Shown: positions 1-64,000 of the stretch, piece by piece
Layout: each line of letters opens with the position of its first letter
Numbering within the stretch: the first letter of the stretch is position 1
Assembly (NCBI RefSeq): GCF_004011695.2
Contig: NC_082412.1
Span: forward strand, 1-64,000
Length of the DNA stretch: 64,000 bases
Reading direction: 5' to 3'
From: Ascochyta rabiei
Lineage: Eukaryota; Ascomycota; Dothideomycetes; Pleosporales; Didymellaceae
Notes under the pieces: model-generated
What the model was told of the DNA's origin: nothing
Database searches by the model: none
Seen by the model: the letters and a program-made list of their open reading frames with translations, nothing else
Made by a program: the position numbers and the translations under genes

Positions 1-100
1 CCCTAACCCTAACCCTAACCCTAACCCTAACCCTAACCCTAACCCTAACCCTAACCCTAACCCTAACCCTAACCCTAACCCTAACCCTAACCCTAACCCT
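1..100 (+). repeat. Telomere repeat array (CCCTAA)n
   Basis: Perfect head-to-tail CCCTAA units from base 1, about 16.7 copies, with no variants. The C-rich strand reads 5' to 3' from the end inward, so base 1 is the left end of a chromosome. TTAGGG on the other strand is the usual telomere repeat of filamentous fungi. Confidence 0.99.
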
Positions 101-3100
101 CTTCCTACACTAAAACCCTAACACTTACTCTTACACTTTCTCTTCTTTACTCCTACTTTCTTTCTTCCTTCTTCTAACCCTTACTCTTACACCCTCTCCT
201 ACTTCTAAACCCTCCCTCTTCCTTACCTTTACTTACACTTACTACTCCTTTTACACTCATCTCTACTCTTTCTCTTTTACCTCTACTCTTCTCTTCTTTC
301 TCTTCTTTTCTCTTACCCTACCCTCTTTCCATACACTAAAACCCTAAACCTTACTCTTACTTACACTCTCTTCTACTTTCACCTTAACCTCTTTTTTTCT
401 TACTCTTTCTTAACTCCTTCTTCTTAACTCTTTTTCTCTATCTTTTTCTTATCTCTTTTCTTTTTTACTCTTAACACTTACCTTCTCCTACCTACCTCTT
501 TTTAACTCCTTACTCTCTTCTTCACCTTACACTTACCTTCTTTTTCCTTCTTTACAACTCTAAAACCTCCTTCCTTCTTTTTTTCTTTTCCTACTCTTTC
601 CACTTACTTCTCTCTACTAACCTCTTTTCTAACACTAAAACCCTAACACTCTTCTTACTCTAAAACCCTAACCCTTTTCTCTACTACTACTACTTCTACC
701 TCTACTCCCTTTTTCCCTTTTCTTTTCTTTTCCTCTACTCTTTTCTATTCTTTCTTCTACTTTTCCTTCTATCCTTACTTCTCTTTCTACTACTACTTTT
801 ACTCTTACTTTCTTTTTCTTACTTTCTTCACACTCTACTTTACTTTTCTTCCCTCTCTTCTATTTTCACCTCCTTCTCTTCTACCCTTTTTTTCCCCAAC
901 CCTTAAACTCCTCTAACTCTTCTTTCTAACTTAACCCTACCCCTTACCCTTACACTCTTCTTCTTTAACTCTCTTACTCTCTTTCTCCCTCACCCCTACA
1001 TTTTCTCCCTCTTTTTCACCTTCACTTCTACTCTCTTCTTCTTAATTCTTCTTCTTAACTCTCCTTCTCTTTCTACTTTTTTACTCCTAACACTTACTTC
1101 CTTCTACTTACTTTTTTTTCACCTCTTACTTTCTTCTTTAACCTACACTCACCTTCTCCTTCTTTTTCTAAAACTTTACTACAAAACTCTCTTTCTTCTT
1201 TTTCCTTTTCTCACCTTTCTTTTCCTCAACCTTTACCTACTCTTCCTACACCAAAACCCTAACACTTTTCCTACACTAAAACCCTAACCCTTTTACAATC
1301 TAAACTCCTTCTCTACTACTACCTCTTCTACTACTTCTACTACTTCTTTTCTCTTTTTACTTATTACCTCTACTTTCTTCTCCTTTTTCCTACTTTCTTA
1401 ACTCTTAAACACTACTTTTTCTTTAACTTATTCTACTTCTTCCTTCTCTTTCTTCTACTCTTTTCTACCACTTACTACATCTTTCTCTTTTCTTCTACTT
1501 TTACTTAAAACCCCAACCCTCTTCCTACACTAAAACCCTTATACTTACTCTTACACTCTTCTTTATTCTTACATTAAAACCTTTACACTTTCTCTTCCTT
1601 ATCCCTACTTTCTTCCTTCTTCTAATCTTTACTCTCTACTTCTCTCCTTAACTCTTCCTCTTACACTCTACCCTCTCTTACTCTTAAATTCTTCTTTCCT
1701 CCTACTTTCTCTCCCTCACCCTTACCTTTACTTCTACTTATTTCTACTTTCACCCTCTTCTCTACTCTCTCTTTCCTACCTCTACTCTTCTCTTACACTT
1801 AAACCTTACTCCTTACTTTTACTTACACTCTTACCTCTACCTCTTCTCTTTCCACACTCTCTCCTACTTTAACCCTAACCTCTCTTCTTACACTAAAACC
1901 CTAACCCTCTTTTTACTCTAAAACCCTAACCCTTACACTTATTCTCTCCTTCTTCCTTACTCTACTCTCTTCCTTACTTTACTCTTCTCTTTATTCTACT
2001 CTCTCCTACTTCTTCTTCTCTTATCTTTTTCTTCCCTCTACTCTTCTACTCACAATACCTATTCTCTAATCCTTACTACTTTTCTCTATCCTTTCTACTT
2101 TTCTTATCCTTTCTACTTCCCTTATCCTTTCCTTTCCTTACTCTACTACTCCTAATCTTCTCTACTTTTTAATAATCTTTCTTTAAACTACTACTCTTTC
2201 TTTTCCTATTCTCCTTCTTCTCTCTTTTTTAAACTTTAAATTTTACTCTTCTAACTTTCTCCTTAACCTATCTCTCTTCTCACACTAAAACCTAACTATT
2301 ACTATACTTCTTCTCTACTTTCTCTCACTCTATTCCTTACCTTCTTCCTAACCATACACTTACTTCTCACTTACCTCTCTCTATCTTACTTATTTCTTCT
2401 ACCTTTCTCTTCTCTCTCTAATTTTACTCCTAATACTTACTCTCTTCTTCTTATCTTTTCTACTCATCTTTCCACTTACTTTTCTCTACTACTTCTTTTC
2501 TAACACCTTACTTTCTTCCTTCTCTCTTTACACCTATATTTACTCTTTACTCTATCTTTTTACTCTACTAACTTAATTTTTTTTACTTTTCTCTCTAAAA
2601 TTACACTTTCTTCCTATACTAATATTCCCACCTATCCTTACACCTTCTTTCTCTTACTCTTACTTCTTCTCCTACACTTAACCCCCTACTCTTCTCTTTT
2701 ATTCTTACTCTCTTTCTTACAACTTACTTTCTTTATTTTTTAAAACCTTCTACTTTTATCTCTCTTTTTAACCTTCTTCTCTCTTCTTTTCTTTTATTTA
2801 CACTACTTTTACTTCTTACCCTACTAACTTTTCTTTTCTAAACTTATACTCTCTTTCTATACTAACACCTACCTATTATTCTTACTCTCTTCTTAACCTA
2901 CTTTACTCTCTTATCTTTCTTTCTTAAACATTATTTTCTTCTTAACTAACCTCTTTAACTTCTTTTCCTTTTCTTCTACTTCTTTCTTCTATCCTTACCT
3001 CTTACTTTCTTTACTCTATTCTTATTCTTTCTACTTTTCTAAATTTTCTTCTCAATCTCTCTCTTCTTTCTATCTCTTATCTCTTTCCCTAAACTCTTTA

Positions 3101-3682
3101 TAAACTCTTTAAACATATACTCTCTACTTTTTACTTCTTTTTATACCTTTTCTCTTCTTTTCTCCTTATTTACTTCTTCCTCAACCTTTTTAAATTTCTA
3201 ACAAACTACAACTTTCCTTTTTACTTTACTTTTTCCTTTCCTTCCTCTTTCTACACTTTTTCTCTTCAACCTTCTTTCTTTTCTCAACTTTTACTCTTTC
3301 TAATCTTTCTTTTCTTTTCACCTTCTATTTAACTACTCTTTTATTTCATACATCTTTTAATAAACTAACTTCTTCTTCTACTTTCTTCTCTTCTTTTTAA
3401 TTCTTTCTTTTCATCTTTCTCTATTTTCTACTCTTTTTTCTTCATTTACTATCTTTACATCTTAATCACTTTAAATATCTTTTCTAATACTTTTACACTC
3501 TCTCTTTATTAAATACTACATTTAACTATCTTTTCTATCCTACTAACACTCTTTTAACAATTTTTTACCTTTTTCTACTTCTCTTCTTACTTTATCCTCT
3601 CTACTATTCTCTTCTCTTAACAATTCTTTCATTTCTCTTTTCTTTCCTTTTCTTCTTTTATACATCTCTTAACCCTATCTCT
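101..3682. repeat. Degenerate telomere-derived tract lacking G on the + strand
   Basis: Reading base by base I find no G on this strand until position 3683. The sequence is only C, T and A, made of short CTT, CTAC, TTAC and CCCTAA-like words. The word ACTAAAACCCTAA recurs near 110, 335, 635, 1280, 1530 and 1890. The block after 101 (a CTTCCTACACTAAAACCC start, then ACTTACTCTTACAC) recurs, diverged, near 1520. Towards 2500-3600 CCC runs become rare and T and A increase. There is no coding potential. It may be telomerase- or slippage-derived sequence that has drifted. A telomeric RNA read outward from it would contain no C. Confidence 0.9.
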
Positions 3683-4590
3683 GCTACTTGCGCGCTGTTA
3701 TACTGCTGCATGAACAACACTACTCTAATTGCTACTACCATTGCGTTGCTGAAAAAAATTCGCCTTAAAACCGCTCTCTGTACCGCTTATCTATCTCTAC
3801 AACTGCCTCTTCACTCTTGTGTAACACTTAACGGGCCTACCGCCCACCCACTTTCTCTTCTTCACCCTGCTTACCTGCTACTCTTCTCTATCCCGCTTCA
3901 CGGTCTTAAACACCTCCCCTCCTTCACTCTTAACCGCATCGCTCCGGGGCACATCCACGGGCCCCCCGCCCAACCCTCTACCCCCCTCTCCCGTGATACC
4001 TTATCACGGGCCCACCGCCCACCCTTATTCTACTCTCTTCTCTCCTTCATCCTTTGCTCGTGATGCCTTATCACGGCCCCACCCACCTCCCCTCTTTCTC
4101 CTTTACCCTCTACCGCCCTGCCCAACTGCTTTGTGACACCTGACGGGCCCTCCGCCCGCCCCTCTCTCACGCACTACGGCATCTACGGGTTCGGGAATGC
4201 CTTTCTGGGCTGCGGCACCACAATCGGATTTGCCAAACTTCCCCTAACTACTGTTCTATCTTGTGACAATACTATGTAAACGCCCAAAACACCTTGCTCT
4301 ACGTCATTTTTATCCCGTTCTATCTTTCTAATCCACCTAATACCCTGTTCAAATGCCCTTTCCCTCTACTATTTATTCTTATACCCGATTTACAAAGCAA
4401 CCAACCCTGCCCAATCCAAATTCGCGCGATCAACGCGATTGACGCCCTCTTGCACGAACAACTTCTTGTACCTCTCCCATCCACCATCCTGCTGGCTCTT
4501 CTACCTATTGCGCATGTCTTTCTTAACTACTCTACTATCTATCTAAATTTACTTTGTCCTGACTCTCACTTTCTTTAATACGCACGGCTG
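3683..4590. repeat. Pyrimidine-rich subtelomeric segment with a recurring GC-rich motif
   Basis: G reappears here but the + strand stays C/T-rich. A motif of about 27 bases, ending in variants of ACGGGCCCACCGCCCACCC, occurs five times, near 3822, 3946, 3995, 4057 and 4135. Around 3990 it forms a hairpin with nine-base arms (CCCGTGATA and TATCACGGG). The open frames at 3710-4063 and 4294-4578 have no signal, domain or homologous look and are treated as chance. Confidence 0.6.
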
Positions 4591-5340
4591 CTTTTGGATA
4601 GGGACTTACTTGGTTTGGTCTGCTCTCTCCGGATTGTGGGCTCTTCCTGGATCAGGGGCTCTTCTTAAATGATCGGCTCTTACTACTTGGGGGCACTGAT
4701 GTGGACTCCCTTAGCTTGCAGGGACCACTTTTGGGCCACTTTGGGGGACTACTTTCGGACCACTTGGGGTGGCGCACTACTTGGCGCGCTACTTAGGGAA
4801 CCACGTGGGGAACTACTTGGGAACCACTTAGATTGGGGGACCCACTCGGGTTGGACGTGCCACTCGGGTGGGGCAACCACTTAGGTTGACGCACTACTTG
4901 TGGAACTACTCAGGGAACCACGCGGGTTTGTGCTGACTACGCGGCTTAATGCTGACCATGTGACTATGTGGATTGATGCTTACTGCGCGGGTTGATGCTT
5001 ACTACGCGGGTTAATGCTGACTATGCGGGTTGGTGCTGACTACGTGGATTGGGGGATCCGCATGGGTTGGGGGCTCTACTTGGGTCGGGGGCTCTACTTG
5101 GGTTGGGGGCTCTACTTGGGTCGGGGGCTCTACTTGGGTTGGGGATCCGCATGGGTGGGGGCTCTACTTGGGTTGGGGTTCTACTTGAGTTGGGGGATCC
5201 GCATGGGTTAGGGGCTCTACTTGGGTTGGGGGGCTCTACTTAGGTTGGCGGGTATCACTCAGGTTGGCGGGTATCACTTGGGTTGTGGGGACTACTTTGG
5301 TCGGTGGCCCTTCTCTGGGCGTTTCTTTCTACGTCTCTGA
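4590..5340. repeat. G-rich minisatellite array
   Basis: Variable tandem units of 16-18 bases. At 4700-4900 they are variants of GGGGNACTACTTGGG; at 4920-5050, variants of GCTGACTACGCGGGTT; at 5056-5290, an ordered run of GGGGGCTCTACTTGGGT units broken by GGGGGATCCGCATGGGTT. The G-rich strand is the + strand, opposite to the telomere-side tract. Short open frames here simply follow the repeat. Confidence 0.85.
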
Positions 5341-5839
5341 AGTGTCTGTGTTGCTATTTGGCTGTTTTGCACTTTCTGACTTGTGATCACCGTGCAGTCG
5401 CAAGTCAGCCTACAGCACGTTTCTCCTGACTTCTCCTGACCTAAGGTTTCGGGTTACGGTTATATCAAACACATTCTTTCTAGTCTACTAAATACGACTG
5501 CACATGCCCCTCCTCCCAAGCATATAGGAAACGACACATCTGGCTCGCGTCTCTCTGGCCCATCTTGATCTTTAATCCGAGCCACTTGTAAAGCTGGAGC
5601 TCATTGCTACCGTGCACAATCGCGGCGTCTTGCATCTGCTGCTCCAGCCATAGCGTGCACATCAGTGGCTGGCAGGCAAGCAGCGCAGCTACTGCTCTCT
5701 GGAGCACTCCATCGTACTGGCAAGGCACATGCATCCCTTGTGTCTTAAACGCACCCTGTATGCTTGTTTCCTCCCACTTGTTGCAGATGGCTTGGGGCGC
5801 CTAGCAGTAAAAACACCGCGCATACTTCTCCCACTTCAC

Positions 5840-7483
5840 TTAGTGCATAGATTTCACCTTAGACTCCATTAATGTCATCTGCGCTCCGCTGGCCTTTGAA
5901 CAGTCCTTCCAGTCGTGGCGCGCCGGGTCAGCCTGAGTGGCTATGCAGATGGCGCACGCATTGCTCCAGCGCTGGAAGTGCTGCTCTAGCCGCTCCAGGT
6001 TATATACTTTTTGTTCCGTCCTTCGCTGTTGCTGGATCTTAACCCTCTGCTCTTTAACGACTATAGCTCGCTCTATACATCTGCGCTGCTCCTCTGCTGC
6101 CACCGCCGCGGTGTCGGCCTGCGTCTCCTCTGGCTCTTCCTGCTCTTCTTCGACGGCTTGTCGCTTGGTACCACCGGGGTGTCGCTCGCATAGATCACAC
6201 TTCGACTCTCCTATCTCGCATTGCTGCCTGTTCTGTCTGCCGTCTATGTGCTTGTCTATCGCGATTTGCTGACAGGATTCGACTGTCATAAACTCCTTTG
6301 CAGGTCGCTCCAGCTTGTAGCCGAGCGCCTTCTCTACCCTCCCCTCTTTCGTTACATAGCACGCTCTCATAACAATAGACTTGCTGTCGAGCCCTGTTCG
6401 TCCCGCCCGGCCGCTCTCTTGCACATATTGGAGCAGCAGGGGACACATGGCAACGTGGATCACCACCCGGACGCCTGCAGCGTCGAGCCCAAGACCTAGC
6501 ATGTTCGTGGCTGTACAAAGCTTCTCTATGCCCAGGGTGAAGCTTCGCACCATGCGTGCCTTTTCCTCGTCTGAGCCTATCTGACGGTAGTATGCAGAGC
6601 ACTGCAGAAGCTTCGCAAGCCGTTTCGTCTCGTCCACAGTTGGACAATAGACGATGATCTGCGCCTTAGGTCCGTACCTACTCCTCTTCGCAGCCACGAG
6701 CTTAATAAGTACTTTTTCTAGCGTGCCACGTGTGTACTCTAGCACCTGGTACGCAATGTTCGTTCGCGTGGTGCGTTCATCGCGGCATATGGTTACGGTC
6801 TGGGCATCGAGCCCTGCGGTGTGCAAGAAGGCGGGCTGCAGCGTGGGCGGCAAGGTTGCAGTCAGGTAGACAACCTGTGTGCCCTTCTCCGTCATCTCCA
6901 CCATCTTGAGGAGGTCTGGCCGCCAGTCCTGTGTCGACTCCAGCAGCACGTGGCACTCGTCTATCACGATACGATCTAGCTGATAGAGCATGCGCTTTTC
7001 GTTAATAAACCTGCCGAACGCCTTCGTGACTGCGCTCTCAGGCGTCACCAGCACAATACGAGCCCAGTACGGCGGTCTTCTTCCATCCCACTTCGCGCAG
7101 GGGATGCCGAGCTGGTCGCAGCGATCTTGCAGATCGTCTCGCAAGGCATTCAACGGAGCCACGACCACGGAGACGCCGCCTAGCGAGACGGACGCGGGCA
7201 GCATGAACAGCATACTCTTGCCGGTGCCAGTAGCCATAACAACTAGCACGCGCAGCCGTCGCTGCATCACAGCCTCGAGGCTTTCTTCTTGCTTGCCACG
7301 ATACTCGGCGTCCGGCCGTCCAGCGAGTCGCCTGAACTCTGCCTTGAGGTCCACCATCGCGAGCGACGACCAGCGCTGGAGCGCCTGCTTCTCTTGCTGC
7401 GCTACCATCTCTGCGCGAACACCGGGGTGCATGCGGCCGTCCTCCCAGGCGGATGCAAACTCCAGCACGCGATGCCAGTCCAT
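5840..7483 (-). other. Intact RecQ-type helicase core within TLH-1
   Basis: About 547 uninterrupted codons starting at ATG 7483 (SMDWHRVLEFASAWEDG follows). All superfamily 2 motifs are visible: Walker A MATGTGKSMLF, motif Ia APLNALRDDLQDRC, Ib LVTPESAV, DECH box, TATLPP, IVYCPTVDETKRL, motif V with GLGLDAAGVRVVIHV, and motif VI QESGRAGRTG. A cysteine cluster (KCDLCERHPGG) and a coiled, glutamine-rich stretch follow. It is cut from its upstream domains by a TAG and a frameshift, and ends at a TAA where TLH-2 has tryptophan. It would be an ATP-dependent DNA-unwinding module if expressed alone. No promoter of its own was recognised. Confidence 0.8.
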
Positions 7484-7623
7484 GCTCACCCGCCGGAACT
7501 CCTCCGCTCAGCCATGGTCTGAAAGGGAGACTCCATCATGGAGCGGCCGTAGTTGCCCTCCTCTGTTTCAAGGCTGTGGCCGGACTGCAACGCTTGCGCG
7601 TTGCTCTTCGCCGGCGCTTTGTT

Positions 7624-8745
7624 CTAGTAGAGCACTTCCAACCAGTCGCGTGCTTGTCCATCTCTTGCCAGCTCTCGGTGGATGGCTGGGTAGGCATGCC
7701 GCCAGGCGCGGGTGCCGAGAGCGGTGTTCATGTACTGAAAGGTCTGCTCGCGCAGGACACGGCGTATGCGATCGGTGCCCCAGTACCCGTCTGGGTTAGC
7801 GGATCGTGCCTTCTCACGGTCGGCTTCGCCGTACTTGTCTCCGTTGTCGCTCTCTTCGCTATCGCTCTCGTCGCCCCACTGCTCCTCCAGCTCTGGCTCC
7901 CAGATGAAAGCGGTAGGGCGGGCAACGCCATTGTGCAGCATCTGGAGATCATCTATGAACGGTCGACCGAGCCTGAGGAAGTACACCACCAGCTCACCCA
8001 CCTCCCGGGGAACATAGCGGTGGATCGTCTTAACACGCTTGCTAAAGCTATACCCCTTGTGGTACGTGGTGGTAAAGGATACCAGGCCACCCTCTACAAA
8101 CACCCCCCGATACCCCACCCCGTCTGCACTGTTCTCGCACTGTATCGAGGTAATCTCTGTCCCGCGACCAGGCCCGCCGCCAGACATGTGAACAAGCGTG
8201 AAGAGGCCTTCTTTAAACCGACGCACTCCTTTCATGTACCTAGCTACAGCGTCATCGCGCCATAGCGTCCGTTCCGGCCGTTGTGTGCTATCTATCCCAC
8301 GAATGAATCTCTCCCTTAGCGGAGCCTCGTCCAACACCCGGTCTAGAAGCCAGTCTTGCCATCTATCTAGCTGGTTGTCGGGGTGCTTTAGAAAGCTCCA
8401 GCCCGTAGCCAGCTCGGCTGGCTGATCGACGAGTTTGTCCACGGACACCTCTGGAAGCGGGGTAGTCCCGGGTCGCACGCAACCCCTTTCGTCTAGATCC
8501 AAGAGTAGGACGTCCTTAAATAGCTGCAACCGCACCGTCTCGCAGAGTCCCTTCACCATCGACCGGAGATCGGCTAGCGAAAAGCTCTGCTTGTCAATGA
8601 GAAGCCGATCTCCATCCCACGACACGATACCGGGAGTATTACGTCGCTTTGCCTGTGTTCTAGCTAGCGTACGCAAGCGGAGCATTCGATTCATAGGACT
8701 AGGTGTGCCTTTGAAGTCGGACAGCGTCATAAACCGTTCAGACAT
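7624..8745 (-). other. Tyrosine-recombinase-like domain of TLH-1
   Basis: An uninterrupted 373-codon segment. Its layout resembles a tyrosine recombinase catalytic domain: GGGPGRGTEITSIQ (first Arg box), TTYHKGYSFSKRVK (Lys on a beta hairpin), HRYVPREVGELVVYFL, then GTRAWRHAYPAI (like the H-x-x-R or R-H box), and a final tyrosine immediately before the TAG. The same landmarks occur in TLH-2 and, partly, in TLH-3 (YHKGY, AAYREIAIGI). The assignment rests on motif order read by eye; an alternative is a degenerate, non-catalytic DNA-binding domain. Confidence 0.45.
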
Positions 8746-10089
8746 GTCTTTAACTAGCTCATACGCAGTAGGTGCTGTACAAGGGTCTTTCTAAAGCGCT
8801 TTATCTCGCTGGCAGCGGGCATGATGCACTACGAGCGCTTTCGAGGTAGTGATCAAAGCAGACAGCGTTGGCGAGAACTCGTGCGCCGGAACCCACCCAC
8901 CGCCATGGTGATCAGGCTTAAGGCCGAGGACAGCCACTCCGCTCAGCAGTGCGCTCTCGTGCTCGTCGCCAGTCAGGCTGTGGTTGAGCAAGGCGATCCA
9001 AAAGCGCAGGCATCGCTCTTCCAGTTTCTCTTTCTTCGCAGCGTCGTCTGAGCGGGCTATTTGCTGGAGTGACACCAAGAGGGCGTCTTGCGTGCTGGTA
9101 AGTTTGTATGGCGGCCGCTCGACCTGGTCATATGTGCGCCACAGGTAGCAGAGGATGCTCACCAGCTTCTGGCTGTACTTCTTGATCGTACCGACTCAAT
9201 GCCTAGCGTAGAAGGGCCGCTCGTTCGATTCTGCGCCCGCCTCACGTCGCTCGATAATCTCCAGTGCGAGTCTGCCGACAACCTCAGCTTGGCTGCTATC
9301 GAACGCTTTTCGTATCAGCCGCTCCATAGCTTTGCAAACATCGCGTAAGCCCGTGTCGTTAAACGCCACTTCTTCCTTCCCACGCGCGTCTACCTCCCCA
9401 CCAGCTAGCTGTTTAGCGCGCAGAAGTGCCGCCCTTGGGATACCTTGTAGGTGCGGGACCCATTCTGTGAGCTCTAGCCACGGATCAGCCTGCGAACGGA
9501 TGCCCTCTTTAATCTTATCCTGCGCTGCTGCTGCCTTACGCTCTTCTCGCTGATGCTGGCGATCTGCCTTCACTCTCTGGGAGATGTCTGCTAGAGTCGC
9601 AGCTCCAACGCTCGTCTCGACTGCAACATACGCCGGCCAGCCAACAGCTCTGAACAAGCGCTGGCAGGATTGGCTGTCTCGCCATACTCGGTTGCGTGAG
9701 TGCTTGCTCTTTTGCCTTATATCTCCCCCTCGCTTTTGTTCGTTCACCCAGCCATGCTCATCCTTGCAATGTTTCTGCATGCCCTGCAGCGAGATGCAGG
9801 TATACCAACAACGCTCCAACAAGCATACCAGCCCGTCTTCTCGGCTTTTTAGACCAAAGACGGGCTCCTTAGCCGGCCTTGGTACACGCACGTCTCCTGG
9901 ACTCCACGCAAGGTTTGGTAGCGCGCGTACAGCTGCCGCCAGGCTCTTGCGCGTAGCGACTGTGACCTTGGGATGGCGCTCTTTGAGGTGCGTAACGATC
10001 TGCGCTGGTGGAATAGCAGTGGCACATGGTTTACAAACTACGACTCGAAGTTCAGGCCGGTGTTCAAACAGCTGTGCAAATAGTTCCAT

Positions 10090-10386
10090 GGTGTAAGGAG
10101 CAGAAGGGACACAAGTGGGCGCTATGCAACACGTCCGTTGGCCTAGTGTTTGCTATCCCCTGGTATATTAATTGACAGACTGTGTATCAATCTTGCTTTT
10201 GGTTTAATTGCGCTCCCAGCTCCGCTAACGCTGGTTGGTGAGGGCGTCGTGGTACATCCGTGCGCGGCCTGACTTTCGGTGCCGCGGTGTGACCGCGTCA
10301 GAACCTCAACAACACCCAACCCCCTTTCCGCACAACCTTTGTCCGAACTTCCGCTCGCAACCTTATTTGCAGTACACAAGTCGATA
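10090..10386. promoter_or_regulatory. Divergent intergenic region between TLH-1 and partner A1
   Basis: The 297 bp between the two start codons must hold both promoters. The equivalent gaps are 281 bp in E2 and 218 bp in the third unit, so the head-to-head spacing is conserved. No convincing TATA box or binding site was identified. An upstream ATG in frame with A1 at 10279 lies inside it, but other copies support the ATG at 10387. Confidence 0.5.
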
Positions 10387-12111
10387 ATGCACTGGTTGGC
10401 AGCATTAGACAGCGCCGCAGAGCGGTTTGATGGCGGTCGTCGGAGCTTTCCTCTGGCCAGCGAAGCTGACTTCGTTCGCAACTACGCGTACGAGCCGCCG
10501 AATGAGGACTACAAGAAGCTCTTCTTCTGCCGAGCGACCATCTCACGCTCGCAGCGTGATCCAGGTGCTCGTCCGCACAGCGCAGGATGGCTGATCCCCA
10601 CCCGTGACGATGCCAGCGTCTGCAAGCCCGTCTTCATTGCCCACTCCGTCTTGTCAGCGATCTGGCTTCTGCGCGAGACGCTCGCCGACGACGTCCTGCC
10701 TGACAATATCTGGGATCGTCTGGTCTGCGCGGCCGAGTCGCTTGCGGAGGACGGGATGGAAGAGCCGCCGTCTGCGCAGAAGCCCTTTGCTTCCCCTTCA
10801 CAACAGGCCTCCGCTCCACCCCCGCAACAAAAGAAGCGGCCACACCTATCTGCGCCGGCCCCTACACTAAAGCGCGCTCGAACAACCACCAATGAGACAC
10901 ATCCAGCCAGCCCTCAGCTGTCACAGCCTAGCGAACCGGATGAGCAGCTGAAAGACTCCCCTCTGCACATCACTACTATCTCTAACAACAACCGCCGTGC
11001 GGAGCAAAAACGCAGCAGGACACTCGCCACTTCGCGTGCGAAGAAGCGGCTTGCCCTTGGTCTGGTAGCACCTGGCGACAAGGCTCCTCTTCCAGAGCAG
11101 GCTGCCTACACCTCTATTGTGCAAAAGGACAAGTCCGTTGTCGCCTGGATCATCAAGCAGCCGGTCTCCGATGACACGGACTTCTACAGCTCCACCCAAA
11201 CTCCCTACCTCACGGCCTGCACCCTTCTAGAGAAAGCGCGCGTGCTTGGAAACCAGTCCTCTCGGTACCACGCTGCCCAGTTCCTGCAGGCTTGGCGAGA
11301 ACGTGGCTCACCCTTCAGAGGTGGCGGCGAGCTCGCTGGCAGCCAGAGCAGGACCGGTGCGGGAGCTAAGCGCTTGCAGCTGCTGAGTGTGCGCAACGAT
11401 GCTGACAGGGATTTCTGCTTTGCCTGGAACATGTGCACACGTTACGAAGCAGAGCTAGCAGCTGTCTATATCAAGTCTCGATGGGCGTCAGCTCTCCTAG
11501 GTCAAGCATACTCTAACAAGATAGCGCAGATCTGGCATAACAACTTTGTATCTAGCAACAACAGGACGCGAAATTGATACGGAAAGGGACAGATCCGCAC
11601 AGAGGCAGTTGCAGCGCTAGTAGAGTTAGTTAGTCCCAATGCTACTAAGAAGGACAAGCAGGTGTTTAGACGACGGTTAGGCCAAGCCATGCGCTGGTAC
11701 TCCATTAGTCAGGAGCTAGGCTGGGGCATTCTGACCCTGATACCACACGACGAGATTGCGAATCACTGGATAGAACGCACCCTCTGTGTAGGCCAGCTAC
11801 ATGTCTGGATTAAGCTACTTAAGAAGGAGTGTCCAGACATTTGTGCAGCTAGCAAGGCACTTAAGAACTGGTTAGGGCTAGAGGGAATTGCTGGCGGGCC
11901 CATCAACGAGAAGAAAACGCTGAGCATTGAGGCGGAGGCGCCAGCAACCATCTACGAGGTGGAAGAGATTCAAGACAGCAAAGACGACGAAACTGACAAC
12001 AGCGTTGACGACAGCACCAGAGAGCAAAGTCATGCTTCGCCGAAGAGTCCTACGCCAGCTCCGCGGTTGCGTCAGCTAACTTTGCTTGAATTGTTCCATC
12101 CTGTAGAGTAG
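10387..12111 (+). pseudogene. Partner A1: conserved protein of unknown function, one in-frame stop
   Basis: A frame of 575 codons with a single TGA at 11575-11577; A2 has CGA (Arg) there, so this is a C to T change. The start was chosen at ATG 10387 (MHWLAALDSAAERF) because all copies align from this point; an in-frame upstream ATG exists at 10279. Conserved blocks among copies: YEPPNEDYKKLFFCRA (about residue 40), SAGWLIP, CKPVFIAHSVLSAIWLLRE, a basic ISNNNRRAEQKRSR segment, YIKSRWASALLGQAY, WLGLEGIAGG, and a C-terminal LRQLTLLELF. The middle is proline/glutamine-rich and probably disordered, and the tail is acidic. I recognise no enzyme or domain. Constant pairing with TLH suggests a joint function. 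This is the best preserved of four copies. Confidence 0.7.
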
Positions 12112-12313
12112 ATGTTACCTGCGCTTAACTCTGAACATTGTGCTACATACCTTATCGATACTGCCCTACAACATCGCGAACATTAATATTGAAACATCTA
12201 CTATATTCCACTCACGTACCGTATGCTCGATTCTTCTAGAAATTCAACATACAATTGGGACGCACTTTGTACACGTTCCGCAATCGTTACAGCAATATTT
12301 GACTTCAGGAACA

Positions 12314-12421
12314 GCGAACAAATTCACGCTGAAAAAGCGAACAAATACAGTCGAGTGTCTGTGCTCACGCTAAAATTTACATAGGCAAAGCGAACAAATA
12401 CACTGTCTTTGTTCGTATAAT
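12314..12421. repeat. E1 right-end direct repeats (GCGAACAAAT)
   Basis: GCGAACAAAT occurs at 12314 and again near 12338 and 12390, followed by an inverted TTTGTTCG at 12408-12415 and the end word TTCGTATAAT. Short direct repeats next to an element end are typical recombinase- or transposase-binding arrays. The repeats in E2 occupy the same place but have a different sequence. Confidence 0.5.
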
Positions 12422-12597
12422 CACTGGGAGGGGTCTTGGTTGGCTGGTACTTATTGTTGTGCCGTTCCCTGGCACAGGACCATAGCACTACGCTACAGAA
12501 TAAGCACAGTAGTGGCTGTGTTGCAAAAAAACAACTGTTCTATCTACTGTAGATCCACGCCAACAACGTGTATAGTCTGACTAGGGTGATAACTAAT

Positions 12598-13707
12598 CTA
12601 ATCTATTATTAATCTGTTATTAGTTCGGCATGCCCTAATGTACGTATACTTGACGAGCAATGTAGACGCATGTCCTGGCGTAACAGTGAAAGTCTGCTTA
12701 GAGGAGAACTCCTTGTATTCCTCTTTCAAGGAGGCCTCCGTTAATGAAAACTGGTAATTAAGACTGATGCTTGCGCTGAAGGCCTTAATTCCAACTAAGG
12801 CTGAGACTTCTACGCCAGCTAAATGGCTTATCTCCTTTGTTTTTGTCTCTGATACACCCTTTGTAACTGTTATTTCCTCCAGAAATAGAAGTATATCGTG
12901 GTTCTTGTGCGACTTGAACACGTACCACAATGTGTGCTTGCTAAGCAAGATAAAAGGATCAGAAATTAGGCCCAGTCTCTCCCTTTTGTCGGCTGCAAAG
13001 AAGGCGACGTAGGGTAGAATCACTTCAGCCTGCTTTTTCTCGCCAAATGTTTCTCCCTTATTAGGGAATTTGTCTTTTGTAAACTTGGGTTTTTCGCTTT
13101 CAAAATTGTTGTAGTTCTTTGGGCAGGGTAGTACCAAGACCTTTGCAAGACTAACAGGAGGCATTTTGTAACAATTAGTAGGGCCAAGTTGAAATGTATT
13201 AGTGAAAACTGGGAGCTTTATGCTGCCATACTGAACAGGGGGCAGGGCCACTAGGTAAATAGAGCAATTCAGCTTAACCCCTGACTTCGTGTCGTCCCAG
13301 ATACGGTCCGACCCAAAATCTAAATCTATGATTAGGTCGAAACGGACACACCATATCTTATTGGTTGAGGGAGTTTTATAGCTTCCCGTGCAAATGTCCC
13401 CTAGAGAGAGGTAACCTAGAGGGGCTATAGGTCTCCAGAATAAGCCGTTAGATTTCCCCTTACTACCCTCGTCGTTCCAGATAAAGTAGTAGCCAGTAGG
13501 ACTGGCAACTGCAGGTTTCCCTTCGGCTTTTGGATTGTTGCCAACTAAGAGAGTTGCTCGCTTGCTGGTCAGACCGTCCTTATATTTCGAGGTCGCAAAA
13601 GACCCCAGGGGACGCATATCACCCTGTGATTTTGCATAATAGACATCGACAGCTCTAGTAGCACCGGTGCCCCTGTTGTTGTACCTCCACTCCCAGTCTA
13701 AAGTCAT
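12598..13707 (-). CDS. Vps62-type protein, intact single-exon gene
   Basis: 369 codons, ATG 13707 to TAG 12598, no interruptions. The N-terminal half has repeats like the Vps62 (DUF946) family: TGYYFIWNDEGSKGKSN, then LFWRPIAPLGYLSLGDI, and a second IWDD...SGVKLNCSIYLV block near residue 145. The C-terminal third (about residues 270-365) alternates polar and hydrophobic residues, with ALVGIKAFSASISLNY and TFTVTPGHASTLLVKYTY. This is reminiscent of beta-rich pore-forming (aerolysin-like) folds, but that is only an impression. No signal peptide is evident. It sits alone between two decayed units, with no RIP signature, so it may be under selection or recently arrived. Role unknown. Confidence 0.75.
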   Translation of the reverse strand: MTLDWEWRYNNRGTGATRAVDVYYAKSQGDMRPLGSFATSKYKDGLTSKRATLLVGNNPKAEGKPAVASPTGYYFIWNDEGSKGKSNGLFWRPIAPLGYLSLGDICTGSYKTPSTNKIWCVRFDLIIDLDFGSDRIWDDTKSGVKLNCSIYLVALPPVQYGSIKLPVFTNTFQLGPTNCYKMPPVSLAKVLVLPCPKNYNNFESEKPKFTKDKFPNKGETFGEKKQAEVILPYVAFFAADKRERLGLISDPFILLSKHTLWYVFKSHKNHDILLFLEEITVTKGVSETKTKEISHLAGVEVSALVGIKAFSASISLNYQFSLTEASLKEEYKEFSSKQTFTVTPGHASTLLVKYTYIRACRTNNRLIID

Positions 13708-13913
13708 AGTGACCCTTAGGTCACCATAGTCTTAAGTTTTGTTGAATTTCACCATTGTTTGAAAGTTGTGTAAGTAACTACCTAGACTTGGCTTTAAATG
13801 TGGAAGGTGGATAAGAGGGGTGTAAAGAAGTACCAAAGACTCTTAGAGTTGCGTTATTAGGAGAAAGCGAACTGATTTAAAGCAGTAGTGATTAGAATGT
13901 AAGAATTGCTAGC

Positions 13914-13926
13914 CCCTTATATACGT
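13914..13926 (-). promoter_or_regulatory. TATA-like box upstream of the Vps62-type gene
   Basis: On the - strand the sequence reads GTATATAAGGGG, about 205 bp before the ATG at 13707. Position and sequence suit a core promoter; there is no other support. Confidence 0.35.
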
Positions 13927-13939
13927 TTCTGTTATCTAA

Positions 13940-14844
13940 AATAGAACAAGCGTTTCTAAGACAGAACAGTTGACTATTCCAGGATTTAACTTCTGTGTAA
14001 CTTCTAAAAAGATTATATAAGTACTTGCACAATCAACCAGGTTTTAGTTAACTGTCTCCAATTAATCAGAAGAAACCTGTTAAGGTAGTGTTAGGTAGTA
14101 CAAAGGTTGCAGTGAGGAACTATACAGCCTAGCAGTGCACATCTACAGCAAGGAATGTGTAGGCGTGCAACCTTAAAGTCAGAGCCGTTATTTGGAAGCA
14201 GTAGGTTAGGTGCCCTGTTTCAAATTCGTTGTGCACACTTGCACCCCAAAAATCGTTTCAATAAAGGATACTAAAACCACGTGCAGCAGTACAACAGAAT
14301 ACAGGGCGACGATCTAGATTAATGCAGGACGAAAAGAGCAGCTAGAGGGCGATTCCGTGTGCCTAGACCAAAGCCTGTTCGGCCATACCGGACGATGCTG
14401 TAAATAGCATAAAGAACTAGATGAGCTGGCAACTTACCCTATACAACGAAACTGGAGTTAATTATTTACATCCTTTAGTAAGAAGGGTGGTACATGGTAT
14501 ACTGTACGCGCTATGTTGTGCTCTGGACTAGTACACTGTAAATGGCTCGTAGCGCCGACTAGCAGTGTCTCACAGAGAAGTTCGGCTCTGGTCTTTTCGG
14601 GGAGACGCTCGGGTGGGGTCTAGGACCACTTGATATGACTATACAACGCAATTTGGTTAGATTTCTCTGTTTTGACTAGCACAACTCCTAAGTTACATTA
14701 CTTCAACTTGCTAACGTCATCGACCACCAAGCCGGCCACATTACTGAACCGACTACCTTGTGCACCTACCCACCCTTTAAACTAGAATATCTCCACAACT
14801 ACATATCCAAATCAGGTAACAAATAGAAAGAATTAATCGCCTAA
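13940..14844. other. Gene-free segment
   Basis: No reading frame longer than chance, no repeat family recognised and no tRNA cloverleaf seen. Base composition is close to that of the neighbouring Vps62-type gene rather than to the RIP-mutated regions. Confidence 0.4.
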
Positions 14845-15213
14845 TTAATTGCCTGATTCAGCTGCATCTTCCTTCCAGGTTCACCTACTGTACCCTGGCT
14901 GTCCACATGGTTTGCAGCTATAAACCCGCCATTACGTTACACCTATCTCACGCCTCATCTCACGTGTTTCCTGTGCTGCCGCCTCTACCACATCTATTTG
15001 AGTAGTTAAAACCTTACCTCTGCCTGTGATAGAGTCCTAACTTTTTTAAATCTAGCGCTCTTTAGACTGTTTTCGTTCTGTGGCTACAACGTTGACAGCT
15101 CGAAGCTGAACTATCTTATTAGCCATAGGAGCATAGGAATGCACCATTATCTCAGCACCTTTCTTGAACTGCTCCAAAATCTGAATAATTGGAGCTGGTG
15201 ATGAGCTATTAGG
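14845..15213 (-). pseudogene. C-terminal remnant of a pogo/Fot1-type transposase
   Basis: Read on the - strand from 15213 to the stop at 14845-14847 in one frame, with several internal stops. Recognisable pieces: IIQILEQFKKGAEIMVHS, VNVVATERKQSKER, and a zinc-knuckle remnant SCKPCGQPGYSR in which the expected His and last Cys are lost. This matches the tail of fungal pogo/Fot1 transposases, which end in a basic stretch and a CCHC knuckle. The DDE catalytic part is absent. It is a truncated fossil next to the left end of E2. Confidence 0.6.
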
Positions 15214-15378
15214 CTGCCAGTACTTTCAACGTGCGACATAAACAAGGGCTCACTGCTTACTTCTTTCTCTTTCTTAATGCACTGGCTCTCTGTGCGACAC
15301 CTGGAGGGCCTGCCGACTACCTCTTCCTCACCCGCGGACGATAACTTATAGGAACAAGATTCTGCAAGTCAGCACCTA

Positions 15379-18300
15379 TCATCTACAGCTCTGTACATGC
15401 CCCTCCTCCTAAGTATACAGTAAACAGCACATATAGCTTACGTCTTTCTTACTTATCTTTGTTTTTAGTCCAAGCCATTTGCGAAGCTGCTTGTTGTAGC
15501 TTCCCTGCACAATTGCTGCTTCTTACATCTGCTGCTCAAGCCAGGGCCTGCATGCTGACTCTCGCAAAGCAAGCAGCGCAGCTGCCGCCCGCTGCAACAC
15601 GTCTACATACTGGCACAGTGCGTTCCTCCTCCTCGCAAACGCGCCTGGCGTATCTGTCTCTTCCCATCTGTTGCAAAGTGCCTGCGGCGCCCAGCAGTAG
15701 TTACAACGTGCGTAACCTTCCCACTTCACCCAGTGCATCTACCAGATCTTCTCCTGTACAGCGTTGATCTGCGCTTCGCTGGCGTTTTGGCAGTGCTCCT
15801 ACCTGTGATCTGCTAACTCGGCGTGGGCGGCCATGCAGATGACACATGCATTGCTCCAGCGATCAAGATGCTGCCTGAGTCGCTCCAGCTGGTAGCCTGC
15901 TTGCTCTGTCTTCCGTTGCAGCTGGATCTCACTCTTCCGCTCCTCAAGTGCTGCAAGCTCCTCGAGTTCCTCGCGCCGCGCTTTTGCGGCCGCAGCAGCG
16001 GTTATTGACACCTGACCTCGTGCGTCTTGCTCCTTCTCTGCAGCTTTTCGCTTCACCCCGCGTGGGAGCTGCTCGCACAAATCACACTTTGCCTCCCCTG
16101 CCTCGCATTGCTGCCTATCTTGCCTTCCGTCCATATGCCTGTCTACAGCGACTCTCCGGCACAATTCTGCAGACAAGAAGTCTTTGGCGGCCAGTTCCAA
16201 CTTATAGCCGAGCGACTTCTCTACGTGTCCCCCTCTAGCCTGCCAGCACCCTCTTAGGACAATAGACTCGCTGCTTGCACCTGTTCGTCCAGCTCGACCG
16301 CTCTCTTGAACGTACTGGAGCAGCAGGCGACACATAGAAACGTGGATCACAACCCAGACACCTGGGGCATCCAGGCCAAGACTAAGCATGCTGGTGGCCG
16401 TGCATAGCTTCTCTAGCCCTGATGTGAAGTTGCGGACCATACGCGCCTTGTCGTTGTCAGCAGCCATCTCGCGGTAGTACGCTGAGCACTGGAGGAGCTT
16501 TGCTAACCGCTTGGTCTCCTCTACGCTTGTACAAAACACAAGGATCTGCGCTTCAGTTCCGTATCTCTTCCTCTTTGCTGCAATAAGCGTAGTGAGCACG
16601 CTGTCTAGCGTGCCACGCTCGTAGTCCAGCACCTGGTAAGCAATGTTCGTTCGCGCGGTGCGCTCATTGCGGCAGATGGTCAAGGTCTTTAGGTTAAGCC
16701 CTGCGGTCTGCAGGAAGGCAGGCTGCAGCGTGGGCGGCAGGGTCGCTGTAAGGTAGATAACCTGCGTGCCCTTGTCCGTCATCTCTGTCAGCTTAAGGAC
16801 GTCTGGTCGCCAGGTTGCGTTCGACTCCAGCAGCACGTGGCACTTGTCAATTACAATGCGGTCTAGCTGTTGCATTATACGCTTCTTGTCGATAAACCGG
16901 CTAAAGGCCTTTGTGACTGCGCTCTCAGGCGTCACCAGCACGATGCGAGCCCAGTACGGCGGCCTCCTCCCGTCCCACTTCGCGCAGGGGATGCCTAGCT
17001 GATCGCAGCGGTCCTGCAGACTGTCTCGCAGAGCGTTGAGCGGCGCGATAACAATAGTAACGCCGCCTGGCGAGACGGACGCGGGCAGCATGAACAGCAT
17101 ACTCTTGCCCGTACCTGTAGCCATTACAGCTAGCACGCGCAGTTGTCGCTGCACAATCGCCTGGAGGCATTCCTCCTGCTTGCCCTGATACTCCGCGTCT
17201 GGTTGTCCAACAAGCCGTCTAAACTCAAGCTTAAGGTCTGCTGCCGCAAGTGCTGACCAGCGCTGAAGCGCCTGTTTCTCTTGCTGCGCGAGCATCTCTG
17301 CTCGGACCCCAGGGTGCATGCGGCCGTCCTCCCAGGCAGAGGCAAACTCCAGCACGCGGTGCCAATCCATGCTCACTCGCCGAAAGTTCTCACGCTCTGC
17401 CATGGTCTGGAAGGGCGACTCCTTCATAGAGCGGCCGTAGTTCATCTCCTCTGTCTGCAGCGTGTGGCCCGACTGCAGCGCGCGCGCATCGTCCAGCATA
17501 AGCTCCTTGCCCTAGTAGAGCAACTCAAGAAAATCGCGCGCTTGCCCGTCCCTTGCCAGCTCTCGATGAATAGCAGGATAAGCGTGCCGCCATGCGTGAG
17601 TACCAAGAGCAGCGCTTATGTAGCAGAAAGTCTGCTTGCGCAGGACGCGGCGTATGCGGTCAGTACCCCAGTATCCGTCTAGGTTAGCTGACTTGGGCTT
17701 CTGCTGGCTCGACTGGCTGAGCTCCTCTCTATCGTCACTGCTATCGCTATCGCTATCGCTCTCTCCATCATCCCCCCACTGCTCCTCTGGCTCTGGCTCC
17801 CAGATGAAGGCCGTGCAACGGGTGACGTCATTGTGCAGCATCTGCAGGGTGTTAATGAATGGTCGACCAAGCCTAAGAAAGTAGACAACCAGCTCACTTA
17901 CCTCTCGCGGCACGTAGCGGTGAGTTGTTTTAACATGCTTGCTGAAGCTGTACCCTTTGTGGTAGGTGGTGGTAAAGGAGAGCAGCCCCCCCTCTGCGAA
18001 TACGCCTTGGTAGCCTACGCCTTCCGCGCTGTTCTCGCACTGTATCGAGGTGATCTCTGTCCCTCGACCGGGTCCGCCGCCAGACAGGTGGACAAGCGCG
18101 AAGAGGCTCTCTTTGAATCTGCGCACGCCCCGCATGTACTCGCACACGGCATAGTCACGCCACAGCGCACGTGCTGGCTGCTGGCTGCTGTCTACTCCGC
18201 AGAGGAACCTATCTCGCAGCGTTGCTTCAGCCAACACGCGGTCAAGAAGCCACTTTGGCCAGTCGTCTAGCTTGTTGCTGGGATGCTTCAAGAAACTCCA

Positions 18301-19989
18301 GCCAGTAGCCAGCTCAGCGGGATGATCGACGAGTCTGTCTATGGACAGCCCGGGCAGCGCAGTGGTGCCCGGACGAACACAGTCCCGCTCGTCAAGGTCT
18401 AACAGCAGAACGTCTTTCAGCAGCTGCAGCCGCACAGTCTTACAGAGCCCCTTTACCATAGACCGCAGATCAGCGAGCGTGAAGCTCTGCTTGTTAACAA
18501 GAAGGCGGTCTCTGTCCCACGCCACTATACCAGACGTGGTGTGCCTCTTCGCTTCTGTTCGAGCAAGCGTGCGTAGACGCAGCATCCGGTTCATTAGACT
18601 TGGGGTGCCCCTGTAGTCACACAGCGTCAGGAATCGCTCTAACATCTCCCTTACCAGCTCGTACGCAGTAGGTGCTGTTTCTGGATCTATAAGGAGCGCT
18701 TCTTTATGTTAGCAGTGCGCGTGATGTATAACAAGCGCCTTAGAGGTAGTAATAAGAGCAGACAATGTTGGCGAGAACTCGTGCGCGGGAATCCATCCAC
18801 CACCGTGGTGATCGTCCTTCAGCCCCAGAACAGCAACACCGCTCAGCAATGCGCTCTCTTGCTTGTTACCAGACAGGCTGTGGTCTAGGAGAGCGATCCA
18901 GAGCTGCAGACAACCTGCTTCTAGCTGCTCGCTATTCCCAGCATTTTCTGAACGCGCAATCTGCTGAAGCGACCGCAGGAGCGCATCTTGTTTGTCCGTG
19001 AGCTAGTAAGGCGGCCGCTCTGCCTGCTTGTAGGTGCGCCACAGGTAGCAGAGGACCTGAATCAGCTTCTGGCTGTATTTCTTGATCGTACCCACTTTAT
19101 GGCCTAAGTAGAACAGGCGCTTGTTAGACTCTGCGCCTGTCTCGCGTTGCTCAATAATCTCTCGCACTGGCCGACTTATAAGCTTAGGCTGGCTACTGTA
19201 GAACGCTTTGCGTATAAGCCGCCGCATCGCCTTACACACATCTTCTAGGTCAGATTTAAGGACCTCCTTTCCCTTTCCCTTGCGTGCGTCTTCTGCCTCG
19301 CCTGGGAGGTGTCTAGCGTACAGGAGCGTCGCCCTAGAGAAACCCTTCAGATGAGGGATCCACTCTGTCAGCTCCAGCCACGGGTCAGCTTGCTGGCGAC
19401 TCGACTCTTTGATCAGCTCCTGCGCTGCTGCTGCCTGTTGTTTCTCTTCTATGCGCTGAAGGTCTGCCTTAACTATTTGAGAGATGTCCTCTGCGTGTAG
19501 GCTATTAGCGCGGGTCTCGACAGCTATGTAGGCAGGCCAACCAGCAGCCTTGAACAGACGCTGGCACAACTGACCATCTCTCCACAGTCAATTGCTTGAT
19601 TGCTTCCTCTTACTTCTGGCGTCGCTGCCCTGTTTCTGGTTGTTGACCCAGCCATGCTTGTCTGTACAATAGGCTTAGATGCTTCTTAGCGTTGTGCAGG
19701 TGTACAAGCAATCCCCCCACGTACAACAGAACGCATCTAAGCAGCTACCTAGGGTAGAGATAGATTCTTTAGCTACTCTTGAGATGCGCACGTCTGCTGG
19801 TCTCTAGGCGAGGTTGGACAGCGTGTGTGCAGCTGCACCAACGTCCTTACGGTCTCCTACAGGCACCTTTAGGTGGCGCTCTTTCAGATACCTTACTATC
19901 TGTAGTAGGGGTATTGCTATCGCGCAAGGTCTGCAAACAACAACGCGAACATCAGGATAGTGTTAAAAGAGCTGTGTAAATATGTCTAT
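15379..19989 (-). pseudogene. TLH-2: second zinc finger, recombinase-like and RecQ helicase gene (broken)
   Basis: One frame of 1,537 codons runs from 19989 to the TGA at 15379-15381. It has about eleven internal stops, including TAG 19003-19005, a TAA near 18703, TAG 17512-17514 and a stop at 15799-15801. The start codon is changed to ATA. The segment 15799-17499 (566 codons) is an open helicase core with MATGTGKSMLF, TATLPP and QESGRAGRTG, but motif II reads DKCH instead of DECH, so the catalytic glutamate is lost by a G to A change. The recombinase-like part (17512-18645, 377 codons) is open. The C-terminus preserves tryptophans (HWVKW, NYCWAPQ) that are stops in TLH-1. Length is equal to TLH-1 apart from the latter's single base loss. 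Confidence 0.85.
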
Positions 19990-20270
19990 TGCGTTGCGCA
20001 AGAAATGGTTGTACGTGCAAGCAACGCATCTACTTCGCAATCTTCTACACACGCGCTATCTGATGTTCTCTTACTAGGGTGCTAGTGTAGGATTTATTGC
20101 TTTTTCTGGTCTGCTGTTGCTTGTTGGTTATAGTGGCTGGGGGTGTTGTCTGTGCGCAGCGAATTTCACGGTAGCATTACGCGCAACTCAACTTACCAGC
20201 CCCCTTTCTCTACACTCTCTGCGTCGTCTCTTCTTATCTACTGTGCGCTGGAACAACACAAATAGCAATT
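19990..20270. promoter_or_regulatory. Divergent intergenic region of E2
   Basis: 281 bp between the mutated TLH-2 start (ATA) and the ATG of partner A2, the counterpart of 10090-10386. Promoters for both genes should lie here; no specific site could be assigned. Confidence 0.4.
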
Positions 20271-22010
20271 ATGCACTAGTCCACTGCACTGTACAAGGCT
20301 GCTGAGGCATTTGACAGCAGCCCTTAGAGCTTCCCCCTGGCTAGTGAGGCTGGTGTTGCCCGCAAGCATGGGTACGAACCACCGAACGAAGACTACAAGA
20401 AGCTGTTCTTCTGTCGTACTGCTGCATCACGCTCACAGCGCAATCTAGACGCTGGCGCTCACAGTGCAGGATGGCTGATTCCTCACCCTACCAACAACAG
20501 CCTCTGCAAGCCGGTGTTCGTCGCCCACTCTATCCTGTCGGCCATCTGGCTGCTGCGCGAGACGCTTGCTGATGACGCTCTCTCCAACGACGGCTGGGAA
20601 CGTCTCGTCTGCGCGGCCTAGTCGCTCACGGAAGATGGCATAATCGATCCGCCCTCTGCGCAGAAAGCGTCTGCATTGCCTCTGATGCACCGCAAGCGAC
20701 CAGCGTCCCCTGCCCAGGCGTCGCCAGCAAAGCGTGCCTAAGAAGAAGGAGGCATGTCTCTTCCAGCCAGCCCTAAGTTGGACGGGCCGCCAGCTAAGCA
20801 AGTGATGGAAGAGCAGCACACTGTTACCACAATAACCAACCGTAACCAGGCCGCTGAGCTAAAACGCGGGAGAGACGCCGAGGCGGCCCAGGCTAAGCGC
20901 AACCTGTCTCTCGGCCTCTTAGTGCCAGACAAGAACGCGTTGAACGCTAAGCGTGGCGCTTATGCTTTAATGTCACCTAATAACAGCAAGCTTATATTAT
21001 AGCTTTTTAAACAGGATGCTGTTAATAAAGACAAAAAGAAGACATAATTCTACAAGGCTGTTAAAACGCCCTACTTAAGAGCCCGCGACTTCATTGACAA
21101 GGCCTGGGCGCTTAGAAGCCTGTCCTCCCAGGAACACGCCGTTCGCCTTATAAGAGACTGGCGAGATGTAGGAAATCTCTTTAGGAAGGATATACCTGGG
21201 CACTTTATAAACCTAATAACACCTACACAGCCGCCTACAACTAAATCCTTACAGCAGATCAGCGTGGATGATGCATTCTGCCATGCTTGGGACCGGTGCA
21301 GAGTCTTTAACAAAGTAACTAAGTCCATAAACATTAAGTACAGGTGGGCACATGCCCTTATAGGCAAGGCAAGAGCAGAGAAACTAGCACAGCTTGAGCG
21401 CAGCGACAAGCTTTTAAGCAGCAACAAGACAAGCCGATTCGGCAAGGGGCAGCGACGGACAGAGGCTTTAAACTCCCTAATGTTGTTGGTGAACCCTAAG
21501 CCCAACCCGTCTAAGCAAGAGCGGGACGCCTTTCAGGACTGCATAGGCAAAGCAGTTAAGTAGTATAGAATCGCTAAAGGCCTAGGCTAGGGACTGTTGC
21601 TGATTATGCCGGTAGACGTGATATCCAACACTTGGATTAAAAACACTATCCGCTCTTAGGGCGTTAAGGTCTTTATTAAGCTAGTTAAGAGGGACCGTCC
21701 AGATGTTTATCTTGCAGCTAGGCAATTTAAGAGATGGTTGGGCCCAGAGGGCATGGCAGGCGGCAATATTAGACAACACCAACCGCTAAGTATTAAGTCT
21801 AGGCTGCCAGACATTGAGCGCTTGGTACGTAGGTCAGAAGGAATTGCAGACAGTGAGGATGATACAGGAGACGACAGCAAGGACGACAGCAGCAATAGCG
21901 AAAACGATGGGCGTGTTAAGATTATGCCGTCGCAGTCTTGTTCAAGAAGCGCGCCTCCTGCATCCCTACGCTAGACAACATTGCCTAAGTTGTTTAAAGC
22001 TATAGTGTAA
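20271..22010 (+). pseudogene. Partner A2 (decayed copy)
   Basis: A 580-codon frame without frameshift, from ATG 20271 to TAA 22008-22010. The third codon is TAG where A1 has TGG (Trp). Further stops lie near 20315, 20620, 20740, 21000, 21560 and 21972. Family landmarks are clear: YEPPNEDYKKLFFCR, SAGWLIP, CKPVFVAHSILSAIWLLRE, NIKYRWAHALIGKA, WLGPEGMAGG and an acidic serine-rich tail. The residue at the A1 stop is arginine here (SRFGKG). Decay is by point mutations only, mostly TAG and TAA. The protein cannot be made as it stands. Confidence 0.7.
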
Positions 22011-22276
22011 ATATAAGGCAGATAGTGTTACATTGTTGTGTAGGTTAGCTGCTAGCAAGAAGATAAGGTGCAAAACATCTGCATACGCGTTGTTTGTAGT
22101 CTTCTGTTGCTTATTAATACGCGTTCTACAACATTAATAAACGCTGTTATTAAAACTTCTCTATTAACTCTTGTGCGCAATTCGTGACCCCTTTACTCTA
22201 AATTAACACACACAATTCGAAATTACCTACTACACGTTCTGTTTAAGTTGCATTAGCATTGAAGCGTGTTAAGGGC

Positions 22277-22382
22277 AAAGGTTTGCACGTTAAAGATACA
22301 AAGGTTTGCACGTCAGGGTCAGTGCACACGCTAAGTATTTACTAGGGAATATAAAGGTTTACACTTCTAACCTTCGTATAAT
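22277..22382. repeat. E2 right-end direct repeats (AAAGGTTTGCACGT)
   Basis: AAAGGTTTGCACGT at 22277-22290 and 22300-22313, a third diverged AAAGGTTTACACTT from 22353, then the end word TTCGTATAAT at 22373-22382. They hold the same position as the GCGAACAAAT repeats of E1. Confidence 0.5.
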
Positions 22383-22387
22383 GATAT

Positions 22388-25260
22388 AAGAACTTGGCTT
22401 TCTTGCCCTTCATTCGCTTGAGTTGCGCTGCCGGGTCCATCTTCCTCAGCCGCTCCAGCCTCTCGATCCTCGCCTCGTCGGCCTCGCTCTCGAACAGCGC
22501 CTGCTTGCGCTTCTTCACGTCTGCCGATGCGTCTACAGCCGACTAAAAACCCAAAAACCAGTGCCAATCAGTGCTTGAGTTGCAGAACAGCTGCCTTCTG
22601 TTGGCTGTAACACCTGCTATCTCTATGATGCCGCGTGCGTACACCATACCTGCTACGTGCGACATGTGTCTAGACTGCTTGTCTTAAATAATGGCCGCCA
22701 TGTTCTCCTCCTTCCACTCCTCGTTTTCCTCGCCTTCCTTGGCGGCGAACGCTGTTAAGCCGCGCAAAAATTGCTGGCTAATGCCAATGGCGATCTCACG
22801 GTACGCTGCAATCGTCAACTCTTGTTTAAGCCCGATTTGACTCTTGCGCTTCAACGTCTCCCGCACACGCTCTAAAGTCCATTTGCGTCCATTTAGGTCA
22901 GTAGGCCACAAGTAGGATAAAATCGCCTCCTTCTCCCACACTATCGCCTCTAACTGCTGCTAGAACGGCAGCACCAACCATACGTACCACACCAGCAGCT
23001 CACCCACCTCACGTGGCAAGTACCAATGGATGATCTTGACGTCGCCACTGACGGCGTACCCCTTGTGGTATCGTGTAACAAACACAACTATGCCGTCCTT
23101 AATAAATATGTTGCGGTGCCTGCCCTTGATCGTGTTGCTGTGTCAGACGCTTAATATCTCAGTCGCCTGCGTAGGTTGTCCTGCCGTCATGTGCATAAGC
23201 GCGAGCAGCTTCTCCCTGAACGCAACCACACGGTCCATGTACTGCTCTACTTCATTCCTGTTAATCCTAGAACAGGTGGCTGGCTTGATGAACCGCTCCC
23301 GCATTGTAGCGTCTTGCCCCACTCGTTCGAACAACCACCTCTCTCTATCTACAGGCATGCGGGTGCGCTGGTCTTTTAAAAAGTTCCACCTGGGTCAATT
23401 GTCGGTCGGGTTGTCGCGCAGCTGCTCCCACGGAATCTGGGGGACTTAATCTGCCGTCTGCCTGTTGCAAAACAGCAGCTCCTTAACCAGCATCTGCTTG
23501 TTCTCTGCTTGCATCCCGTGCACTATGCTGCAGAACTGGGCTATAGTGAAGTGCACGTTCTTATACAGCAGCTCGTCCCTACCTATCCACTTAACGTTCC
23601 CTCGCGCAGTAGTGTTAAAATGCACCTTCAGCCCGTACGTACGCAAGTCGAGCATCTACTGCATTAGGCTGTAGCTGCCTCGTACCATGAACCTGTCCAT
23701 TATCTGCTACACAAACTCTAAGCAGCCTTTTAGTCAACGCAGCCTGGGGTTATTGCTGCTGCTGTCGCTCCCCCTGTACGCGCTGTCGTCGTCAAACACC
23801 TCCTCTTCAAACGGCTCAGATAGCTCGAGTGCGTGTTATACAACCATAAAACAGGTAATTTTAATCACTAACAACAATATCGGCGGGTACAGCTCGGCGT
23901 CCTTCCAGCCGTCCTCTTTGACGCTGAGCACAGCTAACGCACACACCAACGCGCAGTCGTACTCCTTGCGGCAGATGCGCTGGTTAAGCAGCGCAATGCA
24001 AAACATTAAGCACGCTTTCTTAATCAGCGTCAGCTTTGCGTGCTTAGGCTTGTTCTTGGGCTCGTTCTTGGGCTTGTTGTTGCACTCGGACGGGTCCTGC
24101 TCGTCGTCGAGTTCATCGATCATCATCTCGTCCTCCTCCTCCTCTTCCTCCTCGTCCTCATCCTGGTCCTCGTCCGCTACCTCCATCTCTGCCCCGCCTA
24201 CGTCTCTCTCTGCCTGCTCAATCAATGCCTCCCATGCCTCGCGCTGCTGCTGTGTGAAGCGGTACTTGGGGCTGTTCCAACAGTGCTCCCTCTGCGTCCT
24301 TGCGAAAAACATCAGTATCTGCTTCTACAGGCGTGACTGCTCTTTAATCGACTTCTTGTCTATGTACGCCTGCAGCGGTGTGTACCTAGTCTGGTGCTTC
24401 TCTGTACAAATAGCCTCTATGCGCACAAATATGCCTGTCCGCTTAATAACAGACGTCTGGCTCACGCAGGCCAGTCCATCTATTGCGCTCCAAATCGCAG
24501 CCTTAACAGGCTCCTTATCTTTCTCTAGGTCTATATTAGGCTCCTTAATACTCGCCAGCAATTTAGGACGATCCAGTTTGTTTAAGTACGGCAGCCACCT
24601 AGTCCGCTCCAGCCATAGGGCCGCCTTGTCCTTCTCCCCGTCTTTGATCGTTGTCTTTGCCTGGTTCTTGACGTTGGCCCACGTCTTGGCCATCTCTTCG
24701 CCAACGCGCGCCTACGCTGCCTCGCCCTCTATAGGGACGGGCTGCGGGCCGCTGTCTGGGGTGTGACGCACTTCAAAGTACTGCAATCCGTGCTGGCTGC
24801 CAAAAAGCCGCTGGCAGTGTACGCGCTTGCAGCCGTCTTCCATCTAGGCTTGTAACGTCCCTGCCCGAGTTCAGCTAGAACGTCCTTGCCTTTTTCCCAG
24901 CGACTAGCTGTTGTGGTCTTTGCGCCAGTGCTTTTTAATCAAGTTAACAGTTCTTGCAATATGCTAGCATTTTTTAGGCTTAAGTTGGCACAGTAAGCTG
25001 TTGTTGTATACTGGCAGCTGGGGGATAGGCTGCACGTTGTTGTCTGGTACCGTCCACTCGCTGGGGTACTGTAGCAAGCCCGCCTACTGACAGACGGCAT
25101 CCCCTACAGCTCTAACGTTCTTTAGCGGCCTCTTATGTTGCTTCTGCAAGTGGCTCTTAATCTAGTCCGGCCATACTGCGTACCGGCACTCCTTGCACAC
25201 TGCTACCTGGTACTCAGCCAAGTGCTCAAAGTACTGATGCTCAACGGTGGCTTCTGACAT
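22388..25260 (-). pseudogene. TLH-3: helicase-less paralog of a different TLH subfamily
   Basis: One frame from ATG 25260 (MSEATVEHQYFEHLAEYQ) with about fifteen stops. Parts in order: C2H2-like AVCKECRYAVWPD near the N-terminus; WLERTRWLPYL; an acidic run (24100-24200); the recombinase-like block, with MHMTAGQPTQATEI (Arg lost), VTRYHKGYAVSGDVK, YLPREVGELLVWY and AAYREIAIGISQQFL; then MDPAAQLKRMKGKKAKF, where similarity stops at about 22390. In intact relatives the RecQ domain follows directly. It is cut exactly at the E2 right end. The large + strand frame at 23687-24766 is a shadow of this gene. Confidence 0.75.
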
Positions 25261-25478
25261 GTTAGCGGTCCTCTGTAAGCCTCTGTGTGTGTGTTTTTTT
25301 TTTTCCTTAAGGCGACTGCTCTTATCTCTGAATTGTGTTAAGTTTCGCACCCTAGCTTATGCGCCCGCTCATGTTGTACAGGCTGATCTCCGTTCAGTCC
25401 GTTACCCTGGTCAGGGGCTAAACCTAACGAACATCCTTCTTCTTCTGCTGTATCTCCTATATCAACAAACAAACAGTT

Positions 25479-27269
25479 ATGTTACTATCTAATCTACCCT
25501 GGATCTCCGCGTTGGAAGATGCCGCCAAGCAATTCGATGGCGGGCCCTGGAGCTTCCCGCTAGCCAGCGAGTTGAGCTTTGCCCACAGGCTCGCATACGA
25601 CCCGCCAAACCTAGACTACTAAAAGCTGTTTTAGAACAAGGCCACTGTCTTAGACTTGCAGCGTGATGCTCTATTGCACCCGCACAGCGCAGGCTAGCTA
25701 GTTCCAGACAAGACGAGTGTCTGCAAGCCTGTCTTTGTTGCCTACTTGGTGCTGTCGGCGATATGGCTGTTGAGGGAGACGCTCGACGAGGACGCGCTGC
25801 CTGCTGATGCTTAGGCCCGGTTGGTCTCTGCAGCGCAGGATCTTGCCAGCAGCCCAAGCAACAGCTTCTAGAAGGAACCCCCTTTAGCGCAGCAGCCCTG
25901 TAATTCCCTACCACTATCAACAAAGCGTGCTGCTGCATCCAGCTCAGCGCGGCCGTTGAAGCGCCTCCGACAAGCCACTGAGCCTCCTAGCCCTGCGACG
26001 CCGCTGGAAGCAGAGGACGAAGCGGAGGAATCTGAGCAGCTTGCGCCGCCCTGCGAACCTAAGGCGGCCAAGGACCCTAAAGAGCCCGTCCATGGACAGG
26101 TTGGACAGGAGGAACCCGCCCAGATCACGAGCGTCTCTAACAAAAACCGCCGTGCTAAGCAGGAGCGCGCCAGGAAGCTGGAGCTTATGCGAGCGCAGAA
26201 GAAACAGGACCTTAGGTTGGTGCCGCCGCCCAAGTCGGCATCCCGCAGGGAACACGGTGCCTATGCCTCCATCTCGCGGCGGGATAAGCTGTTCATCTCT
26301 TAGATCCTCAAGCAGCCAGTTGACAACGACGACCTGTACAGCAGTACCGCAACGCCTTACCTGACAGCTTCTGGCATGCTTAAAAAGGCCGACTCTATCG
26401 GCAACACTACCTCCCAGGCCTCTGCGGCTGCGTTTCTGCGGAGCTGGCGCACACAAGGCTCACCCTTTACGCAGGAGTCCGTTAAGGATCGCCCGCCCGC
26501 TTCCTCGCGCACCCGCTGGTCGCTGTCGCAGAAGAATAGCTCCTCGACTGTGCCGAAGAGCGCGCTTGCCTCCGCCTGGAGCCTGTGCAATCGCTACAAG
26601 CAGGAGTTGGATATTATCTATATCAAGTACCGCTGGGCTATAGCTTTCCTTAGCAAGGCCTACACTAAGAGGATGGACCAGATTAAGGAGCAAGACGTCG
26701 CCCGCAGCAGGGATGCTAAGAACCAAGGCGGCAGGGGCAAAGTCAGCTCTGAGGCCATGGACGCCCTGCTGCTGTCCGCCACTGCCACGTCGGGGCCTCA
26801 GCAGCGTCAGCAATTCAAGAAGCAGCTGCACTAAGCGCTCCGCTAGTACAAAGCAGCCAAGCAGCTAGGCTAGGGCATGCTCTGCCTGATGCTGCACAAC
26901 ATTATCTCTAACTTGTGGGTAGAGAACAATCTCTGCGTCCCCTTCTGGCATATCTGGCTTAAGTTGGTTGTAGAGGTGAATCTGGAGGCCTACAAAGCAA
27001 GCATGGCCTTAGACGCCTGGCTAGGCTTGGAAGGCATCTCTGGCAGATCTATCAGCGAGAAGGCAACGCTGTCAATCAAGGCAGACACGCCGACACCGGC
27101 GACGCAAGTAGAGGAGATTAAAGACAGCGAGCTGGAAGACGGCGAAGATGGTGACGACCACAGCGTCGAGCCTGCGCCCTCCCAAAGGACTACAAACAGC
27201 CCTGCGGCCACCTGTGCAATGCGCCAGCTTACCTTAATTAAGCTCTGTAAGCCTTTTGCAGGCACATAG
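25479..27269 (+). pseudogene. Partner A3 (decayed copy)
   Basis: 597 codons in one frame from ATG 25479 (MLLSNLPWISALEDAAKQF) to TAG 27269, with about nine internal stops, mostly TAG. Shared landmarks: YDPPNLDY, CKPVFVAYLVLSAIWLLRE, SVSNKNRRAKQERARK, YIKYRWAIAFLSKAY, WLGLEGISGRSISEK, and a C-terminal MRQLTLIKL. It lies head-to-head with TLH-3, 218 bp apart, just like the pairs in E1 and E2. It is the most diverged of the three readable copies, in line with TLH-3 belonging to a different subfamily: each partner seems to evolve with its own helicase gene. Confidence 0.65.
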
Positions 27270-27639
27270 TGTGCTGTAATTAATTACTCTGTGCTATGCA
27301 TTTAGTGTGTTACTTTCTTGCGTTAGTGTTTACGGTGTTAATGTTCTGCTGCGTTAATGCAGTTATTGTCCGCGCGCTAGCGCAACCCTAACTACAACAA
27401 CAAACCCTACCCCCATAATTTATAAAGCTGATTTTGCTATAACTTGTATAGGTAATACAGGTTATTAACACAAAATATATGTCCAAGTTTGAAGCAGATC
27501 CAATCTGTTGTTGTAGAACGACCGTAGTTGGGAGAAAAACCAACTGTACCCATAATAAGATATCCGCGCAAAATCTGTAGCCCTGGTCCCTAACAAATCC
27601 GTACCCCTAAATCAACCATTGGAATGGTTGGCCTACCCA

Positions 27640-29240
27640 TCTTGGTTAGGCTGTGGCTGCCGCGCACTATGAACTGGTCCATTATCTCCTGCACAAACTG
27701 TAAACATCCTTTGCGCCGGCGTCAGGGCGGGTTGCTGCTGTCGTCGCTCTCGTACGCGCTGTCGCTGTCGAACTCGTCCTTGTCAAACGGGCCTGACAAC
27801 TCCAACGCCTGCTGCACGACCATGAACCGTGCCACCTTGATAACAGCCGACAAAACGGGCGGATACTGCTCGGCGCCCTTCTAACCATCCTCCTTGACGC
27901 CTAACACAGCTAACGCGCACACCAACGGGCTGTCATACTCCCTGCGGGTGATCTTCTGGCTCATTAACGCGATGCAAAACTCTAAACACGCCCGCTGGAT
28001 GCGCAACAACCTCTCTGGCTTGCTGATGGCGTTAGTGGTAGGCTCGGCTGTGTCTGTCTCCATCTCCTCAATGGCTTCGTCGACGTCTGCCATGGTCTCG
28101 TCTTCTTCGTCTTCGTCCTCTACCTCTTCCTCTTCCCTCTCCTCGTCTTCCTCTCCTTCGACGCTTCTCTCCGCCGCCTCGACCAACGCCTCCCATGCCT
28201 CTCGCTGCTGGCGGGTGAAATGATACGCTGGACTCTTCCATGCGTGCTCCCGTTGCGTTTGTGCGAAAAACATCAATATCTGCTGCCACAGCCGCGTGTG
28301 GTCGCTAATCGACTTCTCGTCCATGTACGGCTGCAACGGCTGGAATCGCGTCTGGTGCTTCTCTGTCCGGATTGCCTCCAGCCGCACGAACACGCTGATG
28401 CGGTGGATAACGGACGCTTAACTGAACCGCGCCAATCCCTCCATCGCCGCCCACATTGCTGCCTCTACGGGCTTGGCCTGCTGCTCCTGCCTGGGATCAG
28501 GCTCTGCCACAGGTTCCTCAATGCACGCCATCAGCTTGGGTCGCTCCATGCCCACTAAATACGGCAACCACTGCGTCCGCTCCAACCACAGGTTTACCTT
28601 GTCTTTCTCTCCCTCCTGGATGGTGTTTTGCGTCCGCATCTCGACGTTGGCCTACGCCTTGGCCATCTGCTCGCCCACCTGCGCCCATGCCGCGTCGCCA
28701 TCTGGCACAACGTCTGGGCCATTGTCGTCAGGCTGCTCAACCTCAAAATACTGCGACCCTGGGCCCTAGACCAACAACTGCTGGCAATGGATTCTCTTAC
28801 AACCCTTGCTGATGCGCTCTTGTATCTCTGCCTTCTCTACCCGGCTCAGACGACCTCCTTTTCCTGCTACTGACCAACTGTGGGTCTTCTGCCAATGCTT
28901 CCTTATTGCCTCTGCGCTTCAGAATATCTGACAGCAATGGTCTGCGTCTACCTGACATATTAACCTGTCTGCGTAAACTAGTAACTGATGTATAGGCTGA
29001 ATGGCCTAGCTTAGCACTTCTAACTCTCCTACATATTAAATTAATCCAGCCCAACTGCTCACGTCTTCTGCTACTAACTCAGCTTGCTTCCGGCTGACAC
29101 GATGACGCTGCAAATGACTCCTAACCTGGCTGGGCAAAACGCTGTGTCTACACTCTTTGCAAACTGCTAACGCGTACTCAACTAAATGCTTAAAATACTC
29201 GCCTGTAACGCTATCCTCTGTTATGATTGCTGCTGAACGT
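27640..29240 (-). pseudogene. TLH-4: N-terminal fragment of a TLH gene
   Basis: One - strand frame with few stops (28391-28393, 28640, 29036), related to TLH-3: GEYFKHLVEYALAVCKECRH with HLQRH (finger), LWLERTQWLPYLVGMERP, FFAQTQREHAWKSP, an acidic EDE-rich run, and LEFCIALMSQKITRREYDS. Similarity ends at about 27640 before the recombinase-like block; both it and the helicase are missing. The likely start ATG is changed to ATA (near 29227). No partner A lies beside it. Confidence 0.7.
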
Positions 29241-29504
29241 TGAACTGTGGATGAATGATGACAATTGGTAACACAGGGTTGTGCTGGCACACTATAGGTT
29301 ACTAGTAATTGTTTGCATTTTACTATACTTAACTACAGTCTGCATGTTATATATTACGTTGTGGACGCGTCCTACCTCTTATATGTGTGATACAACTACA
29401 CGCGTGGTTAACGTTTGTAATTGCTGGTTGTTATCTCAGAACGTCTCCGAACCTGGTCGCTTGGGTTCTCCCAACCTCACGAACCTTACCCCAACCTCTA
29501 ACAC

Positions 29505-29515
29505 AAAACCCTAAC
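29505..29515 (+). repeat. Telomere-like scrap between TLH-4 and TLH-5
   Basis: AAAACCCTAAC at this place, with an inverted TTTAGGGTTAA near 29593. Single units are weak evidence alone, but similar scraps lie at 27383-27412, 31732 and 31886, each next to a truncated helicase fragment. Confidence 0.3.
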
Positions 29516-29744
29516 GCACGTAACCACGCATGCTGTAGAGATATAATTTTGCTGGAGCATATAACTAAATGCGCTAATTAATATACTCAAATTTAGGGTT
29601 AATTGACTAGTAGAAACCTAACTGGACTAATTGCTTTAAGTTTTCTGGAGTCAGCCATACGTGATGTAGTCTACGCAGGGAAAATGAATATCCTAGTACG
29701 TTGAAAACTGGAGGAAGTACTGCCTCCAGTTGCAGCCCTGGGAT

Positions 29745-31620
29745 AGAAGCGGTCCATCTGCCTCATGTACCGCCGCACCGCCTTAACGCTCCACTGCCCG
29801 TCAGCGCGCTTCAGTCGCAGACCGCCGTCTGTAGTCCTCGCCCTCGTCAGCATCCAAGCAAGCCTGTTCTCTAGCTTGTTGCTCAGTACGTCGACGAAAG
29901 ACGTGCCCCGCTTCGTGAACGTGACGTCGTCGACAACCTGCTTGAGATCAATTGCAAAGCGCTCTTCTTCGTCGTCCACCTAGCACAGCTCCCACAGCAT
30001 CTCAGACGTCTCTGTTACCAAGTCCTGCGCCATCTTGCAGAAGCGGCTGACCTCGATCCGCTAACTAGTTAGATAGAATATCTGCTTGTCTGCCAACCAG
30101 TATGCGTTGCCTGAATTGCCAGCTATTAACGTAACGTGCTTCCCGTACGCAAGCATGCTGATTATCGCGCTTATTAGAGTGAACGTGCCGTCTGCCAGAT
30201 ACTTGTGCCGCATCTCAATAAAGCAATCGCGGTCCTGCTCTGTCTGTGTGTTGCGCTGCCCGCCTGGAAGCAGCTTTTTAGCTCCAATCACTCGCACGCA
30301 GTACACTATGCCTGCTAGCATGTACGAATAGTGCTTTGCGGTCCGTAAGCGGCCTGTGTCTGGGTTAATGCCAAGCACGGCAAGAAACTGCATTAAGCCA
30401 GTAGACAGCGCCTTAGGGTGATACTTTGTAAAGATGAACGAGCTGATGGACTTCAGAAGTGCGTCCATCTGCGTCGCTCGCTCGCTGCTGTTGAGCGCAT
30501 CCTACAGCCTGATTGCACACGCCTTCTGTTCAACTGTCTACGTGAACCACTCGCAAGCGTCCTTTATTTTGTCTTGTGATACCTTTGCGCGTGTTGGCGT
30601 TGGTCTGCGTGACCTGCGGGGGGGCCGCGGGGCGTCGCTCTTGTCTTTGCTTTCTTCGCCATCTTCGCCATCTTCGCTGTCCTCCTTGCTGCTTGCCGTC
30701 TCTTCACTGTTACAGTCGAATCGTCCCTCTCTTACGCGGATGATCCGCTGCTCTTCGTCGGCCAGCACCCGCAGATAGAAGCAGACAAACTTCACCATGT
30801 AGCTTGCGTACCGAGCCTGACTCTCCAGGTTCTGCAGTCGCGCCAGCGGCCGGGTGTCAGCCTTGCTCAGTTTTGCACTGCGTAACCAGCGCCTTAGCTC
30901 GTGCGGAAGCGTAGCCAGTCCCCTAACGCTTCTCTTAACCAGTCGCTCTGTCAGCTTGGCGGCAAGCTTTATCTTGTCTTTACCGCGATTGGGCGCGCGG
31001 GCTTAGTGGACGAGATGCTTGAGATTCCGGCCCTTAAAGAACTCCAACCATCCTGTGCGCTTGAACCAGCCTGTCTTGTTGGTCTTTGCTGCTGCTTCTA
31101 GTATCTGCAGCTCTTCTTGAATTTGTTGTTGTGTTAAGCTGTACGCGGCCAGCTCTTCCTGCACAGCAACTTTAATGTTAGCGTTTTTGGGATTGCCAGC
31201 ATTGTCTATTTTAACAACAAAATACTTCTGCATCTCTGCTGTGTAGAAAAAACTCTAAACTTTAACAGTCTTGTACAGCGAGCTTTTCTCTCTTGTCTAA
31301 GCTTGCTGGTGATCTTTTTTGCAGTGCTGGCAGAGTTTATCCTTACTAACAGTAATAAATGCACACGTCCTGCACTGCAGCGCGTCTACTAGCGCCCTAA
31401 GCTCTTTAATCGGCATCGCTGGCTCGTCTGGAAGTTTAACATTGTTGGGTTCGGTCAACGTGTAGTAACTGAAGCGCTTAACAATCTCCCTTTAAGTTGC
31501 AGCGGGCACGTTGTGATGCTGCAAGAGATAGGTGTTAAGATTAACAACGCCTGTTTAGTGATCCTTACATACTAACACACTATATTCTTCTAAGAAGTAG
31601 AGAATATTGTTACAATTGTT
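29745..31620 (-). pseudogene. TLH-5: N-terminal fragment of a third TLH subfamily
   Basis: A single frame with scattered stops, open over 31003-31233, 30538-30798, 30061-30468 and 29671-29979. Landmarks: YSVLVCKDH and CRTCAFITVSKDKLCQHCKK (N-terminal finger), FKRTGWLEFFKGRNLKHL, FVCFYLRVLADEEQRI, FLAVLGINPDTGRLRTAKH, YSYMLAGIVYCVRVIG, YGKHVTLIAGNSGNAYW, VDDVTFTKRGTSF, VRRYMRQMDRF. This is the N-terminal region of the large RecQ-like proteins of fungal subtelomeres. It breaks off at 29745 just before the recombinase-like block; unrelated codons follow. Confidence 0.75.
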
Positions 31621-31731
31621 AAGCAATACCTGCGCACCAGTTTTGCGACTGTGTTAGCTGCGTTGTTGTTGTTTGTTGTTACTGCGCTGTTGCGGAGCTG
31701 TCGTGTGGTTTTGCCGGGCCTGATCCATCGC

Positions 31732-31756
31732 AAACCCTAACCCTAATACCCTAACA
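31732..31756 (+). repeat. Interstitial telomere-like repeat
   Basis: AAACCCTAACCCTAATACCC, about four CCCTAA-type units with one insertion, in the same orientation as the real telomere. Confidence 0.7.
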
Positions 31757-31885
31757 CAACTACAACAATAGTCTGTAGCCTACTAAAGCTGTGCAGAGAG
31801 ATGTGCAAGTGCGTGCAATAGTTGCGCTGCAGTTTTAATGTTTGTTGTGTTGTTGTTCCTGACGAATCGGGCCCCACGAATCGGG

Positions 31886-31916
31886 CCTAATACCCTAACC
31901 CTAAACCCTAACGCTA
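31886..31916 (+). repeat. Interstitial telomere-like repeat
   Basis: CCTAATACCCTAACCCTAAA and CCCTAACGCTAA, about five units with small variants, same orientation as the telomere. It lies at the border between the helicase cluster and the retrotransposon region. Confidence 0.7.
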
Positions 31917-32149
31917 AGCGATCTTGGGTTAGTAAAACTGTGTATTAGGCCCAGTTCGTTGTGTTATATTGTTGAGGAGGGAACTAGTAGGCCCCCTTAT
32001 AGACGGTAGATAGGCGTACTATATACCCTACGTCCTACTAAATACCTTTGTCCTACAACAATTGTATATACGCATTAATAAAAAGTAGGGGCGTACTAGG
32101 GTCTAGTATACTAATTACTAATACTAAAACTAGGGTTATTATCCTATAG

Positions 32150-35130
32150 ACCCCCCCTAACCTCCTATTATAGTCCTGTTCCTAGCAGCTTAGCGCATCT
32201 AGTTAGGCTGCTAGGCACCCTAGGCGGAAGCAAAGGTAGAAACAGAACTTTAATAGCTCTTCTGCCTATTAGTGCTGCCCCTTACTTAACCTGCGCGCTG
32301 TAGTAAAGTACTAGAGGTTCTTATAGTTAGTTAGGATAGTAAACAACCTAGCAACAGACTCTAATTTAGCTGCCTAGACCCGTAGGCACTTTATAACAGT
32401 AGTTAACTCCTTGTTATAGATAGTGTAGTTCTGTTATTCTATTATAAGTGTAGCAGAGTAATATGCTACTAGGCAAAGGACCTTTCTATGCTATTAAGAA
32501 AGGCAGCTGCCTAGCGCCTTACTAGAGTAGTCTGCCTCTAATAGTGTTTCTTGCTTAGGGTCCTACTAGGCTAGGACTAGTTCTGTTATAAATGCGTTCT
32601 TTAGCTAGTAGAATGCTGCGTCCTCCTCCTGCCCCTACCTAAACAGGATATCCTTCCCTGTAAGTTAATTAAGTAGGGCAGTAATATTAGAGAAGGCTAG
32701 GATAAAGTCCTAGTAGAAGTTAGTAAACCCTAGGAAACTGCAGACCCTACGCAAAGACTGTAGGGCTTCCTAATTACAGATAGCCTTAACCTTCTTAGGA
32801 TTAGAATAATGGTCCTTTCTAGATTCTATAATATATCCTAGGTAGTGTACTTCCTTTGTTGTAAATACGCACTTCTTAGAATCTAGATATAGCTCTACAT
32901 TGCGTAGGAGCGTAAGGACTCTGCTAACCTTCCCTAAGTAGTCTGTCCTAGACCTGCTACTATAGACAAGGATATTATCTAGGTACACAGCAGTATAGTT
33001 ACCTAATGTCTCCTAAAGCACGCTGTTAATATAACACTAGAAGGACGCTAGTGCTCTAGCTAGGCTAAACAGGCAGACTAGCTACTTAAAGAGCCTAAAA
33101 CGGGTATAGAACGCAGTAAGGTGCTTATCTCCTTCTGCAACACAAATCCTGTAGAATGCTAAATAGATATTAACCTTAGAGAACTAGTAGGCACCCCCTA
33201 GTGTACGCAACGTCTCCTTAATAAGAGGAAGTAGGTACTAGTTAGTAATTGTAATACTATTAGGTGCGTAATAGTCCACGCACATACGCCACCTGCTAGA
33301 GGACTTTTTAACTAGCAGGACTAGGGCCCCTGCTAGAGAAGAGGAGGCGCAGATCTACCCCTTATCTATTAGTGCTAACACCTGTTTCTATAGCTTAAGT
33401 AGCTGGTCCCTTAGCATGTTGTACAGAGGGCCCTAGGGTAGAGGCTTCTCCTTCCTAGACTAGTTGCGTTGTAACTGTATATAGTAATCTATCTAGTCCC
33501 TATATAGGGGAAGGCTAGAGGCCTTACTCTTATTAAATAGGTCCTAAAACTAGACTAACTTAGGGGGAAGAGGGTCTACTTCCTCCGCCGTCCCTTACGC
33601 TCCTAGGGATTGAACCAAGAGGATTTTAGTAATGTTGTAGAGGCTTATAAAGACAAACTAGTCCTTAGGTAGGCGCTCCTAGAGCCTATTAGCTAGGGTC
33701 TTATTAAACTTAGTTGCTAATAGAAGAGCTATATAAACGTTTGCTGTATACTATAAGGACTTATAGACTATAAGGTTTCCTATGTGTTGTATCTTTAGTG
33801 TGCCCTTTTCTACATCTAATACTACGCCCTCTTACTAGAGCTAGGGCTTCCCTAAAATAACATCCTAGCTTAGACCTAGCACTACGTAGGCTATAGCCTG
33901 CAAGCGCTACCTATCTAAGTTGTACCTAAACAGGACTAAACAGGAGATTATAGACTTCCTACTAGTGCCTACTGCTTACGCTAAGCGTTGTAGCAGCACC
34001 TTAATAAAGTCTCCTCCTAAACGCGCAGTAAAGTTATTACTTACTACACTAAAGTATTTACACCCTAAGTCTACTAGCATGTTAGCCTAAATTACCCTAT
34101 TAATAAACAACAGAATGTAGAATAGGGGCTTGTCTATAGAGTCTGTAATAGCTCCCCTAGCAGCCTATAATGCCCCTGCACTAGTAGTCTCCTCTGCTAA
34201 TATGCTCCTACAGCGCTCCTAACTTAGACTTATATTAGAAGTAGCTAGTTTCCCCTATACAAACTAGCCTCTTTCTTACCTAAGATTATTACTACCTACA
34301 CTGTATTTACTACTGCATTAGCGTAATCCTAGCAAATGTGTCCCTCTTCGCTGCAACAGGTACACAGGTTAGCCTCCTAGCGTTGCTGAAATACCTTATT
34401 AGGAACCTACGTAGCCTGGTTAGGAGCAGACTACTTCTAACCCCTACACTTAGTACTGCTGCTAGTGCAAACTGTAGACATAACTGTTATCTTAACGTTG
34501 CTGTCCTTATTACGCTTAGGCAGTGCCTAGGTAGGGATATAGCGCAGCTAGTTTTCTATAGCTATAGTCTTAACGTCTACAGTAATAGACTTATACTCTG
34601 TAACAGCTGCGTTATAATCTATATAAGTTACTCCTTAGTTTATTACTATATTATAGATGTTTGCGTTTACGGCCTAGCGGAGCTTTAATAGGCATTGTTC
34701 TCTATCCTAGTAGAGGCTGCTACTTTGCACTAGTAGCTGCTTAAACCAGATGAAAAAGTCTAAGAATGACTTGTTAGGACCTTAACAGACGCTTTCCAGT
34801 TTCGCCTAGGCCTGTTCCTAGCTGTAGTTATTGCTGTAGCAGAATTCTAGGTATGCTAGGAAGTCCTCTAGGCTCTACACACCTTAGGTACCCCTAATCT
34901 TATAGAATAGAGCTACATCTTATTATATAGACGCACTAAGCTAGAACTATATAAAGGTAAACATGTTCTATAGCCTACTAATAAAAGACGTGTCTACCTG
35001 TAGCTTGTGTTCTATTATAACCTACTACGCCTTAAATAAGGATTTATCCCTAGTAAAGGCCTTACCTATAGGAAGAGGTTTCCTATAGGCTGCAGATGTC
35101 TGCATAGAGGCATGTAGGCCTAGGTTAGAC
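32150..35130 (-). mobile_element. Gypsy-1: truncated, RIP-mutated Ty3/Gypsy retrotransposon
   Basis: Read on the - strand from right to left: gag (about 35100-34700, with FTRDKSLFKA and SFLDFFIWFKQLL); a zinc-knuckle remnant CTCCSEEGHIC near 34350; protease region; reverse transcriptase (open at 32770-32988: MYLDNILVYSSRSRTDYL, LDSKKCVFTTKEVHYLGYI); and RNase H (ELTTVIKCLRV, ARLFTILTNYKNL) to about 32170. The YLDD catalytic motif reads YLDN. Integrase and LTRs are missing. TAG and TAA stops are dense. It is non-functional. Confidence 0.8.
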
Positions 35131-35624
35131 GCTAAAAATAGCGCTTTATAAGGTAGGTTAGGGGCTAGGGTAGACGTTAATAGGTACAGCGTTACTCCTA
35201 AGGAGGATAATAGAACTATAGACGCAGGTCTAGTACAGGCATTAGCTGTTTATGCTAGGGACTCTACAAACACGCGTATATTAGAGTTATTACGCTTAAG
35301 TAATACTATACGCTTATTAGCAGCTAATAAGGCTTACTATAAGTTTGTTATAAACTACAACATCTAGGCTATAAATTCCTAAAGGGTTAAGGGGACAGAT
35401 TTGTCTAAGGGGTTATTCTAGGAGCTGGCTAACATAGTACAAGTGCTAGCTGTTCTTCTAGAAGAAGAGATATAAATGTTATAATACAGCCTTAGGGTAG
35501 GATGTAATAAGGGTTAATATGGTATTGTATCTCTTATAGAGGTGACACGTTGCATGTCCTTCTAATATGTCTGTAGGGCACGTGATCGTCCTGTCTTGCT
35601 TAAGGCTTAGACAAGGTCTAAGCC
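35131..35624. other. Unassigned RIP-mutated segment
   Basis: AT-rich with frequent CTA/TAG words. It may be the 5' part of Gypsy-1 gag, but no landmark could be confirmed. No gene supported. Confidence 0.3.
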
Positions 35625-36011
35625 TATAACAGTCCTATCTACTAAGATGTTAGCTAATAGACTTATAAAGGCTCTGCCTGCAAGTAAGTAGTTAACCTTT
35701 CTAAGGTAGCTAGGACTAGAGAAAAATACTAAACGAAGAAAGCTAGCTAACACCTAGATAGAATTACTTAACTAAAAGCTTGCTGACCTAGAGGTACACT
35801 AAGAGGCAATTGTGTCCAGCCTTAAGGGGCCTTAAAGCTAAGGGGGTGTGTCAGATAACCGACCTTGCCAAACCAAGTTAGGGGTTTAGGGTTAACCTTA
35901 GTTAACTTAGGGGCTAGCGGGAGACACACATAAAATGAGCCATTAAGACAGACAATTTTTAATTAATTACCTTTATTATTATGTTTTGCACATTAAGCAT
36001 ATTATCTAATA
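35625..36011 (+). mobile_element. Copia-A1: 3' tail with LTR
   Basis: Nearly the same sequence as 43245-43630: the end of the polymerase frame (ANRLIKALPAS), a purine-rich GCTAAGGGGGTG tract, and an LTR from 35849 (TGTCAGATAACC) to 36011. The upstream part of the element is absent. The same LTR could serve as 5' LTR of Copia-A2, which would make a tandem arrangement sharing LTRs. Confidence 0.65.
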
Positions 36012-36106
36012 AATCTTTAATAAGGATACTGTCTTTAGTAGCTAGAGTTAGAACTAATAGACAACCTTATGCACAGCACTCTTAAAGAGATAGTAACATA
36101 GACAAG

Positions 36107-36274
36107 TGTTAAATGAAAGGTATTAGAGAAATGGGTTAGGCGATATACCTGCCAAGAAACTGTGCAGGGGCCCCTACCAGAACCTAGATAAGACAAAAAT
36201 TACCCTTACATAGAATAAGAACAGATTATTGATACATTATTATTAACTTATTACTATTACTATCCAATCTAACA
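36107..36274 (+). repeat. Copia-B 5' LTR
   Basis: 168 bp, starts TGTTAAATGAAAGG and ends CAATCTAACA. It matches 41202-41369 with scattered transitions. Confidence 0.9.
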
Positions 36275-39200
36275 ATTAAGAGTCTTACTGCTGCTACAAT
36301 AAGCGCTAAAAACAAGCAAAATAGCGACTAGCTAAAGTTAGAGGGACGTGATAGTTATTCTTACTAACTTAAGCAAATAGATCCTCTAATATTGCTAACT
36401 CAAGATGTAATGCAAAGCTCTAGAAATCTAGGACATTGTAGACCTAGAAGGTAACACTTAACTGCGCGCAAAGCCTATTAAACTACAACCTCTACTTGTC
36501 TTAGAATACAAACTAGTCTCTGCTCTAAGGAGCACTTAAGTATCCTCCTTAATATAAACTATAAGGGCTAATACGCGCACAACTAACTTTACATAAGAAT
36601 TAATTAACCCTGTTAATACCTTTATAGCAATAACTAATACCCTAATATAATACTTAGAACTCTTAGCAGAAGGAAAGGAAGCATACAACAGCGACGCGTA
36701 AGAATTTAAAATAATTTTTAACTTATATAAAATATGTAATCAAAACTACTAAGATAAACAGAAATATATAGCTGTAATAATAAAACACTTAAATGCTACA
36801 GTTAGCCCTTATCTATAAGTAAGCTGCTTTAACAAACACAGTACCCTGCAGACCTAGATTATAAATGTCTAGGCAGCAGTAGGAGTAGATCTTAATAACA
36901 ACATTAGAAGGGTATAAGAAAGGTACTATAAAGCACTAAAGCCTATAAGAGTCCTACAGAATTAGGAACTATAGCTTAGTAAATATAACTAAGCTTTAAC
37001 TTACGTAGAAGCCCTTAAAATAGGGGACGTAATACAGAGCAAGCTAGTTATAGACAACTTTCTAAAAGCAGTCTTAAAGATTACCCTAGTATAGATGGCA
37101 ATATTTACTAGTGTAGGAAGCAACTAAAGCAATATAGAAAGAAGACAGATAATAAAACTCTTCTATAAGCATATAAGCCTAGCCTATCTAATATAAGGTA
37201 GAATAAAAAGTGCCTTTATAACAGATAGTAGAGCCTTTACAGCAAGCAGTAAATCTAACTTAAACACATAGAGGGACGCCTTAAGTATGCAAATTAGAGC
37301 GCTATCTGCAGCCCTAAACTAAAGGCAATTAAAGCGCAAAATAAATGCGTCTAGTAACAAGTCTAAGCAATTCTAAAGAAGGAATACAGCAGAAGCTGTA
37401 GACATATGTCTAGCTTGCAAACAGTGCTATAACATTAGTAACTGTTACTATGTTAATAATAATTTAGAAACCCCTAAGTAGTTTCAACTAAATTAAAATA
37501 TTACAAAGCTAGTATAGTATAAACTTTAACATAAGCTAGACTTACAAAGAACAGTAAACAAACTAAATACTAGTTTAAAGCAATCCCGCCTAGCAACAAC
37601 AAACTCTTAATTAATTACTCTAAACATTAAGACGTCTTAAACACCAGACAAGATTATTAAGTAACTAGATAGCTAAGAAATTGCTTAGGTTAATAAAGGT
37701 AGTATAAAAGCAGCATGTAGCGTAAGTAATTAAGGATATCTATTAAAGGAGGCATTTCTCCTAGATTCTAGCTTAACTACGCATATCTGTAATAACCTCT
37801 TAAGACTTAGAGACGTATGCTAGCTAGCAATAGGAGATTATATCTAGACTAGGAACTCTAAGGTCTAGATACAAGGATATAGTACTGTTAATATATTAGC
37901 AGAGGGATTATAAGGCAAATAAGTACTACGCTTAGACAATGTTGCGTAGTGGCTAGATTTCCCCTGCAACCTGGTAATATTTAGGCTACTCTAAAGACAA
38001 GGAATATAGTGGGATAACTAAGAAGATCTAAGAACGCTATGTTAAAGAAACGGCAACACTATAGCTATCCTAATAGAAAGCTTTGACAGTAGGTTATTAA
38101 ATAAATAATATAGCTATAGTAGCACGCTATGTGCGTATAAATTGCAATAGAAGATTACTATAGAGAGTAACAGCTATAATGTGGCATAAGAGGCTTAAAC
38201 ATCTAGGACTATCTGCAATTAAGCACCTTGTGCATTAATCTAAGGGGGTAAAGATTAAAGGCATTATAACAGTGCAATATAACGCATACAGACAACTAAA
38301 ATTAAAGCATTAAATATAAAGAACCCTACAATTAAACAATAACGGCCTAGGCAAATAAATACCTATACACTTTTATAAATATAAAGCAGGAAGCTTTAAT
38401 AAGGAAAAGAGTTAAATACTTATTAACTGCTAACCCTCTTAGTACGTGTAGGACTTCTACTTTAAGAACAGCAGGCCTGCAAGATCTATTATCTGTCTAC
38501 TTAGGATCTTTGTCTAGTTCTTAAAGAAAGAGTTTAATATTACAGTTAAGGTAATTAAGACAGACAACAAAATTGTTACAGTTAAATAAGAGGTTAAGAG
38601 ATAGTGCACGTCCCTCTTAATAAGACTTAAGCCTTCTACTCTAGACATATAAGCTTAAAATAGAAGAGCTAAACGCTTAGGGGGTATAATAAAAGAGAAG
38701 GCACGCGTAATTTAACTAGACGCAAATTAACTATAGGAACTCTAGCTAGAAATTACAAGAGCGGCAGTATACCTATACAATTAGACGCTAAATTATCTAA
38801 ATAAGTAGAGATTACTGTATAAAGTATGCTTTACACACATAGCTGCTATAAATAGTATAGTTACTAGACCTTAAAAACTAAACTAGGCTTACTTAAGAGT
38901 ATACAGATGCAAAGCGTTTGCTATAACTAATAACACTTATTAAAGAAAATTAAGGCTACAATAACTAGACCTAAAGGCATAGATTAGATACTTAGTAGGA
39001 TACCAGTCTACTAACATATACCAAATCTAGGTCCTATTAATAGCTTAAGTAATTAGCACCTGTAATGTGGTGTTTAATAAAGAAACAATGTTTAACAGCA
39101 AAACAGAGGATATTATAGATAACCTTATACACAACATATTAGAGGAAACTGCGACTTAGATTAGTATAGTTAAACTTCTAGCCATATAGAGCTATATATC

Positions 39201-41201
39201 TGAAACTAAAACGTTCTATAAGGATAAGACAACGCAGAAGAACACTCTGCGTGCTAAACAACCCTAATATTACTAAGGCAGGAAGATTATAGAGGCATAC
39301 CTAACGCCTCTACTAACTCCTCTGCTAGCAGCATTCCTAACTAAATAGATAAGCTATAATAAGACAACAGACTAACTTAAACAAGACTAAGGAACGTCTG
39401 TAATAACGCTGTAGGCAGCTGCATTTATAGCAGACACTAAGGCAGGACACCTTAGTTAATATAAAGTAAAACCTTTTAACAAAGCTTAATTAAAGAGGAT
39501 TATAGCAAAGGGAATTAAGCTGTATTAGAACAAACTCCTGCTACTACCTACAGCATACTTAAAGCTAGAGGAGCACCCTCTCTACAAGATATTTAAACAA
39601 GCAGAAAACAAACACCTACAAAGCTATAAATAAATAGAGTTATAGACTAAAGTTCTAGCAGCTCTAGTTTAGAAGTCTAGATAATAAATACTTAACTGTA
39701 TGTAGGTCTATAAATATAAGTTTAATAACTACTAGTGCCTTAACAAGTATAAAGTAAGGCTTGTAGTTAGAGGAGACTAATAATGTAATATTATGTTATA
39801 AGACACGTATACAGTAACTCTTACAGGCCAATTACTTAGAATGCTAATAGCAATTACTACAAAATATAATCTTAAACTAAAATAATAGGATGTTATAAAT
39901 GCGTTTGTCTATGCGGCTATTAACTGCAAAATATACATTAGGATACTAAGAGGATACTATAAGACAGGCACCTTACTAAAGGTACAGAAAGCCTTATTTA
40001 GACTCTACATCTCCCCTCTACTATAGTAGAAGGAATTTACAGCAACGTTAGCTAGAATTAGATTTAAATAAGTACTATAAGAGCTATGCTGTGTATTTAG
40101 GGATAGAATAATTATCTTCTTCTATATAGACAATATTATAATTGTATACCACCTAAAGCACAAATAAGAGGCAGATAATGCTATTAAACAGATACAGGAG
40201 CAATACCTGTGCACTAGAGGAGACAACCTTTAATAGTTCCTTAGTGTAGAAGTCTAACGCAATAGACAGTAATAGACAATTTAATTGTTACAAGCCGCAT
40301 ATGTTAATAAGATTAGTTAATTAGTAACTAGACAGGACGTAAGGTATAATACGCTAATATCTAGAATTAAACTTAAGCCTAGGAACAGTCTAGCTAAACT
40401 ACTAGAGATTAATTAATATTAGCAAAAGATTAGATCTCTGTTGTTTATAGCAGTAACTACTTAACCTAATATACTGTTTGCCACGTCGCAACTTACACAC
40501 TTTCTGGTTAACCTAAGTAATAAACACTAAGACGCTGCTGACTAAGTGCTCCTGTACCTACAGAAGACAAGATATCTGTTACTTAACTTTAGATAAGGTA
40601 AAGGACTTAAAGTTGCAAGTAACGTATTATTTGCTAACAACACTGTAGACTAGAAGAGTTCCTAAGGATACGCTATTAAGCTATTTAGAGGACTTATTGC
40701 CTAGAGAGTAAATAAACAAGATACTGTTACAACGTTAACTACTAAGGCTGAGCTCCTAGCACTGTCTTAAGTAGCTAAGGAAGCGATATTTACCTCTTAA
40801 CTACTAAAAGAGCTTTAGGTAACCCTAAGCAATCTAATAATAATAATTAAATGTGACAATATGCAGATAATACATCTAGTTACTACAGACGTTACTAAGA
40901 TATAAACTAAACTTCAGCACATTAATATACACAACTACTAGTTACAATAAGAAGTTAAGTGCAAAATAATTAAAGTGGAATACATCCTATCTAACAACAT
41001 AATCGCAGATAGATTTACAAAGTTGTTGCTAATTAGCAAATAGGCCAGCTTTCTTAATTAGTTAGGACTTGTTAAGGGCTAGAAGGGTACATTAAGGGAT
41101 ATCCCGCTTAAGAAGATGAAAGAGCAACTAGAGGACCTTACGTTAAAGAGTTAATTAATTAGTTTGCGCAGCTTGCAATAGGATTCTAAGCTAAGGGGGT
41201 G

Positions 41202-41369
41202 TGTTAAATAAAAGGTATTAGAGAAATGGGTTAGACTATATACCTGCTAAGAAACTGTGCAGGGGCCCCCTCTAGAACCTAGATAAGACAAAAATCACCC
41301 TCACATAGAACAAGAACAGATTATTAATACATCATCATCAACTCATTACTATTACCATTCAATCTGACA
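41202..41369 (+). repeat. Copia-B 3' LTR
   Basis: 168 bp, starts TGTTAAATAAAAGG and ends CAATCTGACA, followed at once by the target duplication ACAAG. Confidence 0.9.
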
Positions 41370-41374
41370 ACAAG

Positions 41375-43630
41375 AAGCGTAGAGCTTCTACCTCTACCCT
41401 AAAATAAGGCTAAAATCTAGTTATTCTATAAGGACAACACTATTGTATACTTAAATACTATAGAAGACTAACTAGGATATAATAATAGACAGAAAGCTAG
41501 ATATAAATATCTAACTCCTCCTCTAACTCTACCACTAGTTGTATTGTTAATAAATATATTGTTGTTATCCTAGTTAGCAAGAGGTGACAGCTAATTAGGA
41601 GTTGGCAGGTGGCACTGGTTAACTGCTAATTAGTTAGAATTAACGCTAGTGTAATCTTAAGGAACTTTACAAACTATCCTATAGAAAGCTGTATTTATAG
41701 CTAGCACATAAGGCAGATACATAGGCACATACTAGGGCAACAATATTAATAAGGCTAGGTTAAAACAAATACTAATAAAGGGTCTTAAGCCTTATTAAAG
41801 CTAACCTCTACTAGAGCTAACGGCATAATTAAACCTAGAGGACTACCCGCTTTATAAATAGTTTAAAGAAGCTAAGCAAGAACACCTTAGCAAGTATTAG
41901 AACATAAAGTTATAGTCTAAAGTACCCCTAACAAAGACTAAGGTAGTAGGACACTAGATACTTAATTGTATGTAGGTATACACGTATAAGCTTAATAAGA
42001 ACTACTACCTACTTAAATATAAGGCGCGATTAGTAGTCTAAGGTAACTAGCAATAAAACATTACTTCTAAAGATACCTACGCAGCAACACTAGCTAGTAG
42101 ATCCTTTAGAATGCTTATAGCAATTTTAGTAGTATATAACCTAGAGCTTAAGCAGTTCAATATTAGAAACGCTTTTATTTATATATTAATTAACAGAGAA
42201 GTTTATATAAGGATGCTACGTAAGTATTAGAAACTAAGCATAGTCCTACAGCTACACAAGGCACTATATATACTAAGAATCTCTCTACTCCTCTAGTAGA
42301 AGGAATTTACATCTACTCTAATAAGCTATAGATTCGCAGTTGTTCCCTAAAAACCCTGCTGCTTACTTAAGAATAGAGTTACTATCTTCTTTTATATAGA
42401 CGATATTATTAAAGCTTATTACCTAACTAGAAAATATAAGGCAGAAAAGGCCCTTAGCTATATTACTAACACATACTCTGTTACAGGAGGAAACAATCTG
42501 TAATAGTTTCTAGGGGTGGAGATAACCTAAGATTAAGACAACCTAAAAATCCTCCTCTTACAGGCGTTATATATTAACAAAATCGTCTCTCTAGCAGACA
42601 AGACAGATATATAACATAACACACTAATATTAAACATTAAGCTTCTACTAAATAAAGGGGAAGCTGCAGCATTAGAAATTAACAAATACTAGAGAAAGAT
42701 TAGGTCTCTCCTCTTTGCTGCAGTTACTACTAGGCCTAACATTGCCTTTGCCACATCTAGGCTGGCACAGTTTCTAACTAACCCTGGACAGCAGTATTAT
42801 AACGTAGTAGATTAAGTACTATTATACCTATAAAGAACACAAGACCTATCCCTTACCTTTAGAGGCAATAAGCACCTAGTAGTTGCTAGCAATGTATTAT
42901 TTGCTAATAATACTCTTAATAGGAAGAGCTTCTAAGGATATACTATTAAACTATAAAGAGTACTTATTAGCTAGAGAGCTAATAAACAAGACACAGTTAC
43001 TACATTAACAACTAAAGCAGAGCTACTTGCCCTAGCACAGGTAGCTAAGAAAGCTATCTTTATCTTATAACTGTTGTTAGAACTTAGTATACCCCTCTTA
43101 TAATTAACAATTACTATTTAATATAATAATACCTAGACTATCTAATTAATTAATAAGGAAGTCTTAAAACTCTAAACTAAACTACGACATATAGACATTT
43201 ATAACTACTAGCTGCAATAAGAGGTAAACAAAGGCACTATAACAGTAACCTATGTCCTATCTACTAATATATTAGCTAACAGACTTATAAAGGCTCTGCC
43301 TGCAAGCAAGTAGTTAACCTTTCTAAGGCAGCTAGGACTAGAGAAACATACTGAACAAAGAAAGCTAGCTAATACCTAGATAGAATTACTTAACTAAAAG
43401 CTTACTGACCTAGAGGTACAATAAGAGCTAATTGTGTCCAGCTTTAAGGGGCCTTAAAGCTAAGGGTGTGTCAGATAACTGACCTTGCTAAGCCAAGTTA
43501 GGGGTTTAGGGTAAACCTTGGTTAAGTTAGGGGCTAGCGGCACATACACATAAAATGAGCCATTAAGACAGATAATTATCAATTAATTACCTTTATTATC
43601 ATCTTTGCACATTATGCATATTAGCTAACA
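41375..43630 (+). mobile_element. Copia-A2: 3' half of a Ty1/Copia element with LTR
   Basis: Contains the reverse transcriptase and RNase H part only: RNAFIYILINREVYIRM near 42160, FFYIDDIIKAYY near 42395 (catalytic YIDD retained), RSLLFAAVTTRPNIAFATSR near 42720, ATF-like RANKQDTVTTLTTKAELLAL near 42980, and ANRLIKALPAS near 43290. The LTR is 43469-43630 (TGTCAGATAACT ... GCTAACA). Gag and integrase are missing between the left LTR (35849-36011) and 41375. Stops are frequent. Confidence 0.75.
43469..43630 (+). repeat. Copia-A LTR
   Basis: 162 bp, preceded by a purine tract and very similar to 35849-36011. Confidence 0.75.
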
Positions 43631-44472
43631 ACTGTTAGGTAGGGTTCTTATAATAGCTAGGGCTAGGTATAAGCACTAATATTAATTACTATATATAATT
43701 ATTAAAAATTCCCTAGCTATAACCACACTGTAGATTAATAACTCCAGCTTAGTAATAACTAAAGTAATGTAGATAAATTGTTTCTACATTTTAGATTTAC
43801 TCTATCTCTGTTGTAGCAGATTATATAGGGAGTTTTGTATTAAGTCTTAGTAGAGGCAGTAGTGTTTACAGGCTAGCTGCTGCCTTAACATAAACACTAT
43901 GCGTTAATCTACCTACCCTATCTATCTTACTACACTTATAGCCTATTTTCTATCTATTAAGCCTCTAAAGCGTATACACAAACTTTCTAACATAGCTAGA
44001 TTAGCTGTAAAGTACCTAAAACACACACTAAAGCCCTTATTAAAGAACCGTAAAGGAGACAGCAGCTAGTCTATTAGTTACACTACTACACCAGAGCCTC
44101 TATCTACACCTTTAACACAGTTAAATAAGCCTATACTTGTAGATGCCTTACCCTAATATTAATCCCTATAACGTTATTCTCTGCGCAGAGACCTACAGCT
44201 AGCTGCTATACTGTAGTAATTTAATAGGCTATAGTAAGTTACTAGGCTGTAGTAAGTTAGTAGGGCGCTTAGCTGTAAGTTGTAGCAAGTTAGGGCTGCG
44301 TTTAGTTAGGCTATAGTAAGTTGCAGTGTAGGTGTCTATACGTCTATGTGTTAAACCTTATCTCTACGCCTAATTACGCGCTACCTCCTCTACACCTACT
44401 CCTCTCTTTTAGCTGTTTCTACCTATATTGCTGTTACAGCCCTAGGTACCTTAACAGCAGCGCGCTTAGGAC
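43631..44472. other. Unassigned segment with AGTAAGTT direct repeats
   Basis: About 43880-44160 reads on the + strand as a decayed frame (YFLSIKPLKRIHKLSNIARL, then a serine/threonine/proline stretch) that I do not recognise. From 44215 to 44330 the word AGTAAGTT or GTAAGTT recurs about five times. Similar words return on the other side of partner A4. Confidence 0.35.
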
Positions 44473-46212
44473 ATGCACTAGTCTACTGCTCTGTACTAGG
44501 CTGCTAAGCAATTTAACAGCAGTAAGCGCAGCTTCCCTGCGCTTAGCAACGTAGCTATTGCTAACAGCTATAGATATAAACCTCTAAATAGAGACTATAA
44601 GTGGCTGTTTGTCTAGTGTGCGCAGATATTGCTCTTATAGGCTAGTAAGTATAAAACTCCGCATAGTGCAGGATAGCTAATCCCTAACTCTAACAACACC
44701 TATCTCTGTAAGCCTGTCTTTGTTGCTAATTCCTCTCTTACTGCTATATAGTTGCTCTGCAAGACGCTCTCTAATAATGCCCTGTCTGCTAAGGAATAGG
44801 GCTGCCTTATGCGCGCAGCGCAGTCTGTTATAGAGAAGGGATAGAAGGCACAGGCTGTCCTAGTGCCTACGTCTGCAAGCGCAGCCCCTTTAGACAGCAA
44901 GGTAGAGGAACCTCTATCTACATAACTGTCTAGTTTCTTACAGCATAGGAAAAGGCAGCGCATTGCCTTAGAGTTACTAGACTCCCCTTCTAAGCGTGTT
45001 TGCGCTAAAGCCTCTAGTAAGATACTAGCTCTAACACCAGCTATATATATAGAGGAACAAGCGCCTAAGCTAGTTATAACAATCTCTAATAAAAACTGCT
45101 ACGCTAAGCTCTAGTATAACTAGAAGAGGGAGGCGTCTTATGCAAAGAGACGCATAGACCTTAGCCTCTAGGTCCTAGGTAATAGGGCGCTGTTGCAGGA
45201 GCAGGCTACTTATAACTTAATTACCTAAAAGGACATAGCAACTATTACTTAGATTACTAAGTAAGTTATTGCTAACAGCACTAACTTCTATACAGCTTTC
45301 TCTATACCCTACTTTACAGCTTATGCAATGCTAGAGAAGGCTAGGGCCCTTAGTAACTAGTCCTTACGCTGCTACGCGGCACACTTCCTGCAGACGTATT
45401 AGGAAATAGGAATGCCTTTCTAGGCTAGTATAGGTAACTAAGCTATATAGACCTAGTAGTTATAGCTTTATAAGAACGCATAGGGCACGTTGCGCAGCCC
45501 TAATTACGCCTTCTGCGTTGCCTAGGACATATATAGGCTCTATAAGACAGAGCTAGTAGCTATCTATATTAAATTATAGTAGGTGTTTACACAGCTAGGC
45601 AAGGCCTATATCTAGAAGATTAAGCAGATCTAGCAGCGTAACTTTATAGCAAGCAATAACTAGACGCGTAACTGCTATAGAAGAGGGCTAGTCTGTACAG
45701 AAGCTATTACAGCGCTAATAAAGTTAGTCTACTCTACCCTAATAAAGAGAGATAACAAGGTCTTTTATAATTAGCTAAAGTAAGTAATGCGCTGGCACAC
45801 TGTAGTAGAAGGCCTAGGCTAGGGCAGTCTACTGCTAATACCCTATAAGTAGGTGTCCTACTAGTAGCTAGAGTAGGTGCTTTGTATAGGCTAGCTAGAC
45901 GTCTTTATTAACCTTATAAAGTATAAGTATCCTAATCTGTATACTATAAGCAAGGCGCTTAAGATCCAGCTTAGAGCAGATGTAATTGCTAGAGGGCCTA
46001 TTAGTAGGAAAGAGACGTTAAGCATAGAGGCACAGGCTCCAGCCACTAGCTACAAAGTAGAGGAGGTAGCAGACAGTAAGGACAATAAGCTAGACAGACA
46101 GATTAAGGTTTCTTAGTCCTAAGCAACATAGGACAGGCTAGTGTTAGCTATAGCGTTGCGGCAGATAACGCTACTTAAGTTGTTTTACCCTGTTAATGTT
46201 GCGCAAGAATAG
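44473..46212 (+). pseudogene. Partner A4: heavily RIP-mutated copy
   Basis: From ATG 44473 to TAG 46210-46212 the frame is continuous for 580 codons, exactly the length of A2. It carries several dozen in-frame TAG or TAA codons and no TGA that I could find. Landmarks align residue by residue: LNRDYKWLF for NEDYKKLF, TPHSAG, CKPVFVANS, ISNKN, VYIKL or AIYIKL for VYIKSRW, RNFIASNN for HNNFVSSNN, VMRWHTVVEGLG, and the C-terminal LRQITLLKLF. Trp and Gln positions are the ones turned into stops, the RIP signature. No TLH gene is recognisable beside it. Confidence 0.75.
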
Positions 46213-46985
46213 GGTATTGCAGAGGACAGTTATTAAGGACACTAACAGTAATATTAATAATAGTAGCAATAACAATATTAGTAGAGACAATAGTAATATA
46301 GAAGATAGCAATACAGATAACAGCGCGCAGCAGCTGTTGGCTAGTGTACCTAGTTAGACCTCTACTATAGCTGTGCTGCTGTGCTAGATATAGTTGTGCT
46401 AGATGTAGTTGCGCTAGATATAGTTACTTAAGCTGTTTAACCTAGCTACGTATTAGGTCTGTAGTAATAGGAATTAGTACGCCTCTTATTTAATATTAGG
46501 ATTATTACTATCCTAACGTGTATCCTTAGGTAGTTAAGGTGCGCTGTATTACGTTAGTTAGGCAGGTGTCTACTCTGCATTTTGTAATTTGCAACGCTTA
46601 AGTAAGTAGCAACATAGTAAGTTGCAAAGCTTTAGTAAGTTATAGCGCATTAGTAAGTTATAACACAGTAAGTTGCAGCAATTTAGTAAGTTGTAACGCA
46701 GTAAGTTGCTGTAAGTTACAGCGCTTTAGTAAGACGTAACGTAGTAAGTTGCAGCAATTTAGTAAATTGTAGTGTTTTAGCATGTTATAACACTTTAGTA
46801 GGTTATAACACTTCTATAAGGTATTTTAGTACAGGTTGTATTAAATTCTAGGAAGTTACTAGGGTAGGGAAATTAGCTTTTAAAAAGTAGAGAAACTAGC
46901 TGCGTAGCCTAAGTATATGCTAAAGTTTTGTTTATAAAAACCTATAGGGTAAGGACTGTTTCTACTAGCCTTAAGTACTCCTAGA
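46213..46985. repeat. A4 downstream repeats
   Basis: First an asparagine/serine-coding low-complexity run (46240-46330). Then a 17-18 bp unit GTGCTAGATATAGTT three times (46370-46430), ending in a second copy of the LLKLF coding end. At 46586-46845 about ten AGTAAGTTG-type repeats follow. The same repeat word occurs at 44215-44330, so it brackets partner A4. Confidence 0.5.
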
Positions 46986-46989
46986 CGGC

Positions 46990-49900
46990 TGGTACACGCT
47001 GCTGCTATTGCTGTGTTGCAGCTATACCCCCCTAAAGATGTCTAGTATTAATATTAACTACTCTAACAGCGTTAACCTTGCTAAGCTTACAGCCGCGACC
47101 GCTCTAGCGCCTACCTCTCCCCTCCTTACTACAGCGCCTTACTCCTGCGTAAACGTAACTATTAGCGCATCTAGTTTATCTAAACCTAAGCCCTGTATCC
47201 TAGCGCGTATTAACAGCGTAGAGGAGGTATGCTCCTCCTACACAGCTAAGTTTAGCATCTTACTCTTACTAACCTAGCCTGTAACCTAGTAGTCCTTACT
47301 GTTGTCCCAGCCTAGTATTAACACCCCTACGTTTCTGCATTACTTAATTAGCGTTGCTGCGTCCTACAAGTTAGTAATAGCACCTCTCCTTACTACTTTG
47401 TGCGCTCTGTAGATAAGTCTGTTGACTATAGTAGACAGCTGCGCAGGCAGTAGAGGCTCCTTTAGTAACAGTGCCCTAGGCACTAGTTACTTCCTATATA
47501 CCCTCCTGTACTACTTCTGCACGTATATAGGGTAGGTAAAGACAGATAAGAACTATATTATCTACCTAGTCTGTCCTCTAGCAGCGTTCTCCTTAGTAGA
47601 CTGTATTAACGTGTTGCTTAAGAGGTAGGGCAGGATCTAGTGCGTTAGGCAGATAAGGTAGAGGTAGCTGTCTAGCTACTTGCTTGCTCTTTAGTAGCTA
47701 AGCTAACTCTTAATAAACTTAAAGCTCTGCTGCAGCACAATGTGGTACAGCAGGCTCCCCTACGCCTTGCGCTCCCTGTTATCCTAGAGGAAGAGGAATT
47801 CTAGTAGCGTAGCTACCTTTGTAATGTGTATCTTGTTACTAGTAACTAGGTGTAGTAGTGCTCTTACGCTGTCCTTAAGAAACATGCTCTGTATACTACA
47901 GTAGCAGAACAGTATATAGCTATCCTGCTTTAGGGCAGCTTATAACAGCTTTAGGTGTGTTTTATGCAACGCTAGTATTGCTAACTACATATTAGCGTTA
48001 AACTGCTTAAGGTTAAGGGCAAACAGGTACTCTATCTACCTTATAAGTAACAGGGGGTTCTCCCTTACCTAGTACTGCGTAAACTACCTAGTTACCTAGT
48101 AGAAGTAGGTGTACATATTACTAAGGTCCTTTACAGCCTTCTACCTATGCTTATACTTAGCGTGTATTAGTAAGTTACCTATAAGCATGTTATCACTATA
48201 TAGCTAGGTAACTTACCTAGACGCCTAGTTAAACTTTAGCAGGAACTATCTAAGGCTGTAGCTAGCTATAGTCTGCTGTATCTCTAGCCCTTCTCTTACT
48301 ATAATATCTACCCTATACGTTTGCTCCTAGCAGTCCTTAAACAGCGGTAATTCCTTTGCTAGCATGTTACTGCTGTAGCAGAACTGCAGCGCCTATAGCG
48401 TAATAACTATTATAATTGTCTCCTATAGTAAGATATTCTTACCTATGTTAGTAAATGTATGCTTAAACAGTATATAGTGCTTATTTATCTGCGCGTAGAT
48501 AAACCTAAACAGCTCCTATAAGGGGACAATATAGTGCAGGAGCAGTAATAGAGCGTTATTAGCATTGTCCTTACCTTTACAGTCCTACTCCTTCTATAGG
48601 TTGCACATCTTATTTATTATAGCTAGAGACATGTAATACTCCTTACGTGTCCTGTATAACTGCTACTAGCTATCTTAGATGTTAATAGCTGTGTACCTCT
48701 TACTGTGCACGTATAAAGTAATATAGGTCTTCTTATTAAATAAGACACTACTACCCTACTACTGCAGTAAGCAGATATAGCTAGGATTAAGCGCTAGGTT
48801 CTCTACTGCCTAGTTGTTAAACACGTATACTTTAGACACGTTAAATAGTAACTTAATAGTGTTGTAGAACTATAAGTACACTAGCCTATCTGTGTTCTCC
48901 TACCTACGCAGTTTTATTGCTAGTGTTAGGCCTACTAAGTCTTATATAGTGGCCTATAGGTATATTATCGCCTATAGGCTACCTCTAGTCTACTTACTAT
49001 CTACTAGGAGCTTTACTTACGTGTGCGTATATAACTCTAGGCAGCAGTACTTCTAGAGAAACGTCTCTGCCTTAAATTTGTCTGTAATAGTGTTATACAG
49101 CAGCACGTAATCCCTTAAGAACACCTCCTTAGCTATATTAACAAACATACAGCTTCTGCTGTAGAACTGCAGGTTAGTAACCTTATCCTACGCTGTCTTC
49201 TATGCCTAGTAGGTAGTTACTAGACTAACACCTAGCTCTTCTATATAGGTAAGCTTAGTGTTCTTAGCATTTACAAAGAGCGTAGCACCCTTAAAGCAAC
49301 TTAGGCCTAGGTCCTTAGCAATTCTCTCTAGGACAGACGTCTATAGCCTATTAAGGTGTTTAGCCTACAGCGTAAACGTTAGGATCTGCTCTTATAAGCT
49401 GCCCTTATTCTACAGGGCCTCTTTAGACAACGTGGTGATGTCTATAGCAGCAATGTCCTCTAAGTAAGGGTAGTACTTTATTCTAGTAGCTAGCACCAGC
49501 GTATCTAGTGTAGGGAGCAGCACTGCGTCTAGCTAGAGCTGCTAGTCTTACTTACTAAGGAAGTTGCTATGCTTATATAAGGACCTAAGACGTAGCTTAG
49601 AGAAGAAGACGTATATAAGCAGTAACTAGATACTACTTATAACAGCGCTAAAGTAGTAGTATAGAATCTTATTTAGTAGGAGTATTATAGTTATTAGCTT
49701 ATTATAAGCGTTATACACTCTACCAGTTAGGCTAAAGTGTATATTAGTGTTTAGGTTAAGGGTAGTGTACGCCTAGGGGTACTACTTAATCCCCTACTGC
49801 GCAAACGCTACACTACTAGGAAAGCAACACATACTATCTATGTTAAACGTTACGTTAACACTGCGCTCTTTGTTACTGCTGTAGTAGTACTGCTCTAGGC

Positions 49901-50085
49901 ACAGGCTGTAGGGTAGGTTCTTATTGCGTGTACTAGCGTTCTTAGGGTAGGTGTCTAGGCTTATGCCCTTAAACGCAGCCTTTAAGTTAAGTCCTTTAGG
50001 TAGGGGAGACTGTTTTGCTATTATCTTAGGGTTGCTAATAACGTCTAGAAGCAATCTGCCCCTATTATGCACTCTAGTAATGAGG
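46990..50085 (-). pseudogene. Unidentified large reading frame, RIP-mutated
   Basis: On the - strand, protein-like sequence continues for long distances with only TAG/TAA breaks. 49794-50072 is open (RGRLLLDVISNPKIIAKQ, SVNVTFNIDSMCCFPSSV), and the same frame goes on through FSLTGRVYNAYNKLITIILL to at least 49620. Further left similar blocks appear (AAIDITTLSKEALYNKGSL, VFLRDYVLLYNTITDKF near 49100, and a block at 47300-47640 with IVNRLIYRAHKVVRRGA). I do not recognise the family. It may be a large transposon-encoded protein. Continuity left of 49,000 was not fully checked. Confidence 0.4.
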
Positions 50086-53000
50086 CGTGTTATCTACTTA
50101 TTGCACAACAGAACAGACTAGTTCTCCATCCTGTCTACCTACCTAGGAAATACTAAAAGCTGTTATGTTAAATGCCCTAGGAACGCTGTTATAACAAAAA
50201 CAACAAGCCTACAAGACTCTTAAGAGAATCTAACAGAAGCTAAATTAGTTACCTACAGATTTGCTAGATGCCCTTTAACCCTTATAGGAAGAACTAGGCT
50301 TAGTTAAACCCTAGAACTCTAAGTAATGGAGTATATCTCGTCTCTACGTAAAGATATTTAGAGAGATCTATTTCTGCTCCCTGTTAATAGACGCAGCAAC
50401 CTTCTGATAGTAGAAGAACATGCAAACGTTATCTACTGTAGAAAGAACCTAGACAAAGAATTAAAGGCTACTCCTGCAAAGAGGTGGCTACAAAAGGCTA
50501 GCAATAAGAGAGAAGAGGTAGGGGAATTAGATAAACCCCTAAAGAAACAAAAATAGGCTAATAGAGGCTATAACGGGCTGTCTGCACACAGAACCACTAG
50601 CACCTAAGATAAGAGCAAGGGTTAGACCTGTTATAACTGCAGAAAGTTTAGTTATACTACAGCTAAGTGCTAAAGCCCTCTAAAGGACAAGGGTAACACA
50701 GCTAACTAGAAGGACACCTTAGTAGAATCTAAGGAAGGCTTAAACACTAATTTAGGAAAGGGGAAAGGGCAGAAAGACTAATTCTATACCTTTCCGCCTA
50801 CATTACGTTAAACTAGGAAACAAGGGACTTAGGGAAATTAAGGGAAGCCCTTTACTCTTATCCCTTTTAGTTGTTAACTGTGCAGTGTACAGTTTAATCT
50901 TCTAAGCCTATAGAAGCTATAATCAATAGAGGTTCCTAGCTAAACTTAATGTTAGCTACTCTAGTAAAGGAACAGGATCTCTAAGTAGACCCCTTACCTA
51001 AGCTGCAAGCTAAGGGCGTAGACAGGGGTAAATTAACAGTGTATAGTACCACGACAGTAGATATAGCTATTACTAATTCACAAAGGCATAAAGAGACCTA
51101 TTAAGTACTATTTGTAGTAACAGACCTTTAAAGATACTTCGTGTACTTAGGTCTACCCTAGATTGATATAGTTAATCTAAGGATTAGCTACGCTACTAGA
51201 TGCATACTCTTTCAGAGGAACAAGGACAACAAGGTTGTCCTGTTTACTAAAGTGGCTACAGAAGACGCTAAGCAGTTTAAGAGCAGTATAAGAGAACCTA
51301 ATACAGACGTCTACGCGTGCCTTATTAACTTTATAGGCTATAGAGGACTAGAAGATAACACTATAAGTTATTTACCTCTAGAATATGCAGAGTTTACAGA
51401 TGTAGGCTTAGAAGAGGACTCTAAAACTCTTCTAGAGCATAGCCACCACAACCTGTCTATAACTCTAACACCTAATAGTGTTCTACCTTACTAGCTATTA
51501 TACAATCTCTCTGTAACTAAACTAGAGATACTTTAAAACTATCTTTAGGAGTATATAGCAAGAGGATAGATATATTACTTAAAGTCTCTAGCAGGGGCAC
51601 CTATACTCTTTATAAAGAAGAAAGACAGCAGCCTAAGACTTTGTGTTAACTATTAGGGCCTTAATAAGGTTACAGTTAAGAACTGGCACCTACTACCTCT
51701 AATTACGGAGTTACTAGAGAGGCTCTCTTAAGTAAGGTATTTTACTAAGCTTAATGTAAGCGAGGCCTACTATAGGATTTGTATTGCAGAAGGAGATAAG
51801 TAGAAGACTACTTTCTGTACTAGATACGGACACTATAAGTATACAGTTATGCCTTTTAGCCTAACTAATGTCCCTACCTAGTTTTAAGCATATATTAACT
51901 ATGCTCTTACAGGACTAGTTAATATATATTGCATTGTCTATTTAGACAATATCCTAATCTACTTAGAGATAAAAGAAACCTATATACAGTATGTAAAGGA
52001 TATACTACAGAGACTACGCAAGTCTAAGCTATACATTAAACTTAGCAAGTATAAGTAGCACACTTAGCGTACAGAGTATCTTAGATACGTAATTAGCTCT
52101 AAAGGAGTTAGTATTAACCTAGAACAGGTGAAAACGATCTAGGAGTGGCCACAACTACAAACAGTCTGGGATATTTAAGTATTTATTAGATTTATAAACT
52201 ACTATTAACAATTTATCTATAGTTTCTCCAAATTAGCTTTACTATTAACTAAGATAACCTACAAAACCCCAGGATCTGCTAGGGAAGGTCCGGCAATGAG
52301 GAGAGAGGAAAGCCAGAAAATTAACATCGGCGAAAAAGGCAGATCTGCTTTCTAGAAACTTAAAGACGCTTTTACCTAAGTACCTATACTCTCCTACTTT
52401 AATCCTTACAGGAAAACAAGAGTAGAGGTAGATGTGTTAGGTGGCGTAATATTAGGTATACTAAGTTAATATATACTAGAAGATATTAGAACAGGTTAAT
52501 AAAGGCTAATTAGTTTCTTTTCTTATAAATTAATCTAAGCAGAATACAATTAAAATACTTATAACAAAGAACTGCTAGCTATTATTAAGAGCCTAGAACA
52601 CTAGCGCTACTACCTTAAAGGTATACACTTTAAGGTCCTTACAGACTATAAGAACTTAAAGTAGTTTATAGAGAATGAAACCCTCAACTATTACTAGGTT
52701 TAATCCTATCTAGCTCTAACTTAGTTTAATTTCATCCTTACATATTAACTAGGGACTACTAACCCTGTAGATAGACCTTTAAGGCAACTAGACTATAGAG
52801 CAGAGACAGAGAAACCTTTGTTAAAGTATAACAAAGCCTTTGTTTAGCCTCTTTAAGACTTGCTTGCCTCTTAAGGAAAGAACAATTTCCTAGTGTTAGC
52901 TGTTACAACACAGGCATCCTAAAGGTCTAAAGAACAATTAGAAGTTGTTAAAGCCCTCTAGAATTTCTAAGTAAAGGAAAGTGCTATAACTAGGGACCTA

Positions 53001-54539
53001 CACAACTATAAGGAAGAGTCTATAGTTAAACTAGACTTAGAGGCAACCTCTAAGGGATACGATAGCGAAACAGACTAGGATAGGCTAGAACAGCCTGTTG
53101 TAGGTAACAAGAGGTTAAAGCACTTAACTACTCCGAAGGAAAAGTCTAAGGCGCTCTAAGAATGCTATAACAAACTACTTAGAGGATATTTTAGAGGCAA
53201 GAAGACAATAGAAAAGCTGTAACGCTACTATAAGTAGAAAGGAATAAGAATAGATGTAAGAGACTACTGTAAGGACTGCCTAGTGTGTAAGAAGTTAACG
53301 CTAGCGCGTTACAAGCTATACAGTCTCCTAGCACCCTTATCTCCTCTAAACGCAGCCTAGGAAGAGATTACTATAGATTTTATTACAGAATTACCTCTAA
53401 GTTACTTAAGCCACTAGGTATACAACGCTATCTTAGTTGTAGTCTGTAGACTTACCAAAATAGCTCACTACATCCTAGCTAGAGCTAATTAGGACAGCAC
53501 AGACCTAGCTTAATCCTAGATAAGAGAAGTGATATGCCTACATAGTGTCCTAAAGAGGAAAATCTTAGATAGGGGCCCACTTATAGCAGCTAAACACTAG
53601 AACACTTTCTAACACTACTTAAACTTAAGGAGGGTATTAACTTCTGCTTATTATCTACAGACGGATAGGCAGACTAAAAGACAGAATTAGACACTTAAAC
53701 AGTACCTACAGTACTATTATTGCCTAGAACAAGACAATTAGAGCCTATAGATATTAGTTGTAGATTTTGTATACAATAATAGCATACATGCAACTATAGG
53801 CACTACGCTGTTCTAAGCATACTATAGCATAGATCCTATTAGTTCTAACTAGCCTAGTATGCCTTATAGCGTCAGGGAATCACCTCTAGAAGCACAAGTA
53901 GCCAGCAAGGTTATTGCTTTGCAATAAGAATGTAAGAAGAAAATTATTACTGCAAATAAATACTAGAAATTATATGCAGATAAGAAACGCTTAGCACATA
54001 CGTTTAAAATAGGTAATTAAGTAATAGTGTTAAATTAGCAAATTAGGTCAACAAGGCCTAAGAAAAAGCTTAACTGGAAGTACCTAGGTCTAGGTCGCAT
54101 AGTGGACTAGTATAGTCTAACAGCATTTAAAGTTAACCTTCTAGGCTTACAGAGCGTACATCTAGTCTTCTATGCGTTATTACTAGAGCCTTATAATCCA
54201 CAGGGCCTTATTCTATACCTAGAGGTCCTAATTATAGACACGCTGCGCGAACATAGTAATAATGTCTACAAAGTAGACACTATACTAGATAGGCGCAAAG
54301 GAGAACACAATTAGTAGGAGTATCTAGTTAGATAGACCGGCTATAGAGAAGAAGAGAACTCCTAGAAGCCTAGTTAAAATATTTCTAGTAACGTCCTCTA
54401 ACAATTTTAGAAATCTAAGGGCATAATGCTAAAAAGGAATCTAAAAGAAAAGACCTATAGGGGTTAAGGTCAACCCCTAAAGAAGAAGGGGAAGGAGAAA
54501 AGGTAATAAGAGTATACTAAGGAGACAACGTACCTTTAC

Positions 54540-56373
54540 CAGTTTTCCTATAGTGTTTTTAGGGTGTTTAACAGCGTTACACTGTAGAATTAACTCAGCT
54601 AAGCTTATAAGCATCTCTTAGGACCTATTATCGCCTATTATAGACTATAAGAGCCTATTACAAATTATAAACAGCTTAACCTAAGGGCATAAAATTTATT
54701 ATATTACAGAAAGGAAACACAAAATATAAAAGTAAGTACTCTATTAAATTAAGCCTAAGGCTTAGGTATATCTAGGATTTCTAAGGGAAACCTAACTATA
54801 GAAATTGTTTCGGGTTATGTTATTATGTAAGCTACAATAGCCTATTAGGGCCTATTATAACGTGTTCTTACTACCTTTAAGTACTGTTATAGCAGTCTAG
54901 CTTCTTCTAGAGCACCTTAATCTTCTTTGTTACAGCACCCTTCTTTAAGCCAGTAGCAGAATCCTTCTCTACCTCTAGAACAGCTATCTCTGCAACTATA
55001 GCCTTGCCTTTTTTCTTATAATTAGAAATAGGGTTAGTAACGTAATTATAAACCTTAACCTATAATAAGTTAGTATAGCCTATTTAGGAACAGAATTAGT
55101 ATACATACCCGCTTACAAGGGGAATTAGTTTCCTTAGCAACCCTGTTAGCTACAGCGACCTTAAGACTGCGCTTACTAGCCTCAGCACAGGCCAAAACTA
55201 ACTTCTTAGTGCGCTGGCGCTGGTCTAGGCGGAAATTAGAGCAAGGATCCTTATCCTCCGCAATAGCGCTACTGTGTAGGTAGAGGTGAGAAGCGTAGGG
55301 AATGTACGTGCTACTAAACACGTTAGAATAACCTATAATAGACTAAAACTACTTAAAAAGACAACTTACTAGCTGTAATCCTTAGAAATAGGCTAACAGA
55401 GCTCTATAAGCTTAAATTTAGCTAACTTCTTCTCTAATATAGTTAGCGGGCGCTACTAGTGCTTACTATTAACTATGTCCTGGTCAGATTCCTAGATGCT
55501 AAACTCTAACTCCTAGAGAATCTTGCAAATCTTAGGCAGCTCTGTCTTATTCTTAGGGTGAAGCTGCTAAGAGTTAGTATAACCTATAATAGGTGATAAA
55601 CACCTAGAAGGGGGATACATACTGCAATGCACTCCTAGTTAGCAGAGAAGCACTAGAAACAGCGCATAACCTGGTTAGACTTACCTAATTCTATCTCTAT
55701 AATCTAGGCAGAGTACATAGCAGCATTAGCAGGCGTAACCTAGACATGAACGCAACTAACCTGACTGTAATGCTTATGCTGTCCTGCGGCGAAGCTATAG
55801 AAACACTAAACACACACCTAAAACAACTATAAGCTATTATAAGTAAAATTGTTACTAACTACGTTTAGATCTATAGTAGGTAGGCGAGGTAGCAGTCTTA
55901 GTGTTAAAGATTGTGCTTGTAAAGTTGTTAGAGCCTAGAGGATCTAGTTAGCTGCCTGTAGAGTTATAACAACCCATAATAACCTATAAGAGGTTATCCT
56001 AGTTTAGCAAAGGAAATTCTGCCCTTACTAAAGAAAAGCACTAACTTACTAAAAAGTAGAGTAGAGTGTAGAAGTAATAGTCTAAAATAGGTAGTAACGT
56101 TAGGTATACCTAGGCAGGAAGCTAGTAGCGTATAGACCTACTTATTCCCTAGGTACCTGTAAAAATTTAAGGTAAAGGTAGAGGTAAGAGTAATGGTAAA
56201 GATAGAAATAAACGCAACCACTAGCAGGTTTAAGAAGATCCCCTCTGTTACTGGATAACCCCTCCCTAGTGCCTAGGACGCCTTGTGGCCCACAGTAGCC
56301 TATTATTACTAGCCTAGGCTTAGGTAATTACAATATCGATTAATTGGGACGAATAATCCTAGAAGGAGGATAT
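54540..56373. other. Extra segment between chromodomain and 3' LTR of Gypsy-2
   Basis: 1.8 kb with no known Gypsy domain. Antisense open frame 55070-55321 (MFSSTYIPYASHLYLHSSA, then LVLACAEASKRSLKVAVAN) continues leftward through KKKGKAIVAEIAVLEVEKD with stops. The palindrome-like word CCTATTATAGG or CCTATAATAGG recurs near 54625, 54645, 54845, 55335, 55570 and 56300. It could be a captured gene or a second insertion. Confidence 0.35.
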
Positions 56374-56576
56374 TGTTAGGTCCCTAGTCCATAAGTGCTC
56401 TGCACTAAGACTAAAGACTAAAGGCCTAGTAAATGGAGCAGGGGTGGCGTATCTATATAACCTGGCCGGATTGCTCTAATTACTTGGGAGCGATTCGTCT
56501 ATCTATAACCTGCAATTACACTCTCTATCTTTAAGTGCTCAATAACGTGCCACCCCTCCCGAAAGGGATCCTAACA
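56374..56576 (+). repeat. Gypsy-2 3' LTR
   Basis: 203 bp, TGTTAGGTCCCTAGTCC ... GGGATCCTAACA. It is an inverted relative of 58369-58564. Confidence 0.75.
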
Positions 56577-57472
56577 TCCTGTTCCTTTGCTAGCGTAGCT
56601 GACATTAAGTTTAGCTAGGAACCTCTATTAATTATAGCTTCTATAGGCTTAGAGGATTAAACTGTGCACTATACAGTTAATAACTAAGAAGGATAAGAGT
56701 AAAGGGCTTCCCTTAATTTTCCTAAGTCCCTTATTTCCTAGTTTAACGTAATGTGGGCGGAAAGGTATAAGATTAGTCTTTCTGCCCTTTCCCTTTTCCT
56801 AAATTAGTGTTTAAGCCTTCCTTAGATTCTACTAAGGTGTCCTTCTAGTTAGCTGTGTTACCCTTGTCCTTTAGAGGGCTTTAGCACTTAGCTGCAGTAT
56901 AACTAAACTTTCTACAGTTATAACAGGTCTAACCCTTACCCTTGTCTTAGGTGCTAGTAGTTCTGTGTACAGACAGCCTATTATAGCCTCTATTAGCCTA
57001 TTTTTATTTCTTTAGAAGTTTTTCTAATTCCCCTACCTCTTCTCTCTTGTTGCTAGCCTTTTGTGGCCAACTCTTTGCAGGAGTAGCCTTTAATTCTTTA
57101 TCTAGGTTCTTTCTGCAGTAGATAACGTTTGCATGTTCTTCTACTATTAGAAGGTTGCTGCGTCTATTAATAGGGAGTAGAAATAGATCTTTCTAAATTT
57201 CTTTACGTAGAGACGAGATATACTCTATTACTTAGAGTTCTAAGGTTTAAGCTAAGCCTAGTTCTTCTTATAAGGGTTAAAGGGCATCTAGCAAATCTAT
57301 AGGTAACTAATTTAGCTTTTATTAGATTCTCTTAAGAGTCTTGTAGGCTTTTTGTTTTTGTTCTAACAGTGTTCCTAGGGCATTTAATATAACTGTTTTC
57401 AATATTTCCTAGGTAGGTAGCTAGGATAAAGAACTAGTCTGTTCTGTTGTGCAATAGGATTTCTATAGAGTC

Positions 57473-57725
57473 TGTCGCGCAGCCGAGCCTGTGGATGACC
57501 AATGGGGTGCTCCCCTATCCAATCGAGCTTGCGGATTATTGTTGAGTGGCTCCTTTCTCCACAATTAACCACCGAGCTCCTGAGGGTCGCCCACAAAGCT
57601 TGAGTAAGCAAGATCACGTGATAACCAAATTTCCTTTGTACTTAAGCAACACGTTACACATTAAATATATAGACACTGATCAAATCAATCGATCACCTGA
57701 GTATAGTCCTCCAAGCTCTGTTACA
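57473..57725. mobile_element. Solo LTR without RIP mutation
   Basis: 253 bp starting TGTCGCGCAGCCGAG and ending AGCTCTGTTACA, flanked by AGTC on both sides (57469-57472 and 57726-57729). Unlike the surrounding Gypsy-3 it keeps CpG- and CpA-rich sequence, so it looks younger than the RIP episode. No matching internal region is in the window. Confidence 0.6.
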
Positions 57726-58368
57726 AGTCTTAAGTGGCTTAGAAAGGTATATTGTCCTAAAATCTACCTTCTAGCTCTCCTTTGTAAAGTTAATTAGTAA
57801 GCGTAGGAAATACAATTTACAGTTACGTTCCTAGTAGTTATATTCTGCTCTTAACTTCTTATTATATCTTTGTAGTAGATCTAGCTTTAGAAGGTTGCCT
57901 AATAGGCCTAAGGATGTTGTTGTAAGGGTTCTAAGTAGAGTTAAGGTTAGAGGGAGTACTAAGGTGTCTCCCAACTTATATTTAGCCCTTAGTTAACAGA
58001 GTTAATTAATCTTACTTTGCCTCTAGGTTCTTTTTAACTAATTGCCAAGGTCTGCTAGTTCTTAGTCTGTTAGAGAATGTGGTGTAGCGTTCTAGACTAT
58101 TAAAGGTGTTTGTGGCCTAGAAGGAGTTAGTAACTGTCCTCCTAGTCTCTGCTTATTTACTCTACCTTTAGCTAGACTAGAGTTCTCTGCAGCGTCTCCT
58201 TTAACAGAGAGAGGTTAGCTTTAGATGTAAGCAGTAGTAGAGTGTTCCTTAATAATAAATCTAGAGGGCACTAGTGTACCTAAGGGTTAACCGCTTTTAG
58301 ACTAGCTTACTTGTTAGCTCTATTATCTAGTCTGCATTTCAACAACGTGTATTAGGGAGCGATTTAAA

Positions 58369-58564
58369 TGTTAGGGTTCCTTTTAGGAGGGGTGGCACGT
58401 TATTAAGTACTTAAAGGTAGAGAGTGTAATTGCAGGTTATAGATAGACGAATTGCTCCTAAGTAATTAGAGCAATCTGGCCAGGTTATATAGATACGGCA
58501 CCCCTACTCTATTTACTAGGCCTTCGGTCTTGGTGCGGAGCACTTAGGGACTGGGGACCTAACA
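58369..58564 (-). repeat. Gypsy-3 5' LTR (inverted)
   Basis: 196 bp. On the - strand it begins TGTTAGGTCCCCAGTCC and ends GGAACCCTAACA, similar to 56374-56576. Confidence 0.7.
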
Positions 58565-59440
58565 TATTTAGTAATCTTCTACTATAGAATGTTAAAGTAG
58601 AGCTTATATTTAGTTTATAAGTTAGCTAAGTAATATGTAGTATCTATAGCGTTAGTTTTTTGTAAGGTAAGCTTGTTGTTATAGTTATAGAGAAAGTAAA
58701 TAACCTAGCTATTAGAGACAAGATTTTAGGCTATAGATAATATAAAATTCTGTATTATATCTTATATAGGTGGTAGACAACACTTAGTAAGCACATCTAT
58801 ATGCTTTATTAGCTCTCTCTCTTACTCTAGGTTAGGCTGTTATTAATTAATGTCCTTAATCTCCTGTAACGCTTGTACGCGCTAGTGGCAGCAGGACAGA
58901 GTTAAGCAATTAACGCTAAACTTATCAGCTAAATGCTGATATACGATTTTTAACCTAGTTTTAGCGCATTAATTGCTGCAAGCACTTTGTTAATAGGTGC
59001 TATAGTTGTTGAGATATGACGCGTTGAAGTATGGTGTAGTTTAGATGAGTTGGGCGTTGAGCGACTTTGGCCGTTGCGCGCACAGACACGGTAGCTGCCT
59101 CAGCCATTACTACCTGCTGCGGCTGCAACGTCACACTTCTAAGTAAATATAGATAGGCCAAATTAATCGCAAGCATCACTTTACCACTCTACTACAAGAG
59201 CTTGTAATAATAGCTATTGTGGGTGGCTCTATAGCCTCAGTTTTCTATAAGTGGAAAAGTGGTTAGGTGCGCATCACGCGAATCCGCGCATTACGCGCAC
59301 GGACACGGTACTGACTAGATTACACTTAATCCCCCCTATCTGTAAGTATAATACAGTGTCAACCTGTCTCTACCTGCATTAATGTGTCATCTCCACAATA
59401 CCTACGTGGTCTCAGCTATCTCGTCTATTAACGCCGCCTT
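58565..59440. other. Gene-free segment
   Basis: AT-rich with a few GC-rich islets (59030-59110, 59250-59320) that share GCGCAC and GACACGGTA words. A small hairpin TATCAGC-TAAAT-GCTGATA lies near 58925. No gene seen. Confidence 0.4.
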
Positions 59441-59449
59441 ACTATCCTG

Positions 59450-59610
59450 ATTTGCCTAGGGAGAGGCAGTGCAGCTATGATCAATTCAGGAGGATTATTA
59501 GGGAGGCGTAGGATGCTATTACCCCTAATAACCTCTAGGAGCTGGTAGCAAGTATAAAGGATAGATGCTAAGCAGTTATTAATGCACGTGGTGGGTATAC
59601 AAAGTACTGA
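59450..59610 (+). pseudogene. C-terminal remnant of a Tc1/mariner transposase
   Basis: The last 50 or so codons of a Tc1-type transposase: YDQFRRIIREA, DAITPNNL, ELVASIKDRC, AVINARGGYTKY and a TGA at 59608-59610. These are the usual closing residues of fungal Tc1/mariner proteins. Stops replace a Trp and a Gln. The rest of the element is absent. Confidence 0.6.
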
Positions 59611-59882
59611 GTAATCAATTCAATTCGCCTAAAAATTACAGCCAGGCACCCCTGTTGTGCTACTTCACTCACAAAACTTATGCCAGCAACCGTGGTAGAT
59701 TTAGAATTTCCAAAAATTAAATTCGTAGCACTGAGTTAACGCCTGATCCAGGCGTTACTATAGTTGCAGTCCGGGGCAGTCTAGCAGATCAGTGCACAGC
59801 GCTGCACAGTTATTTAACAGCAAAGCAGCAAAAAGGCTAAGATATTTCACAATACGGAATTAAAAGGAGATGAAACAACACT

Positions 59883-59972
59883 AAAGCTTCCGGGTATACC
59901 GAAGCTTCCGGGGATACCGAAGCTTCCGGTGATACTGAAGTGACCGGTACTACTAAAGCTTCCAGTGCGACC
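59883..59972. repeat. 18-bp minisatellite, five units
   Basis: Units AAGCTTCCGGGTATACCG, AAGCTTCCGGGGATACCG, AAGCTTCCGGTGATACTG, then two more diverged ones. The register of 18 is constant. Confidence 0.8.
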
Positions 59973-60131
59973 AGAGTTAAATGAAATAGATTAAATCGTA
60001 CGAGAGTGATTTTAAATTATGGATTTCTAAATGCGATGCGGAGGGTTGTCGTCGCAATGGCGAGGCAAGGCATTTAATGGAAGTGACGGCTAGACGTGTT
60101 ATTATGCCGACAAGGTCAATTTAAAGGAGTA

Positions 60132-60256
60132 CAAGGGGGGTGCCTGAACGGAGCAGAAATACGATTTGCCACAGGTGGGGTTTTCTTCTTGTAAAAGATC
60201 GCTAGATGCTCAGTGCAAGCAGCTCGTATTTCTGCTCTGTTCAGGCACCCCCCTTG
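60132..60256. mobile_element. 125-bp MITE with 33-bp terminal inverted repeats
   Basis: The left arm 60132-60164 begins CAAGGGGGGTGCCTGAAC; the right arm 60224-60256 is its reverse complement with one mismatch in 33. TA lies on both sides (60130-60131 and 60257-60258), the target duplication expected of Tc1/mariner-type transposons. The 59-bp centre codes for nothing. The arms would form a strong hairpin. Confidence 0.85.
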
Positions 60257-60448
60257 TATTAGCGGGAAGATCAGGATCTCTAATCCTGGCGAACAAAATT
60301 AATAAACCTGGAAGTGATGTACGACAACGCCTGTATCTAATGCCTCCTGGTAAATAGTGCTAAGCTAAACCTGTTTTGTACAAGACTCGATACCACTGCC
60401 TTTGCACTTAGCAAATCCATATCCCCTGCTATATTTGTACGCAAACAC

Positions 60449-60456
60449 TTATATAT
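60449..60456 (+). promoter_or_regulatory. TATA-like box of the small secreted protein gene
   Basis: TTATATAT about 130 bp before the ATG at 60581. Confidence 0.35.
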
Positions 60457-60580
60457 TGAGCCTAGAAGCTTCAATATCACAAATTCTTTATCCAAACGAA
60501 CACGATTTACCTACACACTACCATTTCAAACTACTCCACCTAGTTTTATTTCTGAGCATTGCTCCTGATCTGTCAAAACC

Positions 60581-60850
60581 ATGAAATTATCAATTGTACT
60601 CTTTGCTGCAAGCGCCACAGCACTAGTAACCATATGCGACCATGGCACAAATTTCGATTCTAAGTCATTTTACTGCCCTTCGTCGCAACCAAACACGTAC
60701 TGCTGCACGATAAATGGACAGGCAGATCAGAAGATCAATGTCCGCAGGGGTGAACTTCATTTTCCGAAGACCAGACGCGGGAACCAGGACGTAAACACTA
60801 CATGTGGAAGCCCCAGTCATGGTGTAGGAATCGTCCTCTGTGGTCCATAG
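60581..60850 (+). CDS. Small secreted cysteine-rich protein, effector candidate
   Basis: 89 codons with an ATG in a good fungal context (CAAAACCATGA). The N-terminus MKLSIVLFAASATALV is a typical signal peptide; cleavage is likely around residue 15-17. The mature part of about 72 residues has six cysteines (ICDHG, FYCPSS, TYCC, TTCGS, VLCGP), an even number including a CC pair, as in disulfide-bonded secreted fungal proteins. I do not recognise the family. It lies about 325 bp from a MITE and among transposon remnants, a common setting for fast-evolving secreted proteins. It is uninterrupted, so probably functional. Confidence 0.65.
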   Translation: MKLSIVLFAASATALVTICDHGTNFDSKSFYCPSSQPNTYCCTINGQADQKINVRRGELHFPKTRRGNQDVNTTCGSPSHGVGIVLCGP

Positions 60851-61974
60851 CATACCAATTTCAGAACGCCTCTATTATATTCGTATTCTTACAACCTGCC
60901 TTGTTTCTCTCTAGACTAATGTTGTGCTATCGCAGAGTGACGCACACGTTGAAATCGCACTTTCGATTATACAAGTAGGTTTGACATTAAGCGAGAGTCA
61001 GGACTGATGCGACTGCTGCTTCTTAGTATGCCGGACCTCTTGCTCACGAACTAGTCCTACCTGCTGCACTTCGCGCGCAGATAACCGCCTAAATATTTGT
61101 TAGGCACATGCACAGATGGTGCTGCTGAATAATAGCATAACACTGCAGTCTGTTCAAACAGATGGAGAAATGTTCAACGAAGTCGACAACAACAGCAATG
61201 GCCATTTTGCTTACCCAGAATTCCTTGTTCGTGCAGGCTGGGAGGATAGTGAATTCTCGAAGAGGCACTTTGCGAAGTAAGCTAGAGAGGGCTATAAACC
61301 CCATCGTCCCAACACTGATTTGCTAGATTTGATCGGAACGGAGATGGTATTATTACGATTGACGAGAGGTGTGAGGTGCCCTAAAGCCCAGATGCTGATA
61401 TGAAAGCGATTCCTTGGTCAGCAAAGAGCGAATTATGGAAAGGTCGTCAAGGAAGTAAATTGGAGCCTGCTTCCTTGTTTTGAGTTTGGGGATGTAATTT
61501 TCAATTATTTAACTCTAAAAGAGCATGTACTCTTAAAAATTAAGTAAATGTTCAGATGTACATCTACGTTACTGTATTCGTGCGAGTGATGGCGCAGTCA
61601 CCAGATCGGCCATGAAGTTGACGGTGCTCCAAATCGCATCGATTGATTGATTGGTTGATAAGTTTAACGTCCTGTGTGAGTCTAAGACTATATAAGACGA
61701 GAGCAGTTAAGCTACTCTAGTAATTTAAGGAGCGTGTTTGTAAAAGGGGATAACGTACTCCTGTCAGATTGGATGGTAATGGTAATGAGTTGATGATGAT
61801 GTATTTATTGTCTGTTGTTGTTCTATGCCAGTGTTTGGGCCAGCGGGTGCAGAGCTTTGCGTTTACAGGGGTAGCGGGGTAGAGAGTTAGTAAGCAAGGG
61901 AAAATCACAACAGTAACAGGAGTGTAAATAGCACTGTAAACACTGTTTTATTCATGTGCAGACCTGTAAACTAT
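60851..61974. other. Gene-free segment
   Basis: Only short frames without recognisable features (61089-61304 and 61717-61908 on the - strand). No repeat or RNA gene identified. Confidence 0.4.
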
Positions 61975-62179
61975 TTAATCCTCATCATCTTCATCACTGT
62001 CCTCTGAGGAGGAGGAATCCATAGCAAGCTCTAGAGCCGCTACGGACTTCTTTACGTCCCGTACGCACTTACGGACCTCTGTAAAAAATGTTAGCAGCCA
62101 GTAGATTTCTTTTACAGGCCTGTAACCTACTCTTCTTCTTCCTCTTCCTCTTCTCCTTCTTCTTCTCCTTCTTGGAGGC

Positions 62180-62214
<35 letters not shown>

Positions 62215-62773
62215 GGGAGGCAGCAGGGGTGGCGGTGGTGCGGCGGCGCTTCTTGGAGGGGGTGGCAGGGGCAGCGGCAGGGGCAGGGGCAGCAGCAGCG
62301 GCAGCGGCAGCGGCAGCGACCTGGCGGCGGGACCTGGAGGGGGTGGCGATGGCGGGGACGGGGACGACGGGGGCGGGCGTGGCTGTAGCAGGGTCAATAA
62401 GGTCTGTATGGGGAATGTGGAGGCTGTAAACTTACGGCGGAAGGAGCAGCGGGCGCCCTCACTGCCATAGTGGCAGTTGGCGCACGAGTCGAGCAGCTGG
62501 CCTGTAACTACCACGCAGGTAGTATACGGGCCAGCTGCTCGCTGGCAGGAGTCGCATTTGGTGGGGGCGACGCGGCCGACAACCTGCGCGAGCGCAGATT
62601 CGAGGTTCTGCTGCCGAACTGCTTACTGTCAGTACAGGGCTCTACAGGACACTTACAGGGGGTTACTTACCAGCGAGGTTGAACTTGCTGGGCTCGTAGC
62701 CCGCGCGGAACTCCAGCTGGCGCTGGACTGGCCGAGAAGCCAGCCTTGTGCAGGCCCGCGAGGCGGGCGGCAT
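61975..62773 (-). CDS. Four-exon gene: double cysteine-motif protein with Ala-rich linker and acidic tail
   Basis: Proposed exons: 62773-62671, 62618-62436, 62403-62131 and 62078-61975, 663 nt or 220 residues. Introns have GTAAGT (62670), GTAAGT (62435; only 32 nt) and GTAGGT (62130, with a GCTAAC branch site) donors and CAG acceptors. The protein runs from a basic N-terminus through GYEPSKFNLA; KCDSCQRAAGPYTTCVVV and SCANCHYGSEGARCSF (paired Cys motifs); an alanine/proline linker with SKKRRR and KKEKKKEKRKRKKK (nuclear-signal-like); and VRKCVRDVKKSVAALELAMD with an acidic DSSSSEDSDEDDED end. The paired cysteine motif looks like one found in many repeated genes of filamentous fungi (from memory); function unknown. 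The start is uncertain: an alanine-rich frame reaches back to 63005 in another phase. Confidence 0.6.
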
Positions 62774-63353
62774 GGCGAGCAGGGCGGCGGCGGTGGGCGG
62801 GCCGGGGCAGGGGGAGCGGCGGGAGGGCGGGGGCGGCAGCGAGGGCGGCGGCGGCAGTGGCAGCAGCAGCAGTGGCAGCAGCAGCAGCAGCGGCGGCGTC
62901 AGCGGCGGCGGTGTTGGCGGTGTTGGCGGGGGCGGTGTTGGCGGCGTCGGCGGCGGCGGTGTTGGCGGGGGCGGCGACGTCGTCGGCGGGGGCGGAGGAG
63001 TCCATATTGATGACCTAGAGAGTAGTAAAACGGGGGGAGGGCGGCTGCCTATATAGTATATCGCAGCCAGCTAGCGGCTGCCAAGACCTGCGATATTTTG
63101 GTGTTGTAGCTCACCGTGAATAGTATATTCTGTTTGTCGGGCTAAAACAGTGAATAGGCAGCCATCAAATGATGTTATAGGGCCTGTGGCTATACTGTAT
63201 CTGGATTGTACGGTCACTGTACGTGGCCTGATTGGTGCTGGATACTGGTACGCGGGGGGTTTGTAAGCTCACGGTGAAGGTCAACCTGCGGGCACAATAG
63301 CACCTGTAACGGCAGAATAACTAGGCGGTGACGTACTATTGATAGCCGTTAGC

Positions 63354-63447
63354 CCGATATACTAGTAGGTTGTGGCAGTGACGTTGACAGGCTGATATAC
63401 TGGTAGCGGCGACGTTAGCGGGCTGATATACTAGTAGGTTGTGGCTG
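63354..63447. repeat. Three tandem units of about 33 bp
   Basis: CTGATATACTAGTAGGTTGTGG-like units start near 63354, 63391 and 63424, each followed by a GACGTT- or GGCTAC-containing half. They lie just past the stop codon of the Helitron helicase and may belong to the Helitron's 3' region, but no terminal hairpin with CTRR end could be fixed. Confidence 0.6.
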
Positions 63448-63448
63448 G

Positions 63449-64000
63449 CTACAGGAGCACCTCTGGGTATACGATATTAGGGACCGTACGGGATGGCTCA
63501 TCGCTAGTATCAGGTGCTGGCAGCAGGATTGACAGGCCTGCAAGTGTAGTTACACGGGACATAGCTACGTATAGCTGGCCATGTGTAAACACAGCGTGAC
63601 GCAGATCAACGCCTACAACAGAGAGTGACTGGCCCTGTGACTTGTTTACAGTGATTGCAAAGGAGAGGCGAACTGGAAACTGGACCCGGCTGACGATAAA
63701 CGGGAGCTCTCTACTGGTTGAAGTGAGCCTGATACGTGGCAGCAGGCGGAGCTGGCCTGCAAACTCGCCAGATAGGATGCGGGCCTGGATACAGCGGGAG
63801 GATATCTGTGTAACCGCTAAACGGGTACTGTTGCAGAGCCCCTGGCTTGGGTACAGGTTCCGTAGAAGCATTATTGGTACGCCTACCTTGAGCAGAAGGC
63901 GTGACGGGGGCAGTGACGGGGGCTCAAAGGACTGCAGCAGCTCTACGGGAGGCAGATCCTGTGTTGTATTGTCCTCAACCTCAGCAGAGTCCACTGCAAC
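63449..64000 (-). CDS. Helitron Pif1-type helicase, C-terminal part (runs off the window)
   Basis: Open from the right edge to the stop at 63449, about 183 codons. It holds the closing motifs of the helicase in fungal Helitron Rep-helicase proteins: KVGVPIMLLRNLYPSQGLCN, RLAVTQISSRCIQARIL, RIRLTSTSRELPFIVSRVQF, FAITVNKSQGQSLSVVGVDL, and THGQLYVAMSRVTTLAGLSI. The last two are the Pif1 motif V and VI regions. The end PNIVYPEVLL is a normal Helitron finish. No mutation visible, GC-balanced, no RIP. The replication initiator part must lie beyond 64000. Confidence 0.85.
   Translation of the reverse strand, partial: VAVDSAEVEDNTTQDLPPVELLQSFEPPSLPPSRLLLKVGVPIMLLRNLYPSQGLCNSTRLAVTQISSRCIQARILSGEFAGQLRLLPRIRLTSTSRELPFIVSRVQFPVRLSFAITVNKSQGQSLSVVGVDLRHAVFTHGQLYVAMSRVTTLAGLSILLPAPDTSDEPSRTVPNIVYPEVLL

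What the first reader, a model, noticed from the sequence alone, without database searches (positions are those of the whole stretch)
5391..27269. A repeated divergent two-gene unit: giant helicase fusion plus an unknown partner gene
Three times in a row the same layout appears: TLH on - and partner A on +, 218-297 bp apart. Two copies are 7.0 kb each with collinear content. The partner protein has the same landmarks in all copies but no family I know. A gene pair kept together through duplication in two subfamilies suggests an operating two-component element rather than random neighbours.
Basis: partly seen in the sequence, partly recalled or inferred. Interest (0 to 1): 0.9.

Follow-up and report, generated by a model that had tools for sequence, protein, structure and literature searches.

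The report
Chromosome-end-capping helicase elements in a fungus
At most chromosome ends of this fungus sit stacked copies of DNA elements, each coding for a helicase fused to a possible DNA-cutting enzyme, that look as if they were joined, always the same way round and always at the same base, onto broken chromosome ends; this would be an unusual way for mobile DNA to live at telomeres and rebuild them.

Summary
A terminal unit (telomere, 3.6 kb without one G, GC-rich repeats, TLH, A; 12.43 kb here) recurs at 32 chromosome ends (A 97-99% identical) and stops at one base, window 12430; beyond it flanks differ (29 distinct junctions among 33 copies read). Three further families (F2, F3, A-less class III) have their own fixed inner ends. 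All 76 A hits and all subtelomeric TLH hits share one orientation, within 43.3 kb of contig ends. Recipients are cut at varying points, distal parts gone; the window stacks at least five units. Best reading: one-ended, telomere-bearing DNA elements added onto broken ends. TLH is OrsD + a tyrosine-recombinase-like domain (residue pattern; statistical test negative) + RecQ helicase. A is under purifying selection but optional: about 19 of 91 TLH loci lack it. How joining happens is inferred. My literature searches (open-licence papers only) listed nothing describing the fixed ends or this domain.

The parts
1..100 (.). telomere repeats (CCCTAA), outer end of unit U1
   Evidence: arrays also at other contig ends in the part of the list shown
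101..3682 (.). tract with no G on the + strand; part of the shared unit
   Evidence: first G at 3683; window 1-4680 vs C9:7-4700 98.96% identical (only this one other end was compared here)
4720..5301 (.). GC-rich 12-24 bp tandem repeats between the no-G tract and TLH
   Evidence: partly kept in internal copies at C2R and C12L
5480..10089 (-). U1 TLH: OrsD (10089-9196), tyrosine-recombinase-like middle (about 8745-7500), RecQ helicase (7483-5840), C-terminal tail; this copy has stops and a frameshift
   Evidence: OrsD 1.9e-21, DEAD 5e-18; RecQ structures 2.2e-21 for the homologous C22 copy; frames; stop codon read
10387..12111 (+). U1 partner A (574 codons; TGA at 11575 in this copy; intact at C9)
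12391..12415 (.). inverted repeat CGAACAAA-TACACTGTC-TTTGTTCG just inside the inner end
   Evidence: shuffle p 0.004; placed
12416..12430 (.). U1 inner terminus TATAATCACTGGGAG|
   Evidence: 33 of 33 copies read, three with one base changed; 37 places in genome with up to 3 mismatches, 0 for the reversed pattern
12431..14712 (.). recipient segment V with a Vps62-like gene (12598-13707, -); first ~60 bp match a dispersed repeat
   Evidence: Vps62 5.8e-14; long matches only at C8L and C11L
15391..19986 (-). U2 TLH (older, with stops): OrsD, recombinase-like, RecQ
20271..21977 (+). U2 partner A (stops inside)
22354..22390 (.). U2 inner end: AAGGTT-TACACTTCT-AACCTT + CGTATAATGATATAAG| (one copy only; end set by where U3 coding homology starts)
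22391..25260 (-). U3 TLH, cut after the recombinase-like domain; helicase missing
25479..27269 (+). U3 partner A (stops inside)
27613..27649 (.). U3 inner end: CAACCATT-GG-AATGGTTG + GCCTACCCATCTTGGTTAG|
   Evidence: family 3 ends sharp in 14 of 14 rows, three subfamily versions
27650..29220 (-). U4: class III TLH cut inside the recombinase-like region, no partner A
29706..29746 (.). U4 inner end: AACTGGAGG-AAGTACTG-CCTCCAGTT + GCAGCCCTGGGATAG|
   Evidence: same end in 8 of 8 class III loci aligned; p 0.0007
29747..31491 (-). U5: further OrsD-type gene, broken; short telomere-like repeats beyond it at 31735 and 31893
   Evidence: OrsD 1.3e-4, below the gathering score

Best explanation
These are families of one-ended DNA mobile elements that live as chromosome ends. 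Each runs from the telomere inward through TLH (and, in families 1-3, partner A) to a fixed, family-specific inner terminus ending in AG, in most families with a short inverted repeat 15-21 nt before it. Shown: fixed inner ends, one orientation, subtelomeric confinement, stacked units, recipients cut at varying points with their distal part missing, selection on both genes. Inferred: TLH's tyrosine-recombinase-like domain cuts at the inner terminus, its RecQ helicase unwinds or copies the strand out to the telomere (so no second end is needed), and the freed telomere-bearing end is joined to an eroded or broken chromosome end, capping it. A probably assists (DNA binding or replication coupling). 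RIP then mutates the copies and older units are buried by later additions.
For: Family 1 inner edge the same in 33 of 33 copies with different DNA beyond; 29 distinct junctions, the same recipient DNA cut at different points. Equally sharp ends in F2 (4 of 4), F3 (14 of 14) and class III (8 of 8). Orientation: A 76/76, recombinase-like 117/117, helicase 79/79, OrsD 91/92; the exception is a 39-residue match in a chromosome interior. Truncated recipients: U3 and U4 in the window, an A gene at C1L cut at residue 107. Of 421 variants among 16 copies 408 are C>T/G>A, 399 of them at CpG/CpA: RIP on almost identical copies. Third-position excess in TLH and A.
Against: No free form or new addition was seen. 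The recombinase domain is not found by Pfam, PDB or profile comparison: HHalign 18.3 against 30 column-shuffled controls with mean 15.8 and maximum 30.0, and against XerD alone the best alignment was not at the motifs; fold predictions failed; the first arginine motif is missing in three decayed copies. Inverted repeat absent near the F2 end, not significant in F3a. In 2 of 3 clear cases the uncut recipient has a G just before the junction, so a one-base overlap with ...GAG| is possible. None of 16 family-1 TLH copies read in full is intact. One genome only. Near-identity of copies could also come from later gene conversion.
Confidence: 0.6

Rival explanations
1. Ordinary subtelomere exchange: host repair (break-induced replication, telomere-failure repair) copies existing subtelomeres onto failed ends, as for yeast Y' elements or in Pyricularia; TLH and A are passengers.
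For: Near-identity and stacking are typical of such repair; three groups of ends share their junction ({C22L,C5R}, {C17L,C20R,C22R}, {C6R,C11R}), so some whole ends were copied. Repair after telomere failure in Pyricularia captures subterminal DNA duplicatively (passages of PMC8381367).
Against: That process is described there as apparently indiscriminate; here the added segment stops at the same base within each of four families although most recipients are unrelated, and the overlap seen at the junction is at most one base where the uncut recipient is known.
Confidence: 0.22
2. A conventional two-ended transposon (Helitron-, Crypton- or Starship-like) that prefers subtelomeres; the outer end was lost or overlooked.
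For: The inner end resembles a Helitron 3' end in plan (hairpin then short tail; recalled); the recombinase-like domain recalls Cryptons and Starships.
Against: One orientation throughout; no outer boundary short of the telomere between the two ends compared over the outer 4.7 kb or among 16 copies inward of it; no element in chromosome interiors among the scored hits; the lost helicase halves of U3 and U4 are nowhere in the window.
Confidence: 0.08
3. A linear, telomere-bearing extrachromosomal element that sometimes fuses to chromosome ends by end joining; TLH and A serve its replication rather than cutting chromosomal copies.
For: Explains the fixed end and the lack of homology equally well; several inner ends finish in TTAG, like a telomere seed.
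Against: No free molecule seen; no telomere array at the junctions read, apart from one flank that begins CCCTAACCC.
Confidence: 0.1

Closest known systems
Telomere-linked helicase (TLH) genes of fungi (Magnaporthe, Ustilago, Metarhizium, Fusarium, Agaricus)
   Same: RecQ-type helicase gene close to the telomere, many similar copies, truncated copies, OrsD noted in Ustilago (passages of PMC10532341, PMC12857005, PMC7473861)
   Different: here a recombinase-like domain between OrsD and helicase, a divergent partner gene, exact family-specific inner ends; the Agaricus paper says no domain besides the helicase core was found in subtelomeric RecQ proteins
Saccharomyces Y' elements (recalled)
   Same: helicase-coding terminal repeats in tandem, one orientation
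   Different: Y' spread by homologous recombination; here at most one base of overlap seen at the junction and a fixed inner base
Telomere-adding retroelements: Drosophila HeT-A/TART (recalled), MoTeRs/FoTeRs (passages), telomeric Penelope-like elements (passages)
   Same: live at chromosome ends, fixed orientation, stacked and truncated units
   Different: those use reverse transcriptase; the genes identified in these units are TLH and A, and A matches no Pfam family
Helitrons (recalled, and passages of PMC4522978)
   Same: helicase plus DNA-cutting domain; hairpin shortly before a defined end; no target duplication
   Different: recombinase-like domain and RecQ-type helicase, ends not CTRR, no second end, found only at chromosome termini
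Cryptons and Starships (tyrosine-recombinase elements)
   Same: possible tyrosine recombinase as the mobilising enzyme
   Different: no PF00589 match in the genome; the 16 PF11917 (Starship captain) hits are all chromosome-internal

Membership tests
Fungal TLH gene family | RecQ-family helicase close to telomeres in many copies | tested here: met
Tyrosine recombinase | conserved R...K...xxR...H...Y in order (order recalled) | tested here: met
   R and K in 6 of 6 rows; second R, H and Y in 5 of 5 rows that reach them; rows 26-34% identical to the first except one at 77%, and two class II-type rows close to each other. Against: first R motif not matched in three decayed copies, L025, L026 and window U3
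Tyrosine recombinase | significant profile or fold similarity to known members | tested here: inconclusive
   motifs align in register with XerD in the mixed profile but the score does not beat shuffled controls, and with XerD alone the best alignment lies elsewhere; no Pfam/PDB hit; fold prediction failed
Starship | DUF3435 captain in the element | tested here: not met
   16 hits, none telomeric
Helitron | 3' end CTRR and Pif1-type helicase | tested here: not met
   ends GGGAG, GTTAG, GATAG; helicase closest to RecQ
Helitron | HUH Rep nuclease | tested here: inconclusive
   none in the Pfam scans of the pieces given; no dedicated search
Y' element | spread by homologous recombination between chromosome ends | tested here: inconclusive
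   three groups of shared junctions fit it, 29 distinct junctions do not
Telomeric retroelement | reverse transcriptase | tested here: inconclusive
   none in Pfam scans of TLH pieces, A and the 12598-13707 ORF; no dedicated search of the whole unit
Telomere-capping mobile element | new copies seen to be added to a chromosome end | not testable with these tools
   needs strains or experiments

The most novel reading that the evidence does not exclude
A new class of transposon: DNA-only, one-ended elements whose other end is the telomere itself, moved by a recombinase-RecQ fusion that cuts at the inner terminus and pastes a ready-made telomere onto broken ends. Fungal telomere-linked helicases in general would then be the machinery of such elements, not host helicases.
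Probability: 0.42. Interest if true: 0.93.

Novelty: new variant of a known kind. Interest (0 to 1): 0.82.

Why it matters
Telomere-linked helicases have been catalogued in fungi since 1998 and their function is still called unclear (passages of PMC11893274). Exact inner ends, fixed orientation and a recombinase-like domain would turn them from odd host genes into parts of a mobile element, and give a testable route by which eukaryotic chromosome ends can be rebuilt without reverse transcription or long homology. It would also make stacked, truncated subtelomeres a readable record of past end losses, in a fungus whose telomeric helicase genes hold variants picked out in a study of isolate aggressiveness.

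Tried and rejected
In one search my pattern for the C-terminal motifs was spaced wrongly and matched no row; it says nothing. In one search the non-coding control gave no alignment, and the A comparison U2-U3 covers only about 59 codons. The inner end of the double-recombinase class II elements was not reached (homology runs on past 1.8 kb).

Considered and rejected: two-ended insertion (no outer end, one orientation); A as obligatory component (class III); assembly artefact as source of the ends (different flanks at 33 copies, same ends in older diverged copies). My first wording that G-free recipients could offer no homology at all was withdrawn. A C-terminal RQxTLxxLF-like motif of A recalls a PCNA-binding box; recalled, not tested.

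Dropped or limited: one search stopped on an error and was repeated. Genome searches score only the best candidates (76 of 106; 110 of 142; 79 of 138), so totals are lower bounds; one search lists only the first places. The length of contig C4 was a guess, so distances there are about 1.6 kb short. TLH frames were checked in 16 left-arm copies only; PacBio indels may exaggerate frameshifts. L159, a ninth class III-like locus (about 70% identical), does not share the aligned end and is left out of '8 of 8'.
Full report
Where the window lies. It is the left end of contig C8 of a 40.9 Mb, 23-contig genome. Contig sizes (C1 3,374,210; C21 1,223,078) are close to those printed for Ascochyta rabiei ArME14 (3,373,759 and 1,223,093; passages of PMC7341154). 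A later paper lists five missense variants of that strain in telomeric DNA helicase genes (passages of PMC11893274); four of the five positions fall inside TLH hits here (C5, C14 twice, C20). The identification is an inference from these.

Observation. TLH on - and A on + face each other three times. U1 and U2 TLH align over 4.3 kb at 74.5%. Scored hits in the genome: 76 for A, 117 recombinase-like, 79 helicase, 92 OrsD (lower bounds). All lie within 43.3 kb of a contig end except one 39-residue OrsD match inside C15, and all the subtelomeric ones share one orientation: TLH towards the telomere, A away from it. They occupy 41 contig ends.

The unit has one exact end. A is 97-99% identical at 32 chromosome ends, mostly 10.3-10.4 kb from the end, nearer at a few (C13L, C14R, C11R, C9R). 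Sixteen left-arm copies are 97-99% alike up to window 12430 and fall to background at once beyond it. The junctions of these and of 17 right-arm copies (one of them internal, C2:2816553) show the same terminus TATAATCACTGGGAG, three with one base changed, and differing DNA after it. The terminus with up to 3 mismatches occurs 37 times in the genome, its reversed control never. Outward no other boundary appeared: window 1-4680 and C9:7-4700 are 98.96% identical (one comparison). So the unit is the end of the chromosome.

Independent joinings. Among 33 flanks three groups share their junction, leaving 29 distinct ones. Several flanks are the same pyrimidine-rich DNA entered at different points, for example C13L, C22L/C5R and C20L. 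Twelve of 33 have no G in their first 60 bases. In three pairs the uncut recipient can be read with a clear offset; in two of them the base before the junction is G, the only G in that 200-nt flank, and in the third it is A. So a one-base overlap with the terminal G, or a G left as a scar by a lost element, is possible; long homology is not seen. At C1L the unit is joined to the inside of an A gene at residue 107; at C11L a Vps62-bearing segment is joined to the inside of another A gene.

Other families do the same. Family 3 (9 + 3 + 2 rows of three subfamilies, window U3 among them) ends at GGGATAG, TTGGTTAG or TTAGGATAG; family 2 (4 of 4) at GTTAG. TLHs without A (class III, 8 of 8, window U4 among them) end at GGATAG about 0.5 kb upstream of the TLH start. 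A palindrome lies 15-21 nt before the end in families 1, 3b, 3c and class III (shuffle p 0.004, 0.004, 0.035, 0.0007), weakly in 3a (0.24) and not in family 2 (0.998), where only a long-loop repeat was found. C6L and C4R carry telomere repeats and have as outermost A a copy 47-48% identical to family 1 (at C6L with a family 3 terminus, L050), so more than one family can be terminal.

The window as a stack. U1 1-12430; a segment V 12431-14712; U2 to 22390; U3 22391-27649, whose TLH lost its helicase; U4 27650-29746, whose TLH lost more; U5 from 29747, another OrsD-type gene. A class III helicase query finds in the window only the U1 and U2 helicases and the part of U3 before its helicase, as expected if distal parts are lost before the next unit is added.

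The proteins. Open pieces give OrsD, then about 430 residues without a Pfam family, then a helicase closest to RecQ, RECQ1, RECQ5 and WRN structures. Across TLH classes the middle keeps PxRxxE, YxK, [WY]R[HE], GH or SH, and a tyrosine in the order of tyrosine recombinases (order and roles recalled). The statistical test was negative and the fold prediction failed, so I call it recombinase-like. Class II TLHs carry two such stretches. A has no recognised domain. Differences between U1, U2 and U3 pile up at third codon positions (0.40-0.49 against 0.12-0.24 at positions 1 and 2) in TLH and A (the non-coding control gave no alignment).

Age. Of 421 variants among 16 family 1 copies 408 are C>T or G>A, 399 of these in CpG or CpA context, while CpC and CpT are about as common in the background: RIP on copies that were nearly identical, hence a recent spread or recent homogenisation. 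Internal copies whose A is 82-93% identical to A1 keep the same terminus with at most one change, so the same end was used earlier too.

Mechanism. Shown: fixed end, orientation, truncation of recipients, stacking, selection. Inferred: that TLH makes the cut, that its helicase frees or copies the strand out to the telomere, and that end joining completes the addition. The main alternative, apparently indiscriminate repair of failed telomeres as described for Pyricularia (passages of PMC8381367), does not predict a fixed inner base. A linear free form that fuses to ends fits nearly as well.

Print. No paper of the library holds both 'telomere-linked helicase' and 'tyrosine recombinase'; the listings show, by title and start of abstract, none that describes such ends. 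The library holds open-licence papers only; key TLH papers (Magnaporthe 2002, 2006, 2009; Metarhizium 2005; Fusarium 2024) were not read, so prior description there cannot be excluded. The Agaricus paper says that no domain besides the helicase core was found in subtelomeric RecQ proteins (passages).

Limits.

Noticed in passing
window 101-3682: 3.58 kb of subtelomeric DNA without a single G on the + strand (first G at 3683), shared with C9L; 12 of 33 family 1 recipients also begin in such DNA. It looks like decayed telomere repeat; origin unexplained.
   Followed up: partly
flanks L010 (position 140) and L012/L030 (position 79): In otherwise G-free recipient DNA the only G within 200 nt sits exactly where, on another chromosome, a family 1 element is joined: one-base overlap, or a scar left by a lost element.
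   Followed up: partly
window 12431-14712 and C11:8036-10316: A segment with a Vps62-like gene, 97% alike and long only at these two ends, stops at the same inner base in both but next to different DNA; perhaps another capping segment.
   Followed up: partly
C12:26602-35110 and C5:2352086-2360594: An older A gene split by a ~6.8 kb insertion with a 4 bp overlap of query positions (target duplication?), at two chromosome ends.
   Followed up: no
C3L, C12L, C13L, C16R, C20L, C22L, 4.9-20.4 kb from the end: TLH class with two recombinase-like stretches, no OrsD hit and no A hit; upstream DNA 95-97% alike.
   Followed up: partly
partner A, last ~15 residues: C-terminal R-Q-x-[TM]-L-x-[EK]-L-[FC] in the A copies of families 1-3 that I looked at; recalls a PCNA-binding box, not tested.
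   Followed up: no
window 35632-58567: Several pairs of dispersed repeats in the AT-rich inner half (for example 50099-50978 and 57456-56576 inverted, 93%).
   Followed up: no
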